A stretch of 64,000 bases of DNA from Cellulosimicrobium protaetiae. Its GTDB lineage: Bacteria; Actinomycetota; Actinomycetes; Actinomycetales; Cellulomonadaceae. A program made the translations under genes and the position numbers. The notes beneath the pieces were generated by a model. It had not been told where the DNA came from. It saw only the letters and a program-made list of their open reading frames with translations, and did not search any database. Positions 1 to 64,000 of this stretch are shown piece after piece. The number at the start of each line of letters is the position of its first letter. Position 1 is the first letter of the stretch. Location of the stretch: assembly GCF_009708005.2 (NCBI RefSeq), contig NZ_CP052757.1:3968001-4032000 (forward strand). Direction: 5' to 3'.

Positions 1-1173
1 GACGCGGAAGCCCTCGGTGACGAGCTTGAAGTGGTGGATCAGGGCCTCCATGGAGGTGCCCATGATCTCCTTGATGTGCTCGAGCGAGTTGCCCTGGCCG
101 TCGCCGCCGATCGCGAGCTGCGCGGGCCACGCGATCTTGCGGTCGCCCACCATGACGGGCTGCCCGGCCGTCCGCTCGAGGCGCTCGAGGCACTGCTCGA
201 CGATGTGCAGCGACTGGTAGCACTCCTCGATCCGCAGCACGACGCGGTCGTAGCAGTCGGCACCCGTCGCGGTCGGGACGTCGAAGTCGTACGTCTCGTA
301 GCCGCAGTACGGGTCCGACTTGCGCACGTCGTACGGGTGGCCGGTCGAGCGGAGCACCGGCCCGGTGATCCCGAGCGCCATGCAGCCCGCGAGGTTGAGG
401 TGCCCGACGCCGACGAGGCGGCCCTTGAAGATCGGGTTGGCGAGCATGAGGTCGCCGAGCTGGCCGAGGTAGCGGCGGATGAGCGGGTCGGCCGCGCGCA
501 CCTGCGCGACGAGGTCGGGCGGCACGTCCTGCGCGACGCCGCCCGGGCGGACGTACGCGTTGTTCATGCGCAGTCCCGTGACGGCCTCGAAGATGCGCAG
601 GATCTCCTCGCGCGCGGTGAACGCGATGGTCATGACGGTCGTCGCGCCCATCTCGTTGCCGCCCGTGCCCAGGCACACGAGGTGGGACGCGATGCGGTTG
701 AGCTCCATCATGAGCACCCGGATGACGCTCGCGCGCTCCGGGACGTCGTCCGTGATGCCGAGCAGCTTCTCGACCGCGAGGCAGTACGCCGTCTCCTGGA
801 ACAGCGGCGCGAGGTAGTCCATGCGGGTGCAGAACGTGACGCCCTGCGTCCACGTCCGGAACTCCATGTTCTTCTCGATGCCGGTGTGCAGGTAGCCGAT
901 GCCGCAGCGCGCCTCGGTGACCGTCTCGCCGTCGATCTCGAGCATGAGGCGGAGCACGCCGTGCGTCGACGGGTGCTGCGGGCCCATGTTGACGACGATG
1001 CGCTCCTCGCCGAGCGCGGCCGCGGCGACGGCGCTCTCGGTGATGTCGGCCCAGTCGCCGCCCGACGCCTCGAAGCTCGGGACGCCCTCGTCGAAGTCGC
1101 CGACGGGCGGCCGGGTCGACCGCGGTGCGGAGTGCGGGGCGGCGCCGGGCGCGCCGGTGGTGTGCGTGCTCAC
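1..1173 (-). CDS. nuoD: NADH-quinone oxidoreductase subunit D (partial)
   Basis: Subunit D (49 kDa type) of respiratory complex I, in the peripheral arm at the quinone-binding site, passing electrons from the terminal iron-sulfur cluster to menaquinone. About 390 N-terminal residues are visible; the 3' end lies outside the window. After a roughly 45-residue Ala/Pro/Thr-rich lead, the family hallmark [13 protein letters not shown] appears at about residues 64-76, followed by [18 protein letters not shown]. The GTG start (complement of 1171-1173) overlaps the nuoC stop codon, so translation is probably coupled. It is the fourth gene of a nuoA-B-C-D run on the minus strand. Identity is secure; only the long N-terminal lead is unusual. 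Confidence 0.95.
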
Positions 1174-1946
1174 GAGTACGACCTCCTCGTGTCGGGCGGG
1201 GGCACGGTCGCGCCCTTGTACTCGACGGGGATCCCGCCGAGCGGGTAGTCCTTGCGCTGCGGGTGGCCGGGCCAGTCGTCGGGCATCTCGATGCGCGCGA
1301 GCGACGGGTGGCCGTCGAAGACGATGCCGAAGAAGTCCCAGGTCTCGCGCTCGTGCCAGTCGTTAGTCGGGTAGACGGACGTCGTGGTCGGTACGTGCGG
1401 GTCGGCGTCGGGCACCGACACCTCGAGGCGCAGGCGACGCCCGTGCGTGATCGACGTGAGGTGGTACACGGCGTGCAGCTCGCGGCCGACGTCGTGCGGG
1501 AAGTGCACGCCGCTGACGCCCAGGCTCAGCTCGAACCGCAGGTCCTGGTCGTCGCGCAGCGCGCGGCACACGTCGACGAGGTGGTCGCGGTGCACGTGGA
1601 TCGTCAGCTCGGCGTGCGCGCCGGGCGGGTCGACGACGACGCGTTCCACCGCGGCCTCGAACCGCGTGCCCTGCTCCGCCAGCACCTCGGCCAGGACGTC
1701 GACGACCTCGTCGAACCACCCGCCGTAGGGGCGCGGGCTCGCGCCGGGCATCGCGACGGGCTGGACGAGCCCGCCGTACCCCGACGTGTCGCCCGAGCCG
1801 TGGACGCCGAACATGCCCTCGCGCACCTCGACGACCTCGAGCGTGCGGGGTGCACCCGCCCCGGTCACCAGGTCGCCGGAGCGCGGGCCGGGGACCTCCT
1901 CGGGCTGCGGCACCGGGGTCCCGCCGCCCGTCTTCTCGTCCGTCAC
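1170..1946 (-). CDS. nuoC: NADH-quinone oxidoreductase subunit C
   Basis: Subunit C (30 kDa type) of complex I, a structural component of the peripheral arm. The 258-residue protein carries the family signature [10 protein letters not shown] followed by a [16 protein letters not shown] segment near the C-terminus. The GTG start at 1944-1946 is chosen because it overlaps the nuoB stop in a GTGA arrangement, and the gene ends by overlapping the nuoD start in the same way. The reading frame stays open further upstream through nuoB, but that extension is Arg-rich and unlike the family. The N-terminal 60 residues are low-similarity linker, common in actinobacterial NuoC. It lies in the nuoA-B-C-D operon. 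Confidence 0.93.
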
Positions 1947-2494
1947 CGCAGCAGACCCTTCATCTGGAACGTGGGCGTCGCCTCGAGCGCGGCCGCCTCG
2001 GCGGCGCGGGCCGCCTCCTTGCGGTTGACGCCGAGCGGCTCGTGCTGGATCTGGTCGTGCAGCGCGAGGATCGCGTGGATGAGCATCTCCGGCCGCGGCG
2101 GGCAGCCCGGCAGGTAGATGTCCACGGGCACGATGTGGTCGACGCCCTGCACGATCGCGTAGTTGTTGAACATGCCGCCGCTGGACGCGCACACGCCCAT
2201 CGACAGCACCCACTTGGGTTCGCTCATCTGGTCGTAGACCTGCCGCACGACCGGCGCCATCTTCTGGCTCACCCGCCCGGCCACGATCATGAGGTCCGCC
2301 TGGCGCGGCGAGGCCCGGAAGACCTCCATGCCGAAGCGCGACAGGTCGAACCGCGACGCGCCGGCGGCCATCATCTCGATGGCGCAGCACGCGAGCCCGA
2401 ACGTGACCGGCCACAGCGACGCCTTGCGCAGGTACCCCGCGAGGTCCTCGATCGTGGTGAGCAAGAAGCCCGAGGGAGCCTCCTCGATCCCCAT
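1943..2494 (-). CDS. nuoB: NADH-quinone oxidoreductase subunit B
   Basis: Subunit B (PSST type) of complex I, which binds the terminal 4Fe-4S cluster N2 that reduces menaquinone. The 183-residue protein has the expected ligand cysteines: adjacent C36 and C37 in [11 protein letters not shown]102 in [10 protein letters not shown] and C131 in [17 protein letters not shown] ribosome-binding site precedes the ATG at 2494. It follows nuoA after 56 bases and overlaps nuoC by four bases. The C-terminal 30 residues are an Ala-rich tail. Identity is clear. Confidence 0.96.
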
Positions 2495-2550
2495 GGTTCT
2501 CTCCTAGTTCTCTCGCCGGTGCCCGCTGGCGCGGACGGTCGGTCGCGCGC

Positions 2551-2913
2551 TCAGTCCCACTCCAGACCACCCCGGCGCCACTCGTAGACGAACGGGACGG
2601 TGATGAGCGCGAGGAACGCGAGCATCGCGACGAGGCCGAAGGTCGCGAGCGTCGCGAAGTCGACCGCCCACGGGTAGAGGAAGACGACCTCGATGTCGAA
2701 GACGATGAACGTCATGGCGACGAGGTAGTACTTGATCGGGAAGCGCCCGCCGCCGATCGCGTGGGGCGTGGGCTCGATGCCGCACTCGTAGGCGTCGAGC
2801 TTGGCGCGGTTGTAGCGCTTGGGGCCGATGACCGCGCTCGCGGCCACGCCGCCGAGAGCCAGCACGGCGGCCACGCCCATGAGGACGAGAAGCGGAACGT
2901 ACGGGTTGGTCAT
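2551..2913 (-). CDS. nuoA: NADH-quinone oxidoreductase subunit A
   Basis: Subunit A, a small membrane protein of complex I at the junction of the membrane and peripheral arms. The 120-residue product has three hydrophobic segments (about residues 5-28, 64-86 and 90-110) and the conserved loop [11 protein letters not shown] with the cysteine typical of the family. The ATG at 2913 is preceded by GAGGAG. It opens the nuo run and lies 106 bases downstream of the menJ-type gene on the same strand, so the two may share a transcript. Confidence 0.95.
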
Positions 2914-3019
2914 CGCGTACTCCTCGAGTGGGGGCTCGGGACGGGAACGCCCGAGCGGTGCCCGGGAAGACCTGTGGGTGGTGCGAGTGCCCGCGTCGTT
3001 GCGGGCCCACCTCGGGGGC

Positions 3020-4384
3020 TCATGACGAGGGCACCACCCTCGTCAGCCCCGCGATGACGCGGTCGACCCAGTCGCCGCCGCGGGGCTCGTAGCAGTCGGA
3101 CAGGAGCTTGAGGACGAACCGCATGACCACCGGCCGCGGGAGCCCGTAGCGCGTGCAGATCCGCATGATCTCGGGGTGCTCGATGAGCTTCACGAAGTAC
3201 CGGCCGAGCGTGTAGTAGCCGCCCAGCTCGCGGCGCATGATCCGCGGGTACGTCTGCAGCGCGCGCTCGCGACCGCCGTCGGTGAGCCGCACGCGCGACT
3301 GGGCGACGACGTCGGCCGCCGCCCGCCCGGCCTGCATCGCATAGGCGATGCCCTCGCCGTTGAACGGGCTGACCATGCCGCCCGAGTCGCCCACGAGCAG
3401 CACGCCGCGCGTGTAGAGCGGGGACCGGTTGAAGCCCATGGGGAGCGCCGCGCCGCGCACGGGGGCGAGCCGGTTCTCCTCGGTGAACTCCCACTCCGCG
3501 GGCGCGTTGCGCATCCACGTGGCGAAGAGGTCCTTGTAGTCGACGTTCGCGGCGGACTGGCGCGCCGGGGTCGAGCTCACCGAGCCGAGCCCGACGTTCG
3601 CCGTCCCGTCCCCGAGCGAGAAGATCCAGCCGTAGCCCGGCAGCAGGTTCGACTCGCGCGGCTTGCCGTCCCACAGCTCGAGGTGCGACTCCATCCACGG
3701 GTCGTCGTGGCGCGGGGTGCGGAAGTACGTGCGGACGGCGACGCCGATCGGGCGGTCCTCGCGCCGCGCGAGGCCGAGCGCGAGCGCGAAGCGCGACGAG
3801 ACGCCGTCGGCGGCGATGACGACGGGCGCGCGGTAGGTGACCTCGTCGCCCGCGCGCCGGCCCTTGTCGTCCACGGGGCGAGCGGTGACGCCGACGACGC
3901 GGCCGGTGCGCTCGTCGAGCACCGGGCCGGCGACCGCGGTGCGCTCCAGGAGCTTGGCCCCCGTGCGCTGCGCGTGCTCGGCGAGCGTGCGGTCGAACGA
4001 GTGGCGGGCACGGGCCATGCCGTAGCTCGGGTACGACGCGAGGTCGGGCCACGCGAGCTCCCACGAGCGGCCGCTCGCGACGACGCGCAGGCCCTGGTTG
4101 CGGATCCAGCCGTCCTCGGCGCGCGTCGGGACGCCCATGCGGACGAGCTCGGCGACCGCGCGCGGGGTGAGGCCGTCGCCGCAGATCTTGTCGCGCGGGA
4201 ACGACGACTTCTCCAGGAGGAGGACGCTCAGCCCGGCGGCGGCGCAGTAGTGGGCCGCCGCGGAGCCGGCCGGGCCCGCGCCCACGACGATGACGTCGGC
4301 GTCGTCGAGCCTCGCGCCCACCGTGCTCACCTCACCGTCCGGTCGTCGGAAACCCACCGTCGCCCGGGTCCGGGCGCGGCGCAC
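3020..4384 (-). CDS. menJ: FAD-dependent geranylgeranyl/menaquinone isoprenoid reductase (MenJ-like)
   Basis: A flavoprotein of the geranylgeranyl reductase family. Family members reduce isoprenoid double bonds; the mycobacterial member MenJ saturates one isoprene unit of the menaquinone side chain. Placement between menG and nuoA makes menaquinone the likely substrate here (inference). The sequence shows a dinucleotide-binding VVGAGPAGSAA at residues 33-43, the PRDKICGDGLTP motif, and a second FAD motif LLVGDSGGMVSPFNGEG. The GTG at 4384 is chosen because AAGGA sits six bases upstream and a TAGAGT -10 box gives a leader of about 32 bases. An internal GTG at 4330 would give a product 18 residues shorter and is the alternative. 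A Rex-type operator overlaps the leader. Confidence 0.85.
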   Translation of the reverse strand: MRRARTRATVGFRRPDGEVSTVGARLDDADVIVVGAGPAGSAAAHYCAAAGLSVLLLEKSSFPRDKICGDGLTPRAVAELVRMGVPTRAEDGWIRNQGLRVVASGRSWELAWPDLASYPSYGMARARHSFDRTLAEHAQRTGAKLLERTAVAGPVLDERTGRVVGVTARPVDDKGRRAGDEVTYRAPVVIAADGVSSRFALALGLARREDRPIGVAVRTYFRTPRHDDPWMESHLELWDGKPRESNLLPGYGWIFSLGDGTANVGLGSVSSTPARQSAANVDYKDLFATWMRNAPAEWEFTEENRLAPVRGAALPMGFNRSPLYTRGVLLVGDSGGMVSPFNGEGIAYAMQAGRAAADVVAQSRVRLTDGGRERALQTYPRIMRRELGGYYTLGRYFVKLIEHPEIMRICTRYGLPRPVVMRFVLKLLSDCYEPRGGDWVDRVIAGLTRVVPSS

Positions 4385-4393
4385 CGCCAGTCC

Positions 4394-4411
4394 TTGTGAA
4401 GTCGGTCACAA
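4394..4411 (-). promoter_or_regulatory. Rex operator (ROP) upstream of menJ
   Basis: The 18 bases read TTGTGAA-GTCG-GTCACAA, matching the known Rex consensus TTGTGAANNNNTTCACAA at all but one defined position. The site lies between the inferred transcription start (about 4416) and the menJ start codon, where bound Rex would block transcription. A rex gene is present in the same window at 28890-29564. Function is inferred from the match and its position. Confidence 0.7.
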
Positions 4412-4422
4412 TGGACATCGCC

Positions 4423-4428
4423 ACTCTA
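4423..4428 (-). promoter_or_regulatory. -10 box of the menJ promoter
   Basis: On the minus strand the sequence is TAGAGT, a good actinobacterial -10. It would start transcription near 4416 and leave a leader of about 32 bases containing AAGGA before the GTG at 4384. No clear -35 is seen. The rest of the 4385-4691 gap between menG and menJ shows no convincing gene. Confidence 0.5.
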
Positions 4429-4691
4429 GTCACTCCGGACGCGCGATGTGTAGCAAGGTGAACCTTCCTTGGAGATCCTGTGACGAAGGTCCTGGTGCGC
4501 GGCGACTCCCGGCCCTGGGGCTCGGGACTCGCGGGCAAGGGCGCCGGTGCGGCGATGACCTAGCCTCCCCGCCGTCCCGGCAGCTGCGGGCGCGACGACG
4601 GGACGCGGCGCACGGGTCGGTGGCAGCCGCGGGAAGCCCTTCGACGGTCGAGGTCTGGGGCGGCGGCGGGGACGACCCGCCGCGCGACGCG

Positions 4692-5387
4692 CTACGCGGA
4701 GCGCGTGCCCCGGTGCAGCGCGACGATCCCGCCGGAGAGGTTGCGGTAGGCGACCTTCTCCCAGCCCGCGCGCAGCAGGAGCCGGCCGAGCCCGGCCTGG
4801 TCGGGCCAGGCCGCGATGGACTCCGCGAGGTACTGGTACGAGCCGCCCTCGCGCGTGACCGCGGCGGCGATGCGCGGCAGCGCCTGGACGAGGTACTCCT
4901 GGTAGAGGACGCGGAACGGCGCCCACGTCGGCGTCGAGAACTCGCAGATCACCACGCGCCCGCCCGGCCGCACGACACGCAGCATCTCGCGCAGCGCGCC
5001 CTCGGTGTCGACGACGTTGCGCAGCCCGAACGAGATCGTCACCGCGTCGAACGTGCCGTCCGCGAACGGCAGGCGCGTCGCGTCCCCCGCGACGAACGGG
5101 AGGTCGGGACGACGCTCCTTGCCGACCTGGAGCATGCCGAACGAGAAGTCGCACGGCACCACGCGCACCCCGTCGTCGGCGAACGGCTCGGACGACGTCC
5201 CGGTCCCGGCCGCGAGGTCGAGGACCTTCTCCCCCGGCAGCGCGCCGACCGCGCGCACCGTCGCCCGGCGCCAGGCACGGTCCTGGCCGAACGACATGAT
5301 GTCGTTCGTCAGGTCGTAGCGCGAGGCGATCCCGTCGAACATCGACGCGACCTCGGAGGGCTTCTTGTCCAGGTTGGCGCGGGGCAT
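4692..5387 (-). CDS. menG: Demethylmenaquinone methyltransferase
   Basis: UbiE/MenG-type SAM-dependent C-methyltransferase that adds the ring methyl group in the last common step of menaquinone synthesis. The 231-residue product has the opening [19 protein letters not shown], the SAM-binding [12 protein letters not shown] and the UbiE signature TISFGLRNV. The ATG at 5387 fits the family N-terminus; an ATG nine bases upstream (5396) is an alternative, and the frame stays open to 5516 without similarity. It is divergent from menF, with about 100 bases between them, and upstream of the menJ-type gene on the same strand. Confidence 0.93.
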
Positions 5388-5485
5388 GCCGCCCATGCTT
5401 CCACGTCCCCGTGCCGCCGGGCGCTCCCCGGGCCCGGCACCGCACCGCAGGGCGCACCGGCGGGCGCGGCTTACGCTGGGAGGCG

Positions 5486-6862
5486 ATGACTGCAGAACCG
5501 TCGGCCACGGCCGCACAGCCCCGTCCCGGGCCGAGCATCGTCGTGCGGACCACCCGGATCCCCGACCTGCCCGGCGGCCTCGACGCCCTCGTGGACCTCC
5601 TGCCCGACGTGCGCCCGCTCGCGTGGGTGCGGCGCGGCGACGGGATCGTGGGCTGGGGCGAGGCGCTGCGTCTCGAGACGTGGGGCCCCGGCCGGTTCGC
5701 CGACGCCGAGTCCGCGTGGCACGAGACCCTCGCCCGCGCCGTCGTGCGCGACGAGGTCGGCCTGCCCGGGACGGGACCCGTCGCGTTCGGGTCGTTCGCG
5801 TTCGACGACTCCGCCCCCGGTGACGACTCCCACGACCCCGTCCGCGCGGGCGGGGTGCTCGTCGTCCCGCGCGTGGTCGTCGGCAGGCGCGACGGCCGCG
5901 CGTGGCTCACGACCGTCGACACGGCCGGGTCGCTCTCGTCCTCCCCGTCGGACGCCCTCCTGCGCACGCCGCGCGAGCCCGTGACCGCCCCGGGCGACGT
6001 CGCGTGGCACGACGGCGCCCTGGGCCCCGACGACTGGGCCGCCGTCGTGGCGGAGGGTGTCGAGCGCATCCGATCGGGCGCCCTCGAGAAGGTCGTCCTG
6101 GCGCGCGACGTCGTCGCGCACACGGCCGAGCCCGTCGACCCGCGCTGGCTGCTCGCGCGGCTGACGAGGGCGTACGAGGCGTGCTGGACGTTCTCCGTCG
6201 ACGGCCTCGTCGGCGCGACGCCCGAGCTGCTGGTCCGCAGCGAGAAAGGGCTCGTCACGTCGCGCGTGCTCGCGGGGACGATCCGGCGCGGGGGCCTGTC
6301 CGACGACGAGGCGCTCCTGCGGTCGGCCCAGCTCGCCCGGTCCTCGAAGGACCTCGAGGAGCACGAGTACGCCGTGCGGTCGGTCGCGCAGGCGCTGGCA
6401 CCGTTCTGCTCGTCCATGAACGTCCCCGACGCGCCGTTCGTGCTCCACCTGCCGAACGTCATGCACCTCGCGTCGGACGTGACCGCGGTCCTCGCCCGGG
6501 GCGCGGCGGCACCCGGCTCCTCGGGGGGCACGGCGGCGGGGCCCACGAGCCTCGCGCTCGCCGCGGCCCTGCACCCCTCGGCGGCCGTGTGCGGGACGCC
6601 GACGAGCGTCGCGCGCGACCTCGTCCGCGAGATCGAGGGCATGGACCGCGGCCGGTACGCGGGACCCGTCGGGTGGCTGGGAGCGGACGGCGACGGCGAG
6701 TGGGGCATCGCGCTGCGCTCGGCCGAGCTGTCGGCGACCGACCCGCGCTCGGTCCGCCTGTTCGCGGGGTGCGGGATCGTCGCGGCGTCCGACCCTGCCG
6801 CGGAGGTCGCCGAGTCCGAGGCGAAGCTGGAACCCATGCGCTACGCGCTCGGCGGGACCTGA
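5486..6862 (+). CDS. menF: Isochorismate synthase
   Basis: Converts chorismate to isochorismate, the first committed step of menaquinone synthesis. The 458-residue protein has the chorismate-binding C-terminal domain with [26 protein letters not shown] and the terminal FAGCGIV...ESEAKLEPM pattern of this family. The ATG at 5486 is preceded by GGGAGG and by a TACGCT -10-like box at 5472-5477. The alternative role, a siderophore-type isochorismate synthase, cannot be excluded by sequence, but surrounding men genes favour MenF. Confidence 0.92.
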
Positions 6863-6875
6863 CCCCGGGCCCTCA

Positions 6876-6894
6876 CCCGAGGCCTTCGCTCGGG
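6876..6894 (+). terminator. Hairpin after menF
   Basis: CCCGAG and CTCGGG arms (6876-6881 and 6889-6894) flank a 7-base loop just after the menF stop codon. The stem is short and there is no T-run, so this is a weak call. Confidence 0.35.
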
Positions 6895-7013
6895 GCTCGA
6901 CGCGAGGCGAACTGCCGTGGTGGCCCCCGGTGCGAGGAACGTCACCCCCGCCGCCTTTCGACCGCGACCCGGACGGCCTGTCCCCGGACCCGCCCCGCTG
7001 CTAGGTTCGGGAG

Positions 7014-7523
7014 GTGTCCGACTCCTCCCTGTTTCCTGCCCCTCGTCCCGCTGCCGCGAGCCCGTCCGGCGTCCTCGTCCGCCGCGCGATCGTCGCCGAC
7101 CGGGACGACGTGTGGCCGCTCGTCCTCGAGCTGCCGCGGCACGACCCGGAGCGCGAGGCGTTCGAGCGGTCCTTCGGCCCGCTGCTCGCCGCGCTCGACA
7201 CGTACTTCGCGGTCGCCGAGCTGCCCGACCACGGCGTCGTCGGGTACCTGCTCGCCAACCGCCACCTGACGTTCGGCTCCAACGGGGTCGTCTGCCGGGT
7301 CGAGGAGGTGGCCGTCCTGCCGACGCACCGTCGGCAGGGGATCGGTCGTGCCCTGCTCGAGAGCGCGGAGGGCTGGGCGGCCGAGGTCGGCGCGCGGCGC
7401 GTGGGGCTCGCGACGGGGCTCTCCAAGGACTTCTACGTCTCCGGCGGCTACGCCGAGACGGCGAGCTTCTTCACCAAGCACGTTGAGGTGACGGCCGACG
7501 AGGACGCCGCGCCCGCCGACTGA
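7014..7523 (+). CDS. GNAT-family N-acetyltransferase
   Basis: A 169-residue GCN5-related acetyltransferase, predicted to transfer acetyl from acetyl-CoA to an amine of unknown identity. The acetyl-CoA-binding motif A is visible as VEEVAVLPTHRRQGIGRALL (about residues 98-117), containing the RRQGIG pyrophosphate-binding loop. The C-terminal segment KDFYVSGGYAETASFFTK matches the end of the fold. The GTG start lies six bases after TAGGTT at 7002-7007, which suggests a leaderless transcript. Neighbours (menF, htrA-like) give no clue to the substrate. Confidence 0.85.
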   Translation: MSDSSLFPAPRPAAASPSGVLVRRAIVADRDDVWPLVLELPRHDPEREAFERSFGPLLAALDTYFAVAELPDHGVVGYLLANRHLTFGSNGVVCRVEEVAVLPTHRRQGIGRALLESAEGWAAEVGARRVGLATGLSKDFYVSGGYAETASFFTKHVEVTADEDAAPAD

Positions 7524-7542
7524 GCCCGACGGGCACAGACGA

Positions 7543-7578
7543 CGAGCGGCCGGCACGGGACTCCGTGCCGGCCGCTCG
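7543..7578. terminator. Strong bidirectional hairpin terminator
   Basis: Sixteen-base perfect arms (7543-7558 and 7563-7578) close a GACT loop. The hairpin lies between the plus-strand GNAT gene and the minus-strand protease gene that converge on it. Confidence 0.75.
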
Positions 7579-7712
7579 GTGCGTGACCGTGCCGCGGGGG
7601 GACGTCCGCAGGTCCGGTCACCCTCCCGCCGCGCTCAGGGGGCGCGGCGGGACGTGGCGCGGGTGCGGGTCGCGCGTGCCGGCACGACGACCCGCCCCCG
7701 CTGATCGGGGGA

Positions 7713-7728
7713 CGCCCCTCGCGGGGCG
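7713..7728 (-). terminator. Hairpin after the HtrA-like gene
   Basis: CGCCCC and GGGGCG arms flank a TCGC loop, 10 bases past the stop codon of the minus-strand protease gene. The stem is short but GC-only. Confidence 0.4.
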
Positions 7729-7738
7729 CCCGTCGGGG

Positions 7739-9403
7739 TCAGCCCTGCCCGCCGAAGAACCAGTCGAACGGGTTCGGGACGTTGCCCGGGTCGGTCGGGT
7801 CGGGCTGCTGACCCTGCTCCCCGCCCTGCTCGCCCTGCTCGGGGAGCTGGCCCTGGTCGTCCTGCCCCGGGAGCTGGCCCTGACCGTCCTGACCGCCGCC
7901 CTGCGACCCCTGGCCGGTGGTCTCGTCGTCCGCCGGACGGGTCGCGAGGGTCACGTCGAGATCGAGCGCCTTCCCGTCGCGGACCACGGTGAGCGTGGAC
8001 TCGGCTCCCGCGGCGCGCTCCCGCACGAAGGCGGTGAGCGACTCCGCGCCGCCGACCGCGTGGCCGTCGATCTCGACGATCACGTCACCGGCACGGATCC
8101 CGGCCTCCGCGGCCGGCGACCCGTCGGTCACCTCCTGGACCTCGGCGCCGCGGCGCGTCACGCCGTCGGCGGTCGCCGTGGCGTCCGCGAGGGTCACGCC
8201 GAGGAAGGCGTGCTCCGCGCTGCCGGTCTCGATGAGCTGCTGGCCGATCGACTTCGCCAGGTTCACCGGGATGGCGAACCCGAGCCCGATCGAGCCGGAC
8301 TGCGTGCCGCCGCTGGACAGCGTCGCGATGGACGACGTGATGCCGATGACGCGTCCCTGCGCGTCGAACAGCGGACCGCCGGAGTTCCCGGGGTTGATCG
8401 CGGCGTCGATCTGGATCGCGTTGGTGACGACGGACGTGCCGCCCTCCTCGCCCGAGGCGGAGACGGGGCGGTCGACGGCCGAGACGATGCCGGTCGTGGC
8501 CGTGTTCGCGAGGCCGAGCGGGTTGCCGACCGCGAGCACCGACTCGCCGACGCTCACGTCGTCGGAGTCACCGAGCGTCGCGGGCTGGAGGTCGTCGGGC
8601 GCGTCGACGATCTGCACGACGGCGAGGTCGGTCGCCGGGTCGAGCCCGACGATCTTCGCCTCGAAGAGGCGCCCGTCGCTGAGCGTCACCTGGACCGTTC
8701 CGTTCTCGGCGCCGGAGACGACGTGGTTGTTCGTCACGACGTGACCCTGGTCGTCGATGATGACGCCCGAGCCCTCGGCCCCACCCTGCTGGGTCTGGAC
8801 CTGGATCGCGACGACCGACGGAGCGACGGCCGTCGTCACGGCCTCCCAGTCGGGGTTCTGCGACGACGAGTCGGCGACGGGCGCGGCCGTGGCCTCCTGC
8901 TGCTGGCCGACGTCGGCGAGCGACGTGGAGTCCTGGTCGGCGCCGAACGCCCCGGTGAGACCGGCGGTGCCGACGCTCGCGAGGACGGCGGCAGCGGCGG
9001 CGGCGCTCACGACCGGGACCCAGGTGCGGCGGCGCCGCGGGGTGTCCCCCTCGCCCTGACCCACCGGGGCGGGCGGCGCGGGCGGCGGTCCGTAGGCGCG
9101 CGAGGGCGCGCCGGACGGGGTGCCCTGGGCCGCGCGTGCGTACGGGTTCGGCAGGGACGCCGGGGCGGCCTGCGCGGTCGGCGCGGGCTGCGGCGGCGCG
9201 AGGTGCTGGACGGGATGCGGCGCGGCGAGCGGCTGCGTCGGGCGCGCCTGGGGGTGCTCGACACGGGCCGGCTCCGGGCGCATCGGCTGCGTCGCGTCGA
9301 CCGGACGCATCGGCTGCGTGGCGGTCTCGGCCACGGAGGCGGCGCGCTCGGCGGCACCGGGGGTCGCGGCGGGCACGGTCTCGTGGTTCGGGGTGTTCGT
9401 CAT
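7739..9403 (-). CDS. HtrA/DegP-like trypsin-type serine protease with PDZ domain
   Basis: A membrane-anchored S1C protease for extracytoplasmic protein quality control. The 554-residue protein has a Pro/Ala-rich cytoplasmic N-terminus with the peptide ATQPMRP twice (about residues 28-43), one transmembrane segment (about 128-150), and a trypsin-like domain with the triad H227 (TNNHVV), D259 (ATDLAVV) and S341 (GNSGGPL). One PDZ domain (about 395-490) follows, then a Gln/Gly-rich tail of about 55 residues ending in NPFDWFFGGQG. The ATG at 9403 is preceded by GAGGAGG. A direct repeat upstream may bind a response regulator. Confidence 0.92.
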   Translation of the reverse strand: MTNTPNHETVPAATPGAAERAASVAETATQPMRPVDATQPMRPEPARVEHPQARPTQPLAAPHPVQHLAPPQPAPTAQAAPASLPNPYARAAQGTPSGAPSRAYGPPPAPPAPVGQGEGDTPRRRRTWVPVVSAAAAAAVLASVGTAGLTGAFGADQDSTSLADVGQQQEATAAPVADSSSQNPDWEAVTTAVAPSVVAIQVQTQQGGAEGSGVIIDDQGHVVTNNHVVSGAENGTVQVTLSDGRLFEAKIVGLDPATDLAVVQIVDAPDDLQPATLGDSDDVSVGESVLAVGNPLGLANTATTGIVSAVDRPVSASGEEGGTSVVTNAIQIDAAINPGNSGGPLFDAQGRVIGITSSIATLSSGGTQSGSIGLGFAIPVNLAKSIGQQLIETGSAEHAFLGVTLADATATADGVTRRGAEVQEVTDGSPAAEAGIRAGDVIVEIDGHAVGGAESLTAFVRERAAGAESTLTVVRDGKALDLDVTLATRPADDETTGQGSQGGGQDGQGQLPGQDDQGQLPEQGEQGGEQGQQPDPTDPGNVPNPFDWFFGGQG

Positions 9404-9442
9404 GGTGGGCCTCCTCGTTCTGCCCACTACTTCACACCCCCG

Positions 9443-9463
9443 CGCTTGAACGACGCTTGAACG
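9443..9463 (-). promoter_or_regulatory. 11-bp-phased direct repeat upstream of the HtrA-like gene
   Basis: The decamer CGCTTGAACG occurs at 9443-9452 and again at 9454-9463, giving an 11-base period on one face of the helix. It sits 40-60 bases upstream of the start codon. Such spacing is typical of OmpR/PhoB-type response regulator sites; no regulator gene is in the window. Confidence 0.5.
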
Positions 9464-9560
9464 TACCTGGGAGTTCGCTGCGAGTTCGAGCACGCGCCCG
9501 CCCCGTCACCCGCGAGAGGTGGAGATCCACCCCGAGATCAGGCGGACCAGGGGCGGATCC

Positions 9561-11516
9561 TCACGTCTCGGCCGCAGGGGCGGCCGCGAGCACGGCACGG
9601 ACCTCCCCTGCGACGCGTGCGGCGAGCTCCAGACCGGACGCGCGGCGGTCCGCACGGGGGACGCGCACCTCGAGGACCTGGACGCCGTGGCTCGGGGCGG
9701 CCAGCGCGTGCCGCAGCGACGGGACGTCCTGCACGAGCTGGTGGTCCACGCCGTACCCGGCGCACAGCTGGGCGAGGTTCGCCCCGTGCGGCGTCGCGAA
9801 CACGCGCTCGAACGTGCGCCCCGCGGCCTCCGACGTCTCCCCGAGGCCTCCCGGCTCGAGACCCGCGAAGATCGACCCGCCGTCGTCGTTCACGACGACG
9901 AGCTGCACGTCGACGTGCGGCTCGTGCGGGCCCCGCAGCAGGCCGCCCGCGTCGTGGAGGAACGTGAGGTCGCCGAGCAGCGCGCGCGTACGCCGGTGGG
10001 CACGGTCCGTGGCGACGGCCGCCCCGAGCGCGGTGGACACGGTCCCGTCGATCCCGGCCAGTCCGCGGTTCGCGAGGACGCGCGGCGGCTCGCCGTCGAG
10101 CCCGAGCACGAGACCCAGGTCGCGCACGGGGTTGGACGACCCGACGACGAGCAGGTCGCCGGGGTCGCACGCCTGCACCACGGCGCGCGCGACGCTCGGG
10201 CCGTCGGCCCGCGAGCCGTCGGTCGCCGCGGCGACGACCTCCGCCGCCGCGCCCGACGCCGCGCGCCAGCGCGCCGACCAGGCGGCGGCCGCCGGTCCGG
10301 ATGCTGCGCCGGGCACCGTCCCGGGCACGCCACCGGACGGCTCCGCGGGAACGGGAGGCGGGTCCAGCCATCGGGCAGGCACCGCCGGCAGGACCGTCGC
10401 GGCGTTGCGCGCGGCGTCGGGCCACGGCCCGGCGCCGGGTACGACGACGGTCACCTCGACGTCCCAGCGGCCCAGCAGCCGCTGCACGGGGCGCGAGAGG
10501 GTCGGACGGCCGAGCACGACGACGTGCTCCACGTCGTCCGCGAGCGCGTCGACCCCGAGCACCAGCGGGTGCGCGACGACGAGGTCCGGCCCGCCCGCCG
10601 CACCCGACGACGGTTCCGCGAGGAGCGGCCAGCCCCGCGCCGCGGCGAGCTCGCGCGCGACCCGACCCGCGCCGTCGCCCGCGACCACGACCGTGCGGCC
10701 GACCGGGACGGGGAAGGGATCGGCGTCCGCCCGGCCGCCGGACGGGACGGTCCCGTGGACCGGCACGACCGCGGCGGGGCCCACCGAGACCGCCGGCTCG
10801 GCGGCACGGGAGGCGAGGACGGCAGCGTCGGCCACGGCGTCGGGGACGAGGGGCTCGCGGTAGGCGAGGTCGATGTGCACGGGGCCGGGGTACCCCGATC
10901 GCGCACCGGTCGCCTCCCCGAGCGCGCGCGTCGCGAGCGCGAGGAGGTCGGGCACCTCGCCTGGTCGGCCGTCGGGCGCGGGGACGTCCGCGGCGAAGCG
11001 CACAGCCGCCCCGAAGATCCCGGCCTGGTGCGTCGTCTGGTTCGCGCCCGTGCCCCGCAGCTCGTGCGGACGGTCCGCGGTGAGCAGGACGAGCGGGACG
11101 CCGGCGTGGTGGGCCTCGAGCACGGCGGGGTGCAGGTTCGCGACGGCCGTCCCGGAGGTCGTGACGACCGCGACCGGCCGGGGCAGCGGCACTCCCGCGT
11201 GCACGAGCGGCCCGGCGCCCCGCGACAGCCCGACGGCGAGGAAGCCCGCGGAGCGCTCGTCGACGCGCACGTGCAGCGTGAGGAGCCCGAGGTCGGAGGC
11301 CGCCGCGAGCGCGTACGCGAGGGGCGCGCTGCGCGAGCCGGGCGCGAGGACGACGTCGGCGACGCCCCCGGCCACCAGGCGGTGCACGAGCGCGAACGCG
11401 CTCCGCACGGACGGGGGCTGGTCCTGCAGACCGTGCAGCAGGGGGTCGACCACCGGCGACCCGCCGTCGGGACCGGGTCGGGCCTCGGGGCCGGGCGCTC
11501 CCGCGACGGCGCTCAC
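9561..11516 (-). CDS. menD: 2-succinyl-5-enolpyruvyl-6-hydroxy-3-cyclohexene-1-carboxylate synthase
   Basis: Thiamine-diphosphate enzyme that joins isochorismate and 2-oxoglutarate in menaquinone synthesis. The 651-residue product shows the N-terminal PYR-type domain (VLAPGSRSAPLAYAL, DERSAGFLAVGLS, TTSGTAVANLHPAV), the RPHELRGTGANQTT segment, and a C-terminal ThDP domain with LLGDLTFLHDAGGLL and VVVNDDGGSIF. It is longer than the roughly 550-580 residues usual for MenD, mainly from a 35-residue lead and Pro/Ala-rich linkers. The GTG at 11516 overlaps the menC stop, so the two are co-translated. The frame stays open upstream through menC without similarity. Confidence 0.93.
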   Translation of the reverse strand: MSAVAGAPGPEARPGPDGGSPVVDPLLHGLQDQPPSVRSAFALVHRLVAGGVADVVLAPGSRSAPLAYALAAASDLGLLTLHVRVDERSAGFLAVGLSRGAGPLVHAGVPLPRPVAVVTTSGTAVANLHPAVLEAHHAGVPLVLLTADRPHELRGTGANQTTHQAGIFGAAVRFAADVPAPDGRPGEVPDLLALATRALGEATGARSGYPGPVHIDLAYREPLVPDAVADAAVLASRAAEPAVSVGPAAVVPVHGTVPSGGRADADPFPVPVGRTVVVAGDGAGRVARELAAARGWPLLAEPSSGAAGGPDLVVAHPLVLGVDALADDVEHVVVLGRPTLSRPVQRLLGRWDVEVTVVVPGAGPWPDAARNAATVLPAVPARWLDPPPVPAEPSGGVPGTVPGAASGPAAAAWSARWRAASGAAAEVVAAATDGSRADGPSVARAVVQACDPGDLLVVGSSNPVRDLGLVLGLDGEPPRVLANRGLAGIDGTVSTALGAAVATDRAHRRTRALLGDLTFLHDAGGLLRGPHEPHVDVQLVVVNDDGGSIFAGLEPGGLGETSEAAGRTFERVFATPHGANLAQLCAGYGVDHQLVQDVPSLRHALAAPSHGVQVLEVRVPRADRRASGLELAARVAGEVRAVLAAAPAAET

Positions 11517-12517
11517 CGGGCACCCCCGGCGCTCGCGAGCAGCGCGCCCACGCGGTCGAGGCGCGCGCGCCAGCGGCGGTCCACGTCGTCGTCGGGAGCG
11601 GCCGCCGCGAGCCCCGCGGCGGAGGGGACCGCGCGGACGACGGGCAGCGCGCCGTCGCGAGGGACGAGCGGGTGGTCGACGACGTCGGCGGCGAAGAGGT
11701 TCACCGTCGCGAGCCCGCACGCGTACGGGAGCTCCGGGAGCGCGGCGGCGAGCGCCACGCCCGCGGCGATGCCCACGGACGACTCGAGCGCGGACGAGAC
11801 GACCACGGGGAGCCCGACCTGCTCGGCGAGGTCGAGGCACGCGCGCACGCCACCGAGCGGCTGGACCTTGAGCACGACGACGTCGGCGGCGTCGGCACGC
11901 ACGACGGCGAGGGGGTCCGCGGCGCGCCGGATCGACTCGTCGGCGGCGACCGGGACGGCGGAGTCACCGCGTTGCCCGCGCCGCACGGCCGCGAGACCGA
12001 CGACGTCCGCGCACGGCTGCTCGACGTACTCGAGCCCGCCCGCCGCGCGGTCGAGTGCGGGGAGCCGGCGCAGCGCCTCGTCGACGTCCCAGGCGCCGTT
12101 CGCGTCGACGCGCACGCGCCCGCCGGGCCCGAGCGCGTCGCGCACGGCCTCGAGGCGCGCGACCTCCACCGCCAGGGGTTCGAGCGAGCCGTCGGGGCCG
12201 CGCTGCGCGACCTTGACCTTGGCCGTGCGGCACCCGCCGGACGCGGCGACGAGGTCGCGCGCACGGTCGGGGCCGACCGCGGGGACGGTGACGTTCACCG
12301 GTACGCGGTCGCGCACCGCGTCGGGCCAGCCCTCGTCGGCCGCCTCCCGGGCGGCACGCAGCCAGGCCGCGGACTCGGCGTCGTCGTAGTCCCAGAACGG
12401 GGAGAACTCGCCCCACCCCGCGTCGCCCCGCAGCAGCACGCCGTCGCGCGCGTCGATCCCGCGGAACCTCGTGGTGAGTCGGGTGCGGTAGACGACGGTC
12501 TCGCGGGGGTCGGGCAC
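11513..12517 (-). CDS. menC: o-succinylbenzoate synthase
   Basis: Enolase-superfamily dehydratase that makes o-succinylbenzoate. The 334-residue protein carries the acid/base lysine in TAKVKVAQ, metal ligands in RVDANGAWD, LEYVEQPC and PVAADESIR, and the second catalytic lysine in VVVLKVQPLGG. The GTG start at 12517 lies seven bases after TAGCCT (minus strand, 12525-12530), compatible with leaderless initiation, although a GGGAG is also present. It heads a two-gene menC-menD unit with overlapping codons. Confidence 0.94.
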   Translation of the reverse strand: MPDPRETVVYRTRLTTRFRGIDARDGVLLRGDAGWGEFSPFWDYDDAESAAWLRAAREAADEGWPDAVRDRVPVNVTVPAVGPDRARDLVAASGGCRTAKVKVAQRGPDGSLEPLAVEVARLEAVRDALGPGGRVRVDANGAWDVDEALRRLPALDRAAGGLEYVEQPCADVVGLAAVRRGQRGDSAVPVAADESIRRAADPLAVVRADAADVVVLKVQPLGGVRACLDLAEQVGLPVVVSSALESSVGIAAGVALAAALPELPYACGLATVNLFAADVVDHPLVPRDGALPVVRAVPSAAGLAAAAPDDDVDRRWRARLDRVGALLASAGGAR

Positions 12518-12576
12518 GTCTCCCAGGCTAGGCCACCCCGCGTGCTCGCACGTCGTCCGGCGACCGGCGCGGGCCG

Positions 12577-13182
12577 TCAGCCGGCGCGCGACCGGTCCAC
12601 GAGCTCCCCGACGAGCAGCACGGCGAGCGCGCGGACGTCGCGGCCCTCGCTGAGCGCGCTCACGGCGGCACCGTCCACGACGGCGACGAGCAGGCCGGGC
12701 GGGACGCCGTCGAGGCCCCGCACGGCGAGGAGCTGCCCGACGGCGTCGTCGAGCCCCTGACGCCCCTCCCCGTAGGCCCGCGCGAGCGCCGGGTAGCGCC
12801 CCGCGCCGACGAGGTGCTCGTAGAAGCCGCGCAGCTCGCTCTCGCCGCCGGGCGGGAGCACCGCGTCGACGAGGACGTGCGCATCCTGGCGCGCCCGGTC
12901 GCCGCCGCGCGCCGCGCGCTCGACCGCACCGCGCGCGTGCTCCGCCCAGCCCGCGACGACGACCTCGCCGGCCGCGCCGATGAGGTCGTCGAGCCCGGTG
13001 AAGTAGTAGGTCGTCGCGGCGAGCGGGACGCCGGCGCGCGACGCGACCGCACGGTGCGTCACCGCGGCGGGCCCCTCGTGGAGGATCAGGTCGGCCGCGG
13101 CGCGGACGATCGCGTCCCGGCGGGCGACACCCCGCGCCTGACGGCGCGGCGCGGGGCGCGGGTCGACGGTCTCGGTCGGCAT
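12577..13182 (-). CDS. TetR-family transcriptional regulator
   Basis: A 201-residue regulator with an N-terminal helix-turn-helix: RRDAIVRAAADLILHEG, then THRAVASRAGVPLAATTYYF (recognition helix and the YYF start of helix 4). The C-terminal half is an Ala/Leu-rich ligand domain. The ATG at 13182 fits the family; the same frame runs upstream to 13341, but that part encodes what looks like a decayed multidrug transporter. TetR genes often sit beside SMR efflux genes, so its original target may have been that transporter. The present target is unknown. Confidence 0.85.
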   Translation of the reverse strand: MPTETVDPRPAPRRQARGVARRDAIVRAAADLILHEGPAAVTHRAVASRAGVPLAATTYYFTGLDDLIGAAGEVVVAGWAEHARGAVERAARGGDRARQDAHVLVDAVLPPGGESELRGFYEHLVGAGRYPALARAYGEGRQGLDDAVGQLLAVRGLDGVPPGLLVAVVDGAAVSALSEGRDVRALAVLLVGELVDRSRAG

Positions 13183-13189
13183 CGGTGGC

Positions 13190-13341
13190 GGTGCCCTCCC
13201 TCGGAGGTGGAGCCCGACCGCCCCGGCCACGGTCGGAACGGGGAGCTCACCGGGAGGGACGGTCACAGGCTCGTCGAACAGGACGACGGCGAGGACGACG
13301 ACGGGCGACGCGCCGATCCCCACCCGGACACCGTAGGCCAC
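13190..13341 (-). pseudogene. Remnant of a small multidrug resistance (SMR) transporter
   Basis: About 50 codons in frame with the TetR gene read like the last two membrane helices of an EmrE/QacE-type protein: AYGVRVGIGASPVVV matches the SMR pattern AYAxWxGxG, then VVLFDEPVTVP matches the LFGExL loop, then TVAGAVGLHL matches the final helix. The Trp of the motif is replaced by Arg, prolines interrupt the last helix, and the N-terminal half is absent because the MocR gene ends 40 bases upstream. The assignment is by eye. Confidence 0.5.
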
Positions 13342-13381
13342 GGCGCCGGGCGGCGGTGCCCGGGCGCGTCCGCGTCGGCGC

Positions 13382-14800
13382 TCAGACCGAGCCGGTCGTC
13401 GCGGCCGCGCCGCGGAGCACGTCCACGACGCGCGGGACGTCGACCTCCCGCACGCGGGCCGTCCCGACCACGACGCCCGGCTCGCGCCGTCCCACGCCGG
13501 TCCCGCTCAACGGTTCGACCGGGACGCCCGCGGCCAGGAGCCCGTCGACCGCGGCGCGCTCGGCCGCCTCGCCGGGGAGCCGGACGACGAGGTGCAGCCC
13601 CGCGGCCACTCCCCCGACCTCGAGGCCGGGGACGGCCCGCCCGAGCGCGTCCAGGAGCACGCGCCGTCGCCGCTGGTACACGAGCCGGGCGCGCCGCAGG
13701 TGCCGCTGGTACGCACCCGACGCGAGGAGCTCGGCGAGCGCGGCCTGCTCGGGGACCGACGTGCCGAGGTCGGTGTGCCGCTTCGCGTCGACCAGCGGGC
13801 CCACGACGCGCGGCGGCGCCACGACCCAGCCGAGACGCAGCGCGGGCGAGAGCAGCTTGGACACCGACCCGAGCAGCACCACGCGCCCGGGGTCGAGGGC
13901 CTGCACCGAGGCGACCGGCTGCCGGTCGTAGCGCAGCTCGGCGTCGTAGTCGTCCTCGAGGACGAGCCGGTCCCCGGCCGCGGCCCAGGTCAGCAGCGAC
14001 CGCCGGCGGGTGGGGCCGAGGACGACGCCGAGCGGGAACTGGTGGGCGGGCGTCACGAGGACGGCCCGCGCGTCGTCCGGCAGCAGGTCCGTGCGCAGCC
14101 CGGCGTCGTCCACCGGCACGCCGACCGTGCGCAGCCCGGCGTCGTGCAGCAGCTCGAGCGCGCCGCGCGACGACGGGTCCTCGACGGCCACCGCCACCCC
14201 GTCGGCGGGGGCCGGTCCCCCGACCCGTCCCGCGACCAGCAGCCGGGCGAGGAGGGAGAGCGCCTGCGCGACCCCGCTCACCACGACCACGTCGTCCGCC
14301 GTGACGTGTGCTCCCCGGGCGCGCCGCAGGTGCACCGCGAGCGCCTCGCGCAGGACCGGCAGCCCCTGCGGGTCCGGGTAGCCGAGGTCGGCGTCGGCGA
14401 GACCCCGCACGCCGTCGCGCACCGCGCGTGCCCAGGCCGTGCGCGGGAAGAGCGCGGGGTCGGGGGTGCCGACGCTGACCGGCCGCGGTGCCGACGCCGG
14501 TCGGGGCGCCGCCGACGGCGCGGCGGAGGCCGCGGGCAGCGCGGCGACCGCCACGCCGGACCGCAGCCGCGACACGAGCAGCCCCTCTCCGACGAGCACG
14601 TCGACGGCTGTCGTCACCGTGCCCCGCGACACCCCGAGCGCGGCCGCCGCGTCACGACCTGACGGGAGCACCGTCCCGGCCTCGAGGCGACCGTCCACCA
14701 CGGCCCCGCGCAGACCGTCCTGGAGCCACCGGCCGACGTCGCGGTCCGGGCGCGGACCGAGGACGAGGAGCAGGGCGTCGGGATCGAGCCGGGTCGTCAT
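13382..14800 (-). CDS. MocR/PdxR-type GntR regulator with aminotransferase domain
   Basis: A 472-residue fusion of an N-terminal GntR winged helix (VLPSGRDAAAALGVSRGTVTTAV) and a PLP-binding type I aminotransferase-like domain (YPDPQGLPVLREALA, VLEDDYDAELRYD, and LLGSVSKLLSPALRLGWV with the PLP lysine). Such proteins sense PLP or amino compounds; the best-known members control vitamin B6 or GABA genes. The ATG at 14800 is chosen because the family start follows; the frame extends to 14884 through the promoter. It is divergent from an EamA transporter, with two CTGGYCCAG sites between them, and probably regulates that transporter. Confidence 0.88.
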   Translation of the reverse strand: MTTRLDPDALLLVLGPRPDRDVGRWLQDGLRGAVVDGRLEAGTVLPSGRDAAAALGVSRGTVTTAVDVLVGEGLLVSRLRSGVAVAALPAASAAPSAAPRPASAPRPVSVGTPDPALFPRTAWARAVRDGVRGLADADLGYPDPQGLPVLREALAVHLRRARGAHVTADDVVVVSGVAQALSLLARLLVAGRVGGPAPADGVAVAVEDPSSRGALELLHDAGLRTVGVPVDDAGLRTDLLPDDARAVLVTPAHQFPLGVVLGPTRRRSLLTWAAAGDRLVLEDDYDAELRYDRQPVASVQALDPGRVVLLGSVSKLLSPALRLGWVVAPPRVVGPLVDAKRHTDLGTSVPEQAALAELLASGAYQRHLRRARLVYQRRRRVLLDALGRAVPGLEVGGVAAGLHLVVRLPGEAAERAAVDGLLAAGVPVEPLSGTGVGRREPGVVVGTARVREVDVPRVVDVLRGAAATTGSV

Positions 14801-14846
14801 CTGGCCCAGTGAACCAGGCGCGATGTGGCCCTGCACCCTGGTCCAG
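14801..14846. promoter_or_regulatory. Paired CTGGYCCAG operator between the MocR and EamA genes
   Basis: The palindrome CTGG-Y-CCAG occurs at 14801-14809 and 14838-14846, centres 37 bases apart, between divergent start codons. A paired, spaced site is expected for MocR-type dimers. The second copy lies just upstream of the TACGGT -10 box (14855-14860) of the EamA gene. Confidence 0.6.
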
Positions 14847-14866
14847 ACCGTCCCTACGGTCGACGC

Positions 14867-15898
14867 ATGACCCCTCCTCCGCACGGCCGTCGCCCCGTAC
14901 CCGACCGCCTCGGCACCGTCCGGGCCGCGGACCTGCGCTGCGCCGCCGGCATGGTGATCGTCGGCTCGTCGTTCGTCGCGTCGGCAGCCCTCTCCGGCTT
15001 CCCGGTGCTCGGCGGGCAGGCCGCGCGCTACGCCGTCGCGGCGCTCGTGCTGCTCGCGGTGCTCGCCGTCCGGCGCGTGCCGTGGGCGGTGCCCGGGCTG
15101 CGCGCGCTGCTGCGCCTCCTCGCGCTCGCCGCGACCGGCCTCGTGGGGTTCAGCGTGCTCGTCGTCGAGAGCGCGGCTCGGGCCGACCCGTCGCTCGTCG
15201 GGGCGGTGGTGGGCGCCTCCCCGGTCGTGCTCGCGGCGGCGGCCGCACTGCGTGCGCGGCGGCTCGCGGTGCGGACGCTCGCGGCGGCGGTCGTGGTGAC
15301 CGCCGGTGTCGTGGTCGTCGAGGGCGGCGGCGCGGGCGACCCGGTCGGCGTCGCGCTCGCGCTCGGGGCGCTCGCGTGCGAGGTGTGCTTCTCCCTGCTC
15401 GCCGTGCCGCTCCTGCCGACGCTCGGCGCCCTGCGCGTCTCGGCCTACGCGTGCGTCCTCGCGGTCCCGCAGCTCGCCCTGCTGGGCGCCGTCCGGCAGC
15501 AGGTCACGGGGGAGCCCTTCCTCGTGGCACCCGACGCCGTCGAGCTGGCCGCGCTCGCGTTCCTCGCCGTCGTGGTCACGGCCGTCGCGTTCCTGCTCTG
15601 GTACTCGGGCCTCGCCACGATCGGTCCCGCCCGAGCCGGGCTGTTCGCGGGCCTCCTGCCGGTCTCGGCCCTGGCTGCCTCCGTCGCCCTGGGGTTCGAG
15701 GCGCCCGACGCACGGTCGCTCGTCGGCACGCTCGTCGTCGGGGCGGGCCTCGTCCTCGGCCTCGCGGCGCCGTCGCGCGGTATCGCGCCGTCGCCCACGG
15801 GCGAGCCCGCTGGCGGATCCGGGGAGCGCGCCGGGGTGGTGCCCGAGCGGCGACGCCCCGCACCGGACGCGGGCCGCGCCCCGCAGCGGCTACCGTGA
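14867..15898 (+). CDS. EamA-family (DMT superfamily) transporter
   Basis: A 343-residue integral membrane protein with about ten hydrophobic segments arranged as two EamA repeats, typical of drug/metabolite exporters. The first repeat begins with VIVGSSFVASAALSGFPVLGGQAARY, shown here only in part as SSFVASAALSGFP, and the second ends in GTLVVGAGLVLGLAAP. The C-terminal 35 residues are a hydrophilic Pro/Arg-rich tail. The ATG lies six bases after TACGGT, so the transcript is probably leaderless. Divergence from the MocR regulator suggests export of an amino compound, an inference only. Confidence 0.85.
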   Translation: MTPPPHGRRPVPDRLGTVRAADLRCAAGMVIVGSSFVASAALSGFPVLGGQAARYAVAALVLLAVLAVRRVPWAVPGLRALLRLLALAATGLVGFSVLVVESAARADPSLVGAVVGASPVVLAAAAALRARRLAVRTLAAAVVVTAGVVVVEGGGAGDPVGVALALGALACEVCFSLLAVPLLPTLGALRVSAYACVLAVPQLALLGAVRQQVTGEPFLVAPDAVELAALAFLAVVVTAVAFLLWYSGLATIGPARAGLFAGLLPVSALAASVALGFEAPDARSLVGTLVVGAGLVLGLAAPSRGIAPSPTGEPAGGSGERAGVVPERRRPAPDAGRAPQRLP

Positions 15899-15903
15899 CG
15901 ACC

Positions 15904-16932
15904 GTGAGCAGCACCGAACCCACCCCCGCCGCCCCTGCCGACGACGCCCGCGCGCACGGGCCGCACGCGCTCCCGCGCCAGGTGTCCGAGACGTTCGACC
16001 CGAGCGCGTGGCGCGAGGTCTCCGGGTTCGAGGAGCTGACCGACGTCACGTACCACCGCGGCGTGGAGCGCGACGGGACCGGGACCGTCGTGCGCGACCT
16101 GCCCGTGGTCCGCGTCGCGTTCGACCGCCCGGAGGTGCGCAACGCGTTCCGCCCGCACACGGTCGACGAGCTCTACCGCGTGCTCGACCACGCCCGCATG
16201 ACGTCCGACGTCGGGACGGTGCTCCTCACGGGCAACGGACCCTCGCCCAAGGACGGCGTGTGGGCGTTCTGCTCGGGCGGCGACCAGCGCATCCGTGGGC
16301 GCTCGGGCTACCAGTACACGACCGCGCCCGACGGCGGGGGCGACGTGCACACGCGCGACGCCGTGGACCCGGCGCGCGCGGGGCGCCTGCACATCCTCGA
16401 GGTGCAACGGCTGATCCGGACGATGCCCAAGGTCGTGGTCGCGGTCGTCAACGGGTGGGCGGCCGGCGGCGGGCACTCGCTGCACGTCGTCGCGGACCTG
16501 TCGATCGCGAGCCGCGAGCACGCGCGGTTCAAGCAGACCGACGCGGACGTCGGCTCGTTCGACGGCGGCTACGGCTCCGCGTACCTGGCGCGGCAGGTGG
16601 GGCAGAAGCGCGCGCGGGAGATCTTCTTCCTCGCGCGGGAGTACTCGGCGCAGGACGCGTACGAGTGGGGCGCGGTGAACGAGGTCGCGGACCACGCGGA
16701 CCTGGAAGCGCTGGCGATCGAGTACGCGCGCACGATCGCGACGAAGTCGCCGCAGGCGGTCCGCATGCTCAAGTTCGCGTTCAACCTCGCGGACGACGGG
16801 CTCATGGGCCAGCAGGTGTTCGCGGGCGAGGCCACGCGGCTCGCGTACATGACCGACGAGGCCGTCGAGGGTCGCGACGCGTTCCTGGAGCGGCGCGACC
16901 CGGACTGGGGCCGGTTCGGCTACGCGTTCTGA
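15904..16932 (+). CDS. menB: 1,4-dihydroxy-2-naphthoyl-CoA synthase
   Basis: Crotonase-fold enzyme that cyclises o-succinylbenzoyl-CoA to dihydroxynaphthoyl-CoA. The 342-residue product has RVAFDRPEVRNAFRPHT, the oxyanion region AFCSGGDQRIRG, VVNGWAAGGGHSLHVVAD and the MenB-specific TDADVGSFDGGYGSAYLA. An N-terminal extension of about 50 residues is hydrophilic. The GTG start lies seven bases after TACCGT at 15891-15896, suggesting leaderless translation; the open frame upstream overlaps the transporter and is not coding. It follows the EamA gene by five bases but has its own promoter. Confidence 0.95.
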   Translation: MSSTEPTPAAPADDARAHGPHALPRQVSETFDPSAWREVSGFEELTDVTYHRGVERDGTGTVVRDLPVVRVAFDRPEVRNAFRPHTVDELYRVLDHARMTSDVGTVLLTGNGPSPKDGVWAFCSGGDQRIRGRSGYQYTTAPDGGGDVHTRDAVDPARAGRLHILEVQRLIRTMPKVVVAVVNGWAAGGGHSLHVVADLSIASREHARFKQTDADVGSFDGGYGSAYLARQVGQKRAREIFFLAREYSAQDAYEWGAVNEVADHADLEALAIEYARTIATKSPQAVRMLKFAFNLADDGLMGQQVFAGEATRLAYMTDEAVEGRDAFLERRDPDWGRFGYAF

Positions 16933-17011
16933 ACGGCCGTCGGCGACGTGCCGGCGGCCTGTCGGACGCTCGTCGCGCCGGGGCGCGACCACGTGCCGGC
17001 AGGGTCGGGGT

Positions 17012-17269
17012 TCAGGAGCCGGCGACGAGGCTCGTCAGCATCTCGACGAGGCCACGGCCGACGAACGCCGCCGCGACGGCGAGCCCGAACAGCAGCCCCA
17101 CCGAGATGGCGACGGGCGCTGCCGACCGGGCGACACCCGGCTCGTCGTCGCGCGGCACGCGCGGTGCGTACGACGGCGGGAGCCCGCCCTCGTTCGGGCG
17201 CAGCGGGGTGCCCTCGGCCGGGGTGCCGGGCCGGGACGGGTGGACGGGGTGCGGGAGGACGGTTGCCAT
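17012..17269 (-). CDS. Small single-pass membrane protein, unknown function
   Basis: An 85-residue protein with a Pro-rich hydrophilic N-terminal half and one hydrophobic segment (about residues 51-72, VAISVGLLFGLAVAAAFVG). I do not recognise a family. The ATG at 17269 gives a start close to a GTAGGGG box upstream; the frame upstream of it belongs to the shadow of the DUF3048 gene. It lies between menB (convergent) and the DUF3048 lipoprotein gene (same strand, upstream). It is supported by codon bias and the clean membrane segment rather than homology. Confidence 0.55.
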   Translation of the reverse strand: MATVLPHPVHPSRPGTPAEGTPLRPNEGGLPPSYAPRVPRDDEPGVARSAAPVAISVGLLFGLAVAAAFVGRGLVEMLTSLVAGS

Positions 17270-17421
17270 ACCCCTACGGTGCCCGCCGGGGACCGCCCGT
17301 CGCGTCGGCCCGGCGGCTCGACCTGACGGGCGCCCGGTCCGCCTCGGGACGGAGCGGACGTACGCCTTCGGGATGAGCCCCGCGGCGGGGTCTCGGCTCG
17401 GGCTCAGCCGGGGGGAGGCGC

Positions 17422-18477
17422 TCAGCCGATCTCCCAGCTCCCGGACCCGACCGGGACGAGCTCGACCCAGGAGCGCCCCGGCTCGAGCTCGACCGGCGCG
17501 CCGTCCGCTCCCGTGAGCACGAGCGGCGCCTCGACCGCCTCCTTGGACCACGTGACCGTCACCTGCTTGCCGCCGCTCGCGACGACGCCCTCGCCGCTCC
17601 CCACGAGCTTCGTCTCCGGGACCGGGACGCCGGCGGGATCCTTGAACGGGGTGTTCTCCATCGTCGCGGACAGCAGCACGACGTTCGTCGCCGAGAGCCG
17701 CACCTCGTCCGCGGACACGGCGGGCGAGTCGCCCTCGCTGCGCACGTAGTGGCCCTCGTCGGCGTTCCACTCCCACACCGCGCGGCTCGCGTGCGTGAGG
17801 CGCACGTCGAGCCGCGTCGCCGCGTCGCCCGTCACGGTCGCCGTGCCCGTGCCCGGCTCCCGGGCGAACACGAGCTGGGCCGGCGGGGGCGAGGTGCGGT
17901 CGTCGTCGGCCTGGGCCCAGAACTCCTCCGGGCTCCCGTACACGTTGTGGGGTGCGCGGCGGGCCCGCGTCGTGGTGAACCCGTCGTCGCCGTGGTCCAT
18001 CACGACGGACTGGACGCCCGCCGCACCCACGGCGTCGACGAAGGGCTCCTGACCCCCGGTGTACGCGAGGATGCCGTGCAGCGGCCCGACGATCGCCGGG
18101 TCCATCGGCCGCACGGAACGGACCGGCCCGACGCTCGGCGGAACCTGGGAGTGGTAGACCGCGACGAACCGCGTGATGCCGCCCTCCACGACCTCCTCCC
18201 ACACGACGTCCGCCTGCTCGAGGCCCGTCTGCGGGCGTGCCTGCGGGGCGTTCTCGATCTTCACCGCGAGCGCCGGCCGGTCCGCGACCTCGTCCGTCTC
18301 GACCCCGGTGAGCGGCCACACGGTCGGCACCTCCGGCTCGGGCGGACCCGCCTTGTCGGCGGACACGTCGGCGTCGACCGTCACCGTCGTGGGCGCCGCA
18401 GGCTCCCCGCCGCACCCCGCGAGCAGGAGCACCACCGCGGCGAGCACGGCGCCCGCCCCTCGTCCCGTTCTCGTCAC
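17422..18477 (-). CDS. DUF3048 (YerB-type) lipoprotein
   Basis: A secreted lipoprotein of 351 residues. The signal peptide ends in a lipobox (VVLLLAGCGG, Cys near residue 20). The body has the DUF3048 pattern: WPLTGVETDEVADRPALAVK, ARPQTGLEQADVVWEEVVEGG, HSQVPPSVGPVRSVRPMD, and later LSATNVVLLSATM with VTWSKE in the C-terminal half. Function of the family is not known to me. The GTG at 18477 is chosen because GGGAGGG sits just upstream and the signal peptide then has a normal length; an upstream frame to 18549 overlaps the menE promoter. It is divergent from menE. Confidence 0.85.
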   Translation of the reverse strand: MTRTGRGAGAVLAAVVLLLAGCGGEPAAPTTVTVDADVSADKAGPPEPEVPTVWPLTGVETDEVADRPALAVKIENAPQARPQTGLEQADVVWEEVVEGGITRFVAVYHSQVPPSVGPVRSVRPMDPAIVGPLHGILAYTGGQEPFVDAVGAAGVQSVVMDHGDDGFTTTRARRAPHNVYGSPEEFWAQADDDRTSPPPAQLVFAREPGTGTATVTGDAATRLDVRLTHASRAVWEWNADEGHYVRSEGDSPAVSADEVRLSATNVVLLSATMENTPFKDPAGVPVPETKLVGSGEGVVASGGKQVTVTWSKEAVEAPLVLTGADGAPVELEPGRSWVELVPVGSGSWEIG

Positions 18478-18575
18478 CCTCGACCCTCCCGTCGGCCCAG
18501 GGCGCGCGCCCTGCGACAGCCCCTCGACGGACCCGCATGTCCCGGTCACCCTACGGCCCGGCCTACGCTGATCCG

Positions 18576-19817
<1,242 letters not shown>

Positions 19818-19867
19818 TCCCACGGCCACCACCCACGGCACGACCCGCACGACCGAGACGGAGCACC

Positions 19868-20737
19868 ATGGCCAGCACCACCGAGTGGGTCGCGGGCGCG
19901 CGCCCCCGCACCCTCCCCGCCGCCGCGACCCCCGTGATCGTCGGGTCCGGCGCCGCGGCCCAGGTGGACGGCTTCGCGTTCTGGCCGGCGCTGCTCGCGC
20001 TGGGCGTCGCGCTCGCGCTCCAGGTGGGCGTCAACTACGCCAACGACTACTCCGACGGCGTGCGGGGCACCGACCTCGACCGTGTCGGCCCGATGCGTCT
20101 CACGGCCACCGGCGCCGCCCGGCCGGGCCAGGTGCGCGCGGCCGCGTTCGGCGCGTTCGGCGTCGCTGCCGTGCTCGGGCTCGTGCTGTGCGCGGTGACG
20201 GGGCACTGGTGGCTGCTCGCGGTCGGCGCCCTCGCGATCCTCGCGGGCTGGTACTACACGGGCGGGCGCAACCCCTACGGCTACCGCGGGCTCGGCGAGG
20301 TCGGGGTGTTCGTGTTCTTCGGGCTCGTGGCCACGCTCGGCACCACGTACACGCAGGCGGGGGTGGTGACGTGGCCGTCCGCTGTCGGGGCCGTCGCCGT
20401 CGGGCTGCTCGCGTGCGCGATCCTCATGGTCAACAACATCCGCGACATCCCCACCGACGTCGTCGCGGGCAAGCGCACGCTCGCCGTGCGCCTCGGCGAC
20501 TTCCGTGCCCGGCGCGCCTACGTCGCGATGATCTGGGTCCCGCTGCTGCTGGCGGTGGTGTGCGCGTTCGCGTCGCCCTGGGCGCTCGGGGTCCTGCTGC
20601 TCCTGCTCCCGGCCGTCCTGCTCACCGTCCCGGTCGTCGCGGGCGCGCGCGGGCCGCTGCTCGTCCCGGTCCTGGCGGGGACGGGGCTGTTCGAGCTCGC
20701 GTACGGCGTCCTGCTGGGGGTCGGGCTCGCGCTCTGA
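19868..20737 (+). CDS. menA: 1,4-dihydroxy-2-naphthoate polyprenyltransferase
   Basis: UbiA-superfamily integral membrane prenyltransferase that attaches the isoprenoid chain in menaquinone synthesis. The 289-residue protein shows the first Asp-rich motif in GVNYANDYSDGVRGTD, the second in NNIRDIPTDVVAGKRTLAVR, and about eight membrane segments. GGAG precedes the ATG. It follows menE on the same strand and, with menB, menC, menD, menE, menF and menG nearby, nearly completes the pathway; no obvious menH or thioesterase gene is seen. Confidence 0.95.
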   Translation: MASTTEWVAGARPRTLPAAATPVIVGSGAAAQVDGFAFWPALLALGVALALQVGVNYANDYSDGVRGTDLDRVGPMRLTATGAARPGQVRAAAFGAFGVAAVLGLVLCAVTGHWWLLAVGALAILAGWYYTGGRNPYGYRGLGEVGVFVFFGLVATLGTTYTQAGVVTWPSAVGAVAVGLLACAILMVNNIRDIPTDVVAGKRTLAVRLGDFRARRAYVAMIWVPLLLAVVCAFASPWALGVLLLLLPAVLLTVPVVAGARGPLLVPVLAGTGLFELAYGVLLGVGLAL

Positions 20738-20767
20738 CCGAGACCGCGAAGGAGTGCGGGCGGCGCC

Positions 20768-21106
20768 TCAACGGGCCGACGACGTCCCGGGCCGCTCGGT
20801 GGGCGCGTCGGCCACGGTCGGCCCCGAGGGCCGCGCCGCAGCGTCGAGGGCCGCGTCCTCGGCCGCCGCGTCGTCCTCGATCTCGCGCGAGAACCGCTCC
20901 CCCGTCCGGGCCCGGTGCTCGGCCCGGGCGGCGAGGTAGCGCGAGGCCGCCTCGCGAGGTCCGCGCAGGGTCAGGTACGACAGCATGAGCGCGACGACCG
21001 CGGCGAGGAGCACGAGCAACCAGCCCCGCAGGCCGGCGAACCAGAGTGCGCCCAGCGCGACGGCGAAAAGCAGCAGGCGCAGGACGGAGTAGACGACGAC
21101 AGGCAC
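20768..21106 (-). CDS. DUF4229 small membrane protein
   Basis: A 112-residue protein with two hydrophobic segments (about residues 1-20 and 24-42) and a charged, Ala-rich C-terminal half. It matches the DUF4229 pattern as I recall it (YSVLRLLLFAVALGALW, then LSYLTLRGPREAASRYLAAR); members are commonly found beside menA in actinobacteria. Function is unknown. The GTG at 21106 lies six bases after TACCCT on the minus strand, suggesting leaderless translation; an upstream start at 21139 would cross the divergent promoter. It is convergent with menA. Confidence 0.75.
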   Translation of the reverse strand: MPVVVYSVLRLLLFAVALGALWFAGLRGWLLVLLAAVVALMLSYLTLRGPREAASRYLAARAEHRARTGERFSREIEDDAAAEDAALDAAARPSGPTVADAPTERPGTSSAR

Positions 21107-21140
21107 CCCTCCAGGGTACGGCCCGTAGGCTGGAGCCATG
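21104..21140. promoter_or_regulatory. Face-to-face leaderless promoters
   Basis: TACCCT on the minus strand (21113-21118) is six bases from the DUF4229 GTG (21106), and TAGGCT on the plus strand (21126-21131) is six bases from the next gene's ATG (21138). The two -10 boxes are only seven bases apart, so the promoters overlap. Confidence 0.6.
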
Positions 21141-21602
21141 CTTCGCGTGCTGCTCCCCCTCCTCGCCGTCGGCCTCGCGGTCTACGCGCTCGTCGACCTC
21201 GCCTCCAGCGACGAGGAGGAACGCGGCGGCATCCCGAAGGGGCTGTGGATCGTGCTGATCATCCTGCTGCCCTTCCTCGGCCCGATCGCGTGGATCCTCG
21301 TCAAGCGTTCCTCACGTCGCGGAGCACGGTCGACCGGGGGACGCCCGGTCGGCGGACGGGGCGCCGGTGGCGCGCGACGGCGTCGCGACGCACCCCTCGC
21401 ACCCGACGACGACCCCGAGTTCCTCTGGCGGCTCGAGCAGCAGCAGCGCCGCCAGGCGCGCGACGAGGCGCGCCCGCCCACCGCGGACGACGCGCCCTCG
21501 GCCGACCGCGACGCGGCCGACGACGGCCGGACCGAGGGCGACGGCGACGCGCCGCGCCCCGGGGCGAGCAACGGGTCCGACGACGGCGACGACGCCCGCT
21601 GA
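21138..21602 (+). CDS. PLDc N-terminal-domain membrane protein
   Basis: A 154-residue protein with two hydrophobic segments at the N-terminus (about residues 2-20 and 34-54) matching the PLDc_N domain: ALVDLASSDEEERGGIPKGL followed by WIVLIILLPFLGPIAWILV. The C-terminal 95 residues are hydrophilic and low in complexity, rich in Asp and Arg. No catalytic phospholipase domain is present, as usual for these short members. The ATG lies six bases after TAGGCT. Function is unknown; the divergent DUF4229 gene shares its promoter region. Confidence 0.75.
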   Translation: MLRVLLPLLAVGLAVYALVDLASSDEEERGGIPKGLWIVLIILLPFLGPIAWILVKRSSRRGARSTGGRPVGGRGAGGARRRRDAPLAPDDDPEFLWRLEQQQRRQARDEARPPTADDAPSADRDAADDGRTEGDGDAPRPGASNGSDDGDDAR

Positions 21603-21645
21603 CCGTCGGGCCGCGCCCGGGCGCACGCGGCCCTAGGCTCGGCGC

Positions 21646-22074
21646 ATGCCCGGTCTGCAGCGCGCCGTCACCGTCGCGGCCCCGCCCGAGCGGGTCTGGG
21701 AGGTCGTCACCGACGTCGAGCGCTGGCCCGAGCGCATCCCGACCGTCGAGGCCGCCGAGCGCCTCGACGCCGGGCCGCTGGCCGTCGGGTCCCGGGCACG
21801 GTTGCGCCAGCCCCGGCTCCCCGAGGGGGTGTGGACGGTCACCAGCCTGGTCGACGGCGCGTCGTACACGTGGGAGTCGCGCTCCTCGGGCGTCACCGTG
21901 ACCGCCGGGCACGTCGTCGCACCGCACCGCGAGGGGTGCCGGCTCACGCTCACCCTGACCGTGTCCGGCCCGATGGCGTGGCTCGGCTGGCTCATGTCGC
22001 GATCGCTCACCGCGCGGTACGTCGAGACGGAGGCCGCGTCGGTCAAGCGGGTCGCCGAGTCCATGACGCCGTAG
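21646..22074 (+). CDS. SRPBCC-family (START/polyketide cyclase-like) protein
   Basis: A 142-residue helix-grip protein predicted to bind a hydrophobic ligand. It opens with QRAVTVAAPPERVWEVVTDVERWPERIP, seen here in part as APPERVWEVVTDVERWP, and closes with a long C-terminal helix (TARYVETEAASVKRVAESM) that covers the cavity. No catalytic residues can be assigned. The ATG lies six bases after TAGGCT (21634-21639), so leaderless initiation is likely. It is convergent with ccsB. Confidence 0.8.
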   Translation: MPGLQRAVTVAAPPERVWEVVTDVERWPERIPTVEAAERLDAGPLAVGSRARLRQPRLPEGVWTVTSLVDGASYTWESRSSGVTVTAGHVVAPHREGCRLTLTLTVSGPMAWLGWLMSRSLTARYVETEAASVKRVAESMTP

Positions 22075-22111
22075 TCGCTCGCGCGGCGACGGACGTCCGG
22101 CCGAGTCCGGG

Positions 22112-23152
22112 TCAGTCGCCCGGGTTGAGACCCGAGTACGAGTGCTTGCCGTCGAACAGCAGGTTCACGCCCGTGAAGTTGAACAGCACGCACGCGTAGC
22201 CGACGATCACGAAGTACGCCGCCCGGCGCCCGGACCAGCCCCGGGTCGTGCGCGCGTGCAGGTACGCGGCGTACACGATCCAGACGACGAAGCTCCAGAC
22301 CTCCTTGGGGTCCCAGCCCCAGTAGCGGCCCCACGCGTGCTCGGCCCAGATCGCGCCGCCGATGATGGTGAACGTCCAGAGCACGAACGCGACGGCGTTC
22401 AGGCGGAAGCTCAGCGCCTCGAGCTGGAGCGGCCTCGGCGTCGAGTCGAGCCAGCGCCAGCCGCGCGCGCCGAGGAACGCGTTCCCGGAGTCGCGCGAGT
22501 CGCGCAGGAGCTGGAGCACCGACGTGACGAACGCGACCGTGAAGATGCCCGTCGCGATGATCGCGACCCCGACGTGGATGACGAGCCAGTAGGACTGGAG
22601 CGCGGGCTGCACCCCGGTCGCGACGACGAAGAACGCGTTCTGCGCGAGCACGAGGAAGAGCACCGCGAGGCCCGTGACGAACGACCCGAGGAAGCGCACG
22701 TCGCGCTTGAGGGAGACGCCGAGGAACACCGCGAGGGCCACGAAGGCGCCGACCAGCGTGAACTCGTACATGTTGGCCCACGGCGTGCGACCCGCGGCGA
22801 TCCCGCGCGTGACGATCGCGACGAGCAGCAGTGCCGTCCCGAGCCACGTGAGCGAGATCCCGATGTTCGCGGCCTTGCGCGACGGCTCGGGCACGACGAC
22901 GGGCTCGCCGGCGGGGTCGGCGTCGGCCCCGGCCGCGTCCGGGCCGTACGGCGAGGCGGACGACGAGCCCGCGCTCGCGAGCACCTCTGCGCGGTCCGCG
23001 CCCTGCACCTTGGCGTCGGCGCGCGCGTCAGCCCGCTCGAGGTCGGCCCGTCCGGCGAGGCGAGAGAGGTCGATCGCGAACGCGACGAGCGCGACGGTCA
23101 GGGCGGTCGCCGCGGCCCAGACGAGGTCCTGGCTCAGCTCGGCTACGGTCAT
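22112..23152 (-). CDS. ccsB: Cytochrome c biogenesis protein CcsB (CcsA/CcmC-type heme handler)
   Basis: System II cytochrome c synthetase subunit that presents heme on the outer face of the membrane. The 346-residue protein has about eight membrane segments, a variable hydrophilic loop (about residues 35-90), and the tryptophan-rich WAEHAWGRYWGWDPKEVW heme motif. Conserved histidines flank it (VIHVGVA and YLHART). It follows resB after three bases and ends the resA-ccdA-resB-ccsB unit. Confidence 0.93.
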   Translation of the reverse strand: MTVAELSQDLVWAAATALTVALVAFAIDLSRLAGRADLERADARADAKVQGADRAEVLASAGSSSASPYGPDAAGADADPAGEPVVVPEPSRKAANIGISLTWLGTALLLVAIVTRGIAAGRTPWANMYEFTLVGAFVALAVFLGVSLKRDVRFLGSFVTGLAVLFLVLAQNAFFVVATGVQPALQSYWLVIHVGVAIIATGIFTVAFVTSVLQLLRDSRDSGNAFLGARGWRWLDSTPRPLQLEALSFRLNAVAFVLWTFTIIGGAIWAEHAWGRYWGWDPKEVWSFVVWIVYAAYLHARTTRGWSGRRAAYFVIVGYACVLFNFTGVNLLFDGKHSYSGLNPGD

Positions 23153-23155
23153 CGG

Positions 23156-25084
23156 TCAGCCTTTCGTGCGCGGTCGCGCGGTCGGGTCCTGGGCGGTGCG
23201 CGCGGTCGGACGGGTGCCGTCGGCGGTGGCGCGCCCCGGCGACGAGGTGAGGTCACCCTCACCCGATGGTGCCACGCCCGGGAGCGCGGCGAGAAGCGAG
23301 TCCACCTCGCCCTGGAGCCCGGCGTCGTCCCCGCGGGCGAGACCCGCGACGGCGACGACGGTGCGCTCGCGCGGCGCGTCGTCCCCGGCACCGGGCACCT
23401 CCTCGCGCCAGGCGCGCACCCACACGCGGCGGCGCGGCGTGAACAGCGACACGGCGAGCCCGCCGAGCGCCCCGAGGGCGAACACGAGCACCCACGTGAG
23501 CGACGGGTCGTGCCGCAGGTCGAGGGCGACGTAGCGCGGCAACGAGTCGAACGTGATCGTGCCGAGGCCGTCGGGCAGGTCGACCGTCTCGCCCGGGGCG
23601 ACGAGCAGCCTCACGCGCTCGCCGTCCTCGTCGACCGACGGCGTGAGGTCGTCGGTGTCGAGGCGGTACACGTTCTGCGGCAGTCCCTCGTCGAGGCCGA
23701 GGTCGCCCCGGTAGACCTCGAGCACGAGCAGCGGGTTGATCGGCTGCGGGTAGACCGACTCCGCGGTCTGCCCGTCCTCGCTGATCTCCGCCGTCGGGAG
23801 GAAGTACCCGACGAGGCCGATCTGGTCGAGTCCGGCCGACACGTCGGGCACCTTGATGACACCGCGCGACGTGTACATCGTGTCCTCGGGCAGGAACGGG
23901 ACGCGGCCCGAGAAGGCGACCTCGCCGTCGGCGTCGTGCACCGTCACCTCGGGCGCGAACCCGTTGCCCTGGAGGTAGATCTTGGCGCCGCCCGCCGTGA
24001 GCGGGTGGTTGACCTTGATCGTCTCCTCGTGCGTCGTCCCGTCGGGGTCGCGCACCGTGACCGTCGCCGTGAAGTCGCGCGACTGCGCGAACGCGGCCGC
24101 GTCCGCCGCGAACTCCGACTCGAAAGCGTCGAGGGTCATCGAGAACGGGACGAGCGACGACGGGCGGAACCACGCGCCGTTCTCGAACGTGTCGTAGTCC
24201 ACGACGGCGTTCGCGAACCCGCGGCCCTCGGTGACGATCGCCTGGCCGCGGTAGTGCAGCAGCTGCCCCGTCGCGACGGCGACCAGGAGGCCCACGAGCG
24301 ACAGGTGGAAGAGCAGGTTGCCCGTCTCGCGCACGTAGCCACGCTCCGCGGACACCGTCCGCGCGGCAGGCCGGGCCGCGGCTCGACCACGCGCGGGGAC
24401 GGCCTCCTCCGTGCCCGCGTCGACGCGGAACGTCGGCAGCCACCGCAGGCGACCCCGCAGGTGCGTGCTGGCGGCCGCCACGACCTCGTCCGGGGACGCG
24501 TCGGTGACCGCGCGCCCCTGCGCGGGGAAGCGGTCGAACCGCCGCGGCGTGCGCGGCGGGCGCGAGCGCAGCGCCTGCCAGTGCGCCTTCGTGCGCGGCA
24601 GGATGCACCCGACGAGCGAGACGAAGAGCAGGATGTAGATCGCCGAGAACCAGACCGACGAGTAGACGTCGAAGAACCCGAGCCGGTCGAGCCACTCCCC
24701 CGTCGTCGGGTTCTCCTGCAGGTAGCGCAGCACGGCGGCCGGGTCCTGGGGGCGCTGGGGCAGCACCGAACCGGGGACGGCCGCGACCGCGAGCAGCATG
24801 AGGAGCATGAGCGCGACGCGCATGCTCGTGAGCTGGCGCCACGTCCAGCGCAGCGTGCCGCGCCAGCCCAGTGCCGGCAGCGCCGGGGCGCCGCCCGCCC
24901 CGCCGTCGCCCGCGCCGTCGTCCGACCCGCCCGACGGCGTCCGGCCGCCCGGCGAGGGTGCGGCACCTGACCCGGGGGACGCGACGTCGCCCTCGCCCGA
25001 GACGAACGCGTCGTGGATGCCCTCGGGGCGGTAGCCCGCCGCCCGTCCGGCCTGCTGCCCGGCCTCGCCGGTCCGCTCGGTCAT
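23156..25084 (-). CDS. resB: Cytochrome c biogenesis protein ResB
   Basis: ResB/Ccs1 subunit of the System II synthetase, which with CcsB delivers heme to apocytochrome c. The 642-residue protein has a hydrophilic N-terminus of about 70 residues, membrane segments near TSMRVALMLLMLLAVAAVPG, FSAIYILLFVSLVGCILPR and LLFHLSLVGLLVAVATGQLL, a large extracytoplasmic domain, and a last membrane segment near residue 555. The ATG at 25084 falls one base after the ccdA stop codon. The C-terminal 90 residues are a charged tail. Confidence 0.92.
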   Translation of the reverse strand: MTERTGEAGQQAGRAAGYRPEGIHDAFVSGEGDVASPGSGAAPSPGGRTPSGGSDDGAGDGGAGGAPALPALGWRGTLRWTWRQLTSMRVALMLLMLLAVAAVPGSVLPQRPQDPAAVLRYLQENPTTGEWLDRLGFFDVYSSVWFSAIYILLFVSLVGCILPRTKAHWQALRSRPPRTPRRFDRFPAQGRAVTDASPDEVVAAASTHLRGRLRWLPTFRVDAGTEEAVPARGRAAARPAARTVSAERGYVRETGNLLFHLSLVGLLVAVATGQLLHYRGQAIVTEGRGFANAVVDYDTFENGAWFRPSSLVPFSMTLDAFESEFAADAAAFAQSRDFTATVTVRDPDGTTHEETIKVNHPLTAGGAKIYLQGNGFAPEVTVHDADGEVAFSGRVPFLPEDTMYTSRGVIKVPDVSAGLDQIGLVGYFLPTAEISEDGQTAESVYPQPINPLLVLEVYRGDLGLDEGLPQNVYRLDTDDLTPSVDEDGERVRLLVAPGETVDLPDGLGTITFDSLPRYVALDLRHDPSLTWVLVFALGALGGLAVSLFTPRRRVWVRAWREEVPGAGDDAPRERTVVAVAGLARGDDAGLQGEVDSLLAALPGVAPSGEGDLTSSPGRATADGTRPTARTAQDPTARPRTKG

Positions 25085-25085
25085 C

Positions 25086-25949
25086 TCACACCACCGTCAC
25101 GTATCCGCCGATCCAGCCCTGCAGCGACGTCGTCCACGTCGTCCACAGGCCCGTGACCAGCGCGAGGCCGATGAGCACCAGCAGGCCGCCACCGATCCGC
25201 ATGATCGCGAGGCGGTGCCGGCGGAGGAAACCGAGCATGCGCTGCGAGCTCTGCAGCCCGAGCGCGATGAGGAGGAACGGCACGCCGAGCCCGACGCAGT
25301 ACGCGACCCCGAGGAGCGCGCCGCGGCCCGCCGACGCCTCGCTCAGCGAGAGCGCCTGCACGGCGACGAGCGTCGGGCCGAGGCACGGCGTCCAGCCGAG
25401 ACCGAACACGATGCCGAGCAGCGGCGCGCCCCAGAGCCCGGCCTGCGGGCTCAGGTGCAGGCGCCGCTCGCGCTGGAGGAACGGCACGGCGCCCATGAAC
25501 GCGAGGCCCATGAGGATCACGACCACGCCGAGCACGCGCGTGATGACGTCCTCCCAGCGCACCAGGTGGACGCCGACGGCTCCGGCGGCGAACATGAGCG
25601 CGACGAAGACGAGCGTGAACCCGGCGACGAACAGCCCGACCCCCGCCAGGACCCGGCCGCGGCTCGGCGCCGCGACCCGGGTGGCCGTCGTCGTCCCGCC
25701 GGGCGTGCCGCGGCCGCTGCCGACGTTCGCCGCGGCCATGCCCGAGACGTAGCCGACGTACCCGGGCACGAGCGGCAGCACGCACGGGGACGCGAACGAC
25801 ACGAGCCCGGCGAGGACCGCCACCGGGACGGCGAGCAGCATCGAGCCGCTCCAGACCGTCGTGGCGAACGTGTCGCCGACGCTCGTCGCGGCGGCTGTGG
25901 GGAGTGCCGTCGCGGGGAGCGCGGCGGCGAGGGACGCGAGGGTGACCAC
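25086..25949 (-). CDS. ccdA: CcdA-type thiol-disulfide transporter
   Basis: Membrane protein that carries reducing equivalents from cytoplasmic thioredoxin to extracytoplasmic thiols, keeping apocytochrome c cysteines reduced. The 287-residue protein has six to seven membrane segments and the two redox cysteines in FASPCVLPLVPGYV and FGLGWTPCLGPTL. The N-terminal 40 residues are Ala/Thr-rich. Its GTG start is two bases after the resA stop codon, so it belongs to the same operon and probably reduces ResA. Confidence 0.93.
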   Translation of the reverse strand: MVTLASLAAALPATALPTAAATSVGDTFATTVWSGSMLLAVPVAVLAGLVSFASPCVLPLVPGYVGYVSGMAAANVGSGRGTPGGTTTATRVAAPSRGRVLAGVGLFVAGFTLVFVALMFAAGAVGVHLVRWEDVITRVLGVVVILMGLAFMGAVPFLQRERRLHLSPQAGLWGAPLLGIVFGLGWTPCLGPTLVAVQALSLSEASAGRGALLGVAYCVGLGVPFLLIALGLQSSQRMLGFLRRHRLAIMRIGGGLLVLIGLALVTGLWTTWTTSLQGWIGGYVTVV

Positions 25950-25951
25950 GG

Positions 25952-26584
25952 TCAGCCGGCCGCCTCGTCCTCGGCGAGCACGTCGTCGACGAGCGCCGTG
26001 AGGGTCGAGCCCTCCACGAGACCGATGACGCGCGCGGCGACGCGCCCCTCACGGTCGAGGACGACCGTCGACGGGACGGCCTGGAGCGGCACCGTGCCGG
26101 AGAGCTGCGCGACGACCTCCCCGCTGCGGTCGTCGATCGACGGGTAGGGCACCTCGAACCGGCGCTGGAACGCCTGCGCGGCACCCGCCTCGTCGGTCGT
26201 GTTGATGCCGAGCACCTGCACGCCGTCGTCGGCGCGGTCGTTCGCGAGCTCGACGAGGTCCGGGGCCTCGGCACGGCACGGCGCGCACGCCGCGTACCAG
26301 GTGTTGAGCACGACGACGTCGCCGGCCCAGGCGCTCGTGTCGACCTGCTCGCCCTCGTAGTCGGTGCCGGTGAGCGCCACGACGTCGCCGCGGTCGCCGA
26401 CGTCCCAGGTGCGCACGGAGCCGTCACCCGACACGAACCCCTGCCCGACGACGTCGGTGGTCGCGCCGGATTCCTGGGCGCACGCCGCGAGGCCGAGCGT
26501 CGCGGCGAGCACGGCGCCCACCGCGAGCGTGCGGCGGAGAGGCGGGAGTGCGCGCGCGTCACGCGCGCGCGAGGTGGCGGTCAC
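25952..26584 (-). CDS. resA: ResA/TlpA-like thioredoxin-fold lipoprotein
   Basis: Extracytoplasmic thiol-disulfide reductase predicted to reduce apocytochrome c. The signal peptide ends in a lipobox (TLGLAACAQ, Cys near residue 35) and the redox site is C-A-P-C in TWYAACAPCRAEAPDL. The cis-proline loop is VPSTVVLDREG. The GTG at 26584 gives about 210 residues; a GTG at 26629 adds 15 residues and is possible, and neither has a strong ribosome-binding site. It heads the ccdA-resB-ccsB operon, preceded by a histidine phosphatase gene on the same strand. Confidence 0.88.
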   Translation of the reverse strand: MTATSRARDARALPPLRRTLAVGAVLAATLGLAACAQESGATTDVVGQGFVSGDGSVRTWDVGDRGDVVALTGTDYEGEQVDTSAWAGDVVVLNTWYAACAPCRAEAPDLVELANDRADDGVQVLGINTTDEAGAAQAFQRRFEVPYPSIDDRSGEVVAQLSGTVPLQAVPSTVVLDREGRVAARVIGLVEGSTLTALVDDVLAEDEAAG

Positions 26585-26653
26585 TGCGGCATCACGGGAG
26601 GCACCCTGCCCGGGGTTCCTGGACGCCACCTGTGAGACGTGACCTCGGCCACA

Positions 26654-26673
26654 CCCGAACCGGACGGTTCGGG
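26654..26673. terminator. Hairpin between the histidine phosphatase and resA genes
   Basis: CCCGAACC and GGTTCGGG form an 8-base perfect stem with a GGAC loop. It could end the phosphatase transcript or act as an operator for resA. Confidence 0.4.
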
Positions 26674-26711
26674 CGCCGGGTCCAGGGCGACGGCTCGGGA
26701 CATGACCGACG

Positions 26712-27383
26712 TCACGCCCCCGCGACGGTCGCGGCGCCCGGGAGCAGGTCGGCGACCGGCTCGGAGTAGTGCAGTCCGACGAGACGGTCGTCCTCGAAGT
26801 GCAGCGACGTGAGCGACGCGAGCGAGCACTGCCGCTTGCGAGGGTCGTGCCACAGGCGGCGGTTCTCGAAGCTCAGGCGCGTGAGCCACACGGGGAGCTG
26901 GTGGCTGACCAGGAGCGCCTCGTGGCCCGCCGCCTTGTCCCGGGCGTCCGCGACGGCGGCGCGCATCCGCGCGACCTGCTCGGTGTACGGCTCACCCCAC
27001 GACGGCCGGAACGGGTTCCACAGGAACCGCCAGTGCTGCGGGTGGCGCAGCGAGCCGTCCCCGACGCCGAAGGTCATGCCCTCGAAGTGGTTCGCGGCCT
27101 CGATGAGCCGGTCGTCGGTGCCGAGCTCGAGGCCGAACGCCTCGGCGGCGGGCGTGGCCGTCTCCTGGGCGCGCTGGAGCGGCGACGCGACGACGACGGC
27201 GAGGTCGGCGCGCGGGCGCGACGTCCCGTCGGGGCCGGGTTCTCCCGCGAGGTGCGCGGCGACGCGTCGGGCCATCTCGTGGCCCCGCTCCGAGAGGTGG
27301 TAGCCGGGGATGCGGCCGTAGAGGACGCCGTCGGGGTTGTGGACCTCGCCGTGGCGCAGGAGGTGGACGATGGTGGAGACCAT
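26712..27383 (-). CDS. Histidine phosphatase (phosphoglycerate mutase-like) protein
   Basis: A 223-residue member of the histidine phosphatase superfamily. The RHG signature LLRHGEVHNPDG holds the phosphorylated histidine near residue 10, and the second catalytic histidine is in EALLVSHQLPVWL; the acidic residue is in DRLIEAANHFEG. The substrate is not evident. I recall the same gene type directly before the cytochrome c maturation genes in mycobacteria, so the linkage seems conserved. The ATG at 27383 is chosen; a GTG two codons upstream is possible. Confidence 0.85.
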   Translation of the reverse strand: MVSTIVHLLRHGEVHNPDGVLYGRIPGYHLSERGHEMARRVAAHLAGEPGPDGTSRPRADLAVVVASPLQRAQETATPAAEAFGLELGTDDRLIEAANHFEGMTFGVGDGSLRHPQHWRFLWNPFRPSWGEPYTEQVARMRAAVADARDKAAGHEALLVSHQLPVWLTRLSFENRRLWHDPRKRQCSLASLTSLHFEDDRLVGLHYSEPVADLLPGAATVAGA

Positions 27384-27477
27384 GCGCACCAGTGTCCCGC
27401 ACTCGGCGCCCCGACCGGCACCCGTGCGTCCGGGCGCGCGTGCCGTGCCGGCGCGCGAGGGGGCGTCCGGGCGGGCG

Positions 27478-28005
27478 TCAGGACTCGCGGTCGACCTTGC
27501 AGGCCTCCGCGACGGCTGCCATCGCCTCGCCGAGCGCCCGGAACTGCTCCGGCGTCAGCACGTCGACCATGAACCGGCGCACCGCGGCGACGTGCGCCGG
27601 CGCGGACGCCACGAGGACGCGGTAGCCCTCGGTCGTCATCTCGCAGTTGACGCCGCGGCGGTCGCCCGTGCTCGCGGAGCGCCGGACCAGGCCCCGCGCC
27701 TCCATGCGCGCGACGGTGTGGGTCACGCGGCTGCGCGACCGGGCGAGACCGTCGGCGAGCGCCGACATGCGCAGCGTGTGGTCGGGGCTCTCCGAGAGCC
27801 GCACGAGGAGCTCGTACTCGTTGAGCGAGACCTCCGACCGCTCCTCGTGGTCACGCCCGAGCGCCTCGATGAAGCGCACCGTCCCGTCGAGGTAGGCGCG
27901 CCACTGCTGCTGCTGCTCGGTGTCGAGCCAGCGGGGCTCGGCGCTCGCACCCGCGGTGGCGCGTCGGGTGCTCGTCGCCTGGGCGTCGACGTCGTTGCTG
28001 GTCAT
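27478..28005 (-). CDS. MarR-family transcriptional regulator
   Basis: A 175-residue winged-helix regulator. The core reads NEYELLVRLSESPDHTLRMS, then ALADGLARSRSRVTHTVARM (recognition helix), then GLVRRSASTGDRRGVNCEMT (wing). The ATG at 28005 is preceded by GAGGA; the open frame upstream crosses the operator region. It is divergent from the YceI gene, and an inverted repeat between them is the likely binding site for both genes. Confidence 0.88.
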   Translation of the reverse strand: MTSNDVDAQATSTRRATAGASAEPRWLDTEQQQQWRAYLDGTVRFIEALGRDHEERSEVSLNEYELLVRLSESPDHTLRMSALADGLARSRSRVTHTVARMEARGLVRRSASTGDRRGVNCEMTTEGYRVLVASAPAHVAAVRRFMVDVLTPEQFRALGEAMAAVAEACKVDRES

Positions 28006-28120
28006 AGGTCCTCTGGCGGTGCGAGCGGGCACGGACGGGGGCGGCGGGGCGTCGCGGGACATTCTCCCACCCCTTGGGGGAATAGACGGGGCGGACCCTG
28101 CTGTTGATACGCTCGTCCGA

Positions 28121-28140
28121 AGTTGAACCTTCAACCAACT
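28121..28140. promoter_or_regulatory. MarR-type operator between the regulator and YceI genes
   Basis: GTTGAA-CC-TTCAAC at 28122-28135 is a perfect inverted repeat, with outer AGTTG and CAACT ends. It lies immediately downstream of a TACGCT -10-like box (28108-28113) for the YceI gene, where bound repressor would block transcription. Confidence 0.65.
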
Positions 28141-28177
28141 CCGGTCCTCCCGGACCACGACCACCACAGGAGCACCC

Positions 28178-28729
28178 ATGGCCACGCCGCTGCCCGCCGG
28201 GCTCAACGCCGGTACCTACGCCCTCGACTCGACCCACTCGCAGGCGGCCTTCACGGTCCGCCACGCCGGCATCTCCAAGGTGCGCGGCACGCTCGCCATC
28301 ACGGCCGGCACCATCACCGTGGGCGACGACCTCGAGTCGACCTCCGTGACCGCCGAGCTCGACGCCGCGTCGGTGAGCACGGGCGACGCGAACCGCGACA
28401 ACCACCTGCGCAGCGCGGACTTCTGGGACGCCGAGAACAAGCCGACGTGGACCTTCGCGTCGACCGGCATCGCCGGCGACGGCGACGACTTCGTCATCAC
28501 GGGCGACCTGACGATCAACGGCGTCACCAAGGCGGTCGAGCTCGAGGCCGAGTTCGCAGGCACCGCGACCGACCCGTTCGGCAACGCGCGCGCCGGGTTC
28601 GAGGCGAAGACCGAGATCTCCCGCAAGGAGTTCGACCTCACCTGGAACGCCGCTCTCGAGACCGGCGGCGTGCTCGTCGGCGACAAGATCAAGATCGCCC
28701 TCGACGTCTCCGCGATCAAGCAGGCCTGA
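28178..28729 (+). CDS. YceI-family lipocalin-fold protein
   Basis: A 183-residue YceI protein, a beta-barrel family whose structurally known members bind polyprenyl or fatty-acid-like chains. The pattern YALDSTHSQAAFTVRHAGISKVRG, seen as DSTHSQAAFTVRHAG, opens the fold, and LRSADFWDAENKPTWTF and DLTINGVTKAVELEAEF follow. No signal peptide is seen, so it should be cytoplasmic. AGGAG precedes the ATG. Isoprenoid quinone binding would suit the neighbourhood but is speculative. A strong terminator follows. Confidence 0.92.
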   Translation: MATPLPAGLNAGTYALDSTHSQAAFTVRHAGISKVRGTLAITAGTITVGDDLESTSVTAELDAASVSTGDANRDNHLRSADFWDAENKPTWTFASTGIAGDGDDFVITGDLTINGVTKAVELEAEFAGTATDPFGNARAGFEAKTEISRKEFDLTWNAALETGGVLVGDKIKIALDVSAIKQA

Positions 28730-28784
28730 CGACCCGCTCCGGGGAGCACTCCCGGACGACCGGCGCCCCCGGCAGGGCTCCGGC

Positions 28785-28816
28785 AAGGGGCCGCGTGCAC
28801 GAGCACGCGGCCCCTT
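28785..28816. terminator. Bidirectional hairpin between the YceI and rex genes
   Basis: Fourteen-base perfect arms (28785-28798 and 28803-28816) close an ACGA loop. It serves the convergent YceI (plus) and rex (minus) genes. Confidence 0.75.
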
Positions 28817-28889
28817 CGCCGTCCCCGGCCGATCGCCCCGCGGGACGCCGCCTCGACGCGAGCGGGCCGTGCGCGTGACCGTGCGCCGG

Positions 28890-29564
28890 TCAGCGGTCCT
28901 GCGCCTCCGCGAGCGCGCGGGCCTGGGAGTGGAACGCGAGGATCTGCAGCTCGCTGCCGACGTCGACGCCGCGCACGTCGACGTCCGCCGGGACCTGCAG
29001 CGCGCGCGGTGCGAAGTTGAGGATCTCGCGCACGCCGGCCGCGACGACGCGGTCCGCCACGGACTGCGCGTGCGCCGCCGGCGTCGCGAGGACCACGATC
29101 GAGACCTTCTCGCGCTCGACGACCTCCTCCAGCGCGTCGACGTGCTCGACGACGATGCCCGCGGCGCGCGTGCCGACGACGTCGGGCGACGCGTCGAGGA
29201 GCGCCGCCACGTGGAAGCCCCGCTGCTCGTACCCCGAGTAGTTCGCGAGCGCGTGCCCCAGGTTGCCGATCCCGACGATCGCGATGCGGTGCTCGTCCAC
29301 GAGTCCCAGCGCCTCGGTGATGTACTGCGCGAGCGAGTCCACGTCGTAGCCGACGCCGCGCGTGCCGAACGAGCCCAGGAAGGACAGGTCCTTGCGCAGC
29401 TGCGCCGGACCGACCCCGGAGAGCTCCGCGAGCTCGACCGAGGACGTCGTCGAGACGCCCCGCGCCACCAGGTCCCGCAACGCCCGCAGGTAGGACGGGA
29501 GCCGCGCCACCGTCGCGCTCGGGATCCCCGGCGCCGTCACCTCACCGACCACCTGCTCAGCCAC
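28890..29564 (-). CDS. rex: Redox-sensing transcriptional repressor Rex
   Basis: Repressor that senses the NADH/NAD+ ratio and controls respiratory genes. The 224-residue protein has an N-terminal winged helix (ATVARLPSYLRALRDLVARG, then SVELAELSGVGPAQLRKDLS) and a Rossmann domain with VGIGNLGHALANY for NAD(H). In streptomycetes Rex is known to control nuo, cyd and its own operon; here a matching operator lies upstream of menJ-nuo. The GTG at 29564 is used. It lies downstream of the glutaredoxin-like gene on the same strand (59-base gap). Confidence 0.95.
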   Translation of the reverse strand: MAEQVVGEVTAPGIPSATVARLPSYLRALRDLVARGVSTTSSVELAELSGVGPAQLRKDLSFLGSFGTRGVGYDVDSLAQYITEALGLVDEHRIAIVGIGNLGHALANYSGYEQRGFHVAALLDASPDVVGTRAAGIVVEHVDALEEVVEREKVSIVVLATPAAHAQSVADRVVAAGVREILNFAPRALQVPADVDVRGVDVGSELQILAFHSQARALAEAQDR

Positions 29565-29623
29565 ACGTCACCCCGTCGTCCCTGGGACCGTCCTCGTCGA
29601 CGGTCGCGCTCCACCGGGAGGAA

Positions 29624-29917
29624 TCATCCCAGGTCCGCGCGCCCGGCAGAAATCCGGCCGACCGCGCGCGCGAGCCGCCGGGCGTCGACCCGCCAGAAGC
29701 CCTGCTGCACCCCGCCGACCGTGACGACCGGCAGGTACTCGCCGTACTGCTCGCGCAGCACCGGGTCGACCCCCGGGGCGTCGACGTCCACCTCCGTCCA
29801 CGCGACCCCCGCCTCGGCGCACACGGCCTCGACCACGGCGCGCGCGTCGTCGCACAGGTGGCACCCCGCACGGCCGTAGAGGACGACGGGGGAGGTCGGG
29901 GCGGCAGACGTGCTCAC
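29624..29917 (-). CDS. Glutaredoxin-like (DUF836-type) thiol protein
   Basis: A 97-residue thioredoxin-fold protein with the redox motif C-H-L-C in LYGRAGCHLCDDARAVVEAV, and the segment EYLPVVTVGG carrying the cis-proline. No signal peptide is present, so it acts in the cytoplasm, probably on protein disulfides. The GTG lies six bases after TACCCT on the minus strand (29924-29929), suggesting a leaderless transcript. It precedes rex and is divergent from the HAD phosphatase gene. Confidence 0.88.
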   Translation of the reverse strand: MSTSAAPTSPVVLYGRAGCHLCDDARAVVEAVCAEAGVAWTEVDVDAPGVDPVLREQYGEYLPVVTVGGVQQGFWRVDARRLARAVGRISAGRADLG

Positions 29918-29988
29918 CGTCCCAGGGTACGAGGCCGCGCGGGACCCCTCGTGGAGGCGACCCGGGGAACGCCTAGAGTGGGGTCATG
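29915..29988. promoter_or_regulatory. Divergent leaderless promoters of the glutaredoxin-like and HAD genes
   Basis: TACCCT on the minus strand (29924-29929) is six bases from the GTG at 29917; TAGAGT on the plus strand (29974-29979) is six bases from the ATG at 29986. Confidence 0.6.
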
Positions 29989-30852
29989 GCGACGTCTCCC
30001 GGCCCGGGTCCCGACCCGACCGCCCCCGAGGACGCGCCCGCCGGACGCACGCCCACGGTGCCCTCGCACCGCACCGCCGCGTTCTTCGACGTCGACAACA
30101 CGATCATCCGCGGCGCGTCGTCGTTCCACCTCGCGCGCGCCCTGTACCAGCGGCAGTTCTTCTCGACGCTCGACATCGTGCGCTTCGCCGTGCACCAGGC
30201 GCGCTACCTGCTGTTCGGCGAGAACAAGCAGCAGATCGACCGCATCCGGTCGCGCGCCCTCGCGCTCATCGCCGGGCGCTCCGTCGCCGAGGTCACCGCG
30301 ATCGGCGAGGAGGTCTACGACACCGTCCTGTCGCTGCGCATCTACCCCGGCACGCGCCGCCTGCTCGACGAGCACCTGGCCGCGGGCCACCAGGTGTGGC
30401 TCGTCTCCGCGACCCCGGTCGAGATCGGCGAGCTCATCGCCCGGCGCCTCGGCACCACCGGCGCGCTGGGCACCGTCGCGGAGCACGAGGACGGCTTCTA
30501 CACGGGCCGCCTCGTGGGCGACATGATGCACGGCCGCGCCAAGGCGGCCGGGGTGCGCGCCCTCGCCGAGCGCGAGGACATCGACCTCGCGGCGTCCTAC
30601 GCCTACGGGGACTCGCTCAACGACGTCTCGATGATGGAGACCGTCGGCCACCCGTGCCCCATCAATCCCGACGCGCGCCTGCGCCGCTACGCGCAGGACG
30701 TCGGCTGGCCCATCCGCGAGTTCCGCGGGCGGCGGCGGCGCGTCGCCCGCAGCAGCGTCCGCACCGCGAGCTGGGCCGGAGCGGCCTGGGCCGCGGCCCT
30801 CGTCCTGCGGTCCGTCCGCCGCGCCGTCGACCGCCGCGTCTCCCGCCTCTGA
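29986..30852 (+). CDS. HAD-IB family phosphatase (SerB-like)
   Basis: A 288-residue haloacid dehalogenase hydrolase, subfamily IB, related to phosphoserine phosphatase. Motif I is AAFFDVDNTIIRGASS with the nucleophile Asp, motif II is VWLVSATPVEI, and motif IV is SYAYGDSLNDVSMME. An N-terminal lead of about 28 residues is Pro-rich, and the C-terminal 45 residues are Arg/Ala-rich with a weak hydrophobic stretch that might associate with the membrane. The substrate is unknown; in other actinobacteria similar genes act on phosphoserine or lysophosphatidic acid. It appears leaderless. Confidence 0.88.
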   Translation: MATSPGPGPDPTAPEDAPAGRTPTVPSHRTAAFFDVDNTIIRGASSFHLARALYQRQFFSTLDIVRFAVHQARYLLFGENKQQIDRIRSRALALIAGRSVAEVTAIGEEVYDTVLSLRIYPGTRRLLDEHLAAGHQVWLVSATPVEIGELIARRLGTTGALGTVAEHEDGFYTGRLVGDMMHGRAKAAGVRALAEREDIDLAASYAYGDSLNDVSMMETVGHPCPINPDARLRRYAQDVGWPIREFRGRRRRVARSSVRTASWAGAAWAAALVLRSVRRAVDRRVSRL

Positions 30853-30875
30853 CCCTCCGCCACGAGGGCCCTGCT

Positions 30876-30962
30876 CCCGCGAAGTAGAACCCTGGTTGCG
30901 CGAGATAGAACCCTGGTCTGCCGAGGTAAAACCGTGGTTGCGCGAGGTAGAACCGTGGTTCT
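30876..30962 (+). repeat. Tandem 21-bp repeat array, forward units (four copies)
   Basis: Four contiguous units with an exact 21-base period (TAGAACC cores at 30885, 30906, 30927 as TAAAACC, and 30948). The consensus is GCGAGGTAGAACCGTGGTT plus two bases. The array lies just after the HAD gene stop codon. The inverted partner array is at 31148-31252. Confidence 0.9.
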
Positions 30963-30998
30963 TGTGCCCGACGGCGGTCTGGTCACCTGGGGTGGTCG

Positions 30999-31085
30999 GG
31001 GCGGGTGGTGGTGCCGCGTCTACCATCCGCCGCTCGTTCCTCGCGGCTCCCGCCAGGCCCGCCACGACGCGGCACCACCACCCAC
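30999..31085. repeat. Inverted repeat in the centre of the 21-bp array locus
   Basis: GGTGGTGGTGCCGCGTC near 31004-31020 is the reverse complement of 31066-31082, with further imperfect pairing outside. It nests between the forward and inverted 21-bp arrays. No gene is evident in the 30853-31332 gap. Confidence 0.75.
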
Positions 31086-31147
31086 CCCGCCCGGCTTCGT
31101 CTCGCCCTGGTCTTCGACCGCCCGGGCGACAGCCCCTCCCGCGGCAC

Positions 31148-31252
31148 GACCACGGTTCTACCTCGCGCGACCAGAGTTCTACCTCGGCTGACCACGGTTC
31201 TACCTCGCGGGACCGCGGTTCTCCCTCGGCGGGGCAAGGGTCTCCCTCGACC
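31148..31252 (-). repeat. Tandem 21-bp repeat array, inverted units (five copies)
   Basis: Five contiguous 21-base units start at 31148, 31169, 31190, 31211 and 31232; the first three are nearly identical (GACCACGGTTCTACCTCGC) and the last two are diverged. They are reverse complements of the forward units, making the locus a large inverted repeat. Confidence 0.9.
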
Positions 31253-31266
31253 GGGTCCGGAGACGC

Positions 31267-31302
31267 GTCGAGCCCGGCCCCTCGGGAGGGGCCGGGCTCG
31301 AC
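31267..31302. terminator. Hairpin terminator downstream of the bTHX-type gene
   Basis: Fifteen-base perfect arms (31267-31281 and 31288-31302) close a 6-base loop, about 30 bases past the stop codon of the minus-strand small ribosomal gene. Confidence 0.7.
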
Positions 31303-31332
31303 AGCGGGTCGCGCGTCAGGACGCGCGCGACG

Positions 31333-31431
31333 TCACTTCTTGTTGCGACGCTGGTGACGCGTCTTGCGAAGCAGCTTGCGGTGCTTCTTCTTGGCCATGC
31401 GCTTGCGGCGCTTCTTGATGACGGAGCCCAT
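31333..31431 (-). CDS. Tiny basic ribosome-associated protein (bTHX/AURKAIP1-COX24 type)
   Basis: A 32-residue, extremely basic protein beginning MGSVIKKRRKRMAKKKHRK. This matches the short AURKAIP1/COX24-domain proteins that occur as small 30S subunit components in actinobacteria. The ATG at 31431 has GAGGA seven to eight bases upstream. Longer upstream starts in this frame run through unrelated sequence. It is flanked by a strong terminator and is monocistronic. The function is inferred from the family. Confidence 0.85.
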   Translation of the reverse strand: MGSVIKKRRKRMAKKKHRKLLRKTRHQRRNKK

Positions 31432-31665
31432 ACGGTCCTCGCAATGCTCGAGCGGCGTGTCGGTCGGCGACCGGTCGACCGGCCGCGTGTGGTCCACGGT
31501 TGATCGGGGCGCCCCGGCGACCACCAGGGCGCCGCGAGCCGACCAACACGAGAGAAATCCGCCCCCTAGACTACCCGCTCGCGCTCGTGCCCCGGTACGC
31601 CGCCGGTCCTTCGTGCCCGGTACGAGCACCTCGTCGGCCCCGCAGGGCGTGCACGGGCGCCTCCC

Positions 31666-32895
31666 TCAGTCGAAGTGCGGGTCGAGGCCGAGCAGCGGGA
31701 AGACGGCCCGGCGCGTGGCCGCGACGGCGCGGTCGACGTCGTCGTCCGGGTCGTAGCCGTTGCTCCAGCGCCGGACGTCGACGGGCGGGCCGAACGCGAG
31801 CGGGGCGTCGAACCCCGCGACCTCGGCGACGCGGGCGCGCCACTCCTCGGGCAGCGGCTCCCCCGCCGTCACGGGCCGGTGCACGACCTCCCCGACGACC
31901 GCCGACCACACGAGCGGCACGACGCGCGCGATGGCGTAGCCCCCGCCGCCGAGCGCGAGCCAGCGGCCGCCGGAGAGCTCGTGCGCGAGGTCGTGCACCC
32001 AGCCCAGGGCGGTGCGTTGCGCGTCGACGGACACGTCGAGGTCGGACAGCGGGTCCTCGCCGTGCGCGTCGCACCCGTGCTGGGTGACGAGGACCTCGGG
32101 ACGGAACGCCCGCAGCACGGGCGGCACGACGGCGTCGACCGCACGCAGCCAGCGCGGACCGTCGGTGCGGCGCGGGAGCGCGACGTTGACGGCCGTCCCC
32201 TCCGCACCCGCACCCCCGACGTCGGTCGCGTGCCCCGTCCCGGGGAACAGCGTCGCGCCGCTCTGGTGGACCGACACCGTGAGGACGCGCGGGTCGTCCC
32301 AGAACGCCTCCTCGACGCCGTCGCCGTGGTGCGCGTCGAGGTCCACGTACGCGACGCGGGCGGCACCGTCGTCGAGCAGGCGGCGGATCGCCACCGCGGC
32401 GTCGTTGTAGACGCAGAACCCCGACGCCGCGCCGGCCTTCGCGTGGTGCATGCCGCCCGCGACGTTCACCGCGTGCTCGACGTGCCCCGCGGCGATCAGG
32501 CCCGCCGCCTCGTACGACCCCGCGACGATCCGGGCCGCGGCCTCGTGCATCCCCGGGAAGACCGGGTCGTCCTCGGTGCCGAGCCCCCGGTGCGGGTCCG
32601 GCGTGCCGTGCGCCGAGGCGGCGCGCACGGCCGCGACGTACTCGGCGTCGTGCACGAGCCGCAGGACGTCGTCCGCCGCGGGCTCGGGGCGCAGGAGCCG
32701 AGCCGTCGCGGCGCCGTCGAGCAGGCCCAGGGCCCGCACGAGCCCCATCGTCAGGTCCAGCCGCGCCGGGGCCATGGGGTGGCCGGGCCCGAAGTCGTAG
32801 CCGAGCAGCTCGGGGCTCCACACGACGCAGGCCGCGGGGGCCGCCGCGTCCCCCGGGGTCGGGGCGGGCGACGACGTGGGGTCGGTCGTGGGCAT
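31666..32895 (-). CDS. AcuC-type histone deacetylase-family protein
   Basis: A 409-residue zinc-dependent deacetylase of the class I/II histone deacetylase fold, related to acetoin utilisation protein AcuC, which in Bacillus deacetylates acetyl-CoA synthetase. Active-site motifs are GMHHAKAGAASGFCVYND, YVDLDAHHGDGVEEAF (zinc ligands Asp and His) and QHGCDAHGEDPLSDL (third ligand Asp). An N-terminal lead of 20 residues is disordered. The ATG is five bases after TACCGT. No acetyl-CoA synthetase gene lies beside it; polyamine or other substrates are possible. Confidence 0.88.
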   Translation of the reverse strand: MPTTDPTSSPAPTPGDAAAPAACVVWSPELLGYDFGPGHPMAPARLDLTMGLVRALGLLDGAATARLLRPEPAADDVLRLVHDAEYVAAVRAASAHGTPDPHRGLGTEDDPVFPGMHEAAARIVAGSYEAAGLIAAGHVEHAVNVAGGMHHAKAGAASGFCVYNDAAVAIRRLLDDGAARVAYVDLDAHHGDGVEEAFWDDPRVLTVSVHQSGATLFPGTGHATDVGGAGAEGTAVNVALPRRTDGPRWLRAVDAVVPPVLRAFRPEVLVTQHGCDAHGEDPLSDLDVSVDAQRTALGWVHDLAHELSGGRWLALGGGGYAIARVVPLVWSAVVGEVVHRPVTAGEPLPEEWRARVAEVAGFDAPLAFGPPVDVRRWSNGYDPDDDVDRAVAATRRAVFPLLGLDPHFD

Positions 32896-33060
32896 GGCTC
32901 ACGGTAACGCCCGACGGCGGACGCCCGCCCCGGCGGACCGGCCGCCGGACCCGGTGCGGCACCGCGCCGCCGGAACCGGCATGATGTCCCGGCGCCGGAG
33001 CGGCGACATGACGGGTCACCGGGCCCGTGGCAGAGTGGCGCGAGTGGCGAGGGAGGGTCC

Positions 33061-34437
33061 ATGGCGACGAGCATGACCGGGCGCCTGTTCCAGGGACGCG
33101 AGATCGTCGACCGTCTCGCCCGGCAGTCGCCCGCACGCCTCGCGGTCACCGTCTTCGCCGCCGTCATCGCGCTCTTCACCGCCCTGCTCATGGCCCCCTG
33201 GGCGACGGCGAGCGGCCGCGCCGCCCCGTTCGTCGACGCGCTGTTCACCGCGACGTCCGCGGTGTGCGTCACGGGTCTCGTCGTCGTCCCGACGGGGACG
33301 TACTGGTCGACGTACGGGCAGGTCGTCATCCTGCTCGGCATCAAGATCGGCGGCCTCGGCGTCATGACGCTCGCGTCGATCCTCGGCATGGCCGTGTCGC
33401 GGCGGATCGGCCTCACGCAGAAGCTCCTCACCGCGTCGGAGACGAAGACGACGCGGCTCGGCGAGGTCGGCTCGCTCGTCCGCGTCGTCATCATCACGTC
33501 GACATCGCTCGAGCTCCTCATCGCGCTGCTCCTGCTGCCCCGCTTCATCGTGCTCGAGGAGACGTTCGGCGAGGCTGCGTGGCACGGCATCTTCTACGGC
33601 ATCTCGGCGTTCAACAACGCCGGGTTCATCCCGACCGAGCAGGGCCTCGCACCGTACGTCGGCGACTGGATGCTGTGCCTGCCCATCATCCTCGGAGTGT
33701 TCATCGGCTCCCTCGGGTTCCCCGTGATCCTCAACGTCATGCGCAACCGCCGGCGCGCGGCGAAGTGGAGCCTGCACACGAAGCTCACGCTCACGACGAG
33801 CGCGGCCCTCGTCGTCGTCGGTACGGTGCTCTTCGCCGCGCTCGAGTGGCGGAACTCGGGCACGCTCGGCCCCCTCTCCTTCGGCGAGAAGATCCTCGCG
33901 TCGCTGTTCGCCGGGGTCATGCCGCGGTCGGGCGGGTTCTCGACCGTCGACACCGGGCAGATGCACGAGGCGAGCTGGCTCATCACCGACGCCCTCATGT
34001 TCGTCGGCGGCGGCTCCGCGTCGACCGCGGGCGGCATCAAGGTGACGACGCTCGCCGTCATGCTCATCGCCATCGTCTCCGAGGCGCGCGGCGACCGGGA
34101 CATGGAGGCGTTCGGTCGCCGCATCCCGCGCGAGACCCTCCGCCTCGCCGTCGCGGTGTCGTTCGTCGGCGCCACCGCCGTGCTCCTGTCCAGCCTGCTG
34201 CTGCTCGAGATCACCGGGGAGACGCTCGACGTCATCCTCTTCGAGACGATCTCCGCGTTCGCGACGGTCGGGCTCTCCACCGGCATCACGCCCGACCTCC
34301 CCGACGCCGGCAAGTACGTGCTCGTCGCGCTCATGTTCGTCGGCCGCACCGGGACCATGACGTTCGCCGCCGCGCTCGCGCTGCGCGACCGCCGTCGCAT
34401 CGTGCGCTACCCCGAGGAGCGCCCCATCATCGGGTGA
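33061..34437 (+). CDS. TrkH/KtrB-family potassium transporter, membrane subunit
   Basis: The ion-conducting subunit of a Trk/Ktr potassium uptake system. The 458-residue protein has about eight or more membrane segments and the four filter-loop regions, including TSAVCVTGLVVVPTG, ISAFNNAGFIPTEQG, GGSASTAGGIKVTT and ISAFATVGLSTGITPD. GAGGGAGG precedes the ATG. The NAD-binding regulatory subunit is encoded 65 bases downstream. Length fits KtrB-type rather than the longer TrkH of enterics. Confidence 0.92.
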   Translation: MATSMTGRLFQGREIVDRLARQSPARLAVTVFAAVIALFTALLMAPWATASGRAAPFVDALFTATSAVCVTGLVVVPTGTYWSTYGQVVILLGIKIGGLGVMTLASILGMAVSRRIGLTQKLLTASETKTTRLGEVGSLVRVVIITSTSLELLIALLLLPRFIVLEETFGEAAWHGIFYGISAFNNAGFIPTEQGLAPYVGDWMLCLPIILGVFIGSLGFPVILNVMRNRRRAAKWSLHTKLTLTTSAALVVVGTVLFAALEWRNSGTLGPLSFGEKILASLFAGVMPRSGGFSTVDTGQMHEASWLITDALMFVGGGSASTAGGIKVTTLAVMLIAIVSEARGDRDMEAFGRRIPRETLRLAVAVSFVGATAVLLSSLLLLEITGETLDVILFETISAFATVGLSTGITPDLPDAGKYVLVALMFVGRTGTMTFAAALALRDRRRIVRYPEERPIIG

Positions 34438-34502
34438 GGGCACCGCCCGACGCCGCACCGCCGTCGGCCACCCGCCCTCCCGACCACACGAAAGGCCCCA
34501 CC

Positions 34503-35300
34503 GTGACCGACCCCTTCTCCCGCGGCGACGACAGGACCGCCGGGGCCCCGGCGACCGGGAAGGGCGCGCTCCCCGCCGACCCGGTCGCTCGCCGCATCGT
34601 CGAGCGCGGTCGCGCCGAACGGTCCCGCCGCGACGAGGCGAAGGCCCCGCGCAAGGACGCCGGCGTGCTCGTCATCGGGCTCGGCCGCTTCGGGACGGCG
34701 ATCGCCGCGACGCTCGACCGGCTCGGCCAGGACGTGCTAGCCGTCGAGCGCGACCCCGACCTCGTCGCCCAGTGGAGCGGCCAGCTCCCCCTCGTGGAGG
34801 CCGACGCGTCCAACCCCGTCGCGCTCGAGCAGCTCGGCGCGCGCGACTTCCCCGTCGCCGTCGTCGGGGTCGGCACCTCGCTCGAGGCGAGCGTCCTCAT
34901 CACCGGCAACCTGGTCGACATGGGCACGCCGCAGATCTGGGCCAAGGCCGTCTCCGCCGAGCACGGGCGCATCCTGCAGCGCATCGGCGCGCACCACGTC
35001 GTGTTCCCCGAAGCCGACGCCGGGTCGCGCGTCGCGCACCTCGTCTCCGGCAAGCTGCTCGACTACATCGAGGTCGAGGACGGGTTCACGATCGTCAAGA
35101 TGCGCCCGCCCAAGGAGGTCCAGGGGTTCACCCTCACGCAGTCGAAGGTCCGCGAGCGCTACGGCGTCACGGTGATCGGCGTGAAGTCACCGGGCGAGGA
35201 CTTCCTCTACGCGACCCCGGAGACCCGCATCAGCGCCAACGACCTCCTCATCGTCTCCGGCCATGCCGACCTCCTGGAGCGCTTCGCGGCCCGACCCTGA
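34503..35300 (+). CDS. TrkA/KtrA-family potassium channel regulatory subunit
   Basis: Cytoplasmic gating subunit for the preceding TrkH-type protein. The 265-residue protein has an RCK/TrkA-N Rossmann domain (LVIGLGRFGTAIAATL, then AVERDPDLVAQW) and a C-terminal TrkA-C domain (about residues 185-262). A 55-residue charged lead precedes the Rossmann fold. The GTG at 34503 is preceded by GAAAGG. Same-strand pairing with the membrane subunit supports the role. Confidence 0.92.
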   Translation: MTDPFSRGDDRTAGAPATGKGALPADPVARRIVERGRAERSRRDEAKAPRKDAGVLVIGLGRFGTAIAATLDRLGQDVLAVERDPDLVAQWSGQLPLVEADASNPVALEQLGARDFPVAVVGVGTSLEASVLITGNLVDMGTPQIWAKAVSAEHGRILQRIGAHHVVFPEADAGSRVAHLVSGKLLDYIEVEDGFTIVKMRPPKEVQGFTLTQSKVRERYGVTVIGVKSPGEDFLYATPETRISANDLLIVSGHADLLERFAARP

Positions 35301-35340
35301 GCGGGTCGGATCGGTCTCTGCCTCGTGGTGGGGTCCGTGG

Positions 35341-35536
35341 TCGGGTCGGGTCGGTCGGGTCGGGTCGGGTCGGGTCGGGTCGGGTCTACGGCCCGCGTGG
35401 TCGGGTCCGCGGTGGGGCCGGGTCTACGGCCCGCGTGGTCGGGTCCGCGGTGGGGCCGGGTCTACGGCCCGCGTGGTCGGGTCCGCGGTGGGGCCGGGTC
35501 TACGGCCCGCGTGGTCGGGTCCGCGGTGGGGCCGGA
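35341..35536 (+). repeat. GGGTC microsatellite followed by four 38-bp tandem repeats
   Basis: A run of TCGGG/GGGTC pentamers (about 35341-35384) leads into four 38-base repeats starting TCTACGGCCC at 35385, 35423, 35461 and 35499; the first three copies are essentially identical. The locus lies in a 485-base gap after the TrkA gene. The rest of the gap (35537-35785) shows a spaced 10-base inverted repeat (35534-35543 with 35614-35623) and no gene. Confidence 0.9.
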
Positions 35537-35785
35537 CCGTGTGCTCGGACTGGCGCGCCGTCGCCCTGGTCTGTCGCGTGGCAGTTCTAGGAGCGCGCCT
35601 CTGACGTCCTTCGCACACGGTCCGACCCCACCGCTCGTCCTGGCCGTCGCCGCACGACCCGCGGCCCCGGTTCGGCGGTGGCGTCCGGTCGGGCCGTGGG
35701 GTTCGACGTGTCGCCTCGGCCGTGACCGTTGCGGGCATCTCGGCACCGCGCCCCGCCGCGGGCAGGAGACCGCGACGACGCCGGG

Positions 35786-36361
35786 TCAGGACGGGGGGCG
35801 GTGGAGGACGAACAGGCCGCGGTGGAGGGGGCGGTCGAGGCGCTGGTCGTCGGTCGCGACGTACTCGTCGAGGACGGCGAGGATGCGCCGGTCGAGCTCG
35901 GCGACGTCGTCGTCGGAGAGGTGGAGGCGGAACGCGGCGGACGTCGTGACGGCGTCGGGGCCGGCGGCGAGGGCGTCGTCGAGCGCGGCGGCGACGGGGC
36001 CGAACCGGACGTCGGGGGCGGTGCCGCGCAGGGGGTCGTCGAGCCACCAGGTCGCGCCGGTGGCGCGGTAGGGGCGTTCGAGCGCTCCCCCGGCACCCGT
36101 GCGCACGTCGGCGGGCTCGAGCAGGCCCGCGCGGACGAGGAGGCGCACGTGGTGGAGGGCCGTGCCGGGTGCGACGCCGAGGTGGTCGGCGAGCTCCTTG
36201 TTCGTCATCTCGCGCGTTCCGCACTGGCGGACGATGCGCTGCCGGAGCGGGTGGGCGAGGGCCTTGGCCTCGAGCGCGGTGGGCGGACGCCGTCCAGGCA
36301 CCGCGGGCGGCGTCGCGCCGGGGGCCGGTGCGGGGTCCTGCGGCGTGGGCTCGGTGCTCAT
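35786..36361 (-). CDS. ArsR-type winged-helix regulator
   Basis: A 191-residue helix-turn-helix protein of the ArsR/HTH_20 type. The DNA-binding part reads ALEAKALAHPLRQRIVRQC, then MTNKELADHLGVAPGTALHH, then VRLLVRAGLLEPADV. The C-terminal half resembles the dimer or ligand region found with MFS-linked regulators and includes YRATGATWWLDDPL. The ATG at 36361 lies seven bases after TACGAT on the minus strand; an ATG at 36370 is the alternative. It is divergent from the MFS transporter gene, with inverted repeats between them. Confidence 0.82.
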   Translation of the reverse strand: MSTEPTPQDPAPAPGATPPAVPGRRPPTALEAKALAHPLRQRIVRQCGTREMTNKELADHLGVAPGTALHHVRLLVRAGLLEPADVRTGAGGALERPYRATGATWWLDDPLRGTAPDVRFGPVAAALDDALAAGPDAVTTSAAFRLHLSDDDVAELDRRILAVLDEYVATDDQRLDRPLHRGLFVLHRPPS

Positions 36362-36379
36362 GGCACCCATCGTACGACG

Positions 36380-36419
36380 ATCGATCGAGATCCACAGATC
36401 GATTGGGATTTCTCAATCA
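36380..36419. promoter_or_regulatory. Inverted repeats between the ArsR-type and MFS genes
   Basis: ATCGATC at 36380-36386 pairs with GATCGAT at 36397-36403, and GATTG at 36401-36405 pairs with CAATC at 36415-36419. Both lie in the 77-base divergent promoter region and are candidate binding sites of the regulator. Confidence 0.5.
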
Positions 36420-36438
36420 CTGTGCCATGCTGGGCGGC

Positions 36439-37758
36439 ATGACCGCCGCACCCCGCCGACGACGCCCGGCCGGCACGCCCCTGGGAGCACCGTTCCGGCG
36501 CCTCTGGTCGGCGTCCACGGTGTCCAACCTCGCGGACGGCGTGCTCAAGGTCGCGCTGCCGCTCGTCGCGGTCCGGTACACCGACTCGCCCGCGCTCGTC
36601 GCCGGGCTGACGTTCGCACTCACCCTGCCCTGGCTCCTCTTCGCGCTCCCCGCCGGCGCGCTCGCGGACCGGCTCGACCGGCGCCACGCGATGATCGGCG
36701 CCAACGTGGCGCGCGCCCTGCTCGTGGTCGCGCTCGCCGTCGTCGCGCTCGTGCCCGACGCCGGGAGCATCGTCGCGCTCTACGTCGTCGCGTTCGGCGT
36801 CGGCGTCACGGAGACGCTCTACGACACCTCGGCCCAGTCGATCCTGCCCCAGGTCGTGCCGCGCACCGCGCTCCCCCGGGCGAACGGTCGCCTGTACGCG
36901 GCGGAGCTCACCGCGAACCAGTTCGTCGGGCCGCCGCTCGGCGGGCTGCTCGTCGCGGCCGGGGCGGCGGTCGCGTTCGGGCTCCCCGGCGCGCTGTGGG
37001 CGCTCGCGGTCGGCCTGCTGGTCGGCATGCCGGGCTCGTACCGGCCCGAGCGCACGACCCGCACGACGCTCCGCGCCGACATCGCCGAGGGCCTGCGCTT
37101 CCTGTGGCACGACCGGCTCCTGCGCACGCTCGCCCTCATGGTCGGTGGCAGCAACTTCGCGAGCAACGCCGCGTTCGCGATCTTCGTGCTCTACGCGGTC
37201 GGCCCCGACTCGCCCCTCGGGCTGTCCGAGCCCGCGTACGGCGTGCTGCTCACGGCGACGGCGGTCGGCGCGTTCGCCGGGTCGTTCGTCGCCGAGCGCG
37301 TCGTGGCCCTCGTGGGCCGGGCACGTTCCCTGACCCTCACCGTGCTCGGCACGACCGCGCTGATCGGCGTCCCCGCGGTGACGACGAGCCCCTGGGTGAT
37401 CGGCGCCGTCTACGCCGTGGGCGGTGCGGGGATCGCGGTGTGGAACGTCGTCACCCTGTCGCTGCGGCAGCGGATCACGCCCGACGCCCTGCTCGGGCGC
37501 CTCAACTCCTGCTATCGCCTGGTCGCGTGGGGGACGATGCCGCTCGGCGCGGCGGTCGGCGGGCTGCTCGGCGAGACCTTCGGGCTGCGTACCGTGTTCG
37601 TCGTCATGGCGGCGGTGTCGGCGGCGACCCTGCTGGGTCTGCTCGTGGTCGACGACCGTTCCATGGACGCCGCGGAGCGCGCCGCCGACGAGCAGGACCG
37701 CGTCGGCGTCCGCACGGAGGACGGCGCCGAGGCCACCCCGGCGGACCCGGAGGGCTGA
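36439..37758 (+). CDS. MFS transporter
   Basis: A 439-residue major facilitator superfamily protein with about 12 hydrophobic segments, related to the macrolide-efflux-like (MFS_3/enterobactin exporter) branch. The loop after helix 2 reads LPAGALADRLDRRHAMI, matching the MFS A motif. The C-terminal 45 residues are acidic and hydrophilic. The ATG at 36439 is used; one at 36427 in frame is possible. Divergent pairing with an ArsR-type regulator suggests inducible export. The substrate is unknown. Confidence 0.85.
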   Translation: MTAAPRRRRPAGTPLGAPFRRLWSASTVSNLADGVLKVALPLVAVRYTDSPALVAGLTFALTLPWLLFALPAGALADRLDRRHAMIGANVARALLVVALAVVALVPDAGSIVALYVVAFGVGVTETLYDTSAQSILPQVVPRTALPRANGRLYAAELTANQFVGPPLGGLLVAAGAAVAFGLPGALWALAVGLLVGMPGSYRPERTTRTTLRADIAEGLRFLWHDRLLRTLALMVGGSNFASNAAFAIFVLYAVGPDSPLGLSEPAYGVLLTATAVGAFAGSFVAERVVALVGRARSLTLTVLGTTALIGVPAVTTSPWVIGAVYAVGGAGIAVWNVVTLSLRQRITPDALLGRLNSCYRLVAWGTMPLGAAVGGLLGETFGLRTVFVVMAAVSAATLLGLLVVDDRSMDAAERAADEQDRVGVRTEDGAEATPADPEG

Positions 37759-37788
37759 ACACCCGCGACGACCCGGCCGGGGGCCGGC

Positions 37789-38412
37789 TCAGGACGTGGC
37801 CCGGCCCCGGTCCGCCCGACGGCGCAGCACCGCCCCGGCGGCGACGGCCAGCCCGGCGAGCACGGCGGCCCCGACGAGCCCGGTGCCCGTCGTGGCGAGC
37901 CCGCCCGGGCGTGGGGTGGCGGAGGTCCCGCCGCCCGTCGTCCCGCCCGTGCCGGTGGACGGCGTGCCACCGGGCTCGCCGGTCGCGGCGAGGACCGTGA
38001 AGGGCTCGGACAGCACGTCGGCCTCCCCCGGCGCGACGAGCCGGACGTGGTGCTCGCCCGGCGCCGTCCCGACCGGGATCGTCGTCGCGAGCTCGAACGC
38101 GCCGTCGCCGTCGGTCGTGACCGTGCCGAGGAGCACCGGGTCGCTCTCGAGCCAGACCTCGTAGGTGGTGCGCGGGGCGAGGCCGGTGCCGCGGACGACG
38201 AGCTCGCCACCGGCGACGAACGGGCCCTCACCGACCACGACGACACGCGGCCCGGCGGGCACCTCGCGCTCGGTGATCTCGACGCTCACACGGACGCCGT
38301 CGGACGGGTCGGGCGTCGTGCCGACGGACGGTGCGGCGGCCGCGGCACCGACGGGGACGAGGAGCGACCCGGCGAGCACGAGGGCGGCGAGCAGCCTGCG
38401 GGTGGTCGTCAC
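37789..38412 (-). CDS. LAxTG cell-wall-anchored surface protein
   Basis: A 207-residue secreted protein. It has a signal peptide (about residues 1-27), a beta-sandwich-like region (about 40-135; VVRGTGLAPRTTYEVWLESD suggests an IPT/Ig-like fold), a Gly/Thr/Pro-rich linker, and a sorting signal LATTG near residue 170 followed by a hydrophobic segment and RRRADRGR. LAxTG is the motif used by class E sortases. GAAGAGG precedes the GTG at 38412. No sortase gene is nearby. It is convergent with the MFS gene. Confidence 0.8.
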   Translation of the reverse strand: MTTTRRLLAALVLAGSLLVPVGAAAAAPSVGTTPDPSDGVRVSVEITEREVPAGPRVVVVGEGPFVAGGELVVRGTGLAPRTTYEVWLESDPVLLGTVTTDGDGAFELATTIPVGTAPGEHHVRLVAPGEADVLSEPFTVLAATGEPGGTPSTGTGGTTGGGTSATPRPGGLATTGTGLVGAAVLAGLAVAAGAVLRRRADRGRATS

Positions 38413-38470
38413 GCGGTGAACCTCTTCGTCCGGCCCGGGGCGGGCGTCGCAGGGTCCCCCCGAACCCGGT

Positions 38471-38533
38471 TGGACGATCGTCCAGCCGCGCCCATCTTGC
38501 CATCCTGGACGCCGGAACTGAACAGCCGTCCAG
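38471..38533. promoter_or_regulatory. GGACG/CGTCC palindromes upstream of the LAxTG gene
   Basis: TGGACGATCGTCCA (38471-38484) is a perfect 14-base palindrome, and CTGGACG (38505-38511) pairs with CGTCCAG (38527-38533). They lie 60-120 bases upstream of the surface protein start codon and suggest regulator binding. Confidence 0.45.
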
Positions 38534-38564
38534 CATGTTCACCCCGTCGCCGGACGGCTCGGCG

Positions 38565-39167
38565 TCACTCCTGGGCCGCGAGGTACCCGAGCACCCGGTC
38601 CAGCGCCTCGGGCAGCTCCGCACGTCCGGCCACCCACTCCGAGGAGGCCAGGTAGAACGCCGCGAGCCCCGACTCGGCCCAGACCGCGAGCTCGAGCTCG
38701 GGGGCGGCCGGCCTCGCAGAGCGCAACGCGTCGACCACGAGCTCGCGCATCCGCGCCCGCTTCGCGAGCTCACGCTCGACGAGCTCGGCCGACCCGGCGA
38801 TCACCTGCGCGCGCGCGGCCGCCTCCTCGCGGCTCGTCGGCCAGCGTGCCGCCAGGCCGCGGAGGGCGTGCACGAGGACGCCGCGCACGCTCGCCCCCGG
38901 CGGTGCCGCGGCCACGACCTCCTCGACGAGCCCGACGATCTCGCCCTCGTGCCCGAAGACGAGGTCGGACTTCACGGTGACGTACCGGTGCACGGTGCGG
39001 CGCGCCACCCCGGCGGCGTCGGCGATCTCGGCGACCGTCACGTCGTCGTACCCGCGCGCGAGGAAGAGCCGCCACGCCGTCTCGGTCACGTGCGCCCGGC
39101 TGTGCGCGAGCTTGCGCGCGCGCAGCGACTGGTCCTGGTCACCGAGGTTCGGTGCGGTCTCCACCAT
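38565..39167 (-). CDS. TetR-family transcriptional regulator
   Basis: A 200-residue regulator with an N-terminal helix-turn-helix: AHVTETAWRLFLARGYDDVT, then VAEIADAAGVARRTVHRYVT. The C-terminal ligand domain contains a conserved Trp/Tyr cluster (AVWAESGLAAFYLASSEW). The ATG at 39167 lies seven bases after CACAAT; ATG codons at 39176 and a further start at 39194 are alternatives. It is divergent from a short-chain dehydrogenase gene, and TGACAC repeats between the two start codons are the likely operator. Confidence 0.87.
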   Translation of the reverse strand: MVETAPNLGDQDQSLRARKLAHSRAHVTETAWRLFLARGYDDVTVAEIADAAGVARRTVHRYVTVKSDLVFGHEGEIVGLVEEVVAAAPPGASVRGVLVHALRGLAARWPTSREEAAARAQVIAGSAELVERELAKRARMRELVVDALRSARPAAPELELAVWAESGLAAFYLASSEWVAGRAELPEALDRVLGYLAAQE

Positions 39168-39178
39168 GGCACCCATTG

Positions 39179-39228
39179 TGACACCGCGTGTCATGTGTCA
39201 CGCTGTGCCACATGACACACAGTGACAC
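39179..39228. promoter_or_regulatory. TGACAC operator cluster between the TetR and SDR genes
   Basis: Five TGACAC/GTGTCA hexamers occur in 50 bases. TGACAC-CGC-GTGTCA (39179-39193) is a perfect palindrome, and GTGTCATGTG (39188-39197) pairs with CACATGACAC (39209-39218). The cluster covers the start codon of the dehydrogenase gene at 39212. Confidence 0.65.
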
Positions 39229-40126
39229 CAAGGGTGACGGCAACAGTCCACCTCCCCCGCTCCCCGTGCTCGTCACGGGCGGCACGAACGGCGTCGGGCT
39301 CCGCACCGCTCGACGCCTCGTCCGGTCCGGCCGTCCCGTCGTCGTCACGGGCACGCGCGAGCGCACCGTGGCCGAGGCGTCCCGTGCGACCGGCGCGACC
39401 GGCGTCGTCCTCGACCTCGCGTCCCCGACGTCCGTCGACGACGCGGCGGACGAGATCCTCGCCCGCACCGGCGGCAGGATCGGCGCCGTGCTCCTCAACG
39501 CCGGCACCCAGGTCTCCGCCCCGACCACCACCGCCGACGGGGTCGAGCTGACGATCGCCGTGAACCACGTCGGCCACGTCCAGCTCTGGGAGTCGCTCCG
39601 AGCACGCGCGCGAGTCGACCGCCTCGTCCTCACCACGTCCGGCACGCACGACCCCGCGCAGCGCACCGGCATGCCCGAGCCGCTACCCGCCGTCCTCGAG
39701 GATCTCGTCCGGCCCCCTGGACCCGGCGTGGCCGCGTCGTTGCGCCGGTACCCGACCTCGAAGCTCGCGAACGTCCTCACCGCGTACGAGATCGCGCGCC
39801 GGGAACCCGCGACGACGGTCGTCGCCTACGACCCCGGGCTCATGCCGGGAACGGGTCTCGTCCGCCACCAGCCGACCTGGTTCCGCGTCGTGTGGCGCGG
39901 GCTCGGCCCGCTGCTCACGCTGCACCCCCGCGTCACGACCCCGGGCGCGTCCGCCCGTCATCTCGCTGCGCTCGCCGACGGCAGCCTCCGCGTCCCCTCG
40001 GGCTCGTACGTGAGTCGCGGCCGTCCCGCGCGGTCGTCCGACGCCAGCCACGACGAGGACGTCGCACGCCGGCTCTACGACGACACGCTCGCGCTCGTCG
40101 CACGTCGGCTCGCGGCCTCCCGCTGA
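39212..40126 (+). CDS. Short-chain dehydrogenase/reductase
   Basis: A 304-residue NAD(P)-dependent oxidoreductase of the SDR superfamily, resembling the protochlorophyllide reductase/retinol dehydrogenase branch. The cofactor motif is VLVTGGTNGVGLRTARRLV, the NAG motif is AVLLNAGTQ, and the catalytic Y-x-x-x-K is YPTSK with an upstream TTSGTH serine. The substrate is unknown. The ATG at 39212 lies inside the TetR operator cluster, implying tight control by the divergent regulator. Two hairpins follow the gene. Confidence 0.88.
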   Translation: MTHSDTKGDGNSPPPPLPVLVTGGTNGVGLRTARRLVRSGRPVVVTGTRERTVAEASRATGATGVVLDLASPTSVDDAADEILARTGGRIGAVLLNAGTQVSAPTTTADGVELTIAVNHVGHVQLWESLRARARVDRLVLTTSGTHDPAQRTGMPEPLPAVLEDLVRPPGPGVAASLRRYPTSKLANVLTAYEIARREPATTVVAYDPGLMPGTGLVRHQPTWFRVVWRGLGPLLTLHPRVTTPGASARHLAALADGSLRVPSGSYVSRGRPARSSDASHDEDVARRLYDDTLALVARRLAASR

Positions 40127-40188
40127 CGTCGCCCGGCCCCGGGGCGCCGGCACCTCCGGGCGGCACCTCCGAGCGGCGCTGCCGGAAC

Positions 40189-40224
40189 GCCCGGTCCGCA
40201 CCGTGGTCGCGGTGCGGACCGGGC
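40189..40224 (+). terminator. Hairpin terminator after the SDR gene
   Basis: Fifteen-base perfect arms (40189-40203 and 40210-40224) close a TGGTCG loop, 62 bases after the SDR stop codon. Confidence 0.75.
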
Positions 40225-40261
40225 CCGGCCCCCCGACGACGCCGGCACGTCGCCCGGGAGT

Positions 40262-40293
40262 CCCCGCCGAGCGGCAGGGGCCGCTCGGCGGGG
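40262..40293 (-). terminator. Hairpin terminator of the glycoside hydrolase operon
   Basis: Fourteen-base perfect arms (40262-40275 and 40280-40293) close an AGGG loop, four bases past the stop codon of the last minus-strand hydrolase gene. Confidence 0.8.
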
Positions 40294-40296
40294 TGG

Positions 40297-42873
40297 TCAG
40301 CCGCAGTCGAGCGCGTCGACCGCCACGTCGCGCGTGGTGGTGACCGCGGCGCCGTCGAGCGTGGCCATACCGGTCACGGTCGCGGTCCCGGCCGGGACCG
40401 CCGTCGCGCGGGCGGCGAACGACTGGTACGCGTTCCTGCCCGGCGCGACGTCGGCGAACGCCTTCTCGCCGTACGGCGTCGTGAGCGTCACGGTGACGGG
40501 GACGTCCTCGCCGTTCGTGGCGCGGACCGCGACGTACGCCTTGCCCGCGAGGCAGCGCGAGGTCGCCTCGACCGCCAGGTCGAGCTCGGGCGCGGGCGGC
40601 TGCTCCCCGTACGCCGCGAGGAGCGCGGCGTGCTCGGCGGCCGTGATGGGCAGGACGGTGCCGTGGCGCGGACTGCTCGGCAGGTGGGCGTCGACCGACG
40701 TCCACACGCCCGAGTCGAGGTCGGTGGACTCGAGCGGCAGATAGCCCTGCCCGCCGTGGTAGCTCGGCTGGTCGACGAAGAGGTACCACTTCTCCTCGGT
40801 GTTCGACTTGAACACGGTCGGTCCCTCGCCCGCGGTCAGCGTGCCGCCCCACGGGTTGGGCTGGCCGTAGCCGATCTTCTCGGCGACGAGGTCCCAGTCG
40901 GTCGAACGCAGGTCGGTCGACCTCTCGAGGCGCGGGATCATGTACGCCTCGTCCTTGGTGAACCGGTAGTACGTGCCCTCGTGCTCGACGATCGACGAGT
41001 CGATCATCCCGAGCCCGTTGCCGCGCTTCTCGTCGATCCACACCTGCGGCTCGGAGAACGTCACGAAGTCCCGCGTGGTCGCGTACATCATGCGCTGGTA
41101 GGAGTCGGCGATGCGGCGACCGTCGGTCGAGGTGGTCGGGTAGAGCGCGGAGGCCCAGTAGACGATGTACTCGCCGCGCTGCGCGTCCCAGAACGCCTCG
41201 GGCGCCCACGTGTTGCCCGCGTACGCGCTCGACACCGTGACCATGCGCTGGTCGGACCAGTGCACCAGGTCGGTCGACTCCCAGATCATCAGGGCGCGCG
41301 ACCCGCGCTCCTGCGCGTTGCCGAAGTTGTTGCCTCCGTAGATGCGCAGGTCGGTCGCGAGGAGGAAGAACCGGTCGCCCTCGGGCGAGCGGATGATGAA
41401 CGGGTCGCGCAGGCCCTTCTCGCCGAGCGTCGACGTGAGCACGGGCTCGCCGTCGTTCAGCTCGACCCAGTCGAGCGGGTCGTTCCCGTCGCTCGCGCTG
41501 AAGTAGACCGACTCGCCGTCCGCGGTGCTCTCGCCCTCGAAGTACGGGAAGAAGTAGCCCTCGTAGTCGGCCTCGGCGGGCAGCGGCCGGACCGTGGCGT
41601 CGTACGTGTGCGTCGCGGTAGCGCCTTCCTTGGTCGCGGTCGCGGTGAGCTGCACGACGGCGGCCGGCTCGCCGTGGGCGGGCCGCGTCACCTCGCCCGT
41701 GGCCGAGACGGTCGCTGGGTCGGAGCTCGCCCAGGCGAGGGTCGAGCCGTTGGCGCCGCCGGTGGGCAGCGTGAGGTTGCCGCGGACGTCGTCGAGGTGC
41801 GGCACGACGACGTGGCTCGCGTCCCACGCGACGGCCTCGGCGGGCGCGAGGTGCGCGAGGACCGTGACGTCGAGCTGCGCGGTGCGCGCGACGGCGCCGC
41901 GCGTGACGAGCGCGGTGAGCGTCACGGTCGCGTCGTCCTCGCCCGCGGCGGGCCGGGTGACCTTCCCCGCGGCGCTGACGACACCCGCGTCGGACGACGT
42001 CCACGTGACGAGAGACCCCTGCGCGCCCGTGGTGGGCAGCACGAGGTCCGCGGTGACCGCGCTCGTGTCGCCGAGGTCGAGCGCGGCGAGGTCGGCGTCC
42101 GCGGCGGCCGTGGAGGTCCCGGCGGCGAGCTCGCCCGCCTCCGCCGCGGTGAGCGCGCGGTCGTAGAGGCGGAAGTCGCGCACCTGGCCCTTGAGGTAGC
42201 GGTCGCCGGAGTAGAGGGAGCGGCCGACGTAGTTCGCGGTCGTCTGCCCGCCGCCGATCTGGCCGGGGTCGGTCGTGACGTTCGTGGCCTGCTTGACCTG
42301 CACGCCGTCCTCGTAGAGCGTCGCGGTCGTGCCGGTGAGCGTGTAGGTGAGGGTCTTCCAGACGCCGCGCTGCAGGTTGGAGCCCTTGGTCACCGTCTGC
42401 TCGGTGGACCAGTTCCCCGTCGCGATCGACGTGCGGTACGCGTTGCCGGTCGTGAACAGGTAGCCGTTGCCGTTCGAGCCGCTCGTGTTCCCGAGCCCGT
42501 AGACGAAGTACGGCGTGCCCTGGTCCTGGCTCACGAGCACGTCGAGGCTCACGGTGACGTCCGTGAGCCCGGCGAGCAGGTGGTCGGGCAGGTCGACGTA
42601 GTCGTCCGTGCCGTCCAGCGTCGTGCCGTCGGCCGTCGCCGTGCCGCCCACCAGGGTGGCCGGGCCGAACGACGAGCCCTCGGCGACGTTCGCCGTCGTG
42701 CCGCCGGTCGTTCTCGCGGCGTCGAGCGGGTACCACGCGACGAGCCCCTCGTCGGTGGGCCCGCCGACGTCTGCGGCCGCTGGTGCGGCGACCGCGGCGG
42801 CGAGCGTGGAGACGGCGAGCGCCCCCACCAGCCCGGCGGCGAGCGCCGAGCGTCCTCGGTGTGTCGACATCAT
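40297..42873 (-). CDS. Secreted GH43-type glycosidase with LamG and Ig-like domains
   Basis: An 858-residue exported enzyme predicted to act on arabinan or xylan side chains. Order: signal peptide (1-35), LamG jelly-roll (about 41-250), two Ig-like domains (about 258-430), a five-bladed GH43-like catalytic domain (about 435-755), and the shared C-terminal module (762-858, RCLAGK...DCG). Candidate catalytic residues are D490 (LRDPFII), D625 (GMIDSSI) and E683 (AGEGPTVF). It follows the double-GH43 gene on the same strand, and its catalytic and LamG domains closely resemble those of that protein. The ATG at 42873 or the adjacent codon could start it. Confidence 0.85.
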   Translation of the reverse strand: MMSTHRGRSALAAGLVGALAVSTLAAAVAAPAAADVGGPTDEGLVAWYPLDAARTTGGTTANVAEGSSFGPATLVGGTATADGTTLDGTDDYVDLPDHLLAGLTDVTVSLDVLVSQDQGTPYFVYGLGNTSGSNGNGYLFTTGNAYRTSIATGNWSTEQTVTKGSNLQRGVWKTLTYTLTGTTATLYEDGVQVKQATNVTTDPGQIGGGQTTANYVGRSLYSGDRYLKGQVRDFRLYDRALTAAEAGELAAGTSTAAADADLAALDLGDTSAVTADLVLPTTGAQGSLVTWTSSDAGVVSAAGKVTRPAAGEDDATVTLTALVTRGAVARTAQLDVTVLAHLAPAEAVAWDASHVVVPHLDDVRGNLTLPTGGANGSTLAWASSDPATVSATGEVTRPAHGEPAAVVQLTATATKEGATATHTYDATVRPLPAEADYEGYFFPYFEGESTADGESVYFSASDGNDPLDWVELNDGEPVLTSTLGEKGLRDPFIIRSPEGDRFFLLATDLRIYGGNNFGNAQERGSRALMIWESTDLVHWSDQRMVTVSSAYAGNTWAPEAFWDAQRGEYIVYWASALYPTTSTDGRRIADSYQRMMYATTRDFVTFSEPQVWIDEKRGNGLGMIDSSIVEHEGTYYRFTKDEAYMIPRLERSTDLRSTDWDLVAEKIGYGQPNPWGGTLTAGEGPTVFKSNTEEKWYLFVDQPSYHGGQGYLPLESTDLDSGVWTSVDAHLPSSPRHGTVLPITAAEHAALLAAYGEQPPAPELDLAVEATSRCLAGKAYVAVRATNGEDVPVTVTLTTPYGEKAFADVAPGRNAYQSFAARATAVPAGTATVTGMATLDGAAVTTTRDVAVDALDCG

Positions 42874-42904
42874 GTCGTCCTCTCTTCGTCGAGATGCAGG
42901 TCGT

Positions 42905-42980
42905 GCCGCGAGATAGAACCCGCGGTCGCGAGGTAGAGCTCCGGGAGCTCTACCTCGCGACCTGCGGCTCTACCTCGGCG
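42905..42980. repeat. Palindromic element related to the 21-bp array
   Basis: Two GAGRTAGA units face two inverted units. The core CGCGAGGTAGAGCTC (42927-42941) and its perfect reverse complement (42945-42959) flank a CGG loop. It lies directly after the stop codon of the double-GH43 gene and could terminate or process its transcript. Confidence 0.85.
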
Positions 42981-42986
42981 GGGTCG

Positions 42987-45900
42987 TCAGCCGCAGGTGT
43001 CGGCGTCGTAGGTGACGTCGTAGGGCGTGGTGACCGGGGCGCCGTCGAGCACGGCCGTGCCGGTGACCGTCACCGTGCCGGCCGGGACCGACGTCGCGCG
43101 GGTCGCGAACGACTGGTACGCGTTCGCCCCCGGGGCCACGGCCGCGAACGTCTTCGTGCCGTACGGGGTCGTGAGGGTGACGTCGGCGGGCACGTCGCCC
43201 GCGTTGGTCGCCCGGACCGCGACGTAGACCTTGCCCGCGAGGCAGCGCGGGGTGGCCTCGACGGTCAGCTCCACCCGGGGCGTGGGGGCCACGTCGACCG
43301 GGTCCACACTCTCGAGCGTCGGCACGACCTCCTGGATGAGGCCGTCGTCGCCGAACGTCAGGCGGTCGATCGTCGTCTCGCGGTGGGTCCCGTCGCCACC
43401 GGGGATCGCGAACCGGTGGTACGCGATGTACCAGTCGTCCGTGCCCTCGACGTTGAGGATCGAGCTGTGCCCGGTCCCGAGGATGCCCTGCGAGGCGTCC
43501 TTCTCGAGGATCACGCCGCGGTACGTCCACGGGCCGTCGATGCTGTCCGACGTCGCGTAGCCGACGCGGTAGTTCTCCGACCCCGTGTCGTCGATCGAGT
43601 ACGTGAGGTGGTAGACGCCGTCCCGGTAGTTGAGGAACAGGCCCTCGCGGAAGTCGGTCAGGCCGGGGATGCGCCGGAGCGTGTCCTGCTTGATCGACGT
43701 CATGTCGTCGTTCAGCTCCGCCATGACCGGGCCGTTCGACGGGCCGCCGTTGCCCCACAGGAGCCAGAACTTGCCGGTCTCCGGGTCACGGAACGCGGCG
43801 GGGTCGATCGCCTGGCCGGACGTGACCGCCTCGCCGTTGGTGATCATCGCCGTCGGCTGCGCCATGAACGGGCCCTCGGGGCTGTCGGCCACCGCGACGC
43901 CGATCGTCTTGCGGTTGTACGTCGGGTTGTGGCCGGAGAAGTAGAAGTAGTACTTCCCGTCCCGCTCGATGATGGTGGGCGCCCACGCGTTGCCGGTCGC
44001 CCAGGGGACGTTCCCGTTCGTGCCGTCGAGCGTGAGGAACGGCTGCTCCGAGCGCTCCCACGTCACGAGGTCGGTGGACTTCCAGACGTAGAAGTCCTTG
44101 CCGCCCCAGCCCGGCGTGCCGTCGGTCGTGGCATAGAGGTAGAACGTGTCGCCGAACTGCGCGATGTTCGGGTCCGCGTACGTCCCGGGGAGCACCGGGC
44201 TGCCCATCTGCTTGGCCTGGACCGTCCACGTGCGCGACGACCCGTCCGGCCCGGTCACGGTGTACTCCACGGGCTGCGTGAAGTCCTGCACCGAGCCGTT
44301 CCCGGGCGTGACCGTCGCGCGCGGCGAGACCGTGAGGACCGGCGCGAGCGCGGAGACGTCCGTGCCCGGCTCGACGGCGAGCGTCACGGTCGAGCTCGCC
44401 CCGTCGACGATCGCCGGGACCTTGAGCGCGTCGAGCTCGGCTCCCGTGACGGCCGTGTGGTCGGCCCCGACCTGGTAGACCTCGTCCGCCGTGAGCGCGC
44501 GGTCGTAGATCCGGAAGTCGCGCACCGAGCCCTTGAGGTAGCGGTCGCCCGAGTACAGCGAGCGGCCGAGGTAGTTGGCGAGCGTCGAGCCGTCGCCGAT
44601 GTCCTTCGGGTCGATCGTGACGCCGGTCTGGCGGCCCACCTCGACGCCGTCCTCGTAGAGCACGGCGGTCGTGCCGGACAGCGTGTACGTGAGGTGCTTC
44701 CACACCCCGCGCTGCAGGTTCGCGTTCTTGGTGACGGTCTGCTCGGTCGTCCAGTTCCCCGTCGCGATCGACGTGCGGTACGCGTTGCCCGTGGTGAACA
44801 GGTACCCGTTGCCCGCCGTGCCGCTCGTGTTGCCGAGGCCGTAGACGAAGTACGGCGTCGCCTGGTCGGTCGCGACCTTGACGTCGAGCCCGACCGTGAC
44901 GTCGGTCAGCCCAGCGAGCAGGTGGTCGGGCAGGTCGACGTAGTCGTTCGTCCCGTCGAGCGTCACACCCTCGCCGGTCCCGGAGAACGCCGCACCGTTG
45001 GTCAGCGTCGCGGGCCCGAACGACGACCCCGGCGCGGTGTTCGCCGCCGACGTCCCGCTCGTCTCGTCGAGCGCGTACCGCACGACCAGGCCCGGGATCT
45101 CGGTGGTCACCTCGACCGCGACGTACGCCGTGTGCGACCCGTCGGCCGTGGTCGCGGTGACCATCGCGTGGCCCTCGCCGACGCCGGTGACGACGCCGTC
45201 GGCCGAGACCGTGGCGACGCCCGCGTCGTCCGACGCCCACCTGATCGCGCGCGCCGTCGCGTTGGCGGGCGTCACCGTCGCGCTGAGCTGCCGCGTCCCG
45301 CCGACGCCCACCTGGAGCGACTCGGGGGTGACGCTCAGTCCCTCGACAGGGACGACGTCGTCGGTCACCGTGACGACCGCGCGGGCGCGGACGCTCACGC
45401 CGCCGCCGAGGGACCCGGCGACCTCGAACGACCCCGCCTGCGCGTACGACGCCGGGTCGACCGCGTCCCACGTGACGTCGGCCGGGCCGGTGGAGCCGTC
45501 GGCGTAGTGCGCGGTGACGGAGGCGGGAAGCACGGGCGCGGAGCCCGTCTGCACCGTGACCGCGACGTCCTCGACGGACTCGACGAACGCGTCGGGCTGG
45601 TACGTGCTGAGCAGGCGGTCGTACTCGGCCTGCGTGACCGGGAGCACCGTGCCGTGGCGCGGGCGCGACGGCATCTGGTAGTCGGTGGACATGGTCCACT
45701 CGGCCGCGTCGAGCGAGGTCGACTCGAACGGCACGTAGCCGCGGCCGCCGAACTCGTCGATGAAGAGGTACCACTTCTCCTCGGTGTTCGACTTGAAGAT
45801 CGTCGGGCCCTCGCCCTGGTTGATCCCGCCGCCGAGCGAGTTCGCCTTGCCGATGCAGTCGGTGATGAAGTCGTAGTCCGTCGAGCGCAGCTCAGCGGCC

Positions 45901-47924
45901 TTCTCCGCGAGGATGAACTTGGAGCACGGCGTGGACGACGTGTTGTTCCGCTCGTCCTTGGTGAAGCGGTAGTACTGGCCGTCGTGCTGCGTCACGGTCG
46001 AGTCGATGACCGAGTAGCCCGGGTCGACCCACACCTGCGCCTCGCTGAACGTCACGAAGTCGCGCGTCGTGGCATACATCATGCGGTTGTAGGTGTTGCC
46101 GGTGTGGTTCGGGTCGTCCTCGGCGTAGAGCTTGGACGCCCAGAAGACGACGTACGCGCCGATGCTCTCGTCGTAGTACGCCTCGGGCGCCCACGTGTTG
46201 CCCGCGGTGTCGGGCGAGACCTTGACCAGGCGCTGGTCCGTCCAGTTCACGAGGTCCGTGGACTCCCACACCATGATCGACTTCGACCCCTGCCGCTGCG
46301 CCGCGTCCCAGCCGTTGCCGTCGTAGATCCGCAGGTCGGTCGCGATCTGGTAGAACTTGTCGCCCTCTGGCGAGCGGATGATGAACGGGTCCCGCAGGCC
46401 CTTCTCCCCGAGCTCCGACGTCAGCACCGGCTGGTTGTCGTTGAGGTTCTGGTACTTCAGCGGGTCGTTGCCCTGGCTGAGGCCGAAGTAGACCTGCTCG
46501 CCCGTCGCGGTGCCCTCGCCCACGAAGTAGGAGAAGAGGTAGCCCGCGAGGTCCTCCTGCGCGGGCAGAGCGGGGACGTGCGCCGCGAGCTCGCGCGTGG
46601 CGCTCGCTGCGCCCACGGTCACCGTCGCCGTGAGCGTCACGGTCTCGGCGTCCTCGCCGTGCGCGGGCCGCGTGACCTCGCCCGTCGGGCTGATCGTGCC
46701 CGACGACGACGCCCACGCCACGCTCGCGCCGTGCAGCCCCGCGGTGGGCAGGGTGAGGTTGCCGCGCACGTCGTCGAGGTTCGTCACCTCGAGCGCCGCG
46801 GCCGCGGCGTCGGCCTTGGCCTGGTCGCCGTCGCCCGGCAGGACCGTGACGTCGAACGTCCGCGTCTCGGTCGCGCCGCGCAGCGCCACCGTCGCGGTGA
46901 GCGTCGCGGTCGCGGGCTCGTCGCCCGCGGGGCGCGTGACGGCACCGCTCGCGGAGACGACGGCGTCGTCCGAGCTGGCCCAGGTCACCGCCGAGCCGCC
47001 GACGCCCTTCGCCGGGAGCGCGAGGTCGGTGACGACGGCGGTCGTGTCGCCGAGGTCCAGGGCGGCGGCGTCGGCCGCCACGGCGTCCTGTGCCGAAGCC
47101 GCCGCGACGTCGGCGACCTCCTGCGCGGTCAGCGCGCGGTCGTAGAGCCGGAAGTCCTTCATGCGGCCCTTGAAGAGGTTGTCGGCGGCGTAGGCCGACT
47201 TCCCGAGCGCGTTCGCGGTCGTCGTGCCGCCGCCGATCGCACCGGGCGTGATGGTCACGGCCGTGTTCTGCCCGACCTGCGCGCCGTCCTCGTACAGCCG
47301 CGCGGTGCCGCCGCCGAGCGTGTACGTGATCGTCTTCCAGACGCCGCGCTGCAGCGCGGCGGCGGGGGCCTTGGCGGTGTTCTGCTCGCGACCCCACGCG
47401 AGGTCGGAGATCGACGCACGGTAGTTCGCGTTGCCCGTCGAGAACAGGTACCCGTCCCCGGACTGCGGGGTGCCGACCGCGGGGTTGCCGAGGGTGTAGA
47501 AGAAGTAGTTGCCGGTCAGCGACGCGTCGACCCACACGTCCGCGCTCACCGTCACGGCGTCGTAGCCGGCCAGGAGGTCGTCGGGCAGGTCGACGTGGTT
47601 GGACCCGCCGAACATCAGGCCCTGGCCGGGCTGCCAGCCGCCGCCGGAGCCGGTGAGGGTCCCGTCCAGGCCGTTGCCGGAGGCGTCGTGCGCGACGGTG
47701 CCCGCGGTCTCGTCGAGCGGGAGCCAGAGCCGGAGCCCCTCCGCGCTCGGCTCGGCCGCAGCCGGGACCGGCGCGGGTTCCGTGGGCATCGGGCCGGCGG
47801 CCGCCGCGCCCACGGGCGCGAGCGGTGCGACCAGCGCGAGCCCGAGGAGCGCCGCGAGCGAGCGGCGTCGGCGTCGGGCGCGGGGCTCCGCGGGCGTCGG
47901 GGGTGGTTCGTGGCGTGAGGTCAT
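42987..47924 (-). CDS. Secreted double-GH43 multidomain arabinan-active enzyme
   Basis: A 1645-residue exported protein with two catalytic domains. Order: signal peptide (1-43), LamG (about 60-275), two Ig-like domains (about 280-450), GH43 domain 1 (about 458-770; D512, D641, E705), Big_4-like (785-855), Big_2-like (858-942), LamG 2 (945-1155), Ig-like (1160-1238), GH43 domain 2 (1245-1540; triad D1251 in TYADPN, D1374 in QAIDPAAF, E1427 in FREGLF), and the shared C-terminal module (1551-1645). The two GH43 domains belong to different subgroups, implying two linkages cut. The ATG at 47924 has GAGGAG upstream; the open frame to 48428 crosses operators. Paired LacI-type sites precede it. Confidence 0.88.
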   Translation of the reverse strand: MTSRHEPPPTPAEPRARRRRRSLAALLGLALVAPLAPVGAAAAGPMPTEPAPVPAAAEPSAEGLRLWLPLDETAGTVAHDASGNGLDGTLTGSGGGWQPGQGLMFGGSNHVDLPDDLLAGYDAVTVSADVWVDASLTGNYFFYTLGNPAVGTPQSGDGYLFSTGNANYRASISDLAWGREQNTAKAPAAALQRGVWKTITYTLGGGTARLYEDGAQVGQNTAVTITPGAIGGGTTTANALGKSAYAADNLFKGRMKDFRLYDRALTAQEVADVAAASAQDAVAADAAALDLGDTTAVVTDLALPAKGVGGSAVTWASSDDAVVSASGAVTRPAGDEPATATLTATVALRGATETRTFDVTVLPGDGDQAKADAAAAALEVTNLDDVRGNLTLPTAGLHGASVAWASSSGTISPTGEVTRPAHGEDAETVTLTATVTVGAASATRELAAHVPALPAQEDLAGYLFSYFVGEGTATGEQVYFGLSQGNDPLKYQNLNDNQPVLTSELGEKGLRDPFIIRSPEGDKFYQIATDLRIYDGNGWDAAQRQGSKSIMVWESTDLVNWTDQRLVKVSPDTAGNTWAPEAYYDESIGAYVVFWASKLYAEDDPNHTGNTYNRMMYATTRDFVTFSEAQVWVDPGYSVIDSTVTQHDGQYYRFTKDERNNTSSTPCSKFILAEKAAELRSTDYDFITDCIGKANSLGGGINQGEGPTIFKSNTEEKWYLFIDEFGGRGYVPFESTSLDAAEWTMSTDYQMPSRPRHGTVLPVTQAEYDRLLSTYQPDAFVESVEDVAVTVQTGSAPVLPASVTAHYADGSTGPADVTWDAVDPASYAQAGSFEVAGSLGGGVSVRARAVVTVTDDVVPVEGLSVTPESLQVGVGGTRQLSATVTPANATARAIRWASDDAGVATVSADGVVTGVGEGHAMVTATTADGSHTAYVAVEVTTEIPGLVVRYALDETSGTSAANTAPGSSFGPATLTNGAAFSGTGEGVTLDGTNDYVDLPDHLLAGLTDVTVGLDVKVATDQATPYFVYGLGNTSGTAGNGYLFTTGNAYRTSIATGNWTTEQTVTKNANLQRGVWKHLTYTLSGTTAVLYEDGVEVGRQTGVTIDPKDIGDGSTLANYLGRSLYSGDRYLKGSVRDFRIYDRALTADEVYQVGADHTAVTGAELDALKVPAIVDGASSTVTLAVEPGTDVSALAPVLTVSPRATVTPGNGSVQDFTQPVEYTVTGPDGSSRTWTVQAKQMGSPVLPGTYADPNIAQFGDTFYLYATTDGTPGWGGKDFYVWKSTDLVTWERSEQPFLTLDGTNGNVPWATGNAWAPTIIERDGKYYFYFSGHNPTYNRKTIGVAVADSPEGPFMAQPTAMITNGEAVTSGQAIDPAAFRDPETGKFWLLWGNGGPSNGPVMAELNDDMTSIKQDTLRRIPGLTDFREGLFLNYRDGVYHLTYSIDDTGSENYRVGYATSDSIDGPWTYRGVILEKDASQGILGTGHSSILNVEGTDDWYIAYHRFAIPGGDGTHRETTIDRLTFGDDGLIQEVVPTLESVDPVDVAPTPRVELTVEATPRCLAGKVYVAVRATNAGDVPADVTLTTPYGTKTFAAVAPGANAYQSFATRATSVPAGTVTVTGTAVLDGAPVTTPYDVTYDADTCG

Positions 47925-47987
47925 CGGTGACTCCTCGTCGTCGTGCCCGGCGGCAGCGCCGGTCGCACGTCCGCCGTCGGACGCGCG

Positions 47988-48015
47988 TGTGAACGCTAAC
48001 ATGTGAGCGCAAACA
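47988..48015. promoter_or_regulatory. Two abutting LacI-type operators
   Basis: TGTGAACGCTAACA (47988-48001) and TGTGAGCGCAAACA (48002-48015) are 14-base sites of the pattern TGTGARCGNNNACA. They lie 64-91 bases upstream of the double-GH43 start codon. The same pattern occurs before the GH51 gene. LacI-family regulators of sugar genes bind such sites; no lacI gene is in the window. Confidence 0.7.
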
Positions 48016-48045
48016 TAGCGAGGGTCGAAGGCGACCCACTCCGCC

Positions 48046-48064
48046 GAAACCGTTATCGAGTTTC
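48046..48064. promoter_or_regulatory. GAAAC/GTTTC inverted repeat
   Basis: GAAAC (48046-48050) and GTTTC (48060-48064) flank nine bases, upstream of the paired LacI-type sites. It may be a second operator of a different regulator; the call is weak. Confidence 0.3.
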
Positions 48065-48125
48065 CGCGGTGTCCGGGCCGGCACGTCCCGGCACCTGGAC
48101 ACTCCCGCGGGTCTGCCCGACCACC

Positions 48126-48183
48126 GATGCGCTTCCGATCGAGCGATGCGCGCAGACGTGCATCGCTCGATCGGAAGCGCATC
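48126..48183 (-). terminator. Very long perfect hairpin after the 48.3-kb GH43 gene
   Basis: Arms of 24 bases (48126-48149 and 48160-48183) are perfect reverse complements around a 10-base loop. It begins about 100 bases past the stop codon of the upstream minus-strand gene and separates it from the next operon's promoter. Confidence 0.7.
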
Positions 48184-48282
48184 ACTCGACGCACAGAGGG
48201 GCATCCAGCGGCAGAGCGGGCCGGCGTCCGCGACGCCGACCCGCTCACGGGACGTCCGGGCGCGACGTGCGCCCGTCCGCCC

Positions 48283-50700
48283 TCAGCCCCCGCAGGCGAG
48301 CGCGTCGAACGCGATCTCGTACGGCGTGCTGACGTCGGCGCCGTCGACCGGCGCCGTGCCGGTGACGGTCGCGACCCCGGCCGCGAGCGACGTGGACCGG
48401 GCCGCGAACGACTGGTACGCGCTCGCACCCGGCGCGACGTCGCTCACGACGCGCGTCCCGAACGGCGTCGCGAGCGTGACGTCGACCGGGACGTCGCCCG
48501 GGTTCGTCGCACGCACCGCCACGTAGGCCTTGCCCGCGAGGCAGCGTGCGGACGCGGTGACGTCGAGCTCGACGACCGGGCCGGCGGCGTCGGCCGCGAA
48601 CTCCCACGTGTCCACCTCGACGAGGTCGACGCCCGCGGGGCCGGCGAACGTGAAGTACACGTCGTGGACGCCGCTCACGCCCTCGAGGGCGGCGGTCACG
48701 TCCGCCCACTCGCCGACGGGGGTGTCGAGGTCGAGCGTCCCGACGACGGCACCCTCGCGGTCGTCGAGGCGCACCTCGACGGTCGCGCCGTCGACGAGCG
48801 GCTTGACGCGCGCCGTGACGCTCGCGGCACCGTCGCCGAAGTCGACCGACGACAGCGCCGACCAGTCGCCGGCGTCGACGTCGCGGACGACGAGGTTCGG
48901 CGCCTGGGCGCCGAACTGCGCCGAGCCGCCGTCGACCTTCGCCGTGGTGAGCCCCTGCTGCCAGGCGAAGGTCTCGGCCTCGAGCACCTGGAACGGGTCG
49001 AGGTCCTTGACCTGGTCCACGCCCGCGTAGTCGCCCACGACCTGCTGGACCGTGCCGTCCGCGTTGAACGTCAGCTCCTGGATGTGCGGGCTGCGGTAGC
49101 CCTGCGTGGTGCTGCCGTTGATGCGCTTGTTGAGCGTGGGCGCGTGGTACGTGAAGTAGTACTTGCCGTCCAGCTCGAACACCGACTGGTGGTTGTTGCC
49201 GCCGGTGCCCGCGCCGAAGAACTGCGACTGGTTCGGGAACATCACGCCGGCGTAGGTTTCCTTGGGGAACGACATCGGGTCGTCGGAGATCATGTAGCCG
49301 ATCTGCCCGCCGCCCGGGTACCCCGGGAGCGTGGCCTGGTTGCCGCCGAAGTCGTTGCCGCCGAAGTGCGACGAGTACGACAGGTAGTACTTGCCCTCGC
49401 GCTCGAAGACCTGCGCCGCCTCGAACGCCACGGGCGCGTCCACGACGGCCGCGGTCCCCTGCGTCGAGACCATGTCGTCGCCGAGCTCGATGACGCGGAT
49501 GTTCTTCGGGTTGTTGAACCGCTCCGCCGCGGGCATCGACGTCGACGCCGGGCCGCCGCCGAAGTAGAGGTATGCGCCGTCGTCGGTGACGAGCGGCGCC
49601 GGGTCGAACTTCCAGGCCACGGCCTCGGCGCCCGGGGTGCGCCCGTCGATGAGCGTGCTGTCGCGCTCGCTCGTCCACGGTCCGAGCGGCGAGGTGCCCG
49701 TGATGACGTTCGACGACCCGCCGCCGTTGGCGTAGTAGAGGAAGTACTTGTCGACGCCGTCGACCGTCTTCTTCGCCATGCCCGGCGCCCACGAGTTGTT
49801 CGTGAAGGGCGCGACGCCCTGCGGCCCCGCGACCTGGATCTCGCCGTGGTCCGTCCAGTTCACGAGGTCCTCGGACGAGATGAGCGTGATCTGGTTGATG
49901 CTGCCGTAGTTGATCTGCGGCGAGACGCCCGTCACCGGGTCGGGCGCGTAGCCCTGGGTGTCGTTCGTCATGTACATGTACACGCGACCGTCCTCGACGA
50001 ACCCGAACCCGTCGGCCCCGAACTTGTGGGAGATGAGCGGGTTGTGCTCGCCGGGCACCTTGCCGAGCACCTCGATCGTCTTCGAGGGCGGTCCGGGTGG
50101 GGCCGCGCCGACGACGGAGACGTCGTCGAGCACGAAGTCCATGAGGTGCGTCGCCGGGTCGGCGGACGGGTTGCTCGTCCACGGCGTCTCGAAGAACAGC
50201 CGCGCGGTGCCGACGTTCTGGTCGGCCGGGATCGTGAACCGGCCGTCGAACGTCGCCCACTGGCCCTTGGTCGCGGTGACGCTCACCAGGTTGGTGTACG
50301 ACCCGCCGCCGTAGTGCATCGTGGCGAAGAACTGCTTGGTGGCCGGGGCCGCGGCGGCGTCGTACCGGATCCTCGCGGTGAGCTCGTACGTCTCGCCCGC
50401 GCGGACCTTGCCGCTGAGGTCCTGCATCGGACCGGAGCCGGTCGTCGCACGCTCGGTGGTCAGGGCTGCGGCCGCGCCCGCGAACGCCTGGTCGGTGGTC
50501 GACAGCACGGCCTTGTCGGTCGCGTTGCCGTTGTTGACGAACCAGCCGGTCGTGCCGTCCTCGAAGCCGCCGTTGACGACCAGCTCCTCGTCCGCGGCGT
50601 ACGACGGCAGCGCGGCGAGCGACGCGGAGAGCAGCGTCGCGAGCGCGGCCCCGGCGACGGCGCCGCGCAGGCGACGTCGTCTGCGGTGGTGCGTGTCCAT
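48283..50700 (-). CDS. Secreted GH43 glycosidase with CBM4/9-like and CBM6-like domains
   Basis: An 805-residue exported enzyme. Order: signal peptide (1-35), a CBM4_9-type sandwich (about 38-198; LVVNGGFEDGTTGWF opening), GH43 catalytic domain (about 207-560; GEHNPLISHKFGADGFGF, D366 in WKFDPAPL, E427 in VAFEAAQVFE), CBM6-like domain (about 568-702; FQVLEAETFAW), and the shared C-terminal module (709-805, RCLAGK...ACGG). It is likely a beta-xylosidase or alpha-arabinofuranosidase; sequence does not decide which. The ATG at 50700 is preceded by GAGGAGG. It follows the 965-residue GH43 gene and ends at the long hairpin. Confidence 0.88.
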   Translation of the reverse strand: MDTHHRRRRRLRGAVAGAALATLLSASLAALPSYAADEELVVNGGFEDGTTGWFVNNGNATDKAVLSTTDQAFAGAAAALTTERATTGSGPMQDLSGKVRAGETYELTARIRYDAAAAPATKQFFATMHYGGGSYTNLVSVTATKGQWATFDGRFTIPADQNVGTARLFFETPWTSNPSADPATHLMDFVLDDVSVVGAAPPGPPSKTIEVLGKVPGEHNPLISHKFGADGFGFVEDGRVYMYMTNDTQGYAPDPVTGVSPQINYGSINQITLISSEDLVNWTDHGEIQVAGPQGVAPFTNNSWAPGMAKKTVDGVDKYFLYYANGGGSSNVITGTSPLGPWTSERDSTLIDGRTPGAEAVAWKFDPAPLVTDDGAYLYFGGGPASTSMPAAERFNNPKNIRVIELGDDMVSTQGTAAVVDAPVAFEAAQVFEREGKYYLSYSSHFGGNDFGGNQATLPGYPGGGQIGYMISDDPMSFPKETYAGVMFPNQSQFFGAGTGGNNHQSVFELDGKYYFTYHAPTLNKRINGSTTQGYRSPHIQELTFNADGTVQQVVGDYAGVDQVKDLDPFQVLEAETFAWQQGLTTAKVDGGSAQFGAQAPNLVVRDVDAGDWSALSSVDFGDGAASVTARVKPLVDGATVEVRLDDREGAVVGTLDLDTPVGEWADVTAALEGVSGVHDVYFTFAGPAGVDLVEVDTWEFAADAAGPVVELDVTASARCLAGKAYVAVRATNPGDVPVDVTLATPFGTRVVSDVAPGASAYQSFAARSTSLAAGVATVTGTAPVDGADVSTPYEIAFDALACGG

Positions 50701-50733
50701 GGATCCTCCTCGATCGATGTGGGTGTCCTGCGC

Positions 50734-50754
50734 GTCCGCGCGTCTCGCGCGGAC
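50734..50754 (-). terminator. Short hairpin between two GH43 genes
   Basis: GTCCGCGCG and CGCGCGGAC form a 9-base stem with a TCT loop, 68 bases past the stop codon of the upstream gene. A second small stem lies at 50764-50783. Either could attenuate read-through. Confidence 0.35.
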
Positions 50755-50821
50755 GGTCGTGCCGACGGCGGGGTCGCGCCGTCGTCCTGCGCCCTCCTCT
50801 CGTCCGGGACCGGCGGCTTGG

Positions 50822-53719
50822 TCAGCCGCCGTACGCGACCGTGCGGGTCGCGGTCGACCCGTCGGTCGAGCGGGTGACCGAGACCGTCACCTCGCCCGCC
50901 GGGACGCTCGTGAGGCGGCTCGCGAAGGCCTGGTACGCGTTGCGGCCCGGCTCGACGTCGGCGAACGACCGGCTGCCGTACGGCGTGGTGACGACGACGT
51001 CCACGGGCACGTCCTCGGCGTTCGTCACGCGCACGGCGACGTAGTCCTTCCCCGCCAGGGCGCGCACGCTCGCCTCGACCGTGAAATCGACCTCGGCGGC
51101 GTCGGCCCGCACGAGGGACGCGACGGCGAGCGCGAGCGCCCGCGCGGGTGCGTCCGCCTCGTTCTGCGTCGACGGCGCGGTCGTGGCCCGTGCCGACGCG
51201 AGCCCCTTCGCGACGGCGGACCACGACTCGACCGTGTAGTCCGCCGGCTCGAGCCCCTCGGCCTCGGCGACGACGGCGTCGAGCGCGGAGCGGTCGGCGC
51301 CGCCGTCGGCGTCAAGCACGTCGCTGAGGAGGAAGTGGTCGAAGTCCACGTGCCCGCCGGTCCGCTCCTTGGCGTAGGAGAAGAGGCCGAACCGGTAGCC
51401 CATGAAGTGGGAGAGGCTCCAGTCCATGACGAGCGGCCCCTGACGTGCACCGAGCGGCTGCCAGGTCCGCCCGTCGAGGCTGTACGAGTACTGCACCCAG
51501 AGCTGGCCGTTCGGCGAGGCGAAGTCCGCGTCCGCCTTGAGGTGCACGTCCGTCCGCTCGCCCAGCGGGACCTGCGACCCGGGGACGAACGACTCGACCG
51601 CCTCGCGGTCGATCGTGTCGGTGAACGGCTGGAGCCGGGTGACCAGACCGAGCGTGCGCTCGCCGTCGACCTGCTGGACGCCCGCGTACGCGAAGCTGCG
51701 CCCGTAGACGGCGAGGCCGGCGACGTCGCCGTCGAGCATGCCGGAGACGTCGAGCCTCGTCTGGGCCGACGACGTCGGGCCGAACGTGCGCTGACCGAGG
51801 GTGTTGCGCGCCTCCTCGAGATACGTGAGGTCGCGTCCGGGCGCCTTCGTGTACTCCGCCTCGCCGGTCACGACGTGCCCGTTGGTCAGGCGCAGCCAGC
51901 CCTCGCGCTCGGTGAGCGACCAGTACCGGTTGTCCGGCGCGTGGTTCCACTGCCACGCGAGGTCGAGGTCCGAGCCGTTGTACGACACCTCCTCGAGCGT
52001 GGGTGTCTCGACGTCCGGCGCGCGGCCGACCACGGAGACGTCGTCGAGCAGGTACTCGACGCTCGACGACGGCGGCTGCGGGTTGCCCCACGGCGTCTCG
52101 ACCGCGAGCTTGAAGGTCCGGACGTCCGCGTCCTGCGGGACGGTGTAGGTGCCCCGCACGGTCGTCCACTCCCCCGGCGTGGCGTTCGCCCACGCGAGCG
52201 TGGTGACGCCCGCGCCCCAGTCCCCGACGAGGTTGAAGCGGACCTGCGCGGGCCCGGAGGCGTAGCGGACCCGGGCCGAGACCTCGTAGGTCGCGCCCGC
52301 CTGGATCTTCCCGCCGAGCTGCTGGTTCGGCCCGGAGCCGTTGAGCGTCCGGCCCGCGACGCGCAGCGCGCCCGTGCCCGACGCGGCGCCGCTCGTCTCG
52401 CGCGACAGCGTCGCGCCGAACTGCGCAGCCCAGGGCGCGGTCCCGGCGTCCTCGAACCCGGGGTTGGCGACGATCTCGACGCCGAGCAGCGACTCGTCGT
52501 ACGTCGGCGCCTCGGGGACCTCCCAGACGGTGTCGCTGAACGCGCGGTGCTCGGCGTCGTTCGCGAAGTCGTCGGAGGCGACGATGCTCTTCAGCCGCTC
52601 CCGGCGCTCGGTCGCCGGGTCCAGCACGATCGGCTTGGCGAACGTGTCGCCGACGCGGACGGCGCCGTCGTCGCCGAACGTGGGCCAGCCGTCCTCCCAC
52701 GTCGCGGGGATGAGCGCGGGGATGCGGCCGAGCGGGTAGGTGTCGCGGAAGAACATCCCCCACCACGCGTAGCCGCCCGCGCCGTCGGGCACCTCGACCA
52801 GCCCGCCCTGGGCGAAGCCGTCGGAGTTCAGCGCGCTGCGCGCCTCGTACGGGTTCGACCCGTCGGCGGTCTCGTAGCGACCCAGCAGGTGCGGGGAGCG
52901 GAACAGCACCTCCTGCCGGTTCTGGCCGCTGGGCCAGGTGATGATCGCGACGTAGTACTCGCCGTCGATGTAGTGCACCTGCGCGCCCTCGAACAGCCCG
53001 CCGACGAACGGCTCGCCCGCGTAGTCCACGGCGCGGAAGATGTTCGGGAAGTCCGCCTCGATCGCGGTGAGGTCGTCGTTCAGCCGGACGGCGCTCGTCG
53101 CGCCCGAGCCGTAGAAGATGTAGGGCGTCCCCCCGTCGGCCTCGTCGAAGAACAGCGACGGGTCGTGGAACCCCCGGCCGAGCGCCGTGCGCTCCCACGC
53201 GCCGTGCTCGACGTCGTCCGTGCGGAAGAGGTACGACCCCCCGAGGTCGTTGGTGTTGAACACCACGTAGAACGTGCCGTCGCGGTAGCGCAGCGAGGAC
53301 GCCCACTGCCCGTTGCCGTAGCCGTTCTTCCCGTTGCGCAGCGACGACACGTCGCCGACGCCGAGCCGGTCGTAGACGTAGCCGACGATCTCCCAGCTCA
53401 CGAGGTCGTACGACTTCATGATCGGCGCACCCGGGGCGAGGTGCATCGTCGTGCTGATCATGTAGTAGAGGTCGCGGCCCTCGTCGTTCTCGGCCGCGGG
53501 GACGCGCGTGACGCTGATGTCCGGGACGTCGCTGCGCAGGAGCGGGACGTCGTACGTCCCGTCGCCGCGGTCGGTCGTGGTGAGGCCGGTGAGGGCGCTC
53601 GCCGTCGGGGGCTCGCCGTCGGCCGTCGCGGTGGCGTGCGCCGCGGGCAGGCTCGCCCCGAGCGCCAGCACACCCGCCACGACCGCCGCCGCGGCTCGTC
53701 GTCTCCGATGTCTGCTCAT
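50822..53719 (-). CDS. Secreted GH43 glycosidase with inserted CBM4/9-like domain and FIVAR
   Basis: A 965-residue exported enzyme. Order: signal peptide (1-30), GH43 domain (about 50-380; D67 in SDVPDISV, D186 in FHDPSLF, E244 in GLFEGAQ), the start of a C-terminal beta-sandwich (about 385-410), a CBM4_9-like domain (about 413-565), the rest of the sandwich (575-800), a FIVAR-like helical segment (811-873), and the shared C-terminal module (876-965). This copy of the module lacks both conserved cysteines (RALAGK, and an end VAYGG). The arrangement is most like GH43 beta-xylosidase/arabinofuranosidases. GAGGAGG precedes the ATG. Confidence 0.87.
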   Translation of the reverse strand: MSRHRRRRAAAAVVAGVLALGASLPAAHATATADGEPPTASALTGLTTTDRGDGTYDVPLLRSDVPDISVTRVPAAENDEGRDLYYMISTTMHLAPGAPIMKSYDLVSWEIVGYVYDRLGVGDVSSLRNGKNGYGNGQWASSLRYRDGTFYVVFNTNDLGGSYLFRTDDVEHGAWERTALGRGFHDPSLFFDEADGGTPYIFYGSGATSAVRLNDDLTAIEADFPNIFRAVDYAGEPFVGGLFEGAQVHYIDGEYYVAIITWPSGQNRQEVLFRSPHLLGRYETADGSNPYEARSALNSDGFAQGGLVEVPDGAGGYAWWGMFFRDTYPLGRIPALIPATWEDGWPTFGDDGAVRVGDTFAKPIVLDPATERRERLKSIVASDDFANDAEHRAFSDTVWEVPEAPTYDESLLGVEIVANPGFEDAGTAPWAAQFGATLSRETSGAASGTGALRVAGRTLNGSGPNQQLGGKIQAGATYEVSARVRYASGPAQVRFNLVGDWGAGVTTLAWANATPGEWTTVRGTYTVPQDADVRTFKLAVETPWGNPQPPSSSVEYLLDDVSVVGRAPDVETPTLEEVSYNGSDLDLAWQWNHAPDNRYWSLTEREGWLRLTNGHVVTGEAEYTKAPGRDLTYLEEARNTLGQRTFGPTSSAQTRLDVSGMLDGDVAGLAVYGRSFAYAGVQQVDGERTLGLVTRLQPFTDTIDREAVESFVPGSQVPLGERTDVHLKADADFASPNGQLWVQYSYSLDGRTWQPLGARQGPLVMDWSLSHFMGYRFGLFSYAKERTGGHVDFDHFLLSDVLDADGGADRSALDAVVAEAEGLEPADYTVESWSAVAKGLASARATTAPSTQNEADAPARALALAVASLVRADAAEVDFTVEASVRALAGKDYVAVRVTNAEDVPVDVVVTTPYGSRSFADVEPGRNAYQAFASRLTSVPAGEVTVSVTRSTDGSTATRTVAYGG

Positions 53720-53770
53720 GTTCTTCCTCCTCGTCGAGGTCCTGCCGTCGTGGGCTTCATCTGGGGGATA

Positions 53771-53792
53771 TCGATGTCGGTACCGATATCGA
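53771..53792. promoter_or_regulatory. Near-perfect 22-bp palindrome upstream of a GH43 gene
   Basis: The site centres on CGGTACCG and is flanked by TCGAT and ATCGA arms, with GATATC just outside. It lies 52-73 bases upstream of the GH43 start codon and is unlike the TGTGARCG sites, so a different regulator is likely. Confidence 0.5.
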
Positions 53793-53873
53793 CGGACACC
53801 GCGTCGCTGCCGTGCGGCGTCCCCGCGGCCCGTCGGACCGACCGCGAGGACGCCCGTGCGGCGCGCGGGTCGC

Positions 53874-56800
53874 TCAGCCGCAGGTGCGCGGCTCGATGTC
53901 GACGTCGTAGGTGGTGGTGGCGTGGTCGCCGTCGAGCACCGCCGTCGCGGAGACCGTCGCGGTGCCGGCGGGGACCGTCGTCGCGCGCGACGCGAACGAC
54001 TGGTACGCGTTCGCGCCCGGGGCGACGGCAGTGGACGACCTCTCCCCGTACGGCGTCGTCAGGGTGACGTCCACGGGGGTGACGCCCGTGTTCGTCGCCC
54101 GGACCGCCACGTAGGCCTTGCCGGCGAGGCAGCGCGACGAGACCTCGACGTCGAGCGGGACGACGGCCGTCGTCCCCGGCACGATCTCGACCCGGTAGGT
54201 CGTGGCCGTCTCGTGGTCCTGCGCGACGCCGACGACCTCCACGGTCCGCCCCGACCCGTCCGCCGGGAGCGGCACGACGCGATCCTGCGTGTCGTCGACC
54301 AGCACGCCGTCGACGCGCACGAGACCGCTCGGCACGTGGGGGTCGGCGTCGAGCACGACGCTCGTCGTGCCCGCGGACACGGTGAGCGTGTAGTCGGTGA
54401 CGGCCGGGTTGAACGCGGGTGCGAGCGCGCCCGTGTCGAACGCGAGCGCCGCGAGCCCGGGCGTCGCGTCGTACGACGCCGCGCGGTCGACCCGGACGCC
54501 GAACACGCCTCCGGCCCAGCCGCCCGTCGCCTGGAAGCGCACGGTGACCACGGGGATGCGCGCGCCGTCCTCGTCGAGCACGTACTCGCCCGCGCTGTCG
54601 ACCTTCCAGCGCGTGCCGTCGCCGATCTCGAGGTACTTCGCCGGGAGCTGCGTCGTGTCGACGTAGAACCCCTGCTCGTCCTTGGTCGGCGCGTTCGCGA
54701 CCGTGGTGATCGTCTTCAGCCTCTCGTCGTTGACGTACACGTCGAACACGCGGCCCTGGTCGCCCGAGTAGAGGGTGACGCCCAGGTGGTTCGAGGCCGA
54801 CGCCGGGTCGACCATGAGGTCGTAGCTGAACCAGCCCGTGCCGTTCGCGTGGCGGAACTGACGGCCGGAGAACGTCCCGACCGACGACCCGCTCTGCTTG
54901 AGGTTCTTCGCGTTCTCGAAGTTGTTGTTGTCGAAGCTCGTGAGGCTGTCGACGGTGCGGTCGGCGTCGCGCAGCTCCTGCTTGGCGCGCAGGATGCGCT
55001 CCTGCGACGCGGCCGAGTCCGGCTCGTCGAGGTGGAGGTACAGCCCGTACGTCACGTCCCAGTTGGTGTGGTGGGGCGTGAAGACGAGGTCGCCGCCGTC
55101 GGCGGTGTTCCGCAGCTCGAGCTGCACCCGGCCCTCGGCGTCGTCCTCGACCCGCACGAGGTTCTCGGCGATGCGCTCCTTCCACTCGTCGGCGCCCATG
55201 TTCGCCGCCGTGATGGTCGTCTGCGCGTCGGCGTCGCGCGTGGCGGAGCGGACGAGGATGCCCGTGCCCTGCCACGCCGGCTCGGGGACCTCGCCGAGGT
55301 TCGCGGAGAGGACGACCGGCCCGTACCGGAAGGCCACGAAGTACGGGTTGTCCGGGGTGTCGACGACGGACGCCGCCATCGGCATCGTGTACCGGACGAC
55401 GTCGCCCGCGGCGACGGGCAGCACGACGTACCCGCGCGACACGACCGGCTCGACGGCGGCGCCGTTCACCTCGACCGCGGGCTCGCCCGCGATCCACGAC
55501 GGCACGCGCAGGCGCAGCGTCGCGTCCTGCGCGACCGCCCCGCCGTCGAGCGCGTCGACGCGGAAGGTCACGGTGTCCTCGTTCGGCAGGTTCGCCTCCT
55601 GCGTGAGCCGCAGGTTCTGCTCGCCGTGCTCGACCGTCGAGGAGAAGAACAGGTTGACCCACACCGAGCCCTGGCCGGTGAAGTACATCGAGTCGCCGAG
55701 CTTGGAGAAGTTCTCCATGCCCGTGCCGGTGCAGCACCAGAACTCGGTGAACGGCAGGTTGTAGACGCGGTGGTAGCCCGACGCCATGGGGTTGAAGTAC
55801 GTCGTCGTCCCGGTCTCCGGGTTCTGCGACGCGAGGATCGTGTTGATGAACGCGTTCTCGTAGTAGTCCGCGTACCGCACGTCCTTGCTGAGCTTGAACA
55901 GCTCGCGCGCGAGCTTGAGCATGTTGTACTCGTTGCACGTCTCTGCCGTCTCGGCGTTGCGCGCGGTGCCCTGCTCGTCGGCGCGCTCGTGCAGCGACCC
56001 GGGCGCGTGGAAGTGCTCCGCCTGGCTGTTCGCACCGGTGACGTACGTGTGGTCGCGCACGACGATGTCGAAGAAGTTCTCCGCCGCCGCGAGGTACATC
56101 GGCAGCTCCTCCTTCTCCGCCGGCGTGAGCAGCGCGTAGTACTCCGGGTTCTGCGTGAACACCCGGTAGCGCTTGAGCGCCCCGAGCAGCTTGGGGATCT
56201 GCGTGTTGGCGTGCTTGCCTGGCAGCACGTCCTGGCCCGCGGCGAGCTGGCGGAAGAACGCGACCTCGTCGAACGCCTCGGCGGCCTCCTTGATGCGCAC
56301 GTCGCCCGTGAGGTCGAACAGCTCGTACAGCGCCTCGTTCATGCCGCCGTACTCGGTGCGCAGCATGACGTCGGTGCTCGGCAGCTTCGCCACGCGCCCC
56401 TGCACGTAGAGCCCGAAGTCGGTCGCGACGGCGAGCGCCTGGTCCCCGACGGGGCCGTCGACGTACTCGGCGACGTCGAGCAGCCCGGCGAGCACCTTGT
56501 GCAGGTTGTACCAGGGCACGATGACGTTCTCGTCCGACGTCCCGGTGCCCTGCACCTGGTCGAGGATCGACTCGCGGAACGCGGAGACGTATCCGGCCGA
56601 GCCGGGGTGCGCGGCGGCGTACGCGTCCTGCACGCGGGCGAGCCCTCCGACGCCCTCCTCGATCTCGGTGAACAGCGCGTCCTTCGTCGCCTCGTCCGGC
56701 GTCGAGGACCAGGACATCGCGAGCGCCGAGAGGTAGTGCCCGAACGCGTGCCCGCGGAAGTTCACGGCGTTGCTGCGCTCCCAGCCGCCGTACCCGGCGG

Positions 56801-58052
56801 AGGTGGTCGGGGTGAGCCCGCCGACCTTGTAGAACTCGTAGAGGAACGTCTCGGAGTCGAGGCTCAGCAGGTACTCGTGCTCCTTCGCCGCGGCGTTCTG
56901 GAGGAAGTCGTCGGAGAGCAGCACGGACGGCAGCGCGGTCTCCTCGAGCGGCGTCTCGTCGACGAGGGCGGGCACGACGACCTCGAGGTCGCGCGTCACC
57001 GGCTCCCCGTCGAGGTACCGCACCGTCGCCGTGAGCGTGACGTGCGCGTCGTCCTCCCCGATCGCCGGCCGAACCACGGTCCCGTCGGTCGCGACGACCT
57101 CGGGATGCGACGACCGCCACGTCACGGTCGAGCCGCGCGATCCCGTCGTCGGCAGCACGAGCGCGACGGTCGCGCGCTCGGGCAGCGACAGCGCGTCGGC
57201 GTCGTCCTGGGCGATCGCGTCGCGGTCCACCGTGCGCCCGCTCTCCTCGTAGAGCCCGACCACGTCGCCCAGGTCCGCGACGGCGTCGTACAGGCGGTAG
57301 TCGTCGAGGGCGGCCTTGAGGTAGGCGCCGTTGTACTGCGGACCGTTGAACCCGATCGTCTTGGGCAGGGCCGGGTCGGAGCCGAGCACGCCCGTCGCGT
57401 CGCCGGCGACCGCGTTGGCCACCGTGGACGGGACCTTCTCGCCGTTGCGGTAGAACGCGACGTCCTTCGTCGCGCGGTCGTACGTGACGACGACGTGCGT
57501 CCACTCGTCCGCGGGGAAGAACGCCGCGCGGTCGGAGCTCGCGACCCGCACCTTGTACGGCTGGCCCGACGCCGGGCCCACCGACAGCGCGAGCGGCACC
57601 GTGTCCGACTCGGACGAGAGGTACCAGCCGTCGGAGTTGTAGGCCCGCTTGTTCCAGGTGATGACGTGCTCGCCGGACAGCTTCCCGCTGGGCTCCACCC
57701 AGAACGAGAGCGTGAGGTCCTCGGGCTGCAGCGCGGCCGACGACCCGAGGTCGAGGTACGTGCTCCCGGCGAGGCGAAGCGCCTGCCCCCCGGCGTCGAC
57801 GCCCTCGACGTACGAGTAGCCCGTGGGCGCGGTCCCGTTGTGGCCCTTCAACGTCACCGGGTCGTCGAGCGGGCCGGCGTCACTGACGTCGCCCTCGAAC
57901 CCGAGGTCGAGGACCGGGTCGGGCAGGGCGTCGGCCGCGACGGCGGACGGCGCCCAGGTGGTCAGGGCGAGCGCGGCGGCGGCCGCCACGGCGGCCAGCC
58001 GGGTCGCGCCGCCGGGTCGACGGCGGGCGCCGTCGGTCGGTCGGGGGTGCAT
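53874..58052 (-). CDS. Secreted GH127 beta-L-arabinofuranosidase
   Basis: A 1392-residue exported enzyme. Order: signal peptide (1-40), LamG-like (about 45-270), Ig-like (280-362), GH127 catalytic domain (about 366-905), accessory beta domains (about 905-1190), cadherin-like domain (1195-1290), and the shared C-terminal module (1298-1392). The zinc-cysteine active site known from bifidobacterial HypBA1 is conserved: AETCNEYN (E704, C706), FWCCTG (C773, C774), and a candidate acid E679 in NSQAEHF. It should release beta-linked L-arabinofuranose, as found on hydroxyproline-rich plant proteins. The ATG at 58052 follows GAGGAG. It lies downstream of the GH51 gene. Confidence 0.9.
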   Translation of the reverse strand: MHPRPTDGARRRPGGATRLAAVAAAAALALTTWAPSAVAADALPDPVLDLGFEGDVSDAGPLDDPVTLKGHNGTAPTGYSYVEGVDAGGQALRLAGSTYLDLGSSAALQPEDLTLSFWVEPSGKLSGEHVITWNKRAYNSDGWYLSSESDTVPLALSVGPASGQPYKVRVASSDRAAFFPADEWTHVVVTYDRATKDVAFYRNGEKVPSTVANAVAGDATGVLGSDPALPKTIGFNGPQYNGAYLKAALDDYRLYDAVADLGDVVGLYEESGRTVDRDAIAQDDADALSLPERATVALVLPTTGSRGSTVTWRSSHPEVVATDGTVVRPAIGEDDAHVTLTATVRYLDGEPVTRDLEVVVPALVDETPLEETALPSVLLSDDFLQNAAAKEHEYLLSLDSETFLYEFYKVGGLTPTTSAGYGGWERSNAVNFRGHAFGHYLSALAMSWSSTPDEATKDALFTEIEEGVGGLARVQDAYAAAHPGSAGYVSAFRESILDQVQGTGTSDENVIVPWYNLHKVLAGLLDVAEYVDGPVGDQALAVATDFGLYVQGRVAKLPSTDVMLRTEYGGMNEALYELFDLTGDVRIKEAAEAFDEVAFFRQLAAGQDVLPGKHANTQIPKLLGALKRYRVFTQNPEYYALLTPAEKEELPMYLAAAENFFDIVVRDHTYVTGANSQAEHFHAPGSLHERADEQGTARNAETAETCNEYNMLKLARELFKLSKDVRYADYYENAFINTILASQNPETGTTTYFNPMASGYHRVYNLPFTEFWCCTGTGMENFSKLGDSMYFTGQGSVWVNLFFSSTVEHGEQNLRLTQEANLPNEDTVTFRVDALDGGAVAQDATLRLRVPSWIAGEPAVEVNGAAVEPVVSRGYVVLPVAAGDVVRYTMPMAASVVDTPDNPYFVAFRYGPVVLSANLGEVPEPAWQGTGILVRSATRDADAQTTITAANMGADEWKERIAENLVRVEDDAEGRVQLELRNTADGGDLVFTPHHTNWDVTYGLYLHLDEPDSAASQERILRAKQELRDADRTVDSLTSFDNNNFENAKNLKQSGSSVGTFSGRQFRHANGTGWFSYDLMVDPASASNHLGVTLYSGDQGRVFDVYVNDERLKTITTVANAPTKDEQGFYVDTTQLPAKYLEIGDGTRWKVDSAGEYVLDEDGARIPVVTVRFQATGGWAGGVFGVRVDRAASYDATPGLAALAFDTGALAPAFNPAVTDYTLTVSAGTTSVVLDADPHVPSGLVRVDGVLVDDTQDRVVPLPADGSGRTVEVVGVAQDHETATTYRVEIVPGTTAVVPLDVEVSSRCLAGKAYVAVRATNTGVTPVDVTLTTPYGERSSTAVAPGANAYQSFASRATTVPAGTATVSATAVLDGDHATTTYDVDIEPRTCG

Positions 58053-58224
58053 CGTTGCTCCTCAAGGTCGCGCGCGGGCGCCGTCGCCCGGGCGTCAGGA
58101 CGTGCCGTGTCGTGCAGCTCGTCGCGCGACGACGTCGTCGCGCGGTCGTGCGAGGCGGCCCGCGCACGACGCGCGGGCCGCGCCCTCGTGGCCCGCCGGA
58201 CCGGCCACGAGGGAAGCAGGCTCT

Positions 58225-58295
58225 CGCGAGGGAGATCCCGCGGTCGCGAGGTAGAGCCCGGGGGCTTCTACCTCGCGACCTGCGGTTCTACCTCG
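58225..58295. repeat. Palindromic element related to the 21-bp array
   Basis: CGCGAGGTAGA (58245-58255) pairs with TCTACCTCGCG (58267-58277), extended by GCCC/GGGC with one bulged base; outer units repeat the motif on both sides. It resembles the 42905-42980 element over its whole length and also follows a hydrolase stop codon (GH51). Confidence 0.85.
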
Positions 58296-58302
58296 GCATC
58301 GT

Positions 58303-61300
58303 TCAGCCGCAGTCGAGCGCGTCGTAGGCGACGTCGACGGTCGAGGTGACCTGCTCGCCGTCGAGCGTCGCCGTGCCCGTCACCGTCGCGACGGCCGCCG
58401 GGGCCGACGTCGCGCGTGCCGCGAACGACTGGTACGCGTTCTTGCCCGGCGCCACCTCCGCGAACGCCTTCTGCCCGAACGGCGTCGCGAGCGTCACCGA
58501 GACCGGGACGTCCTCGCCGTTCGTCGCGCGCACGGCGACGTACGCCTTGCCCGCGAGGCAGCGCGGCGAGGCCTCGACCGCGAGGTCGAGCTCGGGTGCC
58601 GCGTCGGACGCGTGCAGCCGGACGAACGTGATCGAGTGCGCGGGGAACTCGTAGGAGAACTCCTCCCCCACGCCCGTCAGCGTCCGCTCGACCGGGACGA
58701 CCCGCTCGGGGTCGGCCTTGGTGTTGGTGTCCGACGGCGCGCCCACCATCTCCGTGACCGTCGCCTCGGACGCGATGCCCTCAGCACCCTCGACGTGCAC
58801 CTGCGTGCGCGCCGCGGTCGCGGTAGGGTTGACGACCTTGACGACGACGTCGCCCGTGTCGTCGTCGCGCGTGACGACCTGGTAGAGCGACTTGGTCGAC
58901 GGCTGCTCGTAGGACATCTGGAGCTCGCCGTCGAGGTAGAGCTCGATGGTCGAGCCCTCGACGACGACCTTGACGTGGTACGGCTGGCCGGCCTCGATGC
59001 TGTGGTTCTCGACCGCCTTCACCTCGTTGGCGCTCCCGCCCGACGCGCGCTGGAGCGCCTGGCGGGTGTTGTTCCACCCGCCGAGGTTCCACCAGTAGTA
59101 GTCGTTCGGGCCGCCGGCGGCGAAGCCGACGAGGAAGCCCTCGGCGCCGGACGTCTTGCGCGCGTCGAGCTCGAGCGTGTAGCTCGACCAGTCCTTCGCG
59201 TACGCGCCGGCCACGATCGACCGGGCGTCGGTGACGTTCGTCGCCGACTGCACGTAGGCGCCGTCCTGCGCGGCCCACGTCCCGGTCTGGGGCTCCCACT
59301 GCGACGCACCGGACTCGAAGTCGTCCGAGAAGAGCACGTCGCCGCTCGCGTTGTCGGTCACGCGCACGTTGTCGTACTGCGCGGCCGTGTTCCACGTCGA
59401 GAGGAAGACGCCCCCGTCGAGCGTCGCGTCGGCCGGCGCCGGGCCGGAGTGCGTGCTGGGCACGACCTCGTCCCCCGCGTTCGCCGAGAACAGCTGCTGG
59501 ACGTAGTAGTTCACCGAGCCCCACGACTCGTCGTTGTCGAACCAGATCGCGTCGGGCGACCACTGGACGTACGACTCGTTCGCGAGCAGCGGCGCGTACG
59601 ACGCGAGCCGCACGACGTCGGAGTTGCGCTCCAGGCCGGTCATGAACGCGGCCTCCGACAGCGCGTTGGCGAACGTGTTGCCGCGCGACGCGTACTCGCC
59701 GAGGAACACGTGCGGCCCCTCGCGGTCGTAGGAGTCGTAGCGCTCGTCGTTCTCGAGGAACCACTGCGGGTCGTTGTAGTAGTGCTCGTCGACGAGGTCG
59801 ACGTCCTGCTCGCGGTTGAACTCCCAGAGCTCGTCGAAGCGCTGGCCCGTGTCGTCCGGACCGGAGTTCGAGATGATCTGGATGTCCGGGTAGGCGGCCG
59901 CGATCGCGTCGCGGAACGCCGGGAAGTTGGCCTCGAACGTCTTGGTGTTCTCCTCGTTGCCGAGGCCGATGTACTTCAGGCCGAACGGCTCGGGGTGCCC
60001 GAGCCCGGCGCGCACGGCGCCCCACTCGGTCGTCACGTCGCCGTTGGCGAACTCGATGAGGTCGACCGTGTCGTCCACCCACCACTGGATCTGCGCGGGG
60101 TCCTTCATCTCGGGGATGGTGCTGCCGCAGCCGTTGGCTCCGACCGACACCACGGGCAGCGGCGTCGCGCCGAGGTCCTCGGCGAAGAGGAAGTACTCGA
60201 GGTACCCGATGCCGTACGACTGGTTGTAGCCCCAGAAGTTCCAGTTGGTCGCGCGCTCCTCGACCGGGCCGATCGTCTCCTTCCACTGGTACGTGCGGCG
60301 ACGGTCGGTGAAGTTCGACTCCTCGTAGGTGCGGAACGTGCCGACGTTCGTCACGCAGCCGCCGGGGAAGCGCAGGAACTGCGGGTCGAGCGCATCGATC
60401 TTCTCGGCGAGGTCCTTGCGGAGGACGGACGTCCCGTTGACCGGGCCGACCCACGTGTCCTGCGGGAAGAGCGACACCTGGTCGAGCGCGAGCGTGCCCG
60501 CGGCGCCCGAGAACAGCGCGAGGCGCCCGGCGTTCGTCGTACCGGTCGCGGTGAGCGTGACGTCGTACTTCTTCCACGCGTTCGAGCCGTCGACGGCCAC
60601 CTGTCCGGTCGCGTAGGCCGTGGTCCCGGCGTTGTCCTCGACGCGCACCGTGACCGACTGCGCCGTCGCCGACCGTGCCCAGACGGAGAAGTCGTACGAC
60701 TCCCCCTCCTCGACGAACAGGCCCGTGTTGTACCCGGCGTTGCGCACCCCGGCACCGGCGGCGGTCGTCGTGAGGTTGAGGTAGGTGCGGTTCGTCGCGT
60801 TGAGCCGCCCGGCGTCGTTCACGACCTGCGTCGTGGCCGTCGCGCCGCCCCGGTTCGCCGCGCTCCACGCGGTGAGGCCGTTGAACGACCCGTTGTCCTG
60901 GTTGGTGAACTCGAACGACCGGTTGCGCACGAGCTCGGCGTACAGGCCGCCGTCGGCCGCGTAGTTGATGTCCTCGTAGAAGATGCCGTAGAGCTCGTCG
61001 CTCATCTCGGTGCGCTCGCCGGCGAGGTCCACCGTGATCTCGTGGTCGGCGCTGGTGGCGGGCGTGATCGTGAGCTTCGTGGCCGCGTCGCGCGGGCCGA
61101 GGACGAGCGCGCCGTCGGACGCGCGCACGCCGGCGTACTGCTCGGGGTCGGCCGCGCTGCGCAGCCAGACCTTGCCGCCGCCGGCGTCGGTGAGCCGCAG
61201 CGCCGTGGCGTCCTCGCCCGCGGCCCCGAGGGAGAGCCGGGACGCGCCCGAGACCACGACGGGCCGGTCGTCGACGGCGAGCGTCACCGGGGACGTGCCC

Positions 61301-62175
61301 TCGGCGCCGTCGACCGCGGTCGCGTCGAGCGCGACCGTCGTCGCCGGGCGCTCGTCGTCGAGGGCGAGGCCGTCGTCGGTCGCCACGAGGTACCGGGCGT
61401 CGCCCGGGCCCGTGAGCGTGAACGCGCCGTCGGGCACCTGGTCCGCGCCCTCGGCGGTCTGGAGCGCGACGTAGTCGAACGCCGCGGTGTGCGACGCGCC
61501 GTTCTGCGCGGCGAGCGCGTAGAGGCCGACCTGCGTGGTCGGGAAGTCGACGGTCACGGAGCCCGCGGGCTGCCAGGCGGTGCCGTCCCAGTAGGAGGTC
61601 GCGATGACGTCGCCCGTGCGCTGCATGCGCAGCGTCTCGCCGGTCGACGCCGGACGGTCGGTGAAGCTCGCGGCGGAGAAGACGCCACCGCTCTCCACGT
61701 CGTTCTCGATCGCCCGGCCGGACGGCGAGAGGCTGCCCACGAACGTCAGGCCGGACCGGACGTAGTTGTCCATGTCCTGCCACGCGATGAGCCCCGCGCC
61801 CTGGTACACCGTGGCGACGGGCGCCTCGAGGTGCGTCACGACCGTGAAGTCGCCGGCCGGCACGTCGAGCAGGACGACGTTCTTGGCGCTGTTCGCGTCC
61901 TGGTACGTGTCGCCCGGCTGCGACGTGAGGCGCAGCGCGCCGCCGGAGACCGCGAGCGCCTCGGGCACGGGGTTGACGACGGTCCAGTCCGCGTCGAGCG
62001 CGGCCCCGTCGAACGCGTCGACCCGGGCGCCATCGGGCAGGTCGGGCTCCGCGGCGGAGGCGGGCACCGACGTCGCGAGCGCGACCGTGCCGACCAGGCC
62101 GGACACGAGCGCCAGCGCGACCGCGCGTCGGCGGCCGGCCGTTCGGGGCCGTGGCGGGTGAAGGGACGTATCCAT
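58303..62175 (-). CDS. Secreted GH51 alpha-L-arabinofuranosidase with inserted carbohydrate-binding-like domains
   Basis: A 1290-residue exported enzyme. Order: signal peptide (1-41), a concanavalin-like sandwich (about 50-240), a beta-trefoil-like region (about 248-372), and a GH51 catalytic region beginning at 378 (MSDELYGIFYEDINYAADGG). A CBM4_9-like domain is inserted at about 425-570. Catalysis: E741 acid/base in YIGLGNEE and E827 nucleophile in HVFLGEYASR. A DUF1080-like sandwich (about 920-1108) is inserted before the C-terminal beta domain, then comes the shared C-terminal module (1194-1290). The ATG at 62175 follows GAGAGGAAG. It is far longer than the roughly 500 residues of intracellular GH51. 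Confidence 0.9.
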   Translation of the reverse strand: MDTSLHPPRPRTAGRRRAVALALVSGLVGTVALATSVPASAAEPDLPDGARVDAFDGAALDADWTVVNPVPEALAVSGGALRLTSQPGDTYQDANSAKNVVLLDVPAGDFTVVTHLEAPVATVYQGAGLIAWQDMDNYVRSGLTFVGSLSPSGRAIENDVESGGVFSAASFTDRPASTGETLRMQRTGDVIATSYWDGTAWQPAGSVTVDFPTTQVGLYALAAQNGASHTAAFDYVALQTAEGADQVPDGAFTLTGPGDARYLVATDDGLALDDERPATTVALDATAVDGAEGTSPVTLAVDDRPVVVSGASRLSLGAAGEDATALRLTDAGGGKVWLRSAADPEQYAGVRASDGALVLGPRDAATKLTITPATSADHEITVDLAGERTEMSDELYGIFYEDINYAADGGLYAELVRNRSFEFTNQDNGSFNGLTAWSAANRGGATATTQVVNDAGRLNATNRTYLNLTTTAAGAGVRNAGYNTGLFVEEGESYDFSVWARSATAQSVTVRVEDNAGTTAYATGQVAVDGSNAWKKYDVTLTATGTTNAGRLALFSGAAGTLALDQVSLFPQDTWVGPVNGTSVLRKDLAEKIDALDPQFLRFPGGCVTNVGTFRTYEESNFTDRRRTYQWKETIGPVEERATNWNFWGYNQSYGIGYLEYFLFAEDLGATPLPVVSVGANGCGSTIPEMKDPAQIQWWVDDTVDLIEFANGDVTTEWGAVRAGLGHPEPFGLKYIGLGNEENTKTFEANFPAFRDAIAAAYPDIQIISNSGPDDTGQRFDELWEFNREQDVDLVDEHYYNDPQWFLENDERYDSYDREGPHVFLGEYASRGNTFANALSEAAFMTGLERNSDVVRLASYAPLLANESYVQWSPDAIWFDNDESWGSVNYYVQQLFSANAGDEVVPSTHSGPAPADATLDGGVFLSTWNTAAQYDNVRVTDNASGDVLFSDDFESGASQWEPQTGTWAAQDGAYVQSATNVTDARSIVAGAYAKDWSSYTLELDARKTSGAEGFLVGFAAGGPNDYYWWNLGGWNNTRQALQRASGGSANEVKAVENHSIEAGQPYHVKVVVEGSTIELYLDGELQMSYEQPSTKSLYQVVTRDDDTGDVVVKVVNPTATAARTQVHVEGAEGIASEATVTEMVGAPSDTNTKADPERVVPVERTLTGVGEEFSYEFPAHSITFVRLHASDAAPELDLAVEASPRCLAGKAYVAVRATNGEDVPVSVTLATPFGQKAFAEVAPGKNAYQSFAARATSAPAAVATVTGTATLDGEQVTSTVDVAYDALDCG

Positions 62176-62213
62176 GGGCTTCCTCTCTTCGTCGAGAGAC
62201 ACGCACCGTTGCG

Positions 62214-62260
62214 TGTGAGCGTTAACAGGATCATGGCCGAGCCTAGTGTGAACGCTCACA
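62214..62260. promoter_or_regulatory. Paired LacI-type operators around the GH51 promoter
   Basis: TGTGAGCGTTAACA (62214-62227) and TGTGAACGCTCACA (62247-62260) flank a TAGGCT -10 box on the minus strand (62240-62245). Transcription would start near 62233, so one site lies just downstream and the other just upstream of the -10. Confidence 0.75.
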
Positions 62261-62288
62261 TCCGACAAGGGTCATGTCGTGACACACC

Positions 62289-62314
62289 GTCGGCCCGGCG
62301 AGCGCCCGGCCGAC
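62289..62314 (-). terminator. Hairpin after the permease operon
   Basis: GTCGGCC (62289-62295) pairs with GGCCGAC (62308-62314), with an inner GGCG/CGCC stem separated by one C-C mismatch. It lies about 130 bases past the permease stop codon. Nothing else is evident in the 62261-62444 stretch. Confidence 0.5.
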
Positions 62315-62444
62315 CCAGGGGTGCCGGCCCCCGTCCAGCTCCGGTGATCTCGGGCGAGGCGCCCGGGCAGACGTCCGCGGTGCCGGGCCCGGCCTGCCAC
62401 GGCGTCGCGAGGACGCCGCGCAGACCGGGCCGGGCACCGGCGGC

Positions 62445-63503
62445 TCACCTCCGCCTGACGACCAGCACGCGCTGCAGGATCACGAAGACCAGGAGCAGCA
62501 CGCCGATGACGATCTTGGTCCACCACGAGCTCAGCGTGCCCTCGAAGGTGATGATCGTCTGGATGAGGCCGAGCACGAGGACGCCGAGCACGGACCCGAG
62601 CACGAAGCCCGTCCCGCCCGTGAGCAGCGTGCCGCCGATGACGACCGCGGCGATCGCGTCCAGCTCCATGCCCACGCCCGTGAGCGAGTAGCCGGACCGC
62701 GAGAACATCGCGAACAGCAGGCCACCGATGCCGGCGCACGTGCCGCTCACCACGTACACGAGCACCTTGGTGCGCGCGACGGGCAGGCCCATGAGCATCG
62801 CCGACTGCTCGCCGCCACCGATCGCGTACACGGTGCGGCCGAACTGCGTGTAGTGCAGCACGTAGAACGCGATCGCGACGACGACGAGGGCGATGAGGAC
62901 CGCCGTCGTGACGCGCCACCCGTCGCCGAACTCCTGGCTCCAGCCCGCGAGAGCCACGAACGACTCGTCCGTGATCGGGATCGACTGGAGCGAGATCACG
63001 TAGCACAGGCCGCGCGCGAGGAACATCGCGGCGAGCGTCGCGATGAACGGTTGGATGTCGAAGACGTGCACCATCAACCCGACCGCGAGGCCGAGGACCG
63101 TCCCGATCAGGACGGAGACGACGAGCACGACGGCGACGGGCCATCCGCTCTGGAGCAGGGACGCCGTCGTGATGCCGGAGAGCGCCACGACCGCGCCGAC
63201 CGACAGGTCGATGCCTCCCGTGAGGATGACGAAGGTCATCCCGACCGCGAGCACGATGAGGAACGAGTTGTTGATGAACAGGTTCGAGATGACGCGGGCC
63301 GAGAGGAAGTTCTCGTACCTGCTGCCGCCCACCACGAGCATGAGCGCGAGCACCGCGAACGTGCCCAGGACCGGGAGGTAGCGCCGGTCGAGGCGGACAC
63401 GGCTCGTGAGTCGCTCGGTCATGGACGGGCCTCCGGGAGCGGCGGACGAGGCACCCCGGGGATCGGGGGGCGAGGTCGGGGCAGGGGTCTGCACGGCGGA
63501 CAT
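62445..63503 (-). CDS. Sugar ABC transporter permease (YjfF-like)
   Basis: A 352-residue membrane permease of the ribose/galactofuranose-type ABC importer family. About nine hydrophobic segments are present, with the signature GMTFVILTGGIDLSVGAVVA, the AMFLARGLCYVI segment and TVYAIGGGEQSAMLMGLPV before the coupling region. The ATG at 63503 shares a base with the stop codon of the upstream permease gene, so the two are translationally coupled. Given its place above the arabinan hydrolases, furanose or pyranose L-arabinose is the likely cargo (inference). Confidence 0.88.
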   Translation of the reverse strand: MSAVQTPAPTSPPDPRGASSAAPGGPSMTERLTSRVRLDRRYLPVLGTFAVLALMLVVGGSRYENFLSARVISNLFINNSFLIVLAVGMTFVILTGGIDLSVGAVVALSGITTASLLQSGWPVAVVLVVSVLIGTVLGLAVGLMVHVFDIQPFIATLAAMFLARGLCYVISLQSIPITDESFVALAGWSQEFGDGWRVTTAVLIALVVVAIAFYVLHYTQFGRTVYAIGGGEQSAMLMGLPVARTKVLVYVVSGTCAGIGGLLFAMFSRSGYSLTGVGMELDAIAAVVIGGTLLTGGTGFVLGSVLGVLVLGLIQTIITFEGTLSSWWTKIVIGVLLLVFVILQRVLVVRRR

Positions 63504-64000
63504 CAGGCGCTCACCTCCGCGGCCGCGGCGGCCGTCGGGGCCGCGCGACGTCGTCGGGCGGCGATCAGGTCGCGCACCTTCGGGGACTGCGCGAGGCAGA
63601 CCGCGATGACGACGATCGCCTTGAACAGGGGCGTGACGGACGGCGAGATGCCGAGCATGGTCACCGTGAGCGTGAGCGTCTGGATGATGAGGACGCCGAC
63701 GAGCGTGCCCGAGAGCGAGAACTTCCCGCCCGCGAGCGACGTGCCGCCGATGACGACGGCGAGGATCGCGTCGAGCTCGATGAAGAGGCCCGCGTTGTTC
63801 GCGTCGGCAGCCATGGTGCTCGACGAGATCATGAGGCCTGCCAGACCCGCGAACAGCGCGCACACCGCGTACACGGTCCAGATGATGCTGCGCGCCTTGA
63901 CGCCCGCGAGGCGGCTCGCCTCGGGGTTGATGCCGACCGACTCGATGAGCATGCCGAGCGCGGTGCGGCGCGTGAGCAGCGCGACCGCCGCGAAGACGAG
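63503..64000 (-). CDS. Sugar ABC transporter permease (YtfT-like, partial)
   Basis: The C-terminal 165 residues of a second permease of the same importer; the 5' part lies beyond the window end. The visible part has the conserved LTRRTALGMLIESVGINPEAS and SRLAGVKARSIIW, then four hydrophobic segments including LDAILAVVIGGTSLAGGKF, and a basic Ala-rich tail. E. coli YtfT and YjfF are likewise paired permeases of a galactofuranose importer. ATPase and binding-protein genes are presumably upstream, outside the window. Confidence 0.88.
   Translation of the reverse strand, partial: LVFAAVALLTRRTALGMLIESVGINPEASRLAGVKARSIIWTVYAVCALFAGLAGLMISSSTMAADANNAGLFIELDAILAVVIGGTSLAGGKFSLSGTLVGVLIIQTLTLTVTMLGISPSVTPLFKAIVVIAVCLAQSPKVRDLIAARRRRAAPTAAAAAEVSA

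Follow-up and report, generated by a model that had tools for sequence, protein, structure and literature searches.

Introduction

Cellulosomal dockerins are small modules, one to an enzyme and usually C-terminal, that are carried by dozens of unrelated extracellular enzymes in a single genome. In Bacteroidota, many proteins secreted by the type IX secretion system (T9SS) end in an Ig-like C-terminal domain (CTD) of ~80-100 residues, of the TIGR04183 kind.

A large extracellular particle, the 'hemicellulosome', has been described for Cellulosimicrobium cellulans F16: it measures 20-65 nm by electron microscopy and about 18 MDa, is activated by calcium and was obtained from cell-free supernatant; 27 proteins were identified in it, and the accessible portion of the paper reports no cohesin or dockerin and leaves the interaction of the subunits unexplained (PMC4562250). 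According to the same portion, the key subunit M768_06655 consists of ThuA, GSDH, PKD, CBM6 and PKD domains and is full length inside the particle, and its 118 kDa forms (natural or generated with proteinase K), from which ~500 C-terminal residues are missing, are monomers outside it (PMC4562250). Here we analyse a window of 64,000 nt from Cellulosimicrobium protaetiae (NZ_CP052757.1, positions 3,968,001 to 4,032,000), in which six adjacent genes encode enzymes with a common C-terminal tail, and follow this tail through the genome, related genomes and the databases.

Results

The preliminary description of the window had placed the tail at the end of six hydrolases of the families GH43, GH127 and GH51. 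All six tails lie on the minus strand and each reaches a stop codon, and Pfam bears out the families: four belong to GH43 proteins, one with a GH43 domain (tail at 40300..40590, ORF 40297-42873), one with two of them (42990..43274, start of the protein taken at 47924), one GH43-CBM6 protein (48286..48576, ORF 48283-50700, with a CGG end) and one GH43-GH43_C2 protein (50825..51094, ORF 50822-53719); the fifth belongs to a GH127 protein (53877..54161, ORF 53874-58052) and the sixth to an alpha-L-arabinofuranosidase of the GH51 type, identified by ASD1_dom plus Alpha-L-AF_C (58306..58596, start taken at 62175). The other five tails are 62 to 81% identical to the 40.3-kb tail. The joint loss of two cysteines that had been pointed out earlier is also as described: five of the six tails contain both and the 50.8-kb tail contains neither, its carrier of 965 residues having zero cysteines in the whole protein. 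The 40.3-kb and 48.3-kb proteins contain exactly two cysteines each, both inside the tail.

When the whole genome was searched with one of the tails, 56 matches were returned (E up to 1e-3). Of these, 54 close 54 different proteins at the very C-terminus, one tail in each, and the remaining two lie inside one other protein, the 1763-residue frame L079. The module, which is ~95 residues long, spans the genome and extends beyond the six adjacent window genes. Across the 54 tails both cysteines are present in 49, neither in five and a single one in none, and in the 49 the last cysteine is 0-2 residues from the protein end. No second tail domain below an i-E of 1e-5 was found in 292 tail-bearing rows. 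A signal-peptide start was found in 49 of the 54 carriers by a crude scan; the signal peptides of L043 and L073 are plain by eye, and L057, L067 and L072 have candidates further along the frame. Judged by these putative export signals, most of the 54 tail proteins are likely to be secreted enzymes. The 152-kb second contig (G000:C2) holds its own cluster of three divergent tail proteins (L075-L077) of the RCVAG[KR]N type. L079 (L079:2444-7732) is a sigma-70-family (ECF-like) factor with a zinc finger, whose long, probably extracytoplasmic part contains divergent tail-like repeats and, judged by eye alone, a CBM5/12-like end (no Pfam CBM at E 0.01); L079-like matches in four sister genomes and in Oerskovia flava skip part of the repeat block.

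On the glycoside side, carriers outside the window include GH43, GH92, GH20, GH31, GH53, GH59 and GH97 proteins, a pullulanase and an NAGidase, the families being taken from two tallies of 44 and 34 families, of which the first 25 each were listed, so that not each of the 54 carriers is assigned. ThuA-GSDH proteins and 3-keto-disaccharide hydrolases also end in the tail, as do, among non-glycosidases, M28 and S8 peptidases, an ExeM-type nuclease/5'-nucleotidase, a purple acid phosphatase, PAP2, an esterase and an asparaginase; carriers in other strains add GH10 xylanase, GH26 and GH5-type proteins. A CBM6, CBM4_9 or CBM35 is already present in several carriers, and the GH92 carrier matched known mannosidases over the catalytic part only, not over the tail. 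As the catalytic parts of the carriers are unrelated, there is no common substrate. With respect to the roles proposed at the outset, a tag specific for one polysaccharide is unlikely because the enzyme range is broad, and a role in assembly gains outside support from the part of PMC4562250 that is accessible.

The tail is a real protein family that is undescribed and unnamed. Pfam (E up to 10) returned only weak matches of the six window tails to CBM_35, CFSR and DUF4680, CBM_35 being found in two of the six at E 0.05-0.07 and 14 bits against a cut-off of 28; for the 54 genome tails NCBIfam (E up to 1) listed 18 families, of which no model fits and none is of the T9SS kind. The first impression that the tail belongs to no named family thus holds for both Pfam and NCBIfam. 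In the literature, no match was found for three tail peptides and, among the papers listed, no title or abstract start on the tail, and the accessible part of PMC8325422 does not touch on it. AlphaFold2 predicts a seven-strand all-beta sandwich (pLDDT 98), which would place the tail among the Ig-like beta-sandwiches of the seven-strand Greek-key type, and both cysteines lie at the same pole of the model if it is read as a Greek key. A solved relative was sought by sequence and rejected: only de novo Ig designs (E 1e-4) were matched, with single stretches near or above E 1, which amounts to a match of the generic fold.

The cysteines were then counted in 274 distinct C-terminal tails from this genome, related genomes and the database (matches with an i-E up to 1e-5, identical strings merged; the two pieces of the frame-broken L180, the internal copy L098, which is the L137 gene, L080-L085 and L094 were left out). 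Both were present in 265, neither in nine and a single one in none, a count that is not a probability because the tail rows are related. In the 265 both occupy the same two columns; P0080 has both, the last one eight residues before its end. The best tree requires six changes, and just two independent pairs have the backing of well-supported branches, which is not enough for a sign test. The all-or-none pattern, together with the two window proteins that have no other cysteine, argues that the tail cysteines likely form an intramolecular disulfide. These same observations and the predicted seven-strand fold support the earlier proposal of a small beta-sandwich closed by a disulfide. Most of the nine cysteine-less tails retain a large part of the motif.

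Outside the two cysteine columns, conservation is highest at N24, F56, Y53, Y17, Q54, Y/F38, aromatic 89, K/R41, R59, G39, R10, T36 and K15. A weak alignment to designed Ig proteins, taken with strand alternation, suggests that positions 17, 19 and 21 and positions 53, 55 and 57 face outwards, and accordingly suggests that part of the conserved positions is at the surface. A conserved surface in carriers whose catalytic parts are unrelated would point to a common ligand. The net charge of the 54 tails of this genome is mostly acidic (median -3, range -10 to 3).

Within a set of 59 relatives, own genome included, all 17 Cellulosimicrobium genomes contained 27-64 tail matches, a few of which are repeats inside L079-like proteins. 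Twenty other genomes of the family comprised 14 without a match, five with 1-4 and one, O. flava (G026), with 36; Oerskovia enterophila has 32. Across 396 genomes of the phylum, with 12 candidates scored per genome, seven had a match including our own, and on rescoring G322 had 11 and G370 nine, mostly in one cluster each. A single tail copy occurs in G029, G033, G056, G057 and G397, and among the genomes searched more than 11 matches occur only in Cellulosimicrobium and Oerskovia. Named records with tails also come from Micromonospora, Microbispora (four of the tail proteins listed belong to Microbispora sp. CA-102843), Actinoplanes and others, and the nearest named tail proteins are those of Cellulosimicrobium. 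Spread by plasmids was considered and rejected: the one match in a plasmid collection is a Nonomuraea record of 11.8 Mb, which by its size is probably a chromosome. A record of Sphaerisporangium cinnabarinum ATCC 31213 (L176) and a yeast-labelled protein (P0154, Metschnikowia) resemble Cellulosimicrobium and are perhaps mislabelled or contaminated.

Three tail-bearing enzymes, the M28 peptidase, the nuclease/5'-nucleotidase and the ThuA protein L049, were traced into other genera. Among the eight of 12 M28 matches that were read, the tail is present in three same-genus genomes and in Oerskovia, and the relatives in four others (37-60% identity), whose genomes have no tail match, have only a short end. 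The nuclease/5'-nucleotidase (30 loci read, some partial) has the tail in three same-genus genomes and in G026; in G025 its nuclease (L149) and 5'-nucleotidase (L154) halves are separate genes ~3.5 kb apart, each with its own tail-like end, and in G033 (L137) an internal tail-like module is followed by two CBM5/12. Elsewhere the slot of this enzyme is filled by a CBM5/12 or weak CBM5/12-like end (G022, G029, G024, G018 and G036), by a CBM2 of ~100 residues in which a cysteine stands close to either end (G023) or, by eye, by sortase-type ends (G034, G030 and G019) and by Ig-like or other stretches (G017, G028, G031, G021, G032, G027 and G035). On ten nuclease ends Pfam found CBM5/12 clearly in four and below threshold in two, and CBM2 clearly in one; its LPXTG anchor model scored above the cut-off in G019 and below it in G034 and did not match G030, where PEP-CTERM was sub-threshold. 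For ThuA (46 loci found and 29 read, three of them partial) the tail is present in 12 of 12 records named Cellulosimicrobium (the frame of one is broken), in one Sphaerisporangium-named record and in four from Oerskovia; it is absent from five Isoptericola records and from Antribacter, Micromonospora, Phytoactinopolyspora and Microbacterium, the orthologue of Microbacterium halotolerans ending in an LPATG-helix-basic sequence. From these comparisons, complete enzymes appear to have acquired the module in one lineage; elsewhere the slot holds modules for attachment, other domains or nothing at all. The ThuA proteins of Isoptericola and Antribacter (L170, L171, L172, L175, L177 and L186) have a different, repeated end module that contains cysteine, and its last repeat also stops one or two residues past a cysteine. 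The idea of a parallel tail brand in Isoptericola was discarded: the repeat gives 1-3 matches per genome (G452-G454), all in one long frame.

The nearest tail in our genome is the orthologous one in 4/4 cases for M28 and in 13/13 for ThuA (together 17/17), and in 1/4 for the nuclease set, where the other three tails are 44-53% identical compared with 79-86% for the bodies (last 400 residues). In these sets, then, tails would mostly have been inherited with their enzyme and sometimes exchanged. The preliminary description had offered spread by recombination or retention for a common job; some of both is indicated, with inheritance in the M28 and ThuA sets and exchange in the nuclease set, and the M28 and ThuA sets do not support a spread by recombination alone.

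Discussion

Taking the first three readings considered here together, the tail is likely an attachment module of some kind. Among them we tentatively prefer that it is a common, dockerin-like docking tag by which the enzymes, themselves likely exported, would be held on a single extracellular partner that they share. The enzyme would be exported via its signal peptide and the tail would fold independently, its disulfide pinning the C-terminus against the first hairpin; the conserved pole and sheet face (R10, K15, Y17, Y/F38, K/R41, Y53, Q54 and R59) would bind the same putative partner for every enzyme, possibly a scaffold protein or else a polymer of the matrix; tailed enzymes would in this way join the C. 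cellulans F16 particle, and proteolysis upstream of the tail would free the enzyme. Arguments for such a tag are that the module is C-terminal, that its enzymes are so varied, that the cysteines occur as a pair or not at all, that among the genomes searched it is abundant only in two genera, and that the slot is empty or otherwise filled elsewhere. In a more specific form of this reading, which we regard as possible but speculative, the tail would do the work of dockerins in an aerobic extracellular enzyme assembly that has none: one Ig-like module, clamped by a disulfide and fitted secondarily to >50 Cellulosimicrobium and >30 Oerskovia exoenzymes, would plug all of them into a single scaffold or matrix, and this would account for the F16 particle.

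The link to that particle comes from L049, which has the same five domains in the order of M768_06655, its second PKD (~1091-1157) being followed by concanavalin-like stretches and then the tail. Cutting mature L049 to 118.4 kDa removes 518-525 residues, so that the tail lies in the part whose loss accompanies the monomeric enzyme. From its relatives, we infer that M768_06655 carries the tail; the protein cluster P0118, named after the F16 locus M768_11490, ends in it. Several points weigh against docking. The F16 particle may be an aggregate of polysaccharide or vesicles, and the ~500 residues lost from M768_06655, as described in the accessible portion of PMC4562250, include domains besides the tail. 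The modules in the slot of sister genera bind surface or substrate, not a scaffold; a multi-enzyme assembly is less plausible in the five genomes with a single copy; one tail copy is internal and followed by two CBM5/12 (L137); and our genome also holds a cohesin-dockerin pair. As an assembly rule the latter was rejected, there being one pair only in the genome. It is a two-gene pair (L044:4921-7589; G000:C1, ~2744157-2745163) in which a single-cohesin protein directly precedes a likely secreted dockerin-amidase protein, the former being of the wall-anchor type with a signal peptide, a cohesin and an LASTG-helix-basic end.

The closest competitor of the docking tag, which we hold to be somewhat unlikely, is a module for retention at the cell surface that binds a wall or exopolysaccharide polymer of the producer without a dedicated protein scaffold. 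The occurrence of the tail independent of enzyme type and its conserved basic and aromatic positions agree with retention, as do the orthologues that end in sortase-type signals, namely the nuclease in three genera and the LPATG-helix-basic ThuA of M. halotolerans; however, the M28 relatives of other genera have no evident anchor, the tails of our genome are mostly net acidic, and the F16 particle was purified away from cells, from a supernatant (accessible portion of PMC4562250).

That the tail is an unclassified CBM for external substrates is improbable. In its favour, glycoside hydrolases are frequent among the carriers, CBM5/12 or CBM2 stands in place of the tail in other genera, cysteines likewise lie close to both ends of the G023 CBM2, and two window tails show the weak similarity to CBM_35; against this, several carriers already have a CBM of their own, and asparaginase, phosphatases, peptidases and nuclease carry the tail, for which reason a substrate-specific CBM was not our first choice as a general answer. 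Quite improbable, too, is a cap for stability and protease resistance, in which the tail would be a disulfide-locked C-terminal plug without a ligand: the likely disulfide at the extreme C-terminus of a compact model and the generic enzyme range would suit a plug, but it would not need the conserved Y17, Y53, S55 and R59, which are expected to be exposed, and nine of 274 tails dispense with both cysteines, most of them keeping much of the motif.

In being C-terminal, one per protein, present in dozens per genome and lineage-restricted, the tail follows the pattern of known C-terminal sorting tags. A secretion or sorting signal recognised and cleaved during export is nonetheless very improbable, given that the tails have no transmembrane helix or basic end and are predicted to be a folded domain and that full-length M768_06655 is reported in the particle (PMC4562250, accessible portion), although the GH49 dextranase CeDex of Cellulosimicrobium sp. 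THN1 was isolated without its C-terminal part (PMC9691899, accessible portion). In the latter source, the 1065 aa of CeDex2365 are annotated with domains to residue 965, leaving ~100 unannotated C-terminal residues, which is the length of the tail (PMC9691899); a GH49 search of 17 genomes found none, and none was found in the controls either.

Should the tail prove to be a docking tag, it would provide the rule of assembly that a published multienzyme particle still lacks (PMC4562250, as far as accessible) and a small, disulfide-locked modular tag for enzyme assembly beyond the cohesin-dockerin systems of clostridia. Even with a wall polymer as ligand, an undescribed family would mark dozens of exoenzymes of the genus, whose location could be predicted and manipulated.

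Among known systems, the F16 particle is a large multi-enzyme particle of the same genus, with a subunit that has the L049 domain order and is a free monomer when truncated, but the accessible part of its description is silent on the tail, whose presence in the subunits is deduced from relatives. CBM2 and CBM5/12 are C-terminal binding modules in the same slot of sister genera, yet the six window tails match neither model, CBM_35 being the only CBM family model to respond, below threshold. LPXTG/LAXTG sortase signals (PF00746) likewise occupy this slot in orthologues of other genera; inspection of the 54 tails revealed no such motif, membrane helix or basic end. With the CTDs of T9SS the tail shares a predicted Ig-like C-terminal domain common to many likely secreted proteins; no model of that kind was among the 18 NCBIfam families listed for the 54 tails, and the host of the tail, unlike T9SS bacteria, has no outer membrane. 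A cellulosome would have a scaffoldin with several cohesins, and our genome has one dockerin and one cohesin in adjacent genes; we know of no matching scaffoldin for the tail. The six tails have no PF00404 match, no other Pfam match above its cut-off and no helical calcium-binding repeats, and their predicted all-beta disulfide sandwich differs from the paired calcium-binding helical repeats of dockerins (PF00404), with which the tail nevertheless has in common that it is one small C-terminal module on each of many unrelated enzymes.
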